Shown here: piece by piece, positions 1 to 64,000 of the stretch
Layout of the letters: each line of letters starts with the position of its first letter
How positions within the stretch are numbered: position 1 is the stretch's first letter
NCBI GenBank assembly: GCA_028829895.1
Contig: CM054184.1
Location: forward strand, 25,809,201-25,873,200
DNA length: 64,000 bases
Origin: Sinotaia quadrata
Taxonomy: Eukaryota; Mollusca; Gastropoda; Architaenioglossa; Viviparidae
Reading direction: 5' to 3'
The notes under the pieces: generated by a model
Database searches by the model: none
The model's input: the letters and a program-made list of their open reading frames with translations, nothing else
What the model was told of the DNA's origin: nothing
Position numbers and translations under genes: made by a program

Positions 1-356
1 ACATTAAATCAGTACAGCTATGGTGAAAACTACATATATTTAATATGTCTCTTATTCCTATATCTTTTATCTATCCACACTTTCCAAATATCATAGAGTA
101 TGATGCAAATTTATTATAAAAATGATATACACTTAATTCCCCCCCCCCACACCCCTATGATGAGTTTTAACTTAGATACGAGCAATGCAGAGATGGTGCT
201 TGATTAGTTTGTACAGTACAAACAAATAAACAAAATATAAACTAGACCATGCCCTTTATTCCTGCCACTGACAATTTGTAAATAAATAAAAATATGGCTG
301 TTAAAATTAAAACAGTGATAACAAATGCAGATGTGGATCAGTCATTACTGAAATAT

Positions 357-417
<61 letters not shown>

Positions 418-1089
418 CCTTTATTTAATGGAACTTGCTTTAGTGAACTTAATGGACAAAATCTATTAGATCCACGTTTTTGTCCAAATTTCAGCCAATA
501 ATGGACTGTTATGCATCGTCTTGCATCAAAAGGAACTGACCAGTCATTGTATTACAGAAGAGTATTATTTCATACAGTATTGATTTTAGAATCATCTACA
601 TATGATGTTACGCAATTTTTGCCTCCCCCCCCCATGTCACAAGAACCTGAACCCCCACTATGTGACTTCACAAATCTCTTCCCCCCCCCCCAATTTAAAA
701 AAAAATAATACTGAAAAGTAAATGTAAGAAACAACAATATTTATTGTAAATTAGTGTTTAATTAATTAGGTTTTTAAAAAGTTAAAAGTTCATTATTTTA
801 AAAAAAATTAGTTTTAAATAAAAAATAAAATATATAAATTAAACACTTCAATTTTTATTAATATTAGAGTTTCCACAAAAATGCTATGGGCTTAAAATGT
901 GAAGTATTTCTAAATGAATTACTTCCTTTATATTTATCATTATCCCAAGGCAAAACAATGGAAGATGTTCCTCCACAAGATATCTCTGTGTTTCTAGATT
1001 TAACATCATTTATTGGAAGGGATATATTCTCTCCTAATCAAGCTTCCCCTTTCAATCCAATCTACACTTTCTTCCTTCAACTAATTCAC
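1..1089. other. Intergenic, AT-rich with C tracts and a GA microsatellite
   Basis: No coding exon recognised. C homopolymers occur near 139, 627 and 680, and a long GA repeat lies at 361-415. Short open frames here lack codon structure or family motifs. Confidence 0.6.
361..415. repeat. (GA)n microsatellite
   Basis: About 27 uninterrupted AG dinucleotides. Confidence 0.97.
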
Positions 1090-2320
1090 TAATATAACCA
1101 TAATTTGTATTGCCTTCTAGCAGTGACTCTCATAGGTCCGATGTGCTTCGCTGGTACTACTATTTGTTTGTGAAAGACATAGTGACTGCGCAGCATGACT
1201 AGTAAGATGCAGTGGCATACGTTGCAAATTTTTTCATTTAAGCACAGACTGAAGGTTGTAGGAATTGTCTGAAATGTGTTTGTTGACTGATGTAGAATGG
1301 TGTTTTCCATTTTGAGACTGTGAGTTGCAGATAAGGATGAAAATGTGTGCAAAGCTCCATTTGTTGCTTATTCTGGAACTTTAAGTCCTTCACATGTCTA
1401 GACAGGTGAAGGAAAGGAAAAGGAACAAATCTATCTTTTATCAAACTTTTGAACAGTAGATGTTGTCACACTTAACAATCTGAAGCAAATATTGAGTTGA
1501 GCAGACATGGGTGTCACATAAGTGTTGATCTCAGCACAATTTATCCTGTTCCATGAGCTTTGAATTTAATGGATCCATATACTCAGCAATTGTCTAGTCA
1601 AATGTAACTATATTTCAGCCAATGCTTTTTCAGCAAATTAGAAGTTTTTCTTCTCTAGCTCAATTGTCTTACCTCGTTCATCTAAATGGCTGCCATAGTT
1701 GTCATGATGTACTCAATATCCTGCCCGGTGATGCCATTTTCCATTCCACTCTATTAAAAGCACTTGTCCCAGACCATTTGTTGCAATGAAGACAGTCAAG
1801 ATCATGTTTCAAGAAATGGTGGATAGCAACTTTAATGACTTTCTGATACTGTGAGTTTTCATCTGGCCCACCATCAACAGTAAACAAAGTCAAATCTAGG
1901 GCTGATATTGGGATTTAATTTTTTCAAATCCCTTGCTTTCTGCTTTGATCAGCAATCTTCCTCTTTGGTTTCTTTTTCAGTAAGTTTTGCTCATTTGGAA
2001 GTAGTTCTTGTTTCTGTCAATTATAAAACCCAACAAGGTCATAATTTAGTACATGTGGCACTTCAAATGTAATTGAACGGTAGCATTTCCCAGAATAGCC
2101 AAACAGCTTGATAAAGGCAATGTTTCACAAATAATGTAATTGAACAGTAGCATTTTGTGGTAATAGAATAGCCAACAGCTTGATAAAGGCAATGTTTCAG
2201 AAATAATGACATTCTTGACATTAGGGTTATTCACTGGACTGTAAATTATCATTAAGTAGAAATGTTTTTGGAAACTGATGGTGCTTGTTTTGGCCAAAAG
2301 AAGTGGTTCTTATTTTCTGT
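1090..2320 (-). pseudogene. Decayed ORF of a dispersed repeat-associated protein family
   Basis: On the minus strand, recognisable fragments appear in changing frames with stops. They are LFTVDGGPDENSQYQKVIKV (about 1890-1830), SAFNRVEWKMA (about 1760-1730), a stretch reading YGSHLDERGKTIELEKKNF (about 1700-1640), and a C-terminal zinc-finger-like piece CNVCHCIL...H...HK (about 1230-1160). I recall intact proteins with the order VDGGPDENP, SAFNRVERKMAPL, HYGSHLDE as a high-copy family in mollusc and cnidarian genomes, but cannot name its mobile-element class. The reading frame is broken many times, so this is a relic. The copy may extend further right. Confidence 0.5.
2068..2213. repeat. Imperfect tandem duplication, two units of about 70-75 bp
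   Basis: The segment from AATTGAACGGTAGCATTT to AGGCAATGTTTCACAAATAA recurs immediately with about ten changes and a short insertion. It lies inside the decayed minus-strand ORF region. Confidence 0.8.
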
Positions 2321-5300
2321 AACAGAGATTGCCTTGAGCTCTTGCAACATATGGTCAACCTTTTCAGCCAAATCTGAGTCATTCAGATTCTTGATACTAT
2401 TCCACTTTATAATAAGTTCAATCTTGGCACATATTTTTGTTTCTTTGTAGAATATGCCAACACATAAGGATTAAATAAAGACTGATACAATTTATTTCTA
2501 TGCTATTGCTATGGGCTGCCCCCAAAATCATGAAAATTAATGCTGGATCACTTACGTTGTATGGTTTCAACAGCCAAAATGTTCAATCTTTAAAGTTTTT
2601 CTCTTCCCTCATCTTTTTTAGACTGCATTTTATAAATGTCATCAAGCTTCAAAGACTTTGTATTAAGTACACTAAACTTAGTGCCTCTCTCAATCCTAGT
2701 TTTAAACCACACCAGGGTGTACTCCATTGAAACAGAATATGGCATACACATAAATCTCACAATTACCCTCTCTCTCCTTTGGTTCTCAAACCTGCGAAAA
2801 ATGTTATTATTTCTACCCATACAGGATAATAAAATACATCAACATCAAAATAAAATCACAGCAAATTCAACTTTATCTCAAACTTATCTATTATAACCAA
2901 AATGCCTTTCTATTTTATCACAAGAAATGTGTAGTATAACAAAATATTTCAAAGTCCAAACTTCCTTCTTGCTCTTTAATTATCAACAGTAGTTGAAGCG
3001 TTGTTCCACCACAATTTGGAATATGTAGGATATCACTGTGTATTTATTTAAGCTAAATTGGTGAATGGAAGAATGTGGGCATGCTAATGAATTTTAATGG
3101 AAGCTTGATTTCTAAAAATAGGAATTGGTATTCTGAGACTTTTACAAGTCACCAATGCTGGATGCTAACATCTTATCTTGACTTTCAAAGGAATCGCTCT
3201 ACTGTCAAACAGTCCAGTGATTTATATCTCTTGCAGGCCACTCATCTGTGGGAACAGGCCAGTATGGTCAATGGTGGTCTTAAAATATTGTTAAGTTAGT
3301 CTTTACCAATAATAAAGATGGTGAATCGGAAACTATGTAATTCTATACATGCATGGGCAAATTTGCTGTCACAAATATTTTAATATAAGCCATTCAGGAG
3401 AGTTTTTTTCATTGCAGATAAAAATGGACTTAGGATGAAGGTCACAACATCTTTTTAGTTCTGACATTAGTTTTGAAAGATGTGTCCACACCCATATTTA
3501 CTGTGTGACATTTCTTCAAACCCCCTTCACCCATTGTCACACTTCATCGTACAATTTTGATGTACCCCCCCCCCAAATAAAAATGACATTATATGTGAAC
3601 AACTTCTTTAAATTGTAATTAATAAGCTTTATTTTTTTCTGTATTGTAACTGGTGAGATGTGAAAATAACTGTCTATAATGACACGAATGTTGTGAAACT
3701 AATGACACTAAAAACTCTTGAAAAGAATTAAAGTCATGTGGTAAAATTAAAAAAGTACAGCTCTCCCACTTATATACTTTTTAAGCTGAATATCATTAAT
3801 ATTATATATAACAAAAAAGAAAGATATGTGAGCTTGAGGTTAGTCAGGTTCAAAACACCCATATCTGGTGCAAATTCAGATAACTACAAAATCTCTTTTC
3901 AGTTTACAAAACCCCAAAGAGAAGGAGCCAGACTAAATTCTCAGAATGTGCATTTATTAGATGTTTATTATCTTGCACATTATAAGGTGTGGGATATGTA
4001 CTTCAAAGTACAGAATACATCTTGTTTTATGGATTCATACTAAAATTTAGACAAAATAATTTTTATAATAAAATGTCAAAATATACAGGATTAAGAATAA
4101 AGAACACATTTCAAGAAATGCAATAAAGAGAATCAAAAGGACAAATATTTTCATTAAAATTGCTTTTATCATTTATAATGTGATGAAAATTAACAAATGT
4201 ATTGAAATGAATGTTGCAATTATCTGTAGGTGGTCCTAAACTGCAAGGTCACTGAACTGGTGTCCTAACTGTAAACCACCATCACAATTTTGTTGTTACA
4301 AAGCAATATTAAACTAACAACTTTTAACATTCAAAATTTATATTGCAATAAAATAATCTGCCCAAATGCTTGTTATCTTGCAAGACATTCATTCTTCCAA
4401 AATGTATGTGTTAGCAGTGATTTTTCAATATGGATTGATCAAATGGCATATTTGGGTCTATGAAGTGCTATCAAATAAATTATCAGAAATAAAAGAATAC
4501 ATTATTATTGTACCCTTACAGCTATAAATCACAGTAAAGGCCCCAATGGTCCAAACTTTGAAATCCATTGCATGATTTTCAGAGGTTGTAAATGAATATT
4601 TTCCAGAAAAATTCAAAAAAGATCCCAAACCATTACCCTTATCCATCAACATGCGACTGGTTCTTCATCACTTCTCTAATCACCAGCTTTTACCAATTCT
4701 TCCAATCATCATTTGAGATAAAAGTCCCTTATACACACGCACGCACACAAACACACACACATAATCCAATCAAAAATAATTCAAAGTGGCCTTGATCCAT
4801 GTGAAATCCCTTTCTAGAAGCAGGATAAAGTTAACTATGCATCTTTATTAATTCTTATTCACCCTCCCAATGATACAAGCTCACACTGTCTTCAGTTGAA
4901 AGAGCGGTATACTACATCTGAATGGAAACTAATGCAACATTTTAATGGGATAAGTCTGATTGATGACTACTGAGATTCTGATTGTGAGATTTTTGTTATC
5001 AGAATACAGCCACTAAATCTATAGAACCTTAATTATAATCAAAATCATGTTTTAATTTTAGTATCTCTACCTTAAATGTGCATTCCTGTCACATACAATC
5101 TAAAACATACACAAATTTAATTAAAAAAAACACAATAAAAAATCTCTAATTCTAAATTTTAATTGTAAATATTTATCAAAATACAGAACATATATTGTGT
5201 TTGATGTCCAAATATATACAAGATTTAACTGATGCAACACTTAATGCTGTATCCTTTACAGCTACTCAAAGTTCCCCAAGAATATCTGATATAACGAGTG

Positions 5301-7432
5301 ATTATGAGATTTATGTCGACATATCAGAATAGATGACACTTCTTGTCCCTTATTTATTTCTATAATATATGCACCCTTTTCAAAAACACATAAAGCACAA
5401 TCTCATTATATCGAAGTTCAAAGGACCATCATCTGAAATATTTAAGAGTTTGATATATCCAACTATTTATTACAAGAGAAATTATCAATCCACCTATCCT
5501 TTATTGAAAATAGATCACATACAATGTAACTAGAAATATAATTTAATTATCATGCATAAAAATTATTTAATAATAACAGATGAAAACAAAAATTTAAATA
5601 AAAGAAACACATATTTCAGATATGACTTTGATGGATTGCTGGATATGGTTATAACTTGATTTTACAAAAAGGAAAAGTTGTAAAATGTTATGAGTCACAG
5701 TTCTACATAGTGTATGAATATGCCCTACCCCCATTTTCAGCCAAGTAGTAGTGCAATGATTTATCATTTACAGATTTCAAATTATTTTCTCTTTGAGTTT
5801 GTAAAATTGTTGTACATAGGTACTTTAGTGAATCTGAGAATGGAAAAATGCATGCAACTATGAACACTGTTAGAAACATACTAAAATATTTCATATATTT
5901 ATGAGACATCAGAGGGGCTGAGGCTACAATAATTCACTAAAACAGAAACTCTAATCTATGAAAAGAACAAAAATTATATTTCAGTAGTAGTGAATATCTG
6001 GACTAAGGAATAATGTTCAATAAAAGTGGATATATAAGTTCAATATAATGAGATTGCAGAGCAAGTTAAAATAAGAGCAAAAAAATATAAATGTTTTATT
6101 ATTTTTCATAAAATACACAAACGCAAAGTACACAAGATTTAAAACAAAATGCTACCCCATGCAATACCCCCCCCCTCCCCCAATAAAGCAGTATTGACAA
6201 GTGACAAGATATTATGATAAATCTTCCGTATAATAAATATTATTATAAAATCTTCTGCACAATAAAACTATTGCACACAACAATGCTTCATGGTGAAAAA
6301 CTCCTGACAAAGGACATTTCTAAAACTATGGAATGTTAACGATTTAGACCACCACTCTATCAATACTTGTCCATTCATTAGACACCAAACACAACAAAGT
6401 ACATCTTATATTTCAATAAATATATACAATTAAAAACTGTAGCATTTTTCTAGAAAGATCAGAATATTTTGAACCATTCTAACATGAATAACCACATTAA
6501 TTATTGTATGTACCAAAAAGACTGCAAGATGGCAGTCAAATTATGATCAAACCACTACCTTTAGCCATTCCACTGGGATGTCCAACCCCAGCCCACCTAT
6601 TCACAGGTTTGGTACCAAACAGTCAGTTTTACGTGTTATGTAGTCCCATGGCTTAAAACTGCAAAATCTCTAAATCCTGTATGTTTTATTTGCCCATAGA
6701 TGAAACATAGATTTCCAATGAAACTGATACTACTGCTTATGAGGCCTGCAAGCTGTTGATTTTTTATTTTGGTCCCTTACATAAAAAGGTTTGTTTTAAT
6801 TGGTATGCTAGACCTTGTGTACTTGTTTGTATGTGTGTGTATATCATGCCAGTGGTGACCTAAAATCTCAATACACATTACATTCATATGCCAAAATGGC
6901 TGAGAAAAGTGAAAGATCAGTGATCCAGTATTTTCATTTGACGTGAAAACAAATAAGTAGTCTCTTACACTCATACAAGTATGCAAATGACCAGAAATAT
7001 GTCAAAATTTATACAATAAAAATATAAACAAAGACAAGTACATGTAATAGGAAACAAATGTAATCTATGAAAAGATACATATTTTTTTTTTTAGCAAAAT
7101 TAGATTATGAAAGACTTGAAAAACAGCTGAAGATAAAGTAGGGACAAATAACTCTTGCAATCATTTTACATAAAAACAAAATTTTTCATTTAAAGTGCAA
7201 TGTCTTTACAAAAATTTGGTCACAACTAAGGTGTGAAAAATAAATTCACTTTAAAGAAAAGCATATAAAACCTACCTAATTTATTATTCTTTTTTGTAAA
7301 CTAACAAGATGGGGAGCAACAAAAAAAAATTCAAGTCATTCTTAATAGAATTACAAAAAAAATTTAAACTGCAAAGACATCTTGAAAACAAGTTTACATT
7401 TTGTTGAATGCAATGGTTTTTCTGCTTACCAA
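2321..7432. other. 3' flank of the RING-PARP gene, no recognised gene
   Basis: AT-rich DNA with no supported coding sequence. The right end up to the stop at 7433 must include the 3' UTR of the minus-strand gene. C tracts occur near 3567 and 6169 and a short CA-rich tract near 4735-4762. Open frames here are short and lack known motifs. Confidence 0.5.
7280..7285 (-). terminator. Candidate polyadenylation signal of the RING-PARP gene
   Basis: AATAAA on the minus strand, about 150 bases after the stop codon. AT-rich DNA holds many such hexamers further on, so this is only the nearest candidate and the true 3' end may lie further left. Confidence 0.25.
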
Positions 7433-8943
7433 CTATTCAACAAACTTATACTCAATAATGTACTCTGGGTAAGCTTGATTGCTGTCAAATATGACAAAGA
7501 TTTTGGGGTCAAATATATTATCTACACAAGAATCATAACATTTACCAAAAGGTTCATTTTGGTCTAGAGGGGGTGGTCGACGCAAGCCTACACTTCCCCC
7601 AGTACTACGACCAACTAGGACTTTAGATAAGAACATATAGCGTGAACCTGAGCTGTATTTTGCTGATTCAGGGTTTGCATGTGCAAGGAAAGGCATGTTG
7701 CTAGAAGGTGGACGAACCCAAGGTGGTGGAAGAAGATGTACATGAGTTGAATGTGCTGCTGACTGTTGCCCTTGTGTTTGAAGTGGGCTGAGAGGATGGG
7801 GGTGTGGAAGGTGGGATGGTTGAGGAGCAATTGTCAGACTGGTAGACGTAGGTGGCTGACGAGACATCAAAAGAAAATTTTTGGAGTGTGGGCAAGGTAA
7901 AACAGAAGTACTGTTAGGCCCTGACAAAATTCCAGAGGGTGGCCGAGCTACCAGAAAACCTGTGCATGAACATGGCCGGATATTTGCAGACTGTTGTTGT
8001 TGCTGAGGTGGTGGTGGTGGTGGAGGTGGTTGCTGAGACAATCCATTAGAAGATATATATGATCCCATCATTGCAGAAGCTAGCTGGGGTTTGAGACTTC
8101 CACTCCCAGGTAATTGTGATGCTGAGGACGAAGATGTTGGCAAAGTAGTTATTGATGATATCCCCAGCATTTGAACCATTGGAGAAGGCTGGCTGGCCCC
8201 CTGAGATGCTGCTGCAGACTGACTGTTTAATAACATGCTTCTCTGTGTCGATGATGCATGCTGTGACTGAAATGCTGTTTGCTGTGATTGTGGAACTGGC
8301 TGTGCCTGTGGAGTAATTCCATGAAGGGACTGCTGTGATTGTGGAGCTGGCTGTGCTTGTGGATTAATTCGATGAAGGGACTGCTGTGCTGAGCCATGGA
8401 TTCTATTTGGTAGTCCATTCCCCATGTTGGTGGTACTGGAAATAGGTACTGGCATGCCAAGGATACCTGGACTGTTCAATATATTTGAAGTAGTGTGAAC
8501 CGATCCCAGAGGATGTGTATGGCTGGGTTGCGATGTAAGAACCATATGGCGACATCCCCGGGCCACAACCAATTTGGTCATAATTTTACGAAGAAGTTGG
8601 CAATGTGAAGATGTATTTAAACGGTGATGCCCTCTGGTAGCCTGCATGGTATTATCATCTCCTCCATTTAGACCTACATTACCTGGTCCTTGTAACTTGT
8701 GCACCAGTCCACTACTGCCCCCTAACAGGCCCCTTGGCATAAGACTATGGTTTGGTGAGGGGTTGAGAGACGCAAGTGTAACAGAGGCTGGGGCAAGGTG
8801 ACTAGATGAAAAGTTCCTGTTATTCCCTGAGAGATCTCCTCTTGCAGCAGATACAGAACGAAGAACAACAGATGACTGAGCACCATCTGATGTTCTGTCT
8901 GTGTAGTTGTGTGAGTATATACTATCCCGTGCAAAGTAACAAC
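7433..8943 (-). CDS. RING-PARP gene, exon 7: catalytic tyrosine, large Q/S/P insert, C-terminal catalytic strands
   Basis: The terminal exon encodes residues 1002-1504. It opens with GCYFARDSIYSHNYTD, which contains catalytic Y1004. The normal next strand, here MFLSKVLVGR, does not appear until residue 1438. The intervening 400-odd residues are open and low in complexity: Ser-, Gln- and Pro-rich, with two imperfect copies of an about 18-residue Gln/Pro unit (QQSLH...PQAQP) and a polyproline plus polyglutamine run. The end matches the PARP C-terminus: YDSCVD, DPKIFVIFD, NQAYPEYIIEY and stop. I1497 after PEY is the third triad position. Confidence 0.9.
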
Positions 8944-11900
8944 CTGAAATCAGATTAAAAATTCTTGAATTTTAGTCATTAAGAAAAGAATAAATATATA
9001 AGATATAAAAGTTTTTAATAAACAGGCAGCCAAGGTGTCAAAAATTATAGCTATGATGTTAAAATAAATTAGTTTAACAGCATTTTGCAAACCCATAAAG
9101 ATATAAGGCTCATTGCCTGGGCAAATGTACCGCAAAGGGTGGATTCATTTGAAATGTTTTCTTAAAAATAAAGCATTGAAATATCACGTTTATATTTTAT
9201 ACATTTAGAATTGATAGAAGTGAGAGATATATAAGATAGTTGCATGAATAGGTGTTTATTTATTTTGTAATTATTTGTAATACAAATTCGTTTTGAACTG
9301 AAAAATAGCAACTCTTTTAGTGACATGCACACACATTTTCTTTAATTTTCATTGTTATAAATAACTGAACAAACTTACTGTGTCAAGTTTTTTTTTTTTT
9401 AGAAGTGATAATACATTAAAGCAACACTCTATATTCCTTATTTCTGCACATGGTCATTTTTTTTAAAAAAAGAAATATTTTTAAAAGGCACATTTTTTCT
9501 AACACTTAGTTTTCACTAAAATCTGATCCAAACCTTTTATTCTTTTCCAAATATTGATATCTCAATCATAAATGTCATGTGCTTTTAAAATAATTCATGT
9601 ACTCAAAGTATTCATACACTAATGTTTTAGAAATTTATTTGTTATACCTGGAAATATTCAGCTTTAGAAAAACTAATTAGTTTCATTTTAACAAGTTACA
9701 ACAAAATTTAAAAATTTGTAAATATAAAATAATGATGATAATATTGCAAACTACTTCTTACATTTTTCATAGGCATCATATTCCAGAAAGTTAACTCTCA
9801 TGTCATTTTGTCTTGGTGTGATGAGTTTAAGTACCAAATAAGAAAAATAACTTTTGTTTCCATTAAGATCACAGTGCTGCAACAGTACAGGGGGGAAATT
9901 TTTTTGGAATCATCTTTGCTTCAAAACAGCTAAGATTTCTGATAATCTTGATATATTTTGATTACACTGATTAACATTGTAAATAGCTTATATATTTAGG
10001 TACTTATCAATGTGGTTTCATTTGCAAGTTTCACACAGTTGTGTGTATGTTTTAAACCTGAGCTAGTAAGGTTAGAAAAACCTGTGAATTACATTTAAGA
10101 ATATAAACATTGTGATTAGGCTTATTGTATATTAAAAAACATTACATTTAAATAACTTTGTTTATTACTAGGTATTCCAAACATCACTGATTGTGACATT
10201 GTTTAGTCAATTTTTCTACATTTTCAACACTCACGTTCCCTCTGTATATTGAAGCTTTGTAGCACATGAAACAAAAAGTTTGTTTGCTCGGTCTTTCTTT
10301 GCTTTTTGTTTTAATAAATAATTGTGAAAAAGTAATAAGAAGTTATTCAGAAGTTATCAACCGAATGACTTTTTGACCAAGCTGCCATAACTTGTCCAGT
10401 GATAACGATTAACACATACACTCTTTCAACCTATGGGTAGGCATGCGGTAGAGTAATCTAAAAATAACTGTTTTCATGTAGGGAAGAGAACAAGATTCAT
10501 TTCCATAGTAAATAATGCATGGGAATTTCAAAATAAAGTGAAATAAGATTAAACTTATATTTTCTTAAATAATGTTCATGGTGATTCTGATAACATATGT
10601 CCCACAGATCATGAATACATTAACCCCATACCTCATTCAAAAGGGTATGGAAAGATCTTTCATTCAAGCCTACTAATTGTGTACTTTTGACCATTTTTTA
10701 AGAAGAAAACTGCAGATTTCTTGCCGAAGTTCACTTTAAAACTAATTTTTAAAATGTATACAGGAAAAAAACCAGATTGGGAAATAGCGCAATCGATGCA
10801 GCATTTAATTATCTTCATTTTGATACCAAATTTATGTGTGTAGTGTGTTTGTGGGATTTCTGCCGAGGTAAGAAACAAGGTATATCAAAATGCGCATTCT
10901 GTTAAGTCACATAAATCGGCAGGACAAAACTAGACACGGGTGAAAAATTAGTCAACTTTATTCAATCAGTTTAGTTTCCACATACAAACAAGACATACAA
11001 ATTTACAATCATAAGAAAATAGAAACATTAAGCTTGATTTTGAATGTTTGAATTAATTAAACAATGCTTTGGTTGTTGAGAAATCAGTGAATGAAAAGTA
11101 ACGAAAATGTACACTTTTACAAAAGAATAGCGGCTGGCGGGCGACTGTGCCGCTACCTATTATTACTTAATATTGTCTTTGCAGCATAATAACATAGCTA
11201 AGCTTTCAACAGAAACATATGCTTTTTACATATTTCAAACTCCTATAACAATAACATTTTTATAATTTTTATCTTTTCTTATATATTATGTGAGCATTAG
11301 GCTCTGTTGTAGACATTAATATGTAAAATAATTAGATTTAATCCACTTTATTTTTTGCATTTCATCTCACAAAATGGTACACTTGCCCAGAGAATGAGTC
11401 ACAACCTTGCAACTGAAGATGGATGAAAAAGTGTGATAGAAAAACTAAATCTTAAGAGGTTATATTTTTTCTGGACATGCCATGACAAGCACACTATTAA
11501 ATGAATTATTTATTAAGAAGTTATTCTACCAATATTCATTCTATAGAGATAATATATCATACTGAAAGATTTTTATTTTTTTTGGTCAAATTCACTTTAT
11601 TATTACAAAAAGAGAAACAATACTTTTATAATAAATTAATTATAAAATAAATTAAAAACAAATTATTTTGAAGGCATAGTTGGTGTATAATCAATATTAA
11701 TAAAATGTTATAAACTTAAAATTATTAAAAATATATATGTATGTATAAATATACATTCATAAATCAAATAATGAAACAAAAAAAAAAGAAAAGAAATTGT
11801 GATACCCCACCCCAAACACACCCAGAATTTCTCATTGTTGACATTTTTTGATCAAAATGTATTGAGGGATATCAAATTTGAAGGCCTTAATAGTCCAAAT

Positions 11901-14900
11901 TCTGAAATCCATGGGAGTCCTTCTACTTTCTGATAAATTATTAAAAATCCACAACATGTGGTTGATTCCTGGGTGTCTATTTCTCTAATTATTTGCTTAT
12001 TTAATTTTTCCTAAGCCATCTTTGATATAGAATCTGTGAACATTTTTGTGTGCTCAAGTTAATTAAACAAATCAAGCTAAACAAAAAAACAAAACAAAAA
12101 TTCTGGATCATACAATAAAATTCAAAATATGTATGACACTTTAGAAGCAACATATGAAGTTTTAAGTTAAATTCAAATTCTAAGTGTTCTAATTTGGTAT
12201 TCTCATTACCCATACCAGACTTTTGAAGACACCTGCAGCAAGTTGAAGGCTAAAAAGAAAATCAAAGTTTTTAAATCTGTGTTGTATTAGTTCATATTAA
12301 ATTTGTGAAGTATTGTTCTCATTATATTTGTGAAGTATTGTTCTCATTATATCTGTGAAGTATTGTTCTCATTATATTTGTGATGTATTGTTCTCATTAT
12401 ATTTGTGATGTATTGTTCTCATTATATTTGTGATGTATTGTTCTCATTATATTTGTGATGTATTGTTCTCATTATATCTGTGAAGTATTGTTCTCATTAT
12501 ATTTGTGAAGTATTGTTCTCATTATATCTGAAGTATATGTCCCAGCATTCAGGTTCACTAACAAATTTTGAGCCATGCAATTAGATTTATTTTCTGGCAA
12601 TTCCCTGAAAAAATAAAATTGGTTTTGAAATTTCTACATTAGATTAAAAAGCCCAAACAGTGCAATTTCTTTTTTAATGGATATAAGCCTGATAGCCTGG
12701 GAAGAAATTTAAAAAAATCAGTATTAATATTAGAAACAAATATTGCTTTAGTCTTATATTATCTGCTGGATAATAACAGTTTGATTACTTAAATGATTAT
12801 AAACATAAAAAATAAAAATAAAACCCCCAAAACAATCCAAAATAACACACACGCAAAAAAAAAATGTTATCCACATGATTTTAAACTTAGCATCTCCAAA
12901 TCCCAGCTTGATTTTCTGTGAATGCAGGAAGGAAATAAATAACAAATAAACAATAAACCAGTATCTTATAAACTTACAAAGTTTAAATAAATATTTATAA
13001 AATATTTGACCAACCATGTCCATAAGCAACTCCATGCTTTCCACATACTCGCCAGTCAAAACCTTTGCGGCATATAGCATCAATGACAGAACACTTTGTA
13101 CCATGGAACAACATTTTCTCCTCAACACTTAGACCATCATTTTCCTGCACCATTTCAAGACGCTTCCTAATAATGGGAGAAAAAAATTAAACACTTTACA
13201 ACATTTTAAGAAATAAACCCAATGTGTCCCCCCAAAACGCAAACTATACAATAACATTTTTCCATTAACACTTTATAATAGAATCAAAATCAAACTTATT
13301 TTGGAGGTTTGCACAAAAAAAGTACAAATCCATAATATTTTAAGTTACAATATTTAATGGTAATGCTACAAATATAAATTGAATTGTTAAGTATTTATTA
13401 TAAATTGGCATTTTGGATTTTGACTATATTTATTTTAAAATCAGTAATTATTGAGGACTCACTGTCTTTCGATTGTTTCTTGCTCGTTAATAATCAGCCT
13501 AATCTATGAGAATACTCTTCTGTCAAGAATGTTTTCTTTGTTTCTGAATTTTGGCTGACATCATTGTCAGTGCTAAAATAGCTTAGCCTCTTTCTGTGAT
13601 GTCTTAACATACAATTCTTCTGTGTATATTATTTTACAGTGCAAACTGTATATCATAATTATTTCTTGGGCAAAAGGTGTTCAATTATATCAGGTAGTAC
13701 CAACTAATTTTTCAAATTTCATTCAGAGTAAAACAAAAGTGTTTACATGATAGTATTAGATAATATAAGGTTGCTTGCAAAATTCTAATAGAAAACCTCA
13801 AGAAAAAAGTTTATGAAATTTATGAAGTTTATGAATCATCATATGAATATAGAAGTTAGTCACCATCAATTTACAAGACGAATAAAGGCTCATTTTTGAT
13901 ACACTGTAAAAAGTTAAAATGCTCAGTTATGAAATGGAAAATTTTAAATTAAAACAGAAAGGTGTATTCCAAATGATAAAAAATGAAGAAGTTTTTTTTT
14001 TCAGAGAATGTATTATATTTTACAAACTGTGCAAACATAGCTCTTCATTATGTAAATCATTTGTTATGCATTATAAAGTGCATATTCAAGACATATAAGA
14101 AATAAGTGTCTTAAAATGTATTTAAAACAATAAAGTACCAAGGAGTTTTAGCCCAATTTTCTCCAAAGACACTGATCTAGAAGCTAGCGATATGAGGTCT
14201 CAAACAATCTTTGGAATTTAGAGGACAAAAACGTTAATACACAAATTGTAAAATGTCACATCTCTGGAACCATGTTACAAATGTGGTTCAAATATTAAAA
14301 GAAAGAGGAATTCATGCTCTATCTAGATGATGTAATCAATATTTGCTGACTTAAAAAATGTTAAGATTATTATTCTAGCTTGTTGAGAGTCAACTATCAT
14401 ATAATTTATAACTCATTCAAATAATATCTTTTCAGCATCTAATTGTAATGTGTGTATTAATGAATATACATTTTTTGGTTATTTAGAAAAAGAAACTGAA
14501 CATACAGAAAGTTATGAAGGTTTTACAACAATTACATCAGTAGTTATACTTCCACCAACTAAATAATAATTTGTACTGAACATAACAAAACCTGCTCCTC
14601 AACCACCACCAAAAAAAAAAAAACCACCCCCAAAATTGTTGCAACACACTGCAATATCTTGCAAACCTTCATATATCACTTTTAAATAATATAAAAATGT
14701 GACAGGTCTTCTAAAAGGAAATGCTAAGTATAAACAAAAAACCCAACAAGAGAATGGTTAGAAGGTAATTTCAATTGTTAATCAATCATTCACTTTGTTG
14801 AATCATTTTCAAATATAATTTTGATATAACACTTTTAGTATAAAGCTTATGTGCGGCTTTAATAATTTTATTTCAATAAAATAAACTATGCAACTAAATA

Positions 14901-17900
14901 GTTAAAAAGGAAAATAATGTTAAGAGGGGGGTTGTTAAGAACTGCAATAAAAAAATAGTAATTAGTATAAAGTAAAAGTAATTTAAAACCCAAAATATAA
15001 TTATAAATAAAACAAAGAATAAATATATACGTATTTAGATATTAATTCACTATTAGCAATTAAATTTTTAATGTTTAAGAGAACAGTTGTAAAATCCATG
15101 TACCTAGACTAATTATTACATATACAAGTAAATTATTAAACAGTTACTAATTCATACTATGTTTATAATTAATATTAAGAGTAATATATGTAAAATCAAG
15201 ACCCTGAAAATATAATTGCTTGATTAAGTTTTATCACTAAATGTAATGTGTGTACAAAATATTTTAATGAAAATAAGCTGTAGGAGACTTGGTACAGTTT
15301 GCTGAAAGCATAGCACTATTCTTTCCTAGGTGACTCTTCAACCAAAAAAAAACTACAGAAAATCGCAATAAAAAAAAACAACAAACAAATCTCAGTAAAG
15401 TTTAACTTTAGAATAAGATATATTAATAATTATTAATCAAATAATATGACTGTAAAAAAAAAAATCGAGTATAAAATAAATGCTACTATAAAACAAAGCT
15501 AAAGTTTTATTTTTACCAAAGCGTGCTTCATAGATAGTTTAAAATTAGTGTGAAATACAGTAGGGTTGTCGCAAAGAAATAATTAGGAACTATAGAAGTG
15601 AGGATCAAAGACATTGATCTTGTAACTGTATAGCTGCTAAAATTAACTTGCAATTACTAATTAAATTCATACACAAATAAAGAGCTATATATAATGGAAG
15701 CAATACTAACTGATAAGCATCAAAATCAATCACTTATGAAGTTTGCTGTAGCTCTAAATTTTGTAACACCCACACCACTGCCTTTGCTAGAATTTAAAGC
15801 AGAAGCTTTTTCAGTTACTGTTTGCACTAAACTACACCTAAAATTACAAGAGGATTTTAAATGCTAGCTTCAAGGTATAATGGATGCTGTTCTCATTGCA
15901 CTTTTGCAGGTTTCAGCAGGAAAAAAAAATATTCAAATGCAGCAACAGCAATGATTTCCAAGTAACTAAGTTTTTAACTGATTACCAAAGCTTGAGAGTT
16001 AGGTTATGAGTAATAAAAATGGACCGGGAGAAAGTTTACGATTGCACCCTTATTTTTTTGTTCTTACAGATAAATGATATAAGAAAAAGTCAAATGCAAT
16101 CATATGCGAAATGAAATTTTCATGTTGTATAATTGTCCCCAACAAATAGATCCAATTTAAATGAATTTGACAAAAATAAATTTCAATGTGCATTTTATAA
16201 CAACCAATGCAAAACTGTCTACTTTAAAACCTTAATATATAATAAACAGTGCTTTTCTCATTAAAAATGTTGGCTGGCACTTGAAGAGACACATCTACAA
16301 TGTATATATATTCCATTTCTCTTTGTCTAGAATTTTAATGTGCAACATAAAGTATAGGGTCACTATAGCAATTAAAAAACACTAATGTATGGATTTTAAT
16401 GAAAATTTACTACAAAGGTACAACACTTTTTCTAAATATCCTAGGACATATGCTTTTCTTGTTAAACCTGAACAGTATGATGCTTGACTAATGATTCTGT
16501 CATGTGCACCCCCACCCCCCTAAAAAAAAAGACCCCCCCCCTTCCCCACCCCACAACCTACTAAATCTACTTACAAAGAAAAGTATTTCCACAATATGGG
16601 GTTCTGGATTCGTAGGATTTTGGTGATGTCAGCCTGTGGAAAGGACATTGTATCATGAAACCTGATTGCCATTTCTATGTATTCCTCAGAGTCTGGAAGC
16701 AATGGGACTGCCAAAAGAGTCTGCATGGAACAAGAAATATTTTTATTAAAAAAAAAATCTATGTTATCCAATTTATTAATGAAAGTTTTTCAACTGTCAA
16801 ATCATAAACAAAATACATCTATATAAAAAAAAAAACACAAACAAACTATTAATGAAAAAACAAACAAAATAACTTTGAGGTGCTAGTTGTTTGTATATAA
16901 ATATGTTACATGCATGAGTGTCAATTTATTAATAAAAAGTTTTTCAACTGTCAAATCAAAAACAAAACACAGCTATAAAAAATGTATAAATGAAAAACAA
17001 ACAAAATAATGTTGTGCAAGTGTATGTGTGGGTTTATGTGTGTTAAATACATGAGTGCATGCATCTTTACAGATCAATTTGTGAAAGTAATTAGACAATG
17101 TTTTAGACAAATACAACAGGCCATTTTCAGGCCATTTTCTCTGTGCACAACAATACAAATCTACAATTAGCCTCAAAAGTGTAATCTGATAAACATTCCT
17201 TAAATTACTTTAATGCAGGCTAAATATGATGTTAAAAATAGATTATCTGCAGTGCTTTTTATAAGAATTAGTCTTTAAACATGGAAACAAATTAACATTG
17301 CTGTTAATGACCAGTTTTTAAAACTCAAATTCCACCAGCCATTAACTTTTGTGATAGCTTGCATTTAGTATTTTGTGTCAAATTTTGCTTATTCCATTAC
17401 AAGTTGATTTGCAGCCATAAACAAGTCTGAAAAGATTTTTTTTTCACAATTGCTTTTTATTTACTAGACCTTACTAAGTTACTTGTCTAAAACAAAAATA
17501 TCTAAGAATAGACATAACAGTTACAGACTTCCAAAAAAATTGCACATTAAATTGCACTGTTCAGAATGCTCAACTTGCTAAGCAAATTTTTTGTGGGTTT
17601 AATTTTGTGTGTGCGTGCACGTGCACATTTTTTAAAAAACAAAAATCTATGGTTAACAGGAAAAAATATGGTCAGTCAGATAATCTTGAACCAAGAATTT
17701 TTTCTTCTTCTTCTTATTCAAAACTTTATAAAGATAGTTCAGTAGAGTTTGAAATGATGAGCATAATTAAAATATTTACAACAACTAAGTTTTCTAACAA
17801 ATATTTCAGTTGAGTTTAAAGAGATAATAACTGAAATATTATCCTCCAACCCCAAGTTTTTGAACAAAAATTGTTAAAATTGTTAAGATTAACTTTTGGC

Positions 17901-20900
17901 CATTAGTTGTGACAGTGTTGCCCAACCAGTATAGTGTGGTGACTGTCACAATTGTCAGAAAATTGCACATGATATTGAGAAGGTGCATCCAGTTTCTGCT
18001 TATTTTACACGGGGGGAAGGGGAGAGGGAAGAAGAAGACTACATCAATTTCTTTCCCTATCTGTCTGTTTACAGGTGTCAAAAGTGGGAAGAGGCAGTCA
18101 GAATGTGAGTCCTCTGCAAATAGTGACTGCGGCTTTCTTTCTATCAGTGCAATCATAGACCAAGTCTGTTCGGGTGGGTATACATGCATGCTATAATATT
18201 TTAGTAGTTGATGGCCATGTCAAAGTATTTTATTTTCTATCCACATTATCCACAAGTTTAGGAACTTGAATTTTTCTGTTGATTGGCCTTATCCTGATTA
18301 GTTCCAACGGATATTAGACACCTGTTCTGTTTGGAAAGGGAGGCAGACAAAGATGATCTTTCAACAATTGGAGAATTCTGCAAAGGGTCATTAAAAAATC
18401 ATCACTCACTAAAAATGTTGTCTCGGATGCTAATGCTGGTTGTTAAGTGGCTTAGACTTTTGCTAGTAGCAGTTTTACTCAGTTGTTACTGTTGTTGCTT
18501 CTTATTTCCAGTTGTTTTCAGATTGGAGGAGAGTGTGTGTGTGTGTATGTTTTGTATTGCTGTTTTTTGGCTGTCTGACATCAGGTGTAGTAATTCTACC
18601 CATTTTTTTGTTGTTGTCTGAGATTGGCCTCACTGACGGAAGGGGAGAGAGTGATGGCAATAAATCAAGAGATTCCATACTGATATCCACATCTGAAGGT
18701 CTGAATTGATGTCAACTGTTTCTGTAGGCTTGGTCAAAATTGCCTGGTCTGCTAAACAGACCTTAATTCTGACAGGAATTTAGATTAGAGTGGTGAACAT
18801 ATATAACACAAGAATAAATAAATAATTTGGGATTTGTCTGATTTGTCTGGACATGGATACTGTTTCTCTAAATGTTCACCACCCCAACCCAATGATAGAA
18901 GATAGTAATCTGACAAGTTTAAAGAGGAACGTTACTAAATTACTATACATAATGAAAGTAACTTTCCACAAACTGATATTCATGTGTCCAAATTTAGACT
19001 AATTCAAAAATTAACACTCAGACTTAGACTTGAAATTTCTTTGTACTCTTTATAAAGAAGAAAAAAGACAAATTAAATTTTCTGTACCCCCAAGTCAGCA
19101 ACTATATCCATTCCAAAGTGTCAAGTCCATCAGGAAAAAAGTAAAAAAAGTCAAGAGAAATTAAGTTTATTTAGGTGTGACAAAATATGGTGACAATCCT
19201 CATCTCTTTCCTTACAAAACAAAATACCTTAAAAAAGTGTAACAAAATGTTGCAAGCACATGCAAAGGTTTTCCTGTGGAGAACCTGTACCAATTATCTT
19301 TTGTCTATTAGTATTAGTTCTAGTATTACAAGTAACAAAATAAGAATTTTATTTCATAAAAAAACTTTTACTCCAAATTTGACTTCTGAGGGGTAAATGC
19401 CATATCTAAATAAGAATCTTTTAGTTTTAAAGAACATATATTATTTGGCAAGGTCCAATAAAAAAATAAATAAATTTTACATCTATACTCAGTCAGTTGC
19501 AAATCAAATTTTTAATTTTTTTTTGTTGAATATGACTGGCTATTTTACTCCTGAGACTGAGATGAGAGAGCAAGGAACAAAAATGAGCAGAGAGAAAAGT
19601 AAACATGGATAAAACTTAGAAAGGTAAAACAGGTGACACAAATAAAAAGAAAAAAAGAGATGTGATATGCACATAAAAACAAAATATAATAGAGAAAGAA
19701 GAATTATCTACATGAAATAAAGATCATTTATAAATATGAGAGAAAGCGGTGATAGAAGACAAGCGTGTGAGTGGCTACAGAGGGGTGAAAAAGAAGAGAC
19801 CAGACATGACAGTAAGAAGTCAGAAAGATGCTGTATGACAGGGGTCTCAAACTCATTTTGCCTGGGAGTCACTGGAAGTAGAATCTGGGTGAAGCTGGGC
19901 CGCATCATTATTCCCTGCTGCCAGAGACCTGGCAACACTTCCTCTTACACAGCTCAGACACATTTGGCTTCAGGGAGGAAGCCACTATGACCCTCAGTAT
20001 GGCTTGAAGATGCTCATCAGTAAGTTTGTCCTTGAATTTTGACTTATTCAAGTTCATGGTGGAGAAGAGCTATTCACACTGATAGGTGCTCCCCAAAAGG
20101 CACTTGGTCCGCTTGAACATCCTGGAAAGCTCAGGGAAGGTAAGGGGTAATTCTCTCAAAAACTGTCCAAGCTTGTTTGCTTTTCCACTCATCTCCCTGA
20201 ACTTGGCTTTGAGTTCGGAATTACACTTATGTCAATTAGATCCATTTGAAGCACAGGAGGGACATCTTCCACATTGAAGAAAGGGTCAGCAAATATTTGA
20301 AAGGTGGTTCTGTGTTTCTTGAAATCTGCAAACCTGTGATCAAATTCTTCCTGCAGCTTTACAATGGCATCAACATACTTCTCACCACTGAATGGTGTGC
20401 CAGAATCCATGAGTGCCTTACATGCTGGGAAATGGCAGATCCTGAGGTATGGTAGCCCACAGGTGACAAAAACTCCCAGGGTGCATGAGAAAAATGTGCG
20501 GGCCGCACTATCACTTAACTTTAATATCAAGTGGGGGCCACAAAATATTGTCTGGTGGGCCGCGAGTTTGAGACCCCTGCTGTATGAGAAGGACAATGAG
20601 AGAGAGATGAGAGAAAGACAAATGACAGCAAGAGAGTCAGAATACATCATAACATGGCAAAGAATATGAATACATCATTACATGGCAAAGAATATGTGAT
20701 TACAGCGATAAGAGAAAAATAGAGAGAGAGAGAAGGAGGGAGAGGATGAGGGAAAGGTAAGAAAAAAAGATGTGTGCTGCTTGTGTGGGAAAGAAAGAGA
20801 GAGATGGGTAATTTTAGTAGAAACACTTTCTGAGGCACAAGAAATATTTACAATTACATACAAAAATTTTAAAACATCATGAAAAACTAAAAAAGGCACA

Positions 20901-23800
20901 GATAGCACTGATTCAACAATCCGATTTTGAAGTATGAGCCACTCTTATGCAATTGTAGTTAATTTAAGTTTTGTCTTATTTGAAAATGGTTTTGATAGAC
21001 TAATTATTATTTTAAAATGTAACAAATTATTTTATTATTTTTATACTAGTAAAATCACACACACACACATACTTTAAATATTCACATCACTTCGTATACA
21101 TATATGATATATATTCAATGAGTCACTGTACATGGTTAGCAGGAGCATCACAGAAACTAAAAGGACTTCAATTAAACATGTATAATTTTTAGAATCTAAC
21201 AAATTAAATCTTTAATTTTTCAATGTTTATTTCTTAACAGTGACTGCTAACAGTAATGAAGTAAAAATGAATTAAATCATTTTCTTGCAAGTAGAAAGTC
21301 ACTCAAACTGAAAGCTGACCTTCAAGTATTCACACAATTCAAAATCGTGGTCCAAATGTGGTCAAATAGTTCATAATTATATACAAAGAAAATATCTCAT
21401 TGGCTGAAAGCATGTTTTTCCATAAGCCAAGATCAGTTCTTGAACTGCATGCAATATTGAGACTAGAAAAAATGGAGACAGATTTTACTATGCATTCCAG
21501 CAATGTGGCCTGGTTATAGTTTTATTTTATAGTTTAGTGTTATTCATCTAGATGGGATTTTACTTTTGTAAAACTTCAATTTTAAATGATAAAAGTAATA
21601 ATTACCAAGTAATAGATTTAAAAGGTCTCATAAAAGAAATTAATTCTGTAAGGAATTGTCAAGTCAGTTAGATCCTGGGAAAAGGTCAGAGTAAAGGCAA
21701 ATTTTGCAGATATAACCATAGTGAAAAGTTATTAGATTTATGACATTTTGGCATAAGTCAATGGCCAGATAAGTCTGATAATTAAGGAGGAGGAAAGGAT
21801 TATCAATATGAGAAATAATAAGGCAAAGATATATTTATGCATGTGAAAAGTCTTGGTTTAGAGTTAACTGACCACCATTTGGCAAATTCAACTGTCTTTT
21901 GCTTTTATAATACCCAATGAATGAAGTAATTTGTAACCACTTTAATGAATATGGACAAACAATAATAAAATATTATTATTATTACCGTATTATTATCCAT
22001 TTTTGCCCAGTTCTCAGGATAATCTTTCTGCTTTTCATGTTCTTGATCTGATGAATTGCTCTTCCCATTTTGCTTGTCACATCCATCAGAATCTTGTCTG
22101 GAGGTCAGGGTCAGGTCCCCTGTTTCATCCTCATCCATCCACTCAAATTCACTCATCTCATCATCATCATTATTGTCATCTTTAGTGCTTGTACTTGGCT
22201 TGAAACTATCAGCTAAAGACACAGACCGTGAAGATGTTTTTGTTACTTCCTTCAGGTTAGCAATAGATGATTTTGATGAAGAAGTACGGTTGGTACAAAT
22301 ATTTATTGATACAGGAGAATCCAAGCTAGCATCATCACTGTTCTGAAAATCACTGTTGTCATTATCATCACTATCACCATTATCACCTCCATTTTCATCA
22401 TCAATGTCATCACTTTCATCATCTATGTCATTGTCACTAGTATCACTAGTTTGAACCTGGGTGTTGGTTTTTGAGACAGAAGTGATGGTCGGAGTGCTGG
22501 GTGCATCTGTTGAGGTTACAGATGTGTTATCAGAAGTAGAAGAGTTTGGTGTTGCATTTAGAAGCATCATGTCAGAGATGTACTCAACATAATCACGGTC
22601 CAATTTGTCTTCCAGTATCTCTACCACCATATTAGGAAGTGAATGTTTCAGTTCACCTGCATCAAATAAATAGTGGCAAAACAACAAAATTAATTATAAT
22701 AGGTTTCAGTAAATACTCGCCTACCATGATTTACAAACATTTACAACTACTTAAATTATATAAAGTAAAAGCACATTAAGTGTTATATGATTTGGTAAAA
22801 TCTATGAAATGTGCAAATTTCTGTACAACAATGTCATTAAGTCATTTCACATAAGACTTTTCCCATCTATTTTGAATCACACATTGTCTTTGTATGTAAT
22901 TTATAATTCTAACCAGGATGTTTTGGAAAGGACAGCACAGATGATGTCTAAATATATTAGTTACTACTTGCAATACTAATGAGAAAAGTAAAATTAGAAA
23001 TCCTTATTATCTATAGAAACAATAAGTAACAGCAGGCATTTTCATTCTTATCTTATCTATTATATGTAAATGTGGCTAACTAAAAAGTTTAATATGAATT
23101 AATGTATTTTCAGTTATCTTCTATTACAAAGTTCATTCTGACTTAATTGTGGATTGTTTCAATGTTTAAGGCATAATGAAAACTATAATGAAATAATGCT
23201 TAAACGATAAAACTTTAATTTTTTCCCCCCACAACACTTGCTTCTACTAGTTCCAGTCATTAAGATACATTGGAGATTGAGGTTTAAAAAAGAGTTGTGT
23301 GTGAACTTGTCATAAAATATTTTTAAAAAAAAATACTGAAATAACTTGATACAAAAGTATCAAAGAGTAAAATTACATGACTTTAAGAACAATTTTTATA
23401 AAAGTTCAAAGATCATATTCAAACAATAAAAACTAAAATTAACATAGTAAAATTTGCAAAATTAAAAAGGAAACATTTTGTTTTCTTTAAACAGCATTTA
23501 GTACCTTAATAAAATCAACAGCACAATATGGAGTGTTGTAACAAGTATCAGCAACCCCCCCCCCAAAAAAAAAAAAAAAGAATAATAATAAAAACTGATC
23601 ATATAGAGTCAGTAACAAAAAAAATATGAAATGTAATAAAAATGTGTCAGGTACACCACTAAATGCCTAAGAAATGAACACATGATGTGCAATAAATGTT
23701 ACAGAATTCAAGACTGCTTCAGAGAACACAGGAGTACTTTTAGTTTTATTTCTTCCCAAAACAAAAACAATTACATGTATATATATACACAGACACATAT

Positions 23801-23841
<41 letters not shown>

Positions 23842-26800
23842 AATGAAAATTAAGCTGTAAGAAAAAATATTTGATTAATGTAAGAGGAAAAAAACAAGCA
23901 AGTGACTAATGTAAGGGGGAAAAAAGCGTTTGATTATAACTATAAATGTGTAACAGAGAAGATTCTTTGAGTAAGAGTCTAGACTCAGAAAATTATGCTG
24001 TATATGTAAGTGAAAAGATGCATCAAATTACTTTATATATTTAGTTTATACTGCTTAGAGTGCCATATGCATGGTCTTGGTAGATATTTGTTTTAAGGCA
24101 GACAAGATCACAGTGAAAAATGCAAACTACAAAGAACAAGTTATTTCTGAATGGGAAAATCAACCATAGGTGAATTTATATCAACAGAATCTTAATTTAT
24201 TAATAACTGTTATCATTAATTCAAATAAAAGGGATAATCTGCCTTATGAATCTTAAAATTATTTTCTAACTACATCATCAATCAGAAAATCAACAGTTGA
24301 TTCCTTACTGCAAATTAATTTTATTCTTCAATAGTATGAATCCATTCCCATCTGGCTAAATGGAAAGCTTAAATTTACAATAGAAGAATATTCAAGTGTT
24401 TGAATGTCCTTTCCTTAGTATATCTTTAATGTTGTTCCTTAGTATATCTTTAATGTTGTTCTTTAGTATATCTTTAATGTTGTTCCTTAGTATATCTTTA
24501 ATGTTGTTCCTTAGTATATCTTTAATGTTGTTCCTTAGTATATCTTTAATGTTGTTCCTTAGTTATTTTTTTAGTATATCTTTAATGTTGTTCCTTAGTA
24601 TATCTTTAATGTTGTTCCTTAGTATATATTTAATGTTGTTATTTATGATCAACAGTTTTTAGACATAATGAGCATATGATTTTTCCAGTTCATTACAAGT
24701 AAAACATAATCCACATAAAAAAACAGTCCAACAATTCTAATAAACATAGTTATAGACAACTAAAATACCCCAGATATAATGCAAAATTGACATTATATTA
24801 TAGTTTATTATAAATTGCAAAAGAATTTTTTTTAAAATTTCATAAAATTGATCGCGAAACAACAAACAGGAATATTCATGGTAAACTAGCTAAAGCAACT
24901 GACGAATAAAATATATCTAGAATGTATTTTTAAATCATTTGCTATGTAGTTAATGTCAATATTTTCCCAAAGGCCTTGTAACAAAACTGAGAAAATTACA
25001 GAAAGCTGATAAATGACCACATCGGCAAATGTTAATGAAAAAAAAGCAGTAACCAAGTGTTATGCAGAAAACATAAACAAGCAAATTGTCATATCTCTGA
25101 AACTACATATCACAAAGTTGGTTCACATATCAAAATGATCAGCAACTATACTTTATCTAAATATATAAAGAATATCTATTAATTTACATTTTTCATTTTA
25201 TTGTATATTTGTATTTATAAAGAAGATGCAAATGGATAAATGTTGAAATGATAATACCACAGTTATTTTTTACCATAAAAATGACCAGCAAATTAACTAA
25301 AGATCAGATAATGTTCAAAATTTTATTTGCTTTAATATTTTAACAATACAAACTTTCAAATTTAACGAATCTTAATAACTCTATACTTGATACAAAAGCA
25401 CTCTATATACATAATGCATCTAGATAAAAAGATGTTTAATACTAAAATACATAACCTATCACTAGTTATAAAAAACTAATAAGCAAAACACCTCTATTTA
25501 TTTTGAAGGTTTTGTGATAAATATTATAACAATGACAAACTTTATTTTTAAAACAGTTCTCTACCTATGTGTAAATGAAACAGTAATGACATGACATTTA
25601 ATAATGGCAATGTACATTACAAGCCTGAAGCTCTCTGATGAAACTTTCATCAGTTTAAAAAAATTAAAAAAAGGTTCATTTGATCACCTGACTTTGAAAC
25701 AAAACAAAGAAGAGTATTGTAGTACTTGCATATTTTAATGATTTTCTCTATTTCTTTTCAAACCTGTGCATGTTTTGAGAGACAGGCATAGTACAAGCCA
25801 GCCTTTCAGAATGTGATCTTTCAAACTTAATTTCTTTTTGCAAAACTTTGAAATTCTGAACACAGATCATTAGAAACTTCAAAAGCAGTTAAAGAATTAT
25901 ATGCATTCAGTAGTGAGTCACGACTAATGCCATATTTATATTGGAATGGTCCAATATAATTAAGTTTAAATGCTTGTAGAAACAGGAAAGAACATTTTCC
26001 CAGTTGTTAAAAGGATGTTCTTGAGCTGGATTATAACTTTGTGAACACATGACAACAGTTGTGGAATGCTGTGACCAAAATTCAAAGGAAAGATATGTCT
26101 CTGCAAAGATGGAAATTTCTTCAGAAGTTTTTTTTATATATTTAAAATCAGGTTATAGACGATCTAGTTGCGCTGAAAGTCGGTTGGCAGTTGCCTCTTC
26201 CCACAGCTAAGAGATCTGAAAACAAGTGAGCATAAAGTTGTCAGCTGCAGAAAACATGCCACGAGATTGGATGATCATGTAGGGGGCGTTTCCAGCTTCC
26301 GCCGCTTTCGTGCTGCCACGAGATATTCAATCCACAACATTTTCAATAAAAAAATAAAATACATAAAAAATATTAAATTTACTATTAAAACAAAAAACAT
26401 CAGCAGTGTAAACGCATGCATTAACTGACCTACTAATATTAATAATTAATTAATGTGAAAAGATGCTGCTGATAAGCTAGTTTTAAAAAAAATGCAATAA
26501 ATATCAAGTTTGCTCAAAACATTAAAATACTTGTGCAACTTAATGAATTGGTTGTCTTTAATAATTAAATAATGTAATATGAAAATCCCCACAGTAGCTT
26601 AATCTTTATTTATGTACCACTAAAGAAATTAAAAGATCATGAAACCAGACTAGCAATAAAAGGCTAAAATTAATTAAAAAAAATAAAAACAAAACTGGAC
26701 CAAAAATAGAATAGTGCTTAAAATAAACATTTCACAGGTCAACATTTTTCAGCTGTTTATACTATTTTTTTTTTTTTGCACTGAGAGTTATCTTTTCTTG

Positions 26801-29800
26801 TTTAAATTATTGATATTTTAAAACTATTTTTTCTAAACAATAAATTTACTACATATGAGTGACTAATATTAATTCAGTACATAAAATAATATACATGTAT
26901 ATAAATATGAACTGTGATATTAAAAATATACATTCTAAGAAAATAGCAATCAAACTTTCGTGAGAGAGTGAAATGAAGACTGACCTATTTTCAAACTACA
27001 GTGGTATTTTGGAGGAAAAGATCAATAATTTTACTGTACATATATAGAACTAAATTTAATCACAGATTAATCATTAATAAATGCTTATAAAAGGATCTTA
27101 CCAATCAGGGGTTTCAGTTTTTCAACATGACAGGCAAATCAATCACAGCATCAACACAATGTGTTCCATGGATAGAACATTAGAAGTGATCATTGAAAAG
27201 AAGTGTACTACTGATTTTATTGTTATCTGAAATATTGTGGATCAATAATTGCGGACTATGGCATATCATTGAAAAGATACTGAAAATCTCCAGAAAACAA
27301 TATATTTTAAACTAATGTATGATAAATATCTGATCTGTAAAATGTACCATGAACTTTTTCTTTTTAAAAATTATTTGGTTATTTGCAAAATAGACTAAAA
27401 AAAATATTTGTAGAGATTTTTGTCCCCTGTTTAATGGACCATTCAGATTTTAGGCTACAAACCCACAGAAGATGATCTTTATTGTTAAAAAAAAAGTTGT
27501 ACCCCAAACATAAATTTAACTTTTTTGGCAATGATGTAACATTCGACCCATTAGTTGTTGTAACCCTAAGGTACTTTTGTCAAAAGTTTATGGTTACTAT
27601 AATAAAATTCAGGGAAAAAAACCAACAACACAGTTTGAAAGACAAAACATTTATCTGTAAATTTGTGTGTGTTTGTGTATTTTTTTGCACAGAAAACTGG
27701 ATTCCTTTTCATCTGGATTATTTTAATAGTTGCAATATTAACTAATATGCACAGTGATCATCTTTATTAAATATTTAAATTATCCTTGTAATATAAAAAA
27801 ATAAAAAAATAAAAATTGAAATTTTTGAAAACAATGAGTGAATGACTATCAATTAATTAATGATTAAAATGTTTAGAAAAGACTGGGCACACAAGATAAC
27901 AATAAGATGGAACAACATAAAAATTATCAGAATAAACTTACTCATTGGGTAGAAACTGTTGCAATTTCTAGCAATACATTTTAGAGATCCCTGCAAATAA
28001 AAAACAAAGACAGTTAAATTAAAGGTCCAAAATGCCTAACAATCTTTTGAACTTATTAATATTGTAATGAAAAATAAAATAAAAATATTTAGAGTGATAA
28101 AACCTCAAATTATTTTAGTTTATGTAACTGATACATATAGATTAAGTCAGAAAATTAATTAACTTATGATAATAAATGTAATAAAAAATAATACTAAAAA
28201 TTTTCAATCATATAATAAAGTTCCAAGTTTTCAATGCAGCTCTTGTAATGTAGTTAAAATTTTTACAAATTACATCTAAAACAATTTTGAAAGAAAATTA
28301 TTTCTCACTTCATTTTGTGGAAAAGCAGTTATAGTCATGGTAGACACTCATTTTGTTAATAATACACTACTTACTAGAATTCACTATCACAATTAACCCC
28401 ACTGTAAAGATCTACTAGTACTAGAAGTAGAACCCAAGACAGCAATATCAGGCATAATAAATACTAAACTAAAGACCGACAGGTTCCATATACTTGAACA
28501 GGACAACTACTTCAAGTTCTTATACATTAATTCCAGAAAAATTAAAAAAAAAAAATCTTGATTAGGCACTTAATTTCTATTGTATATGTTAGTAGAAATG
28601 CCTGAACTATTAAGTATCAGATCCAAATTTTGTCCCTGAGTAATGTCTCCTGGCAGGCAGCCATCTTGTTGCCTTTTGACAGGTAAGTTTGATGTTTGGG
28701 TGGGACCCAGTTTTATTATGTCATGCAAAGGAACATTTTATTGGCTGTGTATGCTGTGAGAGAGTATAAAAGAGAATAAATGGATGAAGAGACGAACGGT
28801 ACATATAAATAAATATAAATACAAATTCTTTCACCCCTCAAAATCTATGAATAACAAGATAGCTGAGGATGGTTAAATCAGGTTGTTTATTCCCTGATTT
28901 AAAGGGGGCACTACTCTTTCGCTGGGAATTTAAGGGGAGATGAAAATGATAAAATTCAAAATGTAAAATAAAGGTTAACTACACAATTCTTATGCGGCAA
29001 ATGGAGCCGCTTCAACAATAGTTCACATATAAAATAGGCATGAATTTTAACATTAGTCTAAAGTTCATATTTCACAAATGATACAATATAAATCGATATA
29101 AACAGAATAGATTCAGTATTCATAAGATTTAAATGTTCTTAATCTCAAAAGTTCTAGATGCGCGTTTGCCGTGCTAATTATTACTCACTTAGTAATGTCA
29201 GAGTTCCAAGAAGATAATGTAATCTCACACGTCACTCATAAGGGGTACTTTGAAAAAAGATATGACACAATGGCTGTGTCGCATAGCAGTGTAGATCTGC
29301 AGGGATCTAGGCACCACTTTCAGATTATCGCAAGGGAAAAATCTGATACTCATTGACAGTTGCCAACCTTGATAATTGTTATTTGCTGGTTGCTGCGTCA
29401 ACGGAAGAGCCCAACGACGTTGAGCATTATCGGATGAATCGTCCAATGGTATGTGTCATTGCATTCTATCGAGTATAGAAATCCTCGTGTCCTGTAGGAA
29501 ATGTAGGTGCTAGCCCCTTGACTGCGGGATATGAAGTCAAACAAGCTCAGACAGGGGAGAACAAAAGTGCCTCTCATGTCATTAACTGCATCCTACAAAC
29601 GTCGCGTGCATACTTGTCTTGACAGTGAACCTTCCCATTCTGCCAAAAAATATACTGGTAATTTTGTCTCGTTACTCAATATTAGGCAGCCAGATGGATG
29701 GAAAGAGGTATTTTTAGCTTTCCTTTATGAAATCTCTGTACATGAGATATTCATATATATGAAGAGAAATGTCTTCACATGAATCCACGTTTCCAGCATG

Positions 29801-32800
29801 AGTGTAAAAACCTTCCTTTCCTCCTTATATAGCCTCCCTAAGAGCTAAGAACTTCCAGAAGCTTCATGCCTTGTGACATGATTTGTCCTTGAATGTCTAT
29901 TTTCGTCGTGCCGCACGCTCTCCGTCGTCATTTCAATTACGCATTGGCTTTTTTCTTCGTAAACATGTGACCAGTCATGCGTAACTGCCCTAATTCCTTA
30001 ATATATATTTCTCAAAAAATTATATATATATACTCAACATGATATGATAACACCTACTGTCTACAACGTCTGTCTAACTAAAGAGCTCTTAGGTGACTGT
30101 TACTGGAGTTACATAATACATATAAGCGTAATAACAAAACTCTGGTTACTACCCCTAGTTTTGTTAGTGGGTTTTATTTGTGAAATAAAATATAATTTTT
30201 GTTCATCCTTTCCTGTGATACTAATAGTTAATACTATGTTATATATTTAGAATGTATCTGATGTGGCAGTACATTTTTTAATGGTATAAGTACCTAACAT
30301 ACTTCATTAGTTCTTGGATAACAGTATTAAAATATGACATATTATCTAAAGTTTGCTCTTGTAAGTTGTATTATTTAGAGATTATTAAATTATGCTTCTT
30401 GATATACCATCTATTCTTTTCCATTTCTATGACACAATATAGCAATGTCTCCAAAAAACAGCAAATGAATGAGGGTATAAAGGCAAAGAATGTAAGAAGA
30501 AGTAAAAAAGACTATGAATATAGAAAGAAAAAAGACCAAAAGAAATGTGGAGCTAAGTGGAATGCACAGAGAAGAAAGAAAGTATATGTAGCACACTGAG
30601 GAAATTCCAGTTCAGACAAAAGCTCAAACAGGAACAGGAATCACTATTGCTCAGCACTCCCAGCAAGGTATTTGGCTCAAAACATCTGCCTTTGTAAGAA
30701 CTCTTGTACTGAAAAGGATCTTTCTCATCTATACAGAAAGGCTGCAGACTTACAACAGCAAATGCCTGGATGTAATGACTATATTACCACAGTTAAAGAT
30801 GGCAAGAACGAAGAAGGTTAAAGTTCAAAAGATCGTGTTAGTGCAGTGTTTGAAGCATTCCAAGAATTTAAGAAATAGAATCCAGACCAGAAAATTGGAA
30901 AATCTACTTTTGCCACTATTTTTGTCCAGCTCATTTTATACTATCACTTTCAGATAATGATCAAGCAGTGTGTTGTTGTAAGTAACAATTTCAATTGCTT
31001 TTCTTAGGGTTAAAGAAAATTAAATCTGACTTACCAGACTGCAAATCTTTAATCATAATGACTCTTTGGTGATTCACAAAATATTCATCATAATCCTGGC
31101 AATTGTAAAGAATGTTATGATCTTGATCAAAATGTTATTTTAAACGTCTTGCCAGAAATTGAAGATGTGGACAAATCTTGCTCCTTCCTTCAATGGAATT
31201 TTAAAAAAAACCAAAGTAAAAACTGAAATGTTATATGGTGCTGCTAATGCTGAATTTTCAAAGCAAGATCATATTCTTAGAAAGCAAGGCTTCTCTTAAA
31301 AACACAGCTCCACCAATAAAGACATTGTTATCTGTATGCACATTTTTCAAGATGACAAAATAATTCTGCAAGACTTCTCAGAAAACTTTGTACTGAAACA
31401 GTAGAGTGAGATCATGTCAGCTCATTGGATTCAAGAAGGAATGACTATTTTCACAGTGCTGTGAATTACAGCTCAGTGATTAATTCTAAATCAGGATACA
31501 GGTCTTATTTTGTGATCACTCATCAGTGATAATCTTTGGCATGACAGATTTGCTGTCATAGCCTTTAATAGAGCCATCCTCAATCATGCATGCTCCGGGA
31601 TTAGTATTCATAATATTCATTTCTTTTTTGATGGTGCTGGTGGATACTTCAAGAACTGTTTTATTTTGTCCACCCCATATTATTACATAAAGATATGCAG
31701 ATAGTTGATTGGAGCTTCTTTGCCACAGCTCATAGTAAGGGATCAGTAGATGAAGATACTATTAACTAATTAAGTGTGCTGCTTGGCAGCGAATTCTTCA
31801 AGGAAAAGTGTTGGTCAACTCTTTGTAGACTTCACCAAAGTTGCTAAAGCTATATGTCCAAATATTGTTGTACTACACAATTCAAATTAGTTTATGATGT
31901 CAGGCAGGAATTGTGATCATTTGGGATTGTTGCGCCTCCTCAAATAATTCCAGATACTCTCTTACCTTCCAGCAGCCTCTACTACAGACCTGGAAGCTGT
32001 ACCAATCACTGAATCAGCTTATTTCTTCCTGAATTAGTTGACTTCAACTTCAAGACCTTTTCTGTGTTCAAATCCACTTAAGTCAACACAATAAAGAATG
32101 TTTCACGGTCACTGGTCAACATAACTTCAGCTGTTCAGACATTTAAATGTAGTTCTAATACAAAGAACAAATACTATACAGTATATTATAATAATTAATA
32201 TTAACAGATTCTACATTGGAAGAATATTACTATTAGTATTATTAAAAAATACTAGGGAAAAGAGAAAAACAATATTTTCAATTAATTTTTTGCTTCAGGT
32301 ATTACTATTAATGTTAGTGAATGGAGAAATGCATTTTTCATGGCCAAGGAAAGATGACACACGGATGAGATATACCACCAGAACATCTTTTTGGGGTCTA
32401 ACTTTAGGGCTTGGAGATTTCACCATTCTTGGAAATTCCAGCCATAAAAAGAAATTCAACAAAAGTTTGAATCTCCAATAAAAGCATCATAATATAAAGT
32501 GACCACAGGTGTCATGTCAGTTATTGCCTTGTGCCAAATCAGTTACATTACTTTTTATTATTTTCTAAGAAAACTTAATGAATGATTTAACAATAACATT
32601 TTATTTCTCATCTTAATACTGTTAACAAAATTTCCTAAAATGATTATGAAAATATAGCAAAATTCACAGAAAATTGACAAAATTCATCATGACTAAAAAC
32701 CTATTATTACTTATGAATGACTGTTTATGAGCCTGCTTTTTTAACATCTGACTGCCACCACGTCAGTTACATTGGAATTGCCCTATATTAAAAGACTGGC

Positions 32801-35800
32801 ATAGTTCTGATTACAGACTCCATTATCTTCTCCAAATTGTTGATAACTATATGTAACCTACAGCTCTATTTCCTTTATATATATATATATATATATCATA
32901 ATTCATATTTATAATTATGTGTGTGTATCACTGGATCACTACTACTAGTGCTGGTATGGCTTACAAATACTGTATGCTGTTAGTCTATCAGTATCACCTT
33001 ATGCTATCATAATATTCCTGGCTGTACATTTTACCTGGCTTAGAACTGTTATTCTAGTCTTTCATTCTTCTGTTCTATCCTACCTATCTTCCTTCTATCC
33101 AATATGTGTGACCAGCCGGAAGATGCATTTTTTGGGCTAGCCTACATTATGGAGAGCCCGAAGTGGTGGGAAATAAACATCTTGTTCCGTACTCCAACAA
33201 AACATCAGTTTACAACTTTACATTTTAAGCTATAACAATTAACATGAATTCAATTACAGTAATGGCAAGCATCTTAGTTCTTACTGAAAAAATATGTCCC
33301 TAAAAGAAAGCTAACTGATGATATGCTTTTTAAGTAAAACATTCACAAATAATTTTCAGTTTACCACTGCTGACTGATTATGCAATGAGATTTACAGGGG
33401 TGCACAAACCGCAGCCAGTGCTCTGTGCAGCCCCAGGAGGACTTTATTTCATTATTTGTGTAGGTTTTTTTTACTGGGCCCTCCATGTGCAATCTGACTT
33501 GTGGCCCTCCATGCACTATCAAGTGGAAATTTGGCCCTCTGGCCTAAAAGGTTTGTGCACCTCTGATCTATTACATCTCAATATGTAGAACTAGAATTCA
33601 AAATCTAATAAATAAATAATTTTATTTCAAGCATAATCACTTCAACTTTTATTATAATCAAATATTATGTGTTGCTGACATGACTATGGTTTACATGCCA
33701 TTTGTGATTCCCCCCCCCCAATTATTAAATATTATCTATTGCACTATTTATATCACTAACACTAAAACAAGTACCAGCTAAGGATGAATGTTGAACACTT
33801 TCAATTTCATACTGTGAAAGCAGTTAAAATTTTTCTGAAGTATGTTTATTTGGAATCAGATTATCAATATCAATCCTGAATACAGTATCTACTTATGAAA
33901 ATCATCAATGATCGGTGATCTACTGAAGTTAGAAATGTTCACTATCTTTTATATCTCTGTATTTATGATGGCATCATATTCCGAAAGATTACTCTCATGT
34001 AATTTTTCTTGGTGAGTTTAAGTACCAAATAAGAAAAATAACTTTCATTTCTATAAAGAATAAGATCATCATGTGGATGACAATAGAAATAGCAGCAGAT
34101 TTCAGTTTCACTGCTGTTTCAAAACAGCTAAGATTTCTGATTTTGATTAAATTTATTAACATCATAAATAGTTTACATATTTATGTACATATCCATATGG
34201 TTTCATTTGCATTTAAAGTTTCGCATATCTGTTTGTATGTTTTAAACCTGATTTAGTAACTTTGTAGTAAGGATAGAAAAACCTGTGAATATATCAATTA
34301 CATTCAAGAATATAAACATTGCAATTAGGCTTATTGTATATTTAAAAATGTTATATTTAAATAGATACTTTGTTTATTACATAATTATCTTCACAGCATA
34401 ATAACAAGCTAATTTTATGCATAGGTGAGAAAAATAGAGCTTGTTTTATAATGGTTGATATACTTTGTCACTGAAAGACTAATACTGTAATAGTAATAAG
34501 GTTTCCACAAGACAAAGTTAAGAGTTTTATTCCCCAATTAAAATAAATATGGAACCAGATTAAGTTAATAATTTTGGTTAATAAAGAAAATATATAATGA
34601 GATAATTATATTGCTTATTTCTAAAAAATGATTCCTGGTAAAATACATCTAAACCTTACCTTCTAAGTTTTCACTAGAAACGTTTTTACATATTTCAAAC
34701 TCCTATAAACTTATAAAGTCAACATTTTAATAAATTTTATTTATTTTGGTTTTTATGTGAGCATTATTTAAGCCCTGTTGCAGACTTTAACATTAAAAAA
34801 TAATTCGATTTAATCCACTTTATTCTTTGCACCACGTCCCAAAATGTTACACTTGTCCAGAGAATGAGCCATACATATGTAATGATTTTCAATGATGTGG
34901 AACTGGAAGAGTATATACTAGAGTAGATACTAATTATGTGATGATGAAGAACAAGCACAAGTTAGTGATGTTATTTGATAGGCTAATTATATGACACCTA
35001 AAGAGAAATATGTTTGTGTTTACTACAAAGACGATGAAATAATTATAATTTATATGTAGCATCAGGGAAACAGTAATTATGATATCTGATTGCTACTGGC
35101 TAAAGATTTATGTGATTAATGCAGAATGCAGGTATTAAATTAATGTATTTACTGTTAATCATATTTAGTATTAGTAATGTACTACTACTAGTGGTAGTAG
35201 TAGTAGTAGTACAGTTTTAAAAAGTCATGAAAAAGTCAAAATACTTTTAGTTCTGAAAACAAAAAAAAGGTTAACAATGTCAGGATTAGTGCTACAATGC
35301 CTACAAATGTAAGTGATAAATGAAATCAGAACTTGTTACAATTAAAAAAAACCAACCTCTTTCTACCTCAGGTATGGCTATAGCCGTACTTAAATTGCCA
35401 ACCATTTCTGCCCAAGTACAAGAATGGGCATACAAGCACGCCAACCATTTCTACCCAAGTCCAGCTGGGCTCAGATCACATAGCCACTAACACAGGGGTC
35501 ACCAATACGGTGCCCACAAAGACCACAATGGTCGCCCGCAGGCCTTTTCTAAGTCTTCACATTATTATTTATTAATAATGTATAAAGGCAAACTAGAAGA
35601 GTATATCAAACTGGTAGCCCTTCGTATGACTCAGTACTCATGAAGTAGCTCTCAGTATCAAAAAGGTTGGTGACCCCTGCTCTTGTCTCTCGCAGTATGG
35701 TAGATACAAGCTACGAAAGAGACAAAGATGTGTGTATTACCATCCATAGCTGTAAGAAGCTCTTGTCCAGGGGTCACCAACACGGTGCCCGCAAAGACCA

Positions 35801-38800
35801 CATGAGTCGCCCGCAGGCCTTTTCTAAGTCTTCACATTATTAATAATGTATAAAGGCAAACTAGAAGAGTATATCAAACTGGTAGCCCTTCGTATGACTC
35901 AGGACTCATGAAGTAGCTCTCACAGTCTCAGTATCAAAAAAGTTGGTGACCCCTGCACTAACAGATATAGTGCTGGCCTGCACAGCTGGGCAGAGAGCAG
36001 CCTCAGCAGCAGTGGACTGCAGGAGTAGATAAGCAGCTGTACAATGGGGTAAAATGAGGTAAACAAAATGGAAATGCTTGAGAAAAAAAATTAAGTCAGC
36101 CATATTATTATTTTTGAGTATGTAAACTAAAACTATGCAACTTTTGCAAGTGTTTATCTAGAATTTAGATAATACAAACCCTACAGCTCAAAGAGCTGAA
36201 TGAGCCACAGGCAGATGTGCTGGTGCCTAGTTGGTCATAGTTTGCCTCCCCCAGTCATGGCAGCCACATATATATGTTATGCTGTCCCTGGCTTAAAACT
36301 AATAGTAAATTATCAAAATAATTTTTTTTCAATTCACTGATGATTTGATCCCAATGCTATAACTGTACAAATCAGGGAAAGGTAAATATTACTGTATTAT
36401 TCATACATAAATTGCCTGAAAAATCAACAGAAAACAGCAAAATCTTTGCCCCATCTCTCTTCTGCATGTGATTGTGGTTCATATGGCCTTTAAGCTATTT
36501 TGACTAATTTGAATTGAAAAAGGCTGGATGGCATCTCTAAACTTATAATTTTAACAGTTATAAAGACTTAAATAAATTTCTTGATCACTTACCTTCTGTC
36601 GCCCTGTCAACACAAGTTTCACCTGTTCTTCTAGACACTGACCACAGGCACGGTGGCCTTGTGTACACCGAGAGAGCTGGGTTCCCACAATACTATTCTG
36701 ACATCGTTCACATAATCCTCCTTCTCTTTCTCCAATGCCCACTCCTCCCACTGAATTTGCACAAACCACAGACAGGGATTTACCAGATGTTCCAGATGAG
36801 ATTGTAGACAATGAAGAAGAATCATTTGAAAAGGTATCGCCTTGTACAGCAGGACGTACACGCTTACGAGGAGGAAGACTTGAATTGTCCAGCATACTGA
36901 CAGTACTAGGATTTAACCTTTTCATGGGACACACTGAGGGCATAGTTTTACAGGTTGAAGTAGACACACTAAAGGTAGCAGTTGTGGCCACAGAAACCAC
37001 AGGTGGAATTTGTGTCTGACATTGGTGATACTGAAAATCCCTGGACTGTGTAGACACTGAAGTTGGTGCAAATGGCAATAATGATGCAGGTGGATTTGGA
37101 GATAAAGCAGATAAAGAAGAAGTTAAAGATGATGATACAGGTACATGTATTCCAGTAGTAGCTGCATTTTGATGATCTAGTACTTGTGCAATTATGCGTG
37201 CAACCTCTGAAGAATAGTTATCAACACCCGAAGTACATGCATTAGAAGTTGATGCCTGAGTCACAGATTGTGAGGCCAACACAGAAAAATCACAAATAGG
37301 GGTAGCTAAAGATTTACTACTACTGGAACACTGTTGCTGCAATTGCTGGCTTGAAGCCTGTGCTGTCAATCCGACTACATCACTATCACACAAACTTGGT
37401 GCATTATTGTTGTCAGATGCTGCTGAAAAAATGTCTGTTTTAATAGAATCTGGGCATACTGTTTTAGTCTGAATAACAACAGATGTTACTGAAGTGGGTG
37501 TCTGTCCTATAAATGTTTCATGAGTTCCAATACTTCCAACTTGCATGGACGAGGAAGGTGTACAAGCTGAGGAGGAAACAGCACCTATGGAATTACCATC
37601 ACTATTCCCTGGCATAAAAACAGCAGATATGTCATCATCCATTAAGAAATCAACTAGAAGCTGAGTGTCTGTAGAACTTGATGATGACAATTTTATAGGA
37701 CCAGTTTGTCCTGTGCATGAACCTAAAGAAATCTTCTTGCAACTAAGCCTCTGGGAAGGAGATGTAGTAGCCATATCATTATAAACATTTGCTGAGCTAT
37801 CTGTATTCAATGCTTTCAAGTCCTGACTTACAAAGACAGTACTGGTTATAGCAGTGTCATGGATGGTGTTCAGAGATGGACAGTTAACTGACTGCGATGA
37901 AAGAGTGATTGGGAATGGTTGGGGTATCACAGTTACAGGACTAAGGGCTGGGGTCAGTGTGGTTTGTGCATGATTAGACATCAGCACAGGGTTACTGGCT
38001 GCAGGATCAACTCCTCTAAATGTAATGCTACCATTACTTGAATCATCAAAACTATTGTTGTCAAGGTCACTGACAAAATGTTCAGAGTGACTAATAGGAT
38101 CATCACTATCTGAACTCAAAATGGCCATATTGACTCCAGCATTTCCTCCATTTGTGTTGGCTGTTTTTGAAAGATCTAAAGGTGTCTGATCAGCATCAGT
38201 AAGTGACAGTGAAATTTGTACTGCAGAGGCCAGAGAGAGATTTCTACGCATCATACATTTTGACTCACGTCTATGTGCAAGATCATCATCAGAGCTAACC
38301 CCTGCTATTCCTGATGAACATTTTGTTGATGGGCCACCATTTGCAGCAGTCTCTCCTTCAATGCACAATGAAAGGCTTGAAGTGTCCATCCCTGAATGCT
38401 TCCATATGGTGGCTTGTGGGACTGGGGCTTTTGTTTGAGCAATAAAAATGACTTCTCCATCTTGATCTTCACCTTCATCAATGGTGATGGAGACTTTTTC
38501 TTCTTTTACAACCACAATGTCATCATCTTCTTCATCTGCAAAATAAGTCAACAGTTTAATTTTAAACTAACTAACAAGGCCACATGGTCATAAAAATCAA
38601 TGCAGTGAATTGTAATTCACATAAACAAGGTTAAGCTTATTGGTAGACAAAATTTGCATGGTTGTGTATTATTAGTGTCCCACTTGTTCTGTGGGTGCAA
38701 AATATCTTACTTGTGGCCCTCTGGCCTAAAAGGTTTGTGCACCTCTGATCTATTACATTACTCAATACGCAGAACTAGAATTCAAAATCTAATAAATAAA

Positions 38801-41800
38801 TAATTTTATTTCAAGCATAATCACTTCAAGTTTTACAAAAATTATAATCAAATATTACTAAAAAGATGTAATACATGTATAATAAAGTTTTAAAATATTC
38901 TTTTACAAAATAGTTTACATGATAACTTATGGCATTACATTTTCTTATATTATGAAAAAAACCATGTTAAAATAAAATGTGTGAATATATTTTTATTTTT
39001 AAAAAGTGTCATGAATAGCAGCCGTGTGATGCATTAACAAAACCCCCTGCTATTTATAAGAAAATATTTCTATATGAACAAAGAAATGTGCATATTTTAT
39101 TAAATATAATCATCATTTAATAAGTAAATTAATGAAATATATATTATATTTTTATAATTGGCTTGGCCTACCCTCTGTTCTGTAGCAGTACTATATTCAA
39201 CAAATGGTACCCAAATACAACTTTGAAATGAGGACTATATCAGTATATGGAGAAAATATTTTGTAACTATAGCTGATGAATATGCATTTCTTATAACTAA
39301 GCATTATTTCTTTCTTTAAATGTTATAATCTATGATTAAATAAAGAAAGAAATAATGCTTAGTTATAAGAAATGCATATTAAAACTGCATCATAATGACT
39401 TTAGAGTAAAAGAGATTAGTCTCTATAGTTTATCTTTAGAAAAATGAGCTGACCTATTTTTTATTTTCTTTCATTTAACAGATATCTGGAAGACAACCCT
39501 GGTTATTTTTACTTTTGGTTAAAATATGTATGTAATCAATTATAAAAGACAATAATCCTGCTGGCAAGTTCATTCTTCTCTCAAGATCAATGAGACAGAT
39601 TTATTAATTTCTTAGTGAACAACTGAAAGTAAGTGTAAAATTGTGTGAACAAGTGCAGGACTAATGAGCAAGCACCAAAGTACAATTACAAACCACTACG
39701 CCTACCAAAAACATTAAACTTAGTTGCCCACACTGTGTTTTGACACACATTTCTGTAGCCTAGTCAAGTGATGACAACTGTAGAGTTGTAGTTTTCAAGT
39801 AGCATTAACACTTTTAGCTTAGAAAGTGCAAAATTATCTTAAATATTTAGTGTAATGTTTGAGTCTATTACAACTGGTGTGGCAATAAGGATAAATATTA
39901 AATAAATGATTTTGTGTAATCTTGCAAGTAATTAGAAGTTATATGTGAGGAGAAAAGGAAAACAGATCAGATTCTGACTATAAAACATGCAGCTAATATC
40001 TGTAAAACAAAGAAGATGGTATCCCCCTTTCAATCTGTAAAAAAAAAAGTAATATGATAACTGAGAAGTTTGTTGGCATGTAAGATAGGGAACATTACAT
40101 GGAAGCATCTTCTGGGCTGGTATGCTTCAACCAATTTATTGAATATGGGGACCACCCCTTAAATTTGAATAGTTTACAGTAATTGCCAAGTGTAGTTAAA
40201 TTTGTTTTATTCTGCGACCAATAGAAATTGCAGAATCTTCCTAAAATGGAAGTGAATTACTGAGAGGTCATTACCTTTGTTTACATTCAGCTGTTAACAC
40301 GCATTCAGCATCATCTTTTTGTTATTAATGTGCTATTAACCACCTTCAAAAACTCGTATCAACAGTGACTTAAAAGTTAGAGTTGAGAAGAAATTTCCAC
40401 TCCAGAGAAAGAAAACATATTACTTAAACCATGTAAGTTTAAACCTAAACAAAATCCCAAACAACCTGATTAAGCAATATCTTTCAGCTCTCAGTTGAGT
40501 AGAGGCTAGGATACAGGCGATAAAGAGTCCATCTAGTATCGGGCATGTATTTCTCAGTCTTTCATTTTGACTCACTTTAAAATACTTTGTGACTCAAGTG
40601 ATTAATGGTTACTTTCTTATTTTATTTAAATTGTTATTTTGTGATATGCTGTATTATATTAGAAAGAAATGTACATGTAAATTATTGTCAAATTGGCATT
40701 CACAACAGAGATACACATTGTTTCTAATTGTCCATAGACAAAAATTGACAATTGTATGGATAAAGTAGACAAGTGACTAATAGTACAATAAATTTAAATA
40801 TAAATAACAGCAATTATACAATTTACATTTTGTTCTGTACATACTCCAGCAGATATATATATTTCTCATTATAGCCACAACAACAAACAAAAATCACCAA
40901 GCAAATTTATACTTATAGTGTTTTAGATAGATATCTTCTGAAAGTAATCTTTTCATAATTGGTATATATTCAAGTGTGCTACAATTTCATGATAGCAGAA
41001 CTAGGTTTATATCATAATAAATCCCATCTAAAAATGATTTAAATTGTATTTGATTTCTCTTTCTCTCTTCTCTAATTTTTTATTGTAATATATAAAAAGT
41101 TTTTTTGAAATGTTTAAGTCTTGCGTGCTTTACGCCGTATTTAATTGTAACACGCATGAGCGTAATTGACTTGTATCTTTATTATGTAAACTTGAACATT
41201 GATGTAAAGATACTGTGATGGTCAGTGAAATAGACTATGCTATTAGTCCATGCCACACGTTTGGATTGCGAGACTATAGGACTGTGGCTCATAGGAATTT
41301 ATTATATTTCCAGAGCAGGTTATTTTTCTTTCTTGTTTCCTGGTTTTATTTCATCGTTGGGACTCACGCCTATGTTCAACCTGTTTCCTATGCATTGGGG
41401 TGTTTCCTGGGCATATTATTGAACCTTGGGGATCGTCAGAGTGACCCTAAGCATGTTGTGTCTGTGTACAAGTACGGGACGCTGATCTTGTGACCAAGAC
41501 AAGATTGATGACTGACGGCTACCGCTGAAACCCGTATATCCAACTATCCCCTGTTGGGGGAACAAGCGTGCCATTACTTCACAACTGGATGACCAGCTAA
41601 GTGCAAGGGTCGGATCACCTGAACTATAAAGTAACTCTTTTTAGCAATCCAACACGAGTCGGACAATAGCATTGATAAGACCGAAACCACGTAATCTTTG
41701 GTTATCTTGTTATTGTTAAATTTTATTAAATCTTTTTTAATTGTTAAACATTTAATGTAGTTGACTAATTCATGTGTGGAAAACCAAATAGGGAGTGGGA

Positions 41801-44800
41801 TGGGGGCTGTGAGTGAGAAGAATTGCTTGCATAATTAGTTATAATTGTTTAACGTTCCTAGTTCGTGCTTTGTTTACATAAGTTTACCTGTCTTTAAATT
41901 CATTGGCTTAAACTACAAGTGCGGAATTTAATTGGACTGAAGGGTGAATTTGGGCAACCGGTCTGTTGTCAGAATAAGTGGAAAGGAACTAAATAACTAA
42001 AGTAAAATCCTAAATTCTGGAACAGGATCTATAAATACCGGGGGAATGTAACAAGTGGGGGTTTCTCATCGCAGGATGTGTGATATGGAAATTGTAAAAT
42101 TCTATACCTATGGACAAAATTGTATCTCTTAGACTTAGTGAAATGGATTGCAAAAAGAGGAAACTTATTGGTTCCAGGTCATTTGAGCAAAATACTTTGT
42201 TTCTTTTTTTTTTCTTGGCTTTTCATCATTGTGTATTTGTGCATGTATTCTTTGCAGGTGAATAATGTACATTTGATGTGTTGACATGTTGTAATACATT
42301 TTTAGTTGTAGCTAGATTATGCATGCTAACTGATGTAATGATTATTTAGTAGTGTGTAAACTAAGTAACTCATTGTGCAAAAAGTTGATGTGTTGCACCA
42401 CGGAACTAGAGGAAAGTTAACTGGTAGGCTTCAGTTGGTAATACCATAGATTAATTGTTAACTAGTATTACAGTTCGGAAAGCAATTTTCTTTGCTGAAC
42501 GAAGTGCACGGAGAGCACTAAAGAAAGTTTAGAACAGGCATTCTAAATAAACCGTGATGGATTTGAACAGATTATTGAGAATCTGACGAAGAAAGGCTTC
42601 CTGATAGGATACAAAGATGAAGAGTTGACAAACTATATCAGGACCGAGCTAGACAAGCTAGAGAAAGAGAAAGTGGATAGAGAAGAATGCGAAGCAAAAC
42701 GACAAGAGTGATATCGTGCTTTAGAGATGAAGTGGTTGGTATCAGTGACCGTAGAAGTAGCGGTGGAAATTCACATTCCAATGACGGAAATGATCAGAGT
42801 CGAGAGCTATTTCCCAAGAATAAATATGGTTCCGTTCGACGAACAGAAGGATCGACTAACACATATTGTACAACCGTCTAGAAACTGTAGGCAAATTAGC
42901 ACGAGAAAACCTGACTATAGCACAGTCCAGACAAGCTGAATACTATAAATAATAAAAAGACAAAACCTAGAGAGTTTGAAATGAATGACAAAGTATTATT
43001 GCTGCTTCCTGAAGTGCATAATAAACTTCAAATGAGATGGAAAGGTCCTTTCATAGTGACAGAAAAGATGAGGGGACTAAACTATAGAATCCAGACAGGC
43101 AAGAGGGAAAAGATTTTTCACATAAACTTACTAAAGAGGTATGTTGACCGTGATGAGCAAACCACCCAGACAGACCTTGTTGTAGCAACAGTAGTGACAG
43201 AGGAGGAGGATGGGGAGAACGTCAGTGTCACTGGCACAGTCAAGTTGTCCTCTACGGGCAGACGAGACAGTCAAAGACGTTAAAGTGAATGATGCCTTGA
43301 CTGACGAACAGAAAAAAGAAGTAACAGAATTACTACAGGAATTTTCACCAACCTTAACAGACAGACTGGGGTTGACTGACCTGATAGAATTCTCATTAAA
43401 GTGGACTGACAGCAAACCGATACGTTTGAAACCTTATCTGTTATCGCATGCGAAGGTCGAAGATGTCAGAGGGGAGATTAAGACTATGCTAGATCTAGGG
43501 GTCATAGAGAGGACTGATAGTGCGTATGGGTCACCCATAGTATTGATTAAGAAGCACGATGACACCTTTCGTTTTTGCATCGATTACAGAAAACTTAATC
43601 AAGTGCCCGAATTTTGCACTGAACCCTTACCAGACCCAAATCTCATCTTTACCAAACTCTCTACCTCTCACTACTTTACCAAAATAGATTTGGCCCGTGG
43701 GTTTTGACAAATTAAGGTAAAGGAATCAGACCACCATATTTTAGCTTTCACTACACCAGTAGGAAACTACACGTGGAGAGTAATGCCATTTGGAGTTTTG
43801 AACGCCCCTAGCGTATTCTCTAAAATGATGCAATCATTACTAGAACCATCGCATGGCTGAGGGGTTGAGAATTTTATGAATGACTTGATCTTAGGTACTG
43901 AGAACTGGGAAGAGCACTTAGCACTGCTAATAGATGTGCTCACAAGCCAATCTCACCACACGCCCGACGAAATGCGAAGTTGTGTATTTCTCATTGGACT
44001 TCTTGGGACATCGTTTGAGCCAAGGGACTATTTCTCCAAGTGAAGCAAAAATCAAACAGTTAAAGGAGACTTTAAAACCCGAAACTAAAACGCAGGTTCG
44101 GAGTTTCTTTGGGCTTGCGAATTACTACCATAAGTTCGTGCCAGATTTCAGTGCTATCGCGAGTCCATTAACCGACCTTACTCAGAAAAATATGCTGAAG
44201 AAAGTATGGTGAACGAAACTTGCCAGAAATCTTTTGATACGCTTAAAGCAAGGTTAACATCAGACTTAGTAATTAATCTACCTGACTTGACAAAACCATT
44301 TTTGTTTTGCCAGTAACGTAGGACTAGGGGCCGTACTGTTACAAGAACATGATAACATAAAGCACCCTGTTGCATATGCTAGCCACAAACTTACTGAGGC
44401 AGAACAGAAATACACTACTACTGTACTAGCGAGAAAGAATGTCTTGCCATCATATGGGCCATAAAAAAAATTTGAAAACTACTTGTATGGAAAGACGTTC
44501 ATTATTGAATGTGATCACCAACCTTTAGCTTTCTTAGACCAAGCCAAGTACACTAATATTAGATTTCTCAGAAATATATATATACACACACACACAGTCA
44601 ATATTAAATAAACATATAACAAAATTAACATATGTAACAAGACAAACATAACGGTGGTCCATCTGTAATAATATATTACTTTTACATATTAATTGTCACT
44701 CCCCCATATCAAATAAATCAATAGATACTGGAAATACTTTCTTTTTCTTATGAGAATATATATATTTATATAAATTATAATACAATTGAAAAAATCAAGA

Positions 44801-47800
44801 CACTGATGTATTATTATCAACTTTATATATAAAGCTAAGTGGGGTTTTGATATTTTCACTGTTTACAAATTATAATAAAATTTTAAAAAGTATCACAATT
44901 TCTTTCAGATTAGAAGTGTATAAATATATTATGACAGTAATAATTAATGATTTTAAAACATAACTGAAATAATAAATCAGCAGAAGAGAAGTTTTATATT
45001 AATTAATCATATTTATTTACTTTAGGGACCAAATAGTGCTTTTATTTTTTTCACAGATAAGAAATGCAAGTAAAAATAAAACCTAACTTAATTCACTTTA
45101 GTTTAATTATTCTTTCTTGTGCAATATTTGTCTAACACACAAAATATACAAAGATATATCAATAATCCATTCCAATTTGATTTTTTTATTAGATGTAAAC
45201 ATTCATTTTCTTTCATGTTAACATCAATATTTATAGTCAGATCTTTTAAATTATAATGAATATATTAAAATGATGTAATGTTACTTGATTAAAATTATTC
45301 AACACCTTATTGCTTCTTCTGAAGAATCAAAGCCTGATCAGAAAGATGACTCACTCACTGACTCAGATTCATTTTGAATATACACACATAAAATGTAAAT
45401 GGTATATTACTATATGAGATGTATAATTTCTAAACCAATACAGCATATATATTTTCTAAACAGAACTTACTAAAAATGTTTTTGCTTTGGGTCCAGCTAC
45501 TTTTATTTTCATGCACTACTTGTGCAATATCAGAAACGTGGCAGAAATATGTGTGAGATATGAAAGAGACTTTTCAAATTAAGAATCTGTCACTAAAAAT
45601 CTTAGAAATAGAAAGTACATTGGCCACTGAAGAAAATCCACCCTTGAAAATTGTAGCCATGAATAACTCACAATTTGTTAGAACAACTTGCTATTGAAAG
45701 AACGCCAACAACATGGGTGGGGTGGTGGATGGGTGAGGAAAATGACAGCTGCTTAGTGCTTACTTCAAACATAATTATAGGTTCAGGTAAAAAAATAGAA
45801 GAAAAAAACTGACTATATTTGTCTTTGTTGCAATAATAAGAATTACTCTGGTTTTATCACTTTTTTTTTTTAACCTAATCTATAAATCAGGCACTGCTAC
45901 CTTGTCTTTTCGGTTGCATTTGAAGATCTAATTTATGAACAGGGCGGAATCAGGCAAAAAATTTCTGGCCACAACTTATTTGAAGTCTGACTCCTGACCC
46001 CAATTGTAGTTTATTACTAATGTCATAAAATTACATACTTATAACTATATAAGTTATATGGAGTTAAATGTATGAGTATGGTATAGGTGTAAATAAATAA
46101 AGAAGTACCTTTCATAGATTTCATTTTAAAACTATCTTTAATTTTAAAAAATCTCAAAATATATTTAAAAATGATTCTTAAAAAGATAATTTCTAACAGT
46201 GCTTCATTGTTTCTCTCAAATCAGATTTTAAGATTCTGAAGACAGAAAACAAATGTTTTACAGTGACTTGAGTTGGAGGTAATGCTGTGACAATTGAAGC
46301 AGCATCTTGAAAAAATCTCAGGTAGAAGAATATCATATTTTTAGTGCTCATTTGAGAAGTATGATCAAATTTCTCAACTTCTTTCAGTGCCTGGTAAAAA
46401 TTTATTTTGAATTTAGTTAGATGTGATGGAGTTTCTCTTTCTCCAAAATTTTTCCAAATTTAAGCATCCTGTATGTTTAGATACTTTTCAAAATCTTCAT
46501 CTTTGTGGTTACTGTAGATGAAGATGATGAAAGTGTGCACTTTTACACATTGATTGCTGCTGGTGTAGTACTGTGCCGCTACCTAGAACATGATCAACAG
46601 AAAGAGATAAAAGAAGACAGAAAATTACAGAAAGAAAATGTGGTTTGAGCTCATTTAGGTAGGGATTGCAAAAAGAGCTAACCACAGAGCATAAAGGAAC
46701 CCACCAAAATTCAATATACATTATTTACTACGGCCTAAAATCTAATACTGTAAAAAAGTGTAATAGTAATACCCAGAATGAAAAAAATACAACAAAAATT
46801 ATCTGCTGTGCACACAGCGACATATTAGCCAAGGCCTGCCCTTGCATGTTTTACTTTTAATAAATTATTTTTCATAGTTTAGGCTACTGGTAGAAGCATA
46901 CACTTTACTTTTAATGAAAAATGTGGGAGGGGGGGGGGGGGCTACTAGCGAGCTCCATTATGGGATTGCATGATGTTATAGGGCCTATCTTGATTCTAGG
47001 GCACTAAGGTATACAACAGAAAAAATCCAATGAAAATATGTCTGGTAATATTTTACTTAAGCCCACAACAATAACATTTTTCATTATATGTATAGACATA
47101 GATTTAAATTTGTCTTAAATGTACCTAGCATAAATTAGGTGTTTGTGTATTTTTGTCATCTGTTGAAACAGAAGGATATATGTGTGTGGCCTGAGAGAAC
47201 AGTTAAGACTAGTGTGAAAGAGGAAATAATCTAAAGAAAGGTTGAACTATCTTTTTTGTCTTTCCCTCAATTTACATAAATTTTATGCCTCACACACTCC
47301 CTTTATAATCTGACATTACTATACATGCTCACATTTGCCTACATAATACTTCATTACTTGTCCATTATATTTATAATAGTCGACTATTAAAAATGTATGC
47401 TTGGAGGATGTCTTACAAAATTATGCTTGGAAGTTAAATTTGAAAAAGATTTAGTAAGTAAAAAAATTACTAGATGAGTAGATCTGGTTTATATCTGTTG
47501 TTAAATACTCCTGCATGTAAAAGCATATTAGATCTGTATATAAATTATATATTTAATTGTAAAGAGTTGAATCTGTCTATAAATTACATATTTAATAGTG
47601 AAAAGTTAAATCTGTCTTTGTTTATTAAGTATGTTTTGAGTTATACTGTTATAGTCCTAAATCATGACATTATCTCATGTTTAACATTTATTAATCAAAT
47701 ATAGGCCTACTGCATTAATTCACATGATAACAGAGAGGCAGTGGAAATATGAAATGGAATCAGTCCTGAGTGAGAAACTTAAAAAGAAATGTATATATGT

Positions 47801-49727
47801 ACATTTTTTAAGGTACAGTTTTCACTGAACTGGGGTTTTCCAGTTACTATAGTATTACTTTTCCTATAAATTTAATGCTTCCAACATGACCAGATATTGA
47901 AGGTCAGTAAAACACATTTACAAATAAATATTTAAAAGTTGCTTTGCAAAATAAATAAACATTAATATATATATATATATATATTGCTTATTTGGAAGAT
48001 TCTATATAATATAATCAGTCAAATGAACAGCTTATTTTAAAAAGCAATCTAGTTAAACATGATGATAATGAAAGACTGACAAGAAAGCCAATTGCTATAC
48101 AGTACAGTTTCAGAATACAAATGAGTTCCATTCTAAAGGATGTTCAAAGTCTAATTTTGCATGCATATTGGAATTTGTTGGTACATGTAAATGGTCTGTA
48201 TGTACCCCTTAGTAAATGAGAGTAAGAAGTTACTTAAAATAATGGCACCCAACTCCTAAGTCCTATGCCTCAGTGATGCCAAGAGGCTTATGGCAAAGTA
48301 CATCGGTGAACAGAACTAGTTTGCTGCCATTCAAAAGTACAGAATAGATCATTAGATCATAGAATACTTATGGCTTTATGGGCTTGTTTCTATTACTTGT
48401 ATTAGTGAATTGCCCAAAGTTGAGACCGCAGTAACCCAAGACCTTAATATACTAATAAAAATTAAAATATTAAACAAATGACATTTTTTCTCCAAACCAA
48501 AGCTTTGTAACTTTACATTTCTTTCACCCAATCATATATTTCAATTAAAACACCAACTTCTTTGCAAGTTTTAAATTCCTGTTTGGTCTATGTTCTTCAT
48601 TTGATAACCATGTAATACAGTTTAAAATGTTTTCATAGCTGATGGCTTACAATTCAAATTCTGATCATTTCCCATCTCAAATTAAAGATATGATATAGAA
48701 TAATGTATCAAGTTCTTATTAAAAGAGAATTCAATAGTCAATGAATTTGTAGAATTATGGTGGATGGATAACACATTATCTTTATGCTGATCAACTTGCT
48801 TAGGCCATATTTGTCTGCCAGCTGTTGTTTGTTTACTAACTACTAGTACATGTAAAAAGGACACAAATACAAGAAACCTAGAGTGATATAACCAAAATAT
48901 AAATATTTAAAAATGCAAGATCGCAAACAGTGGTTTAAAAAAGTATAATACTTTATATTTAAGGTTTTAAAAATTTTAAATTGATGAATCTGAATGAGGT
49001 TTGCAGTTGGTTTATACATTAATTTAAGTAGTATTATTCAAAACCTTGCCAATATATTTTTCTAAAAAATGCCTTATATTACTTTTGCATATTTTACAAG
49101 CTGATATCAAGCAAATAGTTTTACACTATGACTGTCAATATCAGTTGCTATATGCGTCTTAAAGGCCCCTAATAAATTTACGAGGATTCACGTTTCCACA
49201 AAGCAGACGACCCTCCAATGACTACTGTCAACAGGAATTTAAAGATACTTTTGTGAAATACCATTTAAATACAATAAAAAGGCTAATCAAAAATCATGAG
49301 AATAAAATAATACGTTGTTTTCGATGAAGACAAAGGATGAAAATTTATGCAGACTAATCCCAAGAAACATCCAAATCGAATTCCCAAGAAAGGAAGAAAA
49401 TGAACTTGTAGACGAAAGAGTATTTTGACTTCAGTATAGGGCCTACAGGTTGCTTACTTATTTTATATTTCAAACATCAATAAATTACATTTTAAAATTT
49501 CATCAATTATGTTCTATAAAGAAAAGAAAAGAACATATTATACTTCTAGTTAGAAATTGTGCTGGAATTCATTTGATCACAGTTTATTTCCAGTTCGCTA
49601 AATCGGTTCCTAATGCTCTCAACTCAATCGACTACGACAAAGAACAATAGTAGTTGTTTTATTTTAAACTAGCAAGTTACTTACCTTCAGAAGGAATAAG
49701 AATAGGGCTTTCTTCTGCCGTTGTCAT
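7433..49727 (-). CDS. RING1-PARP fusion protein: predicted mono-ADP-ribosyltransferase with RNF216-type RING1 (7 exons, 1504 aa)
   Basis: Seven exons (49727-49685, 38535-36593, 27990-27942, 22656-21986, 16720-16575, 13166-13015, 8943-7433) join in frame to 4515 nt, stop TAG included. Seen: SIM-like cores near residues 9-11, 21-24 and 43-46; PLDLS at 133-137; basic cluster at 569-576; RING ligands C623, C626, C638, H642, C645, C648, C667, C672; acidic Ser/Asp-rich spacer; PARP catalytic domain from PENW (about 890) with H972 in LFHGT, Y1004 in GCYFAR and I1497 in PEYI. Known: H-Y-I PARPs such as PARP7, 11 and 12 are mono-ADP-ribosyltransferases. The RING spacing is, from memory, that of RNF216 RING1. 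Inferred: a nuclear SUMO-binding protein that could couple ADP-ribosylation to ubiquitin. Odd: no IBR or RING2, and about 400 residues inserted within the catalytic domain. An upstream non-coding exon or alternative exons cannot be excluded. Confidence 0.85.
9771..11400. repeat. Dispersed repeat, copy A (partner at 33969-34870)
   Basis: Two blocks, about 9771-10175 and 11150-11400, match 33969-34870 in the same order with many substitutions and small gaps. Shared runs include AAGTACCAAATAAGAAAAAT and TTACATATTTCAAACTCCTA. About 970 bp between the blocks is absent from the partner. No protein family is recognised in it; the class is unknown. Confidence 0.7.
12297..12537. repeat. 25-bp minisatellite, about nine copies
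   Basis: Unit ATTATATTTGTGAAGTATTG plus TTCTC. Variants differ at two sites (TTTG or TCTG; GAAG or GATG) and are grouped along the array, which suggests local unit spreading. Confidence 0.95.
13015..13166 (-). CDS. RING-PARP gene, exon 6: NAD-binding histidine
   Basis: A 152-nt exon encoding residues 952-1001. It contains EEKMLFHGT, whose H972 is the first residue of the PARP H-Y-x triad, then IDAICRKGFDWR and GKHGVAYGH, matching the nicotinamide-pocket strand and loop of mono-ART PARPs. Acceptor ATTATTAG is normal; the donor GTTGGT is weaker than the other donors. Phase 1 at the end completes a glycine codon with exon 7, giving YGHGCYFA. Confidence 0.9.
13167..16574 (-). other. Intron 5 of the RING-PARP gene
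   Basis: Very AT-rich. A pyrimidine-rich C tract lies at 16507-16553, just downstream in transcript sense of the exon 5 donor, and reads as G runs in the pre-mRNA. Nothing else is recognised. Confidence 0.8.
16575..16720 (-). CDS. RING-PARP gene, exon 5: PARP domain, N-terminal catalytic helix region
   Basis: A 146-nt exon with acceptor TTCCATGCAG and donor GTAAGT. It encodes residues 903-950, including SEEYIEMAIRFHDTM and the family hallmark ITKILRIQNPILWKYF; the I-x-R-I-Q-N-x-x-L-W-x-x-Y pattern is diagnostic for PARP7/11/12/14-type ADP-ribosyltransferases. It ends in phase 2, and the split leucine codon continues in exon 6 as LKRLEMV, matching the usual K-K-x-M segment after the LW motif. 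Confidence 0.9.
16769..17060. repeat. Tandem duplication, two units of about 150 bp
   Basis: The block starting CAATTTATTAATGAAAG and TTTTTCAACTGTCAAATC at 16769 recurs at 16921 with small changes, including the AAACAAACAAAATAA tract and the TACATGCATGAGTG / TACATGAGTGCATGC ends. Confidence 0.8.
19839..20579 (-). mobile_element. hAT element, internally deleted, with intact TIRs and 8-bp TSD
   Basis: Ends are perfect inverted repeats CAGGGGTCTCAAACTC / GAGTTTGAGACCCCTG, flanked on both sides by CTGTATGA (19831-19838 and 20580-20587). Eight-base duplications are the hAT hallmark. Inside, the minus strand encodes part of a hAT transposase of the ZBED/GTF2IRD2-like group, for example KYVDAIVKLQEEFDHRF and FADPFFNVEDVPPVLQMDL (about 20380-20240), and a decayed C-terminal region to about 20040. 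The N-terminal and catalytic parts are missing, so the 741-bp copy is non-autonomous. Confidence 0.92.
21986..22656 (-). CDS. RING-PARP gene, exon 4: RING1 tail, acidic spacer, start of PARP domain
   Basis: This exon encodes residues 680-902 with acceptor GATGCAG and donor GTAATA. The first part (SELKHSLPNMVVEILEDKL) resembles the helix that follows RING1 in RNF216. Next comes Thr/Ser-rich sequence and a very acidic stretch of repeated Asp/Asn/Ser (about 775-815), then a second acidic patch DDNNDDDEMSEFEWMDEDE. The last residues, YPENWAKMDNN, match the Pro-x-x-Trp entry strand of TCCHH-type PARP catalytic domains. No IBR or RING2 cysteine pattern is present here or later. Confidence 0.87.
23807..23837. 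repeat. (GA)n microsatellite
   Basis: About 15 AG dinucleotides, preceded by a short TA/CA stretch. Confidence 0.95.
24405..24640. repeat. 24-bp minisatellite, about ten copies
   Basis: Unit TTCCTTAGTATATCTTTAAT plus GTTG. Because 24 is divisible by three the array stays open in one frame and makes a false 88-residue ORF of repeating ISLMLFLS. One unit carries a short T-rich insertion near 24560. Confidence 0.95.
26150..26335 (-). other. GC-richer patch with a short conserved-looking reading frame
   Basis: This 185-bp patch stands out from AT-rich surroundings. The minus strand reads STKAAEAGNAPYMIIQSRG then MFSAADNFMLTCFQIS, a stop, and on in the same frame LWEEATANRLSAQLDRL and stop at 26153. 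The segment after the first stop is preceded by TGTTTTCAG, a possible acceptor. I cannot assign a family. It could be a decayed gene or exon fragment, a retrocopy remnant or chance; it is not compatible in phase with insertion between exons 3 and 4 of the host gene. Confidence 0.3.
27942..27990 (-). CDS. RING-PARP gene, exon 3 (49-nt microexon completing RING1)
   Basis: A small exon flanked by acceptor TTATTTGCAG and donor GTAAGT. It encodes GSLKCIARNCNSFYPM plus one base of the next codon. The two cysteines (C667, C672; C-X4-C) supply the last zinc ligand pair of the RING begun in exon 2, giving C648-X18-C667-X4-C672. Its frame is fixed by both neighbours: exon 2 ends in phase 0 and exon 4 starts with the remaining two bases of a serine codon. 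It is too short for ORF detection and was found by looking for the missing ligands. Confidence 0.82.
29824..29950 (-). promoter_or_regulatory. Promoter-like cluster in intron 2 (CCAAT, HSE-like dyad, TATA)
   Basis: Read on the minus strand: GCCAAT at about 29948-29943, a heat-shock-element-like dyad CTTCTGGAAG around 29861-29852 and CTATATAAGG at about 29832-29823, in promoter order and spacing. The surrounding 28.65-30.0 kb is GC-richer and less repetitive than the intron average. No ORF follows. It could be an internal promoter giving a transcript that begins downstream of exon 2, or the U3 region of a solo LTR. Confidence 0.35.
30366..32095 (+). pseudogene. Decayed ORF of a second dispersed repeat-associated family
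   Basis: Fragments in several plus-strand frames: a basic N-terminus with NVRRSKKDYEYRKKKDQKK (about 30490-30545), KDRVSAVFEAFQEFKK (about 30830-30878) followed by NPDQKIGKSTFA, NIHFFFDGAGGYFKN (about 31610-31655), a stretch like SFFATAHSKGSVDED (about 31710-31760), and LFVDFTKVAKAICPNIVVLH (about 31820-31880). I recall high-copy invertebrate proteins with EAFQEFKKENPD and FFATSHGKGAVDGIGG in this order. Many stops and frameshifts make it a relic; the element class is unknown to me. Confidence 0.45.
33395..33565. mobile_element. hAT-like MITE, 171 bp
   Basis: Termini CAGGGGTGCACAAACC and GGTTTGTGCACCTCTG are inverted repeats with one mismatch. The flanks (GAGATTTA and ATCTATTA) are only weakly alike, so a clean TSD is not shown. 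The interior has no ORF of note. Confidence 0.7.
33545..33665. repeat. MITE end plus flank, duplicated at 38718-38855
   Basis: From TTGGCCCTCTGGCCTAAAAG through GAACTAGAATTCAAAATC to CTTTTATTATAATCAAATAT the sequence is nearly identical to 38718-38855. The shared part runs about 100 bp past the MITE end. Confidence 0.85.
33969..34870. repeat. Dispersed repeat, copy B (partner at 9771-11400)
   Basis: Collinear with copy A in intron 6. It lacks about 970 bp found there and has its own insert around 34430-34670. Confidence 0.7.
35493..35679. mobile_element. hAT-like MITE, copy 1 of a composite
   Basis: A 187-bp element with ends CAGGGGTCACCAA and TTGGTGACCCCTG. Left flank CACTAACA (35485-35492), right flank CTCTTGTC (35680-35687). 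The flanks do not match each other but match the flanks of copy 2 crosswise. Confidence 0.9.
35768..35955. mobile_element. hAT-like MITE, copy 2 of a composite
   Basis: A 188-bp near-identical direct copy of the element at 35493. Left flank CTCTTGTC (35760-35767), right flank CACTAACA (35956-35963). The whole unit 35493-35955 is therefore bracketed by a perfect 8-bp duplication CACTAACA. Confidence 0.9.
36593..38535 (-). CDS. RING-PARP gene, exon 2: SIMs, CtBP-like motif, Ser/Thr-rich region, most of RING1
   Basis: A 1943-nt open exon, acceptor TTTTGCAG and donor GTAAGT. It encodes residues 15-662. The start has hydrophobic cores IVVV and VIFI flanked by Asp/Glu, typical of SUMO-interaction motifs. 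PLDLS at 133-137 fits the CtBP-binding PxDLS consensus. A long low-complexity Ser/Thr/Gln region follows, then PPRKRVRP (about 569-576), a likely nuclear localisation signal. The exon ends with six of eight RING ligands: C623-X2-C626-X11-C638-X3-H642-X2-C645-X2-C648. The RING is cut by intron 2 in phase 0. The low-complexity part has no recognisable domain. Confidence 0.88.
38718..38855. repeat. Second copy of the 33.5-kb MITE end plus flank
   Basis: Begins TGGCCCTCTGGCCTAAAAGG and continues into the same 3' flank. The left half of the MITE is missing or deleted. It lies in intron 1 just beyond exon 2. Confidence 0.85.
39280..39379. repeat. Perfect 39-bp inverted repeat (hairpin)
   Basis: The left arm 39280-39318 and right arm 39341-39379 are exact reverse complements, separated by a 22-base loop. 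The arms start ATATGCATTTCTTATAACTA. Perfect pairing in an AT-rich intron implies recent origin or constraint. Confidence 0.97.
41146..42053 (+). repeat. Putative 5' LTR of the gypsy element
   Basis: Starts TGTAACACGC and ends GGGGAATGTAACA, immediately before a primer-binding-like sequence. The segment is GC-richer than its surroundings. There is no second LTR to compare, so the left border is a guess from the TGT/ACA rule. Confidence 0.4.
42056..42072 (+). other. Putative primer-binding site
   Basis: TGGGGGTTTCTCATCGC begins two bases after the presumed LTR end. TGG would pair with a tRNA CCA end. The matching tRNA was not identified. Confidence 0.35.
42556..42915 (+). pseudogene. gag-like remnant of the gypsy element
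   Basis: Reads as a Lys/Glu-rich helical segment (with KKGFLIGYKDEELTNYI, then a charged coil), a TGA stop at about 42709-42711, and then ESYFPRINMVPFDEQKDRL. The charged coil followed by an F-P-x-x-x-P-F-D-x-x-x-D-x-L motif fits gypsy gag. It ends where integrase-like sequence begins, which marks an internal deletion. Confidence 0.5.
42880..43175 (+). pseudogene. Integrase C-terminal remnant
   Basis: KLARENLTIAQSRQAEYY is followed by NDKVLLLLPEVHNKLQMRWK and HINLLKRYVD. The pattern D-K-V-L-x-L-L-P, W-K-G-P-F and H-x-N-x-L-K is the GPY/F module at the integrase C-terminus of gypsy elements. The catalytic core and zinc finger are absent. It precedes the reverse transcriptase. Confidence 0.75.
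43259..44575 (+). pseudogene. Reverse transcriptase and RNase H remnant
   Basis: Shows the approach motif MLDLGVIERTDSAYGSPIVL, FCIDYRKLN, FTKIDLARGF then a TGA stop, VMPFGVLNAPSVF, and a catalytic-loop position reading FMNDL instead of Y-x-D-D, so one catalytic aspartate is lost. After a frameshift near 43940 come FLGHRLSQGTISPSEAKIKQ and VRSFFGLANYYHKFVPDF. RNase H pieces follow (GLGAVLLQEHDN, HPVAYASHKLTEAEQKY, then CDHQPLAFLD), with the copy ending at about 44575. It is inactive. Confidence 0.85.
46190..46520 (-). pseudogene. hAT transposase C-terminal fragment
   Basis: On the minus strand the frame reads FKINFYQALKEVEKFDHTS and then DAASIVTALPPTQVTVKHLF and SVFRILKSDLRETMK. The A-x-x-V-x-x-L-P-P-T-Q-V-S-V-E-R-L-F-S pattern with following S-D-L-R marks the hAT C-terminal dimerisation domain. 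At least one in-frame stop lies in the upstream part. No TIRs were found, so the element borders are unknown. Confidence 0.7.
46529..46585. repeat. 57-bp segment shared with 11103-11159
   Basis: Ungapped match of 44 of 57 bases by eye, ending in the shared ACTGTGCCGCTACCTA. It abuts the hAT fragment, so the 11.1-kb copy may be a remnant of the same element family. Confidence 0.5.
47964..47984. repeat. (TA)n microsatellite
   Basis: About ten AT dinucleotides; a similar tract lies at about 32875-32896. Confidence 0.9.
49685..49727 (-). CDS. RING-PARP gene, coding exon 1
   Basis: This exon encodes 14 residues plus one base, from ATG at 49727-49725 to donor GTAAGT at 49684-49679. The core ILI followed by PSE and, across the junction, an acidic run DEEDDD looks like a SUMO-interaction motif. 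The start was chosen because it is the first ATG upstream of the donor, lies just below a GC-rich promoter-like stretch, and the phase-1 end (GAA G) joins exon 2 (AT GAA) exactly to restore the acidic reading frame. Confidence 0.75.
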
Positions 49728-49900
49728 TTTTCGAAATGTAAACATGTAGAAATCTGTATTTATGTCATTGTTTTTTGTCGACTATCCACTTCTTCGCCAG
49801 ATATGGCAGAGGTCTCCATACAGGAAGTTCAAGTCACGTGATATGACGTTGGCCGCGGGAAATGCGATGCCTCTCGTATTAGTGACTTGCACAAAAAAAA
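49728..49900 (-). promoter_or_regulatory. Promoter region of the RING-PARP gene
   Basis: A GC-richer patch in AT-rich DNA lies just upstream of the start codon. On the plus strand it shows an ETS-like CAGGAAGT, the palindromic E-box GTCACGTGAT and a TGACGT half-CRE within about 40 bases (about 49818-49847), followed by GGCCGCGGG. No TATA box is evident. Such clusters fit a housekeeping-type promoter; the factors are inferred from motifs only. Confidence 0.55.
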
Positions 49901-52779
49901 ATTACCTCGGGAGTACATTTTAAATGCAGGAATAAGAAAAAGCGGACAGTTTTTTTTCCAAAACTGAATTATTTACAAGAATGCGAATAACATTATTCAG
50001 GAAAGAATTTTGTAACAGGAATATAATCTTTCTACCTGGGTCATGTGCATGAATACAACATTGCTACCTGCGAGTTATGGACCTTCGTTGTGAACTTTGA
50101 CCAGCCAACTAATATTTTTGTAATGGGTTTGCTTTGTAGGGTAAATACTTATAAAATATATGAAGAGTAAAATCCTTAAAATTTTAAATATATATGAGGT
50201 AGGAAAATTTACCACACATATTTACAGAAGCTAAATGTGACTGGCTGAAATGTGGATACATTCTCCATTGTGAGTGTTTTCTTGTCAACAATAAAAATCC
50301 CCAAGGACTCAATTAAAATTTCAGACTTATATCCATTACCTCTAAAGTCAACATGGGCAACATCAGTTTAAGAAGCAAAATCAGTCTTTTAATGAAAAAC
50401 TAAACGGATATGCAAGGGATTGTGATGTAAGATGTTCCATTTACTCAGGAAGTTAGCATATACTGATTTAGCACGTCATTCACTGATTCAGCCAGGCACT
50501 GATATTTTGTGTAGTATTTGATTTAAATTAAGAAATGAACTGAACATGGCAATTAATTGTAAATCTAATTCAGACTTTAGTACATCCATAGTTTGATTCA
50601 GATAATACTAGTTTTATTTTGATGTCAGTACATTTTTATAATAAGTAAATCCACAAATATATCCCCCCCCCCTCTTCTCACTAAAACCTTGTTCAAAGTT
50701 TATTCATTGACCTAACAGCCCATAAATCCATGTATCCATATCCCGTCTTAGTAAGCTATAGGAAATTACTTAATTCCTTTGATATATCCTATTAGCATTA
50801 GAAGCTGTTTAGCAGTTTTCATTTCACTCAATTTTTGTTACAATCCATCCTGTCAACTTGTACCAACCCTTAAAAATGTCACCTGCTTGCAGACCCCACT
50901 GAAGGGTTGATGATGTGAAAAGGCCTACTGAAAGTGTTGTATTATGGGGAATGTTCCCATATATATTTTATATAAATTTTCATGTTGTATTTAAATTGAA
51001 TGTTAGAATGATGAGTGCATATTATGCCCTGTTGATTTAGAAGCGAGGTCCTGAAACGAATGAGTGTGCATGGGGGTAGATTTATTGACCGGTGTTGGAT
51101 GTTTGCGGCGTGTGTGCAGGCTTTGGTAGACAATGAAAAAGTTAAATTATGATTTATTTCTGTGTTAAATTAATTATGTGTTTTTATTGCATTGTATGAA
51201 TGAGAGATAATAATATTCTTATCCAGGATATATGTAATTTGAGAATGCAAAACAGAGAGTGATGGTCATAATTGATAGTTTCATATATTTATGTGTTGTC
51301 CTGCCTTTTGATATTTTTCAGGAGTGATGCTTCCCCCCCCCTTTTTTTTTAATTTTAACCTTGTAAGTTGTATGGGTTTTCTGTTATATTTCTGCTACTT
51401 TTGCGAGATTTTTGACTTTAGTGTGAGTGTTATTGTGTTAACAGTCTCTCTTCATACTTTTTTTAATGCATATTTGGTATGAAAAGAAATCAGCATGCTA
51501 GGGTTTAATAATAAAGTAGTCAGGCCATTAATTCCATGTAGTAATGGGGTGATTTCAAATAAACTTGTGAATGTCAATATTTAAGGACTCTGTGGATAGA
51601 GGCCAGTCTAAATTATGACCTGCCAAGTGGGGATGGAGAGGAGTTTTGATTTATAAATTAAATAGAATAATCCTATTCCACTTTTAAGTGTCATTAATTT
51701 TATTTTTAATTGAATTTAAATGGATATTATTTATTGAGCATGTGCATTATTAGAGGACTATCTTGATATGTTAAAACACGAGAGAGGATTACAGTTTACA
51801 AATGTTGACAAAAATTGTTATTACTTCAGTATGATACTTGATAGGATTCTAGGTAATATTTGTAATATATCACATGAGAATAATTTATTAACTGCACTGT
51901 GATATAGTAATTAGTAGTGAAATAAGAAAAATATGTTATTTACAGTCAAGAATTACATGAGGTTCTAAAACAAATCATAATTACTGATGTAAAACATTTT
52001 AAATATTCACATGTTTAGGCTAAGCACCTTGATAGAGTAATATCAAGTTATTTTAAAAAAAAAATTTTGGTTACTGAAATGTGTAGACTATAATTCTTTA
52101 TTTACTATTACTAATTAAACCACTGCAATACAATTTCATATAATGATTTCTATGCTTTCAAACATAATGTTTTGTTTTATTTTAAACTTTAAAAGCATGA
52201 TTAGTGAATCATATGAATTTGAAACACTGAGACTTAAGTTTAAATGATTTCCTGAACAGTTTACTACATAAAGTTTGCTCTCTAGATGTTATATTTTCTG
52301 TTCATAGCACAATAAATTTACTGTTGAGGTGCTTGTCTAACATTAAATATATCCGAAAATAAAATTAACGGTCGAATTAAATGCGAATAACAAAAAATAT
52401 TAAATTATTTAGTTACAATAAATAACTATCATTTGTTCTGGTGCATTTATGAATCGAAGCTGCGTTCCCTATAGGTTACATACCATCAGTATCCTAAAGT
52501 AATTAGATCGGTGAGAACAGACGTGATCGCAGACAAGAAATTAAAACAATGTGGTTTGTATACTTGTCAATAAGTTATATCTACTTAGGATATCTTTTGA
52601 AGTGTGCATCCTGTCCGTTTATAAAGATTCAATTTATGAGACGAGATTTTCATCGTTTTTATACTCTCCCTTTAAGCATGTGGTGTGTGTAATGATTATA
52701 TGGAACACACACTCAATTACAATATTTTGTTTTATTGTGTGTGTAAATAATATATATAAGATGTCTCTCCTATGCCCAT
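49901..52779. other. Intergenic DNA between the divergent genes
   Basis: AT-rich with C tracts near 50664 and 51333. No coding sequence or element recognised. It separates the two divergent promoters. Confidence 0.6.
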
Positions 52780-53094
52780 CGTTGCAGTCCATAACAAGAT
52801 GGCGGAACTCTTGGCACTTTGAACTAATCCGATCGGTGGCCGGTGGTCATGTAGGGGACGCTTTTGCGTTTGGAGAGGGGGGGGGGGGAGAGGGAGGGTC
52901 GGTGGCCGTATCGCGCATTGCTGATATATGGCTGTGAACTAGACAACTCTGGCTAAGACTAACATAATTACTTCCCATTGTTTACCTCGTGATTCGTGAG
53001 GTGAATCCTTGCCTTGGTCATTTTCGACATAACTGGTTAATCGCTTCTTCACTTACATTTACAAGTAATAATTAATATCTGTAAACGAAAAAAA
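52780..53094 (+). promoter_or_regulatory. Promoter and 5' UTR region of the HSD17B14-like gene
   Basis: A GC-rich patch begins with AACAAGATGGCGGAAC (about 52793-52808), a YY1-type AAGATGGCGG element that often sits at or just after transcription starts. It is followed by CCGATCGGTGGCCGG, a G10 run and GGAGAGGGAGG. No TATA box is seen. The segment up to 53094 is the likely 5' UTR; a non-coding first intron is not excluded. Confidence 0.5.
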
Positions 53095-53188
53095 ATGTCA
53101 TCTACTAACGCACTTCGTTACAAAGACAAAGTGACGATCATCACTGGAGGGTCCAAAGGTATTGGAAAAGGCTGCGTGGAATTATTTG
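53095..53188 (+). CDS. HSD17B14: HSD17B14-like gene, exon 1
   Basis: This exon encodes MSSTNALRYKDKVTIITGG and onwards through TGGSKGIGKG, the nucleotide-binding loop, and ends TTT G before donor GTAAGT. The ATG at 53095 is preceded by a run of A and gives the usual short N-terminus before the first beta strand (KVTIITGG). Confidence 0.88.
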
Positions 53189-56100
53189 GTAAGTGAATCT
53201 AGTCTTTTTTCTTTTAAAAAACATAATACTTTTAGTTTTCTTATGTGAATACTCATCTTCATAAGTTCTTCCTAGCAACAGCTGACCGTAATTAAGTCTT
53301 CGGAGTTATAAAAAAATGAGATACCAAACAACTGCAGTAATGGTTTGTCCCCCTGTCTTTTGGTTATACAATTCTTTTAAACTAGCAGTGTTCTAAATTA
53401 ACCAGGGATTATTCTAATTATAATTTTGTTGTCATTTCGGCAAGGAACATCGTGCTGATTGTTCCAGCTGAAACTGATTTCACAAAATGATAAGTAGGCG
53501 TACAATACGTACTTGCCACGCTGAAATTCACATAAGATACAAATATCTAATGTATTTACTGACAGTGACACTCGTCGTGACCGCAGACTGCTATATCCCA
53601 CACACACACGCACACACACACACACACGCACGCACGCTGTCGGGAACTAGATCGATTTGGGGATAGTGACATCATTAATTCATCATGAATCCGGATGTGA
53701 AGCAATGCCGAAAATATCGGAGTATAATTACAGTTGTTCATACTTTGTAAAATTAAAGTAGACTAGAATAGTAGAAAGTAGAATATGAGTAGCTAGGTGC
53801 TGAATATCGTGCTGACAGTTATATTGGGAAGCAAAAAAGATTCAATCAATCAATGCCAGTTACATTTAGTAAATAAATAGACCCCCCTCTGACGTCTATT
53901 GCTACCATTTATTAAAAGAATATAGGCCTAAGTATAAATACAACGATAAATCTTTATTTCCAATTTCGAATACACCTGATAAATTAAAAACTGATGTTAT
54001 GTGATTGTGATTCTTGCTCATTATTTTACATTCGCCTCCCTGATGTATAATTACATTTATAGGAAGTTAGCAGAATTTTAAATGACTCAGGTTTATAAAT
54101 TGTAAAAGACACAAAGATGAAAAAAGTGCAACAAGCCTTCACCACTGAAATAAACACACTGACTTATATCCCCAATATGGCTGACTTCCTATGTGATGAC
54201 GTCACATGTATACTCTATTAGCGTTTGTGATAAAATGGATGTTATCATAATAATTTGTGTAAAATTACAATTGTTAAATAGCCACCCCCCGCCTCCTCAG
54301 TGTATTTCCATATAATATTTTAGTCGAATTGTTTATAGGAGTATTGTTGTGTTTATGAGGGAGACTACTCTTCAGTAGTTGTTATAACTGGAATTTTTAT
54401 TATTAATGTACAACACAGAAACTTTGAAGAGAAGAGATGTCAGTAAATAAGGCATTTAATTCTATCATGAGGATATCTTTTTAATAAACAAAGACTTTTG
54501 CATCATTAAAAAAGGGTTAATTTTTTCCTATGCATAAATTAACTTATTAACTTATTAATCATTAACTTATTATTCTTTAATGGAAAAATTATCATATAAC
54601 TGAAGTATAATAAGAATATAGCAAAATTGTAATTAAAATGAATATGTATATAAAAATAAAATAATAATAATGGTGGGAGAATATTTTGTTAAAATCAACA
54701 AAAGTCTTTGTGAATTATTTTGTGTGCCTAATTTATAAGATGCTGCATAGTGTATTTAAAAAATGCAGACAACAAACACACATGCACACACAGAATTATT
54801 GAAATATTTTGTTTGAGCTATGCTTTAACTGTTTTCTTTTAAATTTCTCTAGTCAGACATGGTTCCAAGGTAGTGTTCTGCGCAAGGGGAGGTAAATATG
54901 ACACAGTAGATTATTGTATCAATGAGTAGATAATTGCTGTTTGTAGATATAAGTAAATCATTTACTGGAAAAATAGATAATACTATGTCTATATTTCCCT
55001 CAGTCTGTACTGTATCTCTAAATGAGTTTGATTGTTTTTCTGTTTATTTATCTATTTGTGTGTCTGTCTTTTTGTTTGTCATTTATCAGTTGATAAACAT
55101 TTCATTCTTCAAAGATATGAGATAGCAGTATTATCAAACGTATACAGACTATCAGTTTATCTTAGTCTAGAGTCTCACATGTGTTCAACTTGTTCAACTT
55201 ATCTGAGTAGGTGGTAGCTAACATTGGAAAATGTAATGTTAGCCACCTGCCATTAACTGGCTAAAATAAGTTTTTATTAATTCACACTAGGTTTTTATCT
55301 TGTTATTATGCACTTGTTGCTGTTAATGACATATAAGTTTAGTTTATGTATTGTTCTGATGAAAGAAGTGTTTTAATTTAATGGAATAATTGACTCTTGT
55401 ATAAAGTACTAGCTGCATTTGAATTGTATATATCTATATAGTATATACTATTTGAATAAAATGTTTTGAATATAAAATTAAATTAAAAAAAAACAAATAT
55501 AGCTGTTTTAATTTGTTCATATATATATATTTATGATCTATCAATTCCTGTTCTAATGTTCAAATATAATATTTTATTTATCCATTAGAGTATTTTGTAT
55601 GTACACCTTATTTTGCATGTATAGAACAATGGTAATGAGTTTTGATTATGCTTCTTTTAATATTAAATATATTGTTTTGATATACAGGCTAACAGCAATT
55701 AATGATTCAACATTAATATTTTCTTTTTCTTTCTAACTTAGTAATATTGATTTGAATTATAACTATTATTTACATTATAGTTCTGTTTAATTCTTGAAAT
55801 TTGAATTGAAGATTCATTGAAAAAATATTTTAAAAGATTAAATTATTACCCAGTGGAAGATATTGTGTATAAGTATATAATATAAATAATTGTGTATATG
55901 TATCAATAGCATTCTATATGTACTTATAATAAAATATTTCTTTCATTGTTCTTAATTAACATATTGTAAATATCAATCACAATTATTGTAGGCTAATTAT
56001 TTTACCACAGTAATGGGTGTATATTTATTTATTTTCCATTGACTTTTAAATCATAATTAATACCTGGACAGTGTAGGCAGAAGTTAAGTATTAATTTGCA

Positions 56101-59100
56101 AATATCTATTTGTATAAGAATTGTTTGAATCAGTGTAATTTTACTAAATGTAAAAGCATAACAAAGGCAAATACAATGGCATTACTTATGATAGTTAAAA
56201 AACATGGCACAGGCTTATTTTAAAAACTAAATCAAAACTGAATAAACTGGACATAGGAGTTGGTGGTATTACAAGTAATATACTTTTAAAGATCGAGTGA
56301 AGAGTAATGGAGATAAACCATCCACATGAGCTCAGTCAATGGATATTGCTATAAATGATGAAAAAAACTTGTATTCCTATTCTTTATTCCTGTTAATTAC
56401 TGCATTTGTTAGTAAAGGCTAACTGCAAGGAGAGAAAAGCATAGCATTGTCTTAACGGCATATCCCTATTAATTACTGCTATCTTTCTCCATTATCTTAA
56501 TGGCATATCCATATTAAATTACTGCCTTCTTTCTCCATCATTTTAATGGCATATCCATATTAATTAATGGTCTTTCTCCGTTGTCCTAATGGCATATCCA
56601 TAATAATTAATGCTGTCTTTCTCCATTGTCTTAATGGCATATCCATAATAATTAATGCTGTCTTTCTCCATCATCTTAATGGCATTTCCATATTAATTAC
56701 TGCTGTCTTTCTTCAGAGTCTTAATGCAAAGAGAAAATAGCTATATTTCCTTAATAATGATGTCAGTCCTGCTTTTTTTTTTTAAGTCTGATGGGAAGAG
56801 GTGGAAAAGGCTGTATTTTTCTCATGATGTCAACCCTACTGTTTTTCAGAGTTTATAAGGAAAAGAGGTGGAAAAAATTATATCATAGTGATGTTAGTCC
56901 TGCTGTTTTTCAGAATCTGAAGGAAAAGAAGTGGAAAAAGCTGTAAATGCTATGGGGCCAGGAGAAGCTGTTTTTGTTAAATGTGACATGGCTAAAGATT
57001 TGGATATCAAGGTTGAGAGCTTTCCTTCCTAGGGATGAGTTCTATTATTTTTTTTCTATAAAAGTTTTAGAAAGTAAAGTTATTTTTAGAAATTTAAAAC
57101 ATTATTTTATGTTTGATCTGTGCTTATTGTGGTTGTTTATTTGTGTTCATTTACAGATGTTAACTTGAAGCTTGGTAATGATATATAATCGATCAAAATT
57201 ATAACTTTACTTAATGCATTAATTTGAATAAATATTGCATGAATGATGTATCAGCACATCTTTGTATGATCCTTCTGTATTTAGTTAAATGTTTATAAAA
57301 TGTTTTTCATATTTTTATCTAATTTCAGAATTTGATTGATGTTACTGTGTCAAAGTTTGGTCGCATAGATTGCTTAATAAACAATGCTGGGATTCGTAAG
57401 TCTATTTAACCCATTTAAAAAATATACATATTTAATTAACTGTAATGTAGTTGACTTAATTTGTATATATTTACAAAAATAATAAACTGTTATATACTTG
57501 TATGTTTTGTAATGTGTAAATTTTATTTGAAATCAACAACTTTTGAAGTCATATTACATGATTTGATGCATTGTTGCTTAAAATATTGGTTTTCAAAATT
57601 GTAATGACATTTTTGGTTGTAAGCTTGCATTTTATTTTTATTGTTAGTTTAGTATAATATTTATGAGAAAGCATTATGCTTGGAAACATTTTTTGATTGG
57701 TGTATTGAAATTTAATTTTCTTTCTTTTTAAAACTATCCACTTTCATGTGACATCTTTGGAAAGCCAGCAGATAGAAGAAAAAGCACAATGTTTTGTTCC
57801 TGTAGAACCAGTGACAAGAGCTGTTGATTTTGATCTTCAGCAAAGATGATAATAGACGTCTCCACTCTCACCATCCTTGGATTTCATGGTAGATATTAGC
57901 TCAACAAGATGATTCATATGTCGATTACAGGAAACAGTCATCGATGATTCCAAACAAGAAGACAACCAAAACTCAAGAAAGAAGAAAGAAAAGCATACCC
58001 TGCGACACTTTTAATTCAGTTTATAATGTCCTATATTCTCTCAATCTCTCTCCACTCAACTTACATGTCTGCAAGAAAATTGTTAGCCCTCATACATACT
58101 TGATTTACTAATACATAATTGTCTAACACATACATATCAATCAATCAATCAAAATATACAGTTTATCAAAATCAATGCATGAACAATAAGTCCAACACAC
58201 AAATTATTCTAAAGTCGTTCTCACATTATTGATCTGACAACTCGCAACTAGCTCATGGTTTGCCTTTCAGAACTGGACTTCAAAATCAATTGCAAGTATT
58301 GCAAAAAAGGGTTTGACTGGTGTAACTTTGCGTCACCTAACCGGAACCATTCATTCACCCTCCTAGCCACAGTGCTCATCATTCGCACTGTGTACTTCTG
58401 ACTGGGACTTATCTCTTTAATCAGATGCTGCCTGTGTCCCCTCCCAGCCACCCTCTGTCAGTCAGTTGTGCTGATAACTATATATTTAGCTCCGAGTCAG
58501 AAATCGTCCCTTTCCATCAGACTTAGCTCACGAAGGAGTGTGAAAATTTAAACGGTCATCTACATCTCTGTGTTAATCTCTTTATGTTAGGCAGGAGTGA
58601 CTTCCAAGCATCACAATGCCATTGCCAGTTTATGATTCGCGAATCTCCAATTTCTAACTCATGAATCTCTGACTTCTAATGCATTTGTGCTTTTACTGGC
58701 CTTTCCTGTGGTCCAGATAATATTACCCCCTTCCCTCTCCTCATTTATGAGCAAGTTTCCTCTGTGAACTCTACTTGTCCGAGATAGCTGGCCTGAGCTT
58801 CACTATTGTAAAGGCACATATTTCTAGCTGAACAAGGTCATGGCCCGGGTTACAGGGATGAAAAGATACATCTAATCTGACTCCATAATTTACTCTAACT
58901 TCATAGACTTGTTTTCCAAACAAACATCCCATTAGGCCTTGGGGTGGCTTGGATAACTACGTTAAACATGTGTTTGTACTAGGCTTTCCAGCTCATCCCA
59001 GTACCCATTATTTTCTTTATTTTGTCCCATATTTGTTTAGTTGTACTGTTTCTGTTTAGTTGATTGCATGCCTTTTTCCCAGGATCTTTTCTTTGCTTTA

Positions 59101-62100
59101 TTTATTTGAATTTTGAATTGTGTGTTGATGTTGTAGTATTATGTTTTAGCTATTTCATTGTTTGGATGTTTTCTGTATTGTCTAAGTGCCTTTTTCCTTT
59201 CCTTTTTGGTTTTTTCTAATTGTTGGTCCCACCGGTGTGAGGGGTGTGGGAGTGTTCGCTTGTGTTAGGGGAAATGCTAAGTTTGCTGCTTTGGTGATGG
59301 CTTCTATGATGTTGGTGGCCCATGTGTTTGTGTTGTCATGCATTGGTAGCTGTTCTGATGTTAATTCTAAGTTTCGTTTAAAGGTGTCCCAATTTCCCTT
59401 TGATATGTGCCATGTTGTGTTCACAGTTGTGTCTGAGTGGTATATTTGTTTGTTATTTATTTCTATTATTATGGGATGGTGGTCACTGGTATTGTTGTCT
59501 TCATCAGTTATAACTGTGGTATCTAGAGTGAGGTGTGGTGTCATTAGTGCTATGTCTAAGGTGTTTTGGTGTCTTGTTGGTTGAGGAGGGGCTAGAAAAA
59601 GTTAGATTTTCCTTTATAATCCAGTCTAATAAAATTTGGCCATGTTTGTTTTTGTTTCCCTTTGACCAGCATGGGTGTAGCACATTGAAATCTCCCATAA
59701 TTATATGATTTTCTAAAAGGGAGATTTTTTTCTTGTTTGTTTTGTGTTGCATTTGTTGTCTGTTGTTATTATGTTTAGGAGGGTGCTGGGTGGGGATGGG
59801 GTTTCTCTGACCACTATTTTGTCTATGGAGAGGAACTGGTTTGCTGATTTTTGATCTTATGTGATGAAGGAAGGGATAGAATTAGTTCCTGTTTGTATTG
59901 GTTTGTTATTTTCCTGTTTTGCTTTAGTGTTTAAATGTATTGGGGGATGGGGAGAGGGTGTTCTCTGTCTGTTGATTCATCAGTGAGGGGTGAGAAAACC
60001 TGTTTGTTTATTTCCGTGTTATGTTTGATGGAGATAATATTAAATGTTGTGTCTGTTTGAGCTGGGGAGTCATTGAATTTTTTGGTGATGTTTAATTTGA
60101 GTTTAAGGATGGGAAGGGGTAACATTCCTTCTTTCTCTAGTGTTGTTAGTGTTATTTTGTGCAGGTGGATGGGTGTAATGTTTATTAGTCTTTGGTTTTC
60201 TCTGGAGGTGTTTGGGTAATGGTTGGGTGTTAGTGTGGTGGGTGCTTCTCTATCACTTAGAGCAGGGGTGGGCAAACTTTTTGTGTGTAGGGCCACATTG
60301 ACAAATGTAAAGTTATTGGGGGGCCGCATATATATATTATACACACTTTGTTTACAGCAACCTAACACAATAAGTAATTATGAATTATTTATAGGTTATT
60401 GAACAGTATAAAACTATAAATAACCAATTATTGCAATTTTATTTTACTTATACATTTATACATTATATTTTACAATATGGACTAACATTTTTACTAATTT
60501 GTTAAGATTTTACATTTTTCTATTATAATAAATTTTTAAAATTGTCTATCAGTGGCTTTAATTTAGACACAAACTGACTACATTGTCATTACAATTATTG
60601 ATTTCTAATGAGATGTATGTAACTGCTTGCAATTTTTAACAATATTCTTGAAATCTGGAGCAAGTTTACTTGTTGAAATTCGCATGACAGCATGCAAGTT
60701 GCAGTCCGACAATAAAGACCTATTCTTAGATTTGTTGATCTTCAAGCAAGAAAATGCTTGTTCGCAAATGTATGTTGATCCAAACAATGATAAAAGTTTT
60801 GCTGCAAAATTTTTCAAGTTGGGAAATGATTCTTCTGATAAAGATCCATAGAAATCCAGCAAACCATCTGACTTGAATTTCTCTTTCAGGTCATGATCTG
60901 CTTGTAAGTCAAGAAGCTCTAACTGTATGTCCTCCGGGGCTGTATCAGCTTCTGCACCAAAAGGGGAACTGAGAATATTAAACTGTGGCTCTAAGTTCTA
61001 GAAATCTTTAAATCTCCTTCCAAATTCATCAGTCAGTGCATTTAATTGGGCTTTATACTTTTCAGTCATTTCACCAGAAATGGTTTCTTGTTTCAGCAAA
61101 GGGAAGTGACAAAACTTTTTTTCACTTGCTTGTCTGGAGAACAGTGAGAGTTTTGCCCGAAATTATTTTACATGTACATACAGTTCATGTGCAAACACAC
61201 AATTGCCCTGAAGTTTGACATTCAGTTCATTTAACTTTTTCATAATTTCAATGACAAACATAAAGTCTAACTTCCACTCTTTATTGACAATGTTAGTATT
61301 AAAGTCACATTCAATGCCCTTCATCTAGGAACATCACTATTTCTTCTCTGAGGTCCCACACTCGCCTCAACACCTTGCAGAGACTCAGCCATCGAACACT
61401 GGTGTGGTACAGCATATCGGAATGTTCAGTTTCCAAATCGTCAAGTAATGCCTTGAACTGTCTGTGATTAAGTCCTCTTGATCTGATGAGGTTGAATTGG
61501 GACAACTGGGTCAATAACATGCTTGATATTCAAAACAGTTTTACACAGATTTTCTTTTGATGGATCACACAGTGAAGTGGTAATAATGTGTGGTCAGGAT
61601 ATTCTGCTTTAATCTTATCACTTATCAACTTTACCAGACCTACATTTTTTTCGGTCAAAGCACGAGCTCCGTCATTTGTAACACTTGCCATCTTGTTCCA
61701 AACCAGCCCAGTTCTTTTAATATAGTTATTAACAGCATTGAATATATTATGGCTTGTGGTTGTGTCTTTGAGTGACTCAACATTTAGTAACTCTTCAGTG
61801 AGTTTGAAAGAAGTGTTTATTCCACGTATAAATATCAAAAATTGGGTAGTATCATGTACATCGGTACTCTCATCCAATGCAAGAGAGTACCACAAAAATT
61901 GTTTATTTGCATCTTGAAATTTATGCATCAGATTGTTACTTATCTTGTCAACACGTCTGACCACAGTTCTCCTTGATAAAGTAATGTTGTCAAATTTGTT
62001 TTTTTTTTGTTCTGGACACATAATGTTTGCTGCATCTAGCAAACATTCCTTGATGAACTCGCCATCAGAAAATGGCTTGTTGTGTTTTACAATTCTGTGT

Positions 62101-63292
62101 GACAGCACCAGACTAGCTTCTGTTGCAGCATCTTGAATTGAAGACTGTTTAGTGAAAACAGTTTGCTGTTTCTCCAAATTTTTCACCAGCTCCATGCATT
62201 AAACTTTTCCTCTCTTCGGTTGTTAAATTGTATCCGAAATTGGAATCTTTTGTTTGGTAGTGTCTTTTTAAATTCTGTGGGTAGGGACTGTCCATCTGGA
62301 CTTGTTTACATTTGTTTGCTTCAACACAATGTCCTAACCTCCTTGACAGCAGTTACCACACTGGTTCCTGTTTACATTTGTCCACCTCAATATCGCACGT
62401 CCTAATCGTCCTTGATGGGTTTACCCCTTCCCCTCTCTATCTCTAGCCAGAAAGTGACTGTAGCAGACTTCCTTGATTGCAATTAGAGTTTAACAGTTTG
62501 ACTGGGTATGGTCCTTTCTTTCGTCAGTACAGCGTGCGAGTAGTTAAATGTTAGCCCGAATCAATTAGTGACGATTTTGTCCGTCAAGCGTGACTGCGCT
62601 AACAGTAACAGTTTGACACTGCAAGGCCCTTTTAAAAAAAATTTCTAAATGCCCTCAGGGCCGCATAATATCTGTTGGCGGGCCGCATGCGGCCCGCGGG
62701 CCGTAGTTTGCCCACCCCTAACTTAGAGGACTGGGTGTAGTATTTGGGATTATGTTCCATGCAGATTTTTTTGGCAAGTCTTGTGATTTTTTTTGTATGT
62801 CCTTATTACATAAGGAAAGTTAATACTGAATTTGTTGGCTGACTCATAGCAAGTTAATTCTGGGTTTGTCGGCTGGCACATAACAAGGTAGTACCTGGCT
62901 TGCTGATGAATGTTAAAGTAATACTGAGCTTACTGGCTTGTAGCAAGTTAATATTGGGCTTTTTAGCTGGCAAGATAATATTGGTCTTATTAGTTGGCAT
63001 ATTGCTAGGTAATACTGGGCTTGTTGGCTGGCATGTAGCAAGTTAACATTGAGCTTGCTGGCATATAACTAAATAATAATCGGCTTGTGGTTGACACAAA
63101 GCAATTTCCACATTAAATGCATATATATATGAAGAAATAGAACAGATAGTAATATACATTTTTATTATAATTTTTTTAAATGATTGAATTTTCCTTACAG
63201 ATCCACCACACAAGTCTATAGATGAATGTACAGCAGATGACATGCGTGAACTTCTCAACATTAACCTTGTCAGCTATTTCTCTGCGTGTAAA
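53095..63292 (+). CDS. HSD17B14: HSD17B14-like short-chain dehydrogenase/reductase, first five exons (partial)
   Basis: Exons 53095-53188, 54853-54891, 56914-57011, 57329-57395 and 63201-63292 join in frame to 130 residues; the gene continues past the window. Seen: Rossmann dinucleotide motif TGGSKGIG at residues 17-24, CDMAK at 68-72, NNAG at 95-98 followed by IHPPHKS, and LLNINLVSYFSACK at the end. Known: classical SDRs of about 250-270 residues use these motifs plus a Ser-Tyr-x-x-x-Lys catalytic set, which must lie downstream and is not seen here. NNAG followed by HPP is characteristic of HSD17B14, a cytosolic NAD-dependent 17-beta-hydroxysteroid or sugar dehydrogenase. Odd: the residues after beta-2 (FCARG) lack the acidic residue expected for NAD preference. 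Another SDR of the same clan remains possible. Confidence 0.82.
53599..53636. repeat. (CA)n microsatellite
   Basis: CA repeat with interspersed CG dinucleotides. Confidence 0.95.
54186..54215. promoter_or_regulatory. Full CRE palindrome in intron 1 of the HSD17B14-like gene
   Basis: GATGACGTCACATG contains the complete CREB/ATF palindrome TGACGTCA, next to an AATATGGCTGACTTCC stretch. A full CRE in otherwise AT-rich intronic DNA 1.1 kb after the start codon could be an intronic enhancer; this rests on motif reading only. Confidence 0.3.
54853..54891 (+). CDS. HSD17B14: HSD17B14-like gene, exon 2 (39 nt)
   Basis: Flanked by acceptor TTTCTCTAG and donor GTAAAT. It encodes VRHGSKVVFCARG, the second Rossmann strand, and joins exon 1 and exon 3 through split codons. 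The A-R after the strand, where NAD-preferring SDRs have Asp, could mean NADP(H) use. Confidence 0.82.
54892..56913 (+). other. Intron 2 of the HSD17B14-like gene
   Basis: AT-rich, then two minisatellite arrays (56451-56716 and 56717-56950), the second running into exon 3. Confidence 0.8.
56451..56716. repeat. About 45-bp minisatellite, six copies
   Basis: Consensus CTTAATGGCATATCCATATT then AATTACTGCTGTCTTTCTCC and a short tail. Units vary by a few bases and 1-2 base gaps. Confidence 0.92.
56700..56950 (+). repeat. Acceptor-plus-exon tandem array feeding exon 3 of the HSD17B14-like gene
   Basis: Four units 63-70 bp apart each carry a pyrimidine tract, an AG and an exon-3-like start. The AGs precede 56717, 56787, 56850 and the true exon start 56914. 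The units share GGAAAAGAGGTGGAAAAA-like sequence and an ATGATGTCAGTCCTGCTGT-like lead. Only the last unit keeps the reading frame. Confidence 0.85.
56914..57011 (+). CDS. HSD17B14: HSD17B14-like gene, exon 3
   Basis: Acceptor CTGTTTTTCAG, donor GTTGAG after AAG. It encodes ESEGKEVEKAVNAMGPGEAV and then FVKCDMAKDLDIK, helix C to the CD(M/V) loop that packs on adenine. The acceptor and about the first 35 bases belong to a tandem array with three decayed upstream copies. Confidence 0.85.
57012..57328 (+). other. Intron 3 of the HSD17B14-like gene
   Basis: A short 317-bp AT-rich intron; no feature seen. Confidence 0.85.
57329..57395 (+). CDS. HSD17B14: HSD17B14-like gene, exon 4
   Basis: Acceptor CTAATTTCAG and donor GTAAGT. 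It encodes NLIDVTVSKFGRIDCLINNA and G-I, carrying the NNAG motif that stabilises the central beta sheet of classical SDRs. It ends in phase 1. Confidence 0.88.
60263..62720 (-). mobile_element. hAT transposon, 2458 bp, intact TIRs and 8-bp TSD
   Basis: Ends CAGGGGTGGGCAAACT and AGTTTGCCCACCCCTA are inverted repeats. Both sides carry ACTTAGAG (60255-60262 and 62721-62728). Next to the TIRs lie GGCCGC-rich subterminal repeats; the right one is a strong palindrome (GCGGGCCGCATGCGGCCCGC). The element has full length for its type but the transposase is broken. It is inserted into the LINE, so it is the younger event. Confidence 0.95.
60605..62230 (-). pseudogene. hAT transposase, ZBED/GTF2IRD2-like group, inactivated
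   Basis: From right to left: SIQDAATEASLVLSHRIVKH (about 62138-62079), LALDESTDVHDTTQFLIFIR (about 61890-61830), MASVTNDGARALTEKNVGLV (about 61690-61630), a TGA stop at 61530-61532 in the continuing frame, IRSRGLNHRQF and LYHTSVRWLSLCKVLRRVWD (about 61480-61360), a frameshift at about 61320, further in-frame stops near 61165 and 61010, and the C-terminal domain LFGSTYICEQAFSCLKINKS with STSKLAPDF (about 60780-60640). The DESTD and SVRWLS segments are typical of this group. The N-terminus appears decayed beyond about 62200. Confidence 0.88.
62810..63095. repeat. Degenerate minisatellite, units of about 40 bp
   Basis: About seven loose copies of AGCAAGTTAATACTGGGCTT plus GTTGGCTGGCATAT. Units vary strongly in length. 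The array ends about 100 bp before exon 5 of the dehydrogenase gene. Confidence 0.8.
63201..63292 (+). CDS. HSD17B14: HSD17B14-like gene, exon 5
   Basis: Acceptor TTCCTTACAG and donor GTGAGT. With the split codon it encodes HPPHKSIDECTADDMREL and then LNINLVSYFSACK. The HPP after NNAGI and the N-x-N-L helix-4 signature support the family call. The catalytic Tyr-Lys exon lies beyond the window. Confidence 0.85.
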
Positions 63293-63537
63293 GTGAGTGA
63301 TTGACAAATTGACTGCATGTCAAGAAACTTAAAAAAAAATTATAATTCTATATAAGAAATACAGATAACTGAAAATATTACCTTAGCATTTCCTCAAATG
63401 TGTTTTCTGGAAATTAGGCATAGATAAATGGCTCTGTAATCACCCATTTTTTTTTTTTTATGGAATAACTTGATTGGCAGGCTAGTGTGAACACAGAAGA
63501 AAAATATTGAAATCTCATTGCTATCCTGCATTTGCCA

Positions 63538-63810
63538 CTGATCTCTATGACCCTTAGGTTTGTACACAGTGAAATGGTGTTATTCTGTAATCATCATATG
63601 TAGTACACTTATCTCTATGACCCTTAGACTTGTACACAGTGAAATGGTGTTATTCTGTAATCATCATATGTAGTACACTGATTTCTATTACCCTTGGCAT
63701 TGTACACAGTGAAGTTGTTATTCCACTGTCATCATATGCAGTACACTGATTTCTTTTAACCTTGACCATGTACACATTGTATTCTACAGTCATTATATGT
63801 AGTACATCAT
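63538..63810. repeat. About 70-bp minisatellite, four copies with decay
   Basis: Units start TGATCTCTATGACCCTTAGG and contain TGTACACAGTGAAATGGTGT and CATCATATGTAGTACACT. The first two are nearly identical and the last two diverge and shorten. Confidence 0.92.
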
Positions 63811-63861
63811 TAGAGGTGGCAAAATATTTCTCCTCTGTACTACAGTCTATCTCCATAGCTA

Positions 63862-64000
63862 CTTTTCTCTCTTATTTGTAAGTAAAAATAGCTACTTCTC
63901 TCTCTTATTTGTAAAGTAAAAATAGCTACTTCTCTCTCTTATTTGTAAAGTAAAAATAGCTACTTCTCTCTCTTATTTGTAAGTAAAAATAGCTACTTCT
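63862..64000. repeat. 33-34-bp minisatellite running off the window
   Basis: Unit ATAGCTACTTCTCTCTCTTA plus TTTGTAAAGTAAAA, at least four copies with a one-base indel (AAGTAAAA or AGTAAAA). Confidence 0.95.

What the first reader, a model, noticed from the sequence alone, without database searches (positions are those of the whole stretch)
7433..49727. Fusion of an RNF216-type RING1 with a PARP catalytic domain in one protein
Seven exons join without a frame error into a 1504-residue protein with an eight-ligand RING and, 220 residues later, a complete mono-ART PARP signature. RING and PARP domains are not combined in any vertebrate PARP I know. Such a protein could write ADP-ribose and ubiquitin on the same target or read one to place the other. 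Sequence shows both domains; the functional link is inference.
Basis: partly seen in the sequence, partly recalled or inferred. Interest (0 to 1): 0.85.

Follow-up and report, generated by a model that had tools for sequence, protein, structure and literature searches.

The report
Ubiquitin-ligase half fused to PARP enzyme
A probable snail gene, with relatives in clams, oysters, scallops and a worm, joins the front part of a ubiquitin-attaching enzyme to a different enzyme that attaches ADP-ribose, so that one ancient protein carries parts of two signalling systems.

Summary
Confirmed, and more than claimed. Seven exons join in frame into 1504 residues; related proteins span all six junctions. 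The RING is the RING1 of the RBR ubiquitin ligase RNF216 (only PDB molecule below E 1, 1.9e-5; profile 8.8e-9). The PARP domain is PARP12-like (3.5e-43), split by a 418-residue insert. Thirty relatives share the order; Pfam misses the RING. A second class keeps RING1 and IBR before PARP, so PARP stands where RNF216 has its catalytic RING2. This genome also holds such a gene, an RNF216 gene and an RNF216-like gene. Predicted introns agree between the two fusion genes (five, position and phase), and RNF216 shares a 49-base mini-exon with them: one ancestral RNF216-PARP fusion. SIM-like, PLDLS and basic motifs suggest, but do not show, a nuclear SUMO/CtBP-guided mono-ADP-ribosyltransferase. Ubiquitin-ligase activity is doubtful because RING2 is missing. 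The searches made listed no published description.

The parts
49685..49727 (-). exon 1, residues 1-14 and first base of codon 15; holds SIM-like motif 1 (PILIPSE, 49706-49686)
   Evidence: junction to exon 2 matched by 15 of 30 relatives
36593..38535 (-). exon 2, to residue 662: SIM-like motifs 2 (38527-38498) and 3 (38458-38435), PLDLS (38182-38168), basic NLS-like LPPRKRVR (36877-36854), first half of RING1 (36712-36593)
27942..27990 (-). exon 3, 49-nt mini-exon with the last two RING1 ligands; same length and phases (0 to 1) predicted in the class B gene and in RNF216 of this genome
21986..22656 (-). exon 4: helix that in RNF216 joins RING1 to IBR (to 22556), then acidic linker (46 D+E of 190 residues) where class B has the IBR
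16575..16720 (-). exon 5: start of PARP domain; begins at a phase-0 intron also found in the class B gene
13015..13166 (-). exon 6: PARP core with LFHGT (residues 970-974)
   Evidence: PF00644 3e-8 on the open frame of this exon
7433..8943 (-). exon 7: rest of the GCYFARDSIYSHNY motif (first PARP half to 8897), 418-residue low-complexity insert (8896-7643), second PARP half (7642-7448), last residues and stop

Best explanation
The gene descends from a duplicate of RNF216 (published layout SIM, TIM, CUE, RING, IBR, RING) in which the part for the ubiquitin-transferring RING2 was exchanged for a PARP12-like mono-ADP-ribosyltransferase domain. A later copy lost the IBR and gave class A, the window gene: SIM-like motifs, PLDLS, NLS-like stretch, RING1 plus helix, acidic linker, PARP. 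Shown by sequence: architecture, homology of both domains, conservation. Strongly indicated by predicted splice sites: one ancestral fusion. Inferred: a nuclear enzyme, brought to SUMOylated proteins and CtBP corepressor complexes by its N-terminal motifs, that mono-ADP-ribosylates partners there; RING1 acts as a docking module for an E2, ubiquitin or another partner, not as the ligase of the RBR mechanism, which needs RING2.
Against: No biochemistry or localisation. Motif patterns were written after seeing the sequences and the rows are related, so the counts are not independent tests; the strict third SIM pattern misses the window's own copy. Splice sites of the class B gene and of RNF216 are predicted, chosen with homology in view. 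The PARP-only tree does not group classes A and B strongly (74/22). The whole models are of low mean confidence (pLDDT 58.1 and 53.1, pTM 0.40 and 0.41), and the IBR part of the class B model is poor (blocks of 36 to 51). No RNA from this species. Even docking of an E2 is untested.
Confidence: 0.6

Rival explanations
1. Dual writer: RING1 is an active RING-type E3 and PARP an active ART, so that the protein puts ubiquitin and ADP-ribose on one target or one on the other.
For: Eight ligand columns invariant in 34 of 34; conserved residues in the central helix of class A; RING1 pLDDT mostly 83-95 in the Mytilus model; RNF216 tolerates C517A at the E2-anchor position (PMC9834252, passages); DELTEX proteins show a RING at work beside an ADP-ribose-binding domain (PMC12687431, passages).
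Against: RBR RING1 holds E2-Ub in an open state that prevents direct discharge, and catalysis goes through RING2 (PMC9834252, passages), which is absent; position before the second Cys (my mapping of the E2 anchor) is Arg in the window and variable in 31 class A rows, A, S, G or V in 18 class B rows, and the residue matching RNF216 Tyr519, whose mutation lowers activity, is also variable.
Confidence: 0.2
2. The RING1 is only a structural or dimerising zinc module left over from RNF216, and the protein is an ordinary mono-ART.
For: Variable E2-anchor position; class A lacks the IBR; the model of Pomacea P0070, which falls in class B by its PARP domain, has an incomplete RING.
Against: The ligands and several residues of the central helix and following helix stay conserved from annelid to gastropods, which points to a kept interface.
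Confidence: 0.2
3. Gene-model artefact: two neighbouring genes joined on paper.
For: No RNA of this species; introns up to about 11 kb, with open frames that look like transposon remnants.
Against: 30 relatives with the same order, 7 of them on short transcript-like contigs; six of six junctions spanned; the class B gene in the same genome has matching exons.
Confidence: 0.02

Closest known systems
RNF216/TRIAD3, RBR ubiquitin ligase
   Same: RING1 sequence; 49-nt mini-exon with phases 0 to 1 in the same genome; SIM in the published layout; class B also has the IBR and, by a weak match, a CUE-like exon
   Different: RING2 with the catalytic cysteine is absent and a PARP domain stands in its place; class A also lacks the IBR
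PARP12 and other clade 3 mono-ART PARPs
   Same: catalytic domain, best PDB hit PARP12 at 3.5e-43
   Different: no WWE, CCCH or macro domain found by Pfam; RING1 in front; 418-residue insert inside the catalytic domain
DTX3L/PARP9 and DELTEX ligases
   Same: link between a RING and ADP-ribose chemistry (PMC12687431, passages)
   Different: RING plus DTC domain, with PARP9 a separate protein; no DTC reported here by Pfam
Dictyostelium U-box PARP and coral TRIM-PARP (P0080)
   Same: a RING-like module and PARP in one protein
   Different: other RING families and accessory domains (macro; B-box)
SUMO-targeted ubiquitin ligases such as RNF4 (recalled; papers seen in listing only)
   Same: several N-terminal SIM-like motifs plus a RING
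   Different: RBR-type RING1, ligase activity unproven, and a PARP domain

Membership tests
PARP/ARTD superfamily, mono-ART type | PARP catalytic domain PF00644 over its cut-off | tested here: met
   81.8 bits against 26.7
PARP/ARTD superfamily, mono-ART type | His and Tyr of the NAD site | tested here: met
   HGT and CYFA aligned to PARP12; both columns invariant in 34 of 34 relatives
PARP/ARTD superfamily, mono-ART type | third catalytic position not Glu (HYI type; rule and its place recalled) | tested here: inconclusive
   C-terminus YPEYIIEY aligns with YPEYVIQY of PARP12, a mono-ART; which residue is the third was not tested
PARP12 subfamily | WWE and CCCH domains | tested here: not met
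   PF00644 is the only Pfam family reported up to E 10 for the full protein
RBR E3 ligases (RNF216) | RING1 | tested here: met
RBR E3 ligases (RNF216) | IBR | tested here: not met
   none between RING and PARP in the window protein; present in 18 of 19 class B rows by pattern
RBR E3 ligases (RNF216) | RING2 with catalytic cysteine | tested here: not met
   after RING1 come linker and PARP; RING2-like motifs were found in the RBR genes on C6 and C1
RING-type E3 ligases | eight zinc ligands, C3HC4 | tested here: met
RING-type E3 ligases | E2-anchor residue before the second Cys | tested here: inconclusive
   Arg in the window, variable in 31 class A rows (row P0027 was read one motif off, its residue is Lys); RNF216 itself has Cys and tolerates Ala
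RING-type E3 ligases | E2-dependent ubiquitin transfer | not testable with these tools
   needs an assay
SUMO-targeted ubiquitin ligases | tandem SIMs that bind SUMO | tested here: inconclusive
   SIM-like motifs in 22, 25 and 19 of 31 rows; binding not tested
DELTEX ligases | DTC domain | tested here: not met
   none in the Pfam scan

The most novel reading that the evidence does not exclude
A catalytic-domain swap turned an RBR ubiquitin ligase into an ADP-ribosyltransferase that still presents E2-bound ubiquitin through RING1: the enzyme would ADP-ribosylate ubiquitin, the E2 or a ubiquitinated or SUMOylated partner, a one-polypeptide animal route to ubiquitin/ADP-ribose cross-modification at SUMO- and CtBP-marked chromatin.
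Probability: 0.25. Interest if true: 0.92.

Novelty: new variant of a known kind. Interest (0 to 1): 0.78.

Why it matters
In the RBR mechanism RING1 hands ubiquitin on to RING2. Here the receiving half has been replaced by an NAD-dependent enzyme of another modification system, and the product is kept in gastropods, bivalves, an annelid and (class B) a brachiopod. The family is a natural test of what a RING1 does without RING2, and of whether ubiquitin or its E2 can be steered to an ADP-ribosyltransferase. It is easy to overlook: the precomputed Pfam domains of the 30 class A relatives show PF00644 and no RING, and records carry names such as PARP7S, Zinc finger CCCH-type antiviral or serine-rich adhesin.

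Tried and rejected
Artefact of joining two genes: rejected. Chance RING: rejected. PARP12 orthologue with a lost WWE: not favoured, since class A stands as its own group. Classes A plus B as one group on the PARP domain alone: the AU test rejects it (p 0.004) when Pomacea P0070, which nests in class B, is left outside; with P0070 inside, it is one side of a branch at only 74/22 (40 of 80 rows, my choice). I therefore rest common origin on introns, insert place and RING1. The earlier quick tree (70 rows, ten left out, P0001 among them) gave class A 96 and left A plus B open too. Long insert as a mark of the family: 103-418 residues in 48 family rows, 3-12 in 31 of 32 other PARPs, 31 in P0070 (P0049, P0066 and P0068 dropped; P0001, 103, is unsure because its second half is incomplete). 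The class B gene of this genome has only about 48 (my count), so length is no clean mark. Search with Lingula P0032: 7 hits, 3 of them known class B rows and 4 listed as PARP12, PARP14 or unnamed, not checked for a RING. The three protein searches need shared 5-residue words, so absence outside these phyla is not shown. Fold searches filled up with PARP (50 rows shown each); no RING or RBR chain was among those rows, so the RING fold was not tested by structure. A loose PxDLS pattern is less telling than PLDLS: 1.16 of 31 rows in shuffles, and 2 of 37 other PARPs have it somewhere.

Full report
What is there. The minus strand of 49727-7433 holds a seven-exon gene. Relatives span each junction without gaps (16 residues, at least 6 identities): exon 1/2 15 of 30, 2/3 26, 3/4 30, 4/5 11, 5/6 29, 6/7 30 of 30. 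The closest protein is from the snail Batillaria attramentaria (86% over a local stretch covering 34% of the query region; 44% over 1135 aligned columns), so the window is probably from a gastropod; the assembly has 984 Mb in 26 contigs.

The RING part. Pfam reports no RING in the whole protein; in 12 class A RINGs the best RING-type match is Sina_RING at 0.029. In the Protein Data Bank two RNF216 chains match at 1.9e-5, the third and last row being unrelated at 1.1; a profile of 12 class A RINGs gives RNF216 at 8.8e-9, the next rows being WD40 proteins at 1.3e-3 and above. The match runs past the eighth ligand into the helix that in RNF216 leads to the IBR. The eight ligand columns are invariant in 34 of 34 aligned relatives. 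The Mytilus model gives RING1 and helix pLDDT mostly 83 to 95.

The family. A search with residues 618-1030 gave 52 proteins; 32 of 52 carry the RING pattern before PARP, 20 do not. P0001-P0030 share the window's order (class A: gastropods, bivalves, the annelid Lamellibrachia and seven unnamed). Seven of the 30 come from contigs of 3 to 5 kb of which the frame fills 59 to 94%, as in a transcript (P0008, P0017, P0018, P0025, P0026, P0028, P0029; lengths, DNA not seen). P0031 (Pecten) and P0032 (Lingula) have RING1, then IBR, then PARP. A second search brought class B to 19 rows, 18 with RING1 and IBR by pattern, P0065 without. P0031 aligns over residues 494-630 with RNF216 at 2e-18 and over the rest with PARP12 at 2e-37; a class B profile (7 rows) gives RNF216 at 4.2e-24, the next RBR, ARIH2, at 1.3e-5. 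Class A and class B RINGs match at 99.6% probability. A third search, with Lingula, brought no further family member that I recognised (7 hits).

Origin. The own genome holds a class B gene on the same chromosome, C8 at 48.235-48.249 Mb. Its PARP exons match strongly (3e-14 and 1e-11 with P0031, further pieces weaker); the earlier exons match weakly but in order: RING1 0.003, helix 0.004, IBR 0.018, and a stretch like the Lingula N-terminus at 0.092, which I take for the CUE-like part. From RING1 to PARP the window gene has five introns, of phases 0, 1, 0, 2 and 1; I read the same five places and phases in the class B gene, plus further introns in the IBR. These class B sites are predictions chosen with the homology in view, and the 49-base exon was the best of three candidates of a pattern search that demanded its phases, so the agreement is not a blind test; its exact length of 49 bases was not demanded. 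The genome keeps an RNF216 gene on C6 with RING1 (7.2e-13), IBR and a RING2-like motif and no PARP motif found in 30 kb, and a second RNF216-like gene on C1. RNF216 on C6 has the same intron after the first RING1 half (phase 0) and again a 49-base exon ending in phase 1; its later introns were not mapped. The simplest reading: an RNF216 copy lost RING2 and gained PARP exons at a phase-0 intron, and class A later lost the IBR. Direction and order are inferred. The PARP-only tree (17 class A, 10 class B and 13 other rows) supports class A (99/96) and class B with P0070 (98/91) and does not settle their union (74/22).

The N-terminus. Class A proteins begin with up to three acidic-flanked hydrophobic runs of SIM type (in the window PILIPSE, DDDIVVVKEE, GEVIFIAQ): 22, 25 and 19 of 31 rows by strict patterns, 0.05, 0.02 and 0.10 rows in shuffles; the third pattern misses the window's own copy. 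PLDLS, the form of motif bound by CtBP (PMC2749851, abstract start in the listing), is in 22 of 31 (0.10 in shuffles) and 0 of 19 class B rows; LPPRKRVR-like basic stretches are in 19 of 31. The patterns were made after seeing the sequences. RNF216 is drawn with SIM, TIM, CUE, RING and IBR (PMC13153464, one legend passage); SIM features are reviewed in PMC12751080 (passages).

How it may work. In RNF216, RING1 binds the E2, E2-Ub is held open and ubiquitin passes to the RING2 cysteine (PMC9834252, passages). Without RING2 that route is closed. The E2-contact position (Cys517 in RNF216, Val284 in HOIL-1; my mapping to the residue before the second ligand) is Arg in the window and varies in class A, as does the residue matching Tyr519. 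Since C517A leaves RNF216 active, this only weakly disfavours E2 binding. I favour a nuclear mono-ADP-ribosyltransferase guided by SUMO and CtBP, with RING1 as a docking surface (0.6 for the whole mechanism; about 0.97 for the architecture and RNF216 origin of the RING). Ubiquitin or E2-Ub as substrate is the boldest reading left open.

Novelty. Passages of two broad PARP surveys mention U-box with macro and PARP in Dictyostelium, UBCc domains with PARP in fungi, moss and green algae, and other ubiquitin-related domains in amoeba and Trichomonas, but the passages shown hold no RBR or RNF216 fusion (PMC2964712, PMC4245714). The review on ubiquitin and ADP-ribose has no hit for fusion, invertebrate or mollus (PMC12687431). 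The rows listed by the searches (capped lists, open-licence papers only) showed no paper about it by title or abstract start. One oyster class B protein is named RNF216-like in its record. Both domains are known; the combination and the catalytic swap are the new variant.

Noticed in passing
window 19911-20674 (-), intron 4: open frames that read like hAT transposase remnants (weak Dimer_Tnp_hAT, E 0.15, below cut-off)
   Followed up: partly
window 42921-43707 (+), intron 1: open frames that read like a Ty3/gypsy reverse transcriptase fragment (motif recalled, not tested)
   Followed up: no
window 59182-62198 (-): several open frames that read like a further hAT transposase and an endonuclease fragment (recalled, not tested)
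   Followed up: no
window 12265-12580 and 24387-24669: tandem arrays with 25-base and 24-base spacing
   Followed up: no
own genome C4, about 28.2-28.7, 33.5-33.8 and 36.7-37.1 Mb: many PARP exon matches in clusters, suggesting a local PARP expansion
   Followed up: no
own genome C1 103206221-103212968: a second RNF216-like RBR gene with RING1, IBR and RING2-like motif, beside RNF216 on C6
   Followed up: partly
P0080, Acropora digitifera: TRIM-type RING and B-boxes in front of a PARP domain: another RING-PARP combination
   Followed up: partly
P0062, P0063, P0064, P0068: class B proteins with an added FN3 domain; P0064 and P0068 (Mytilus) also SH2
   Followed up: no
P0070, Pomacea canaliculata: falls in class B by its PARP domain; its model has an incomplete RING and a SUEL lectin domain at the end and may be faulty
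   Followed up: partly
   Followed up: no
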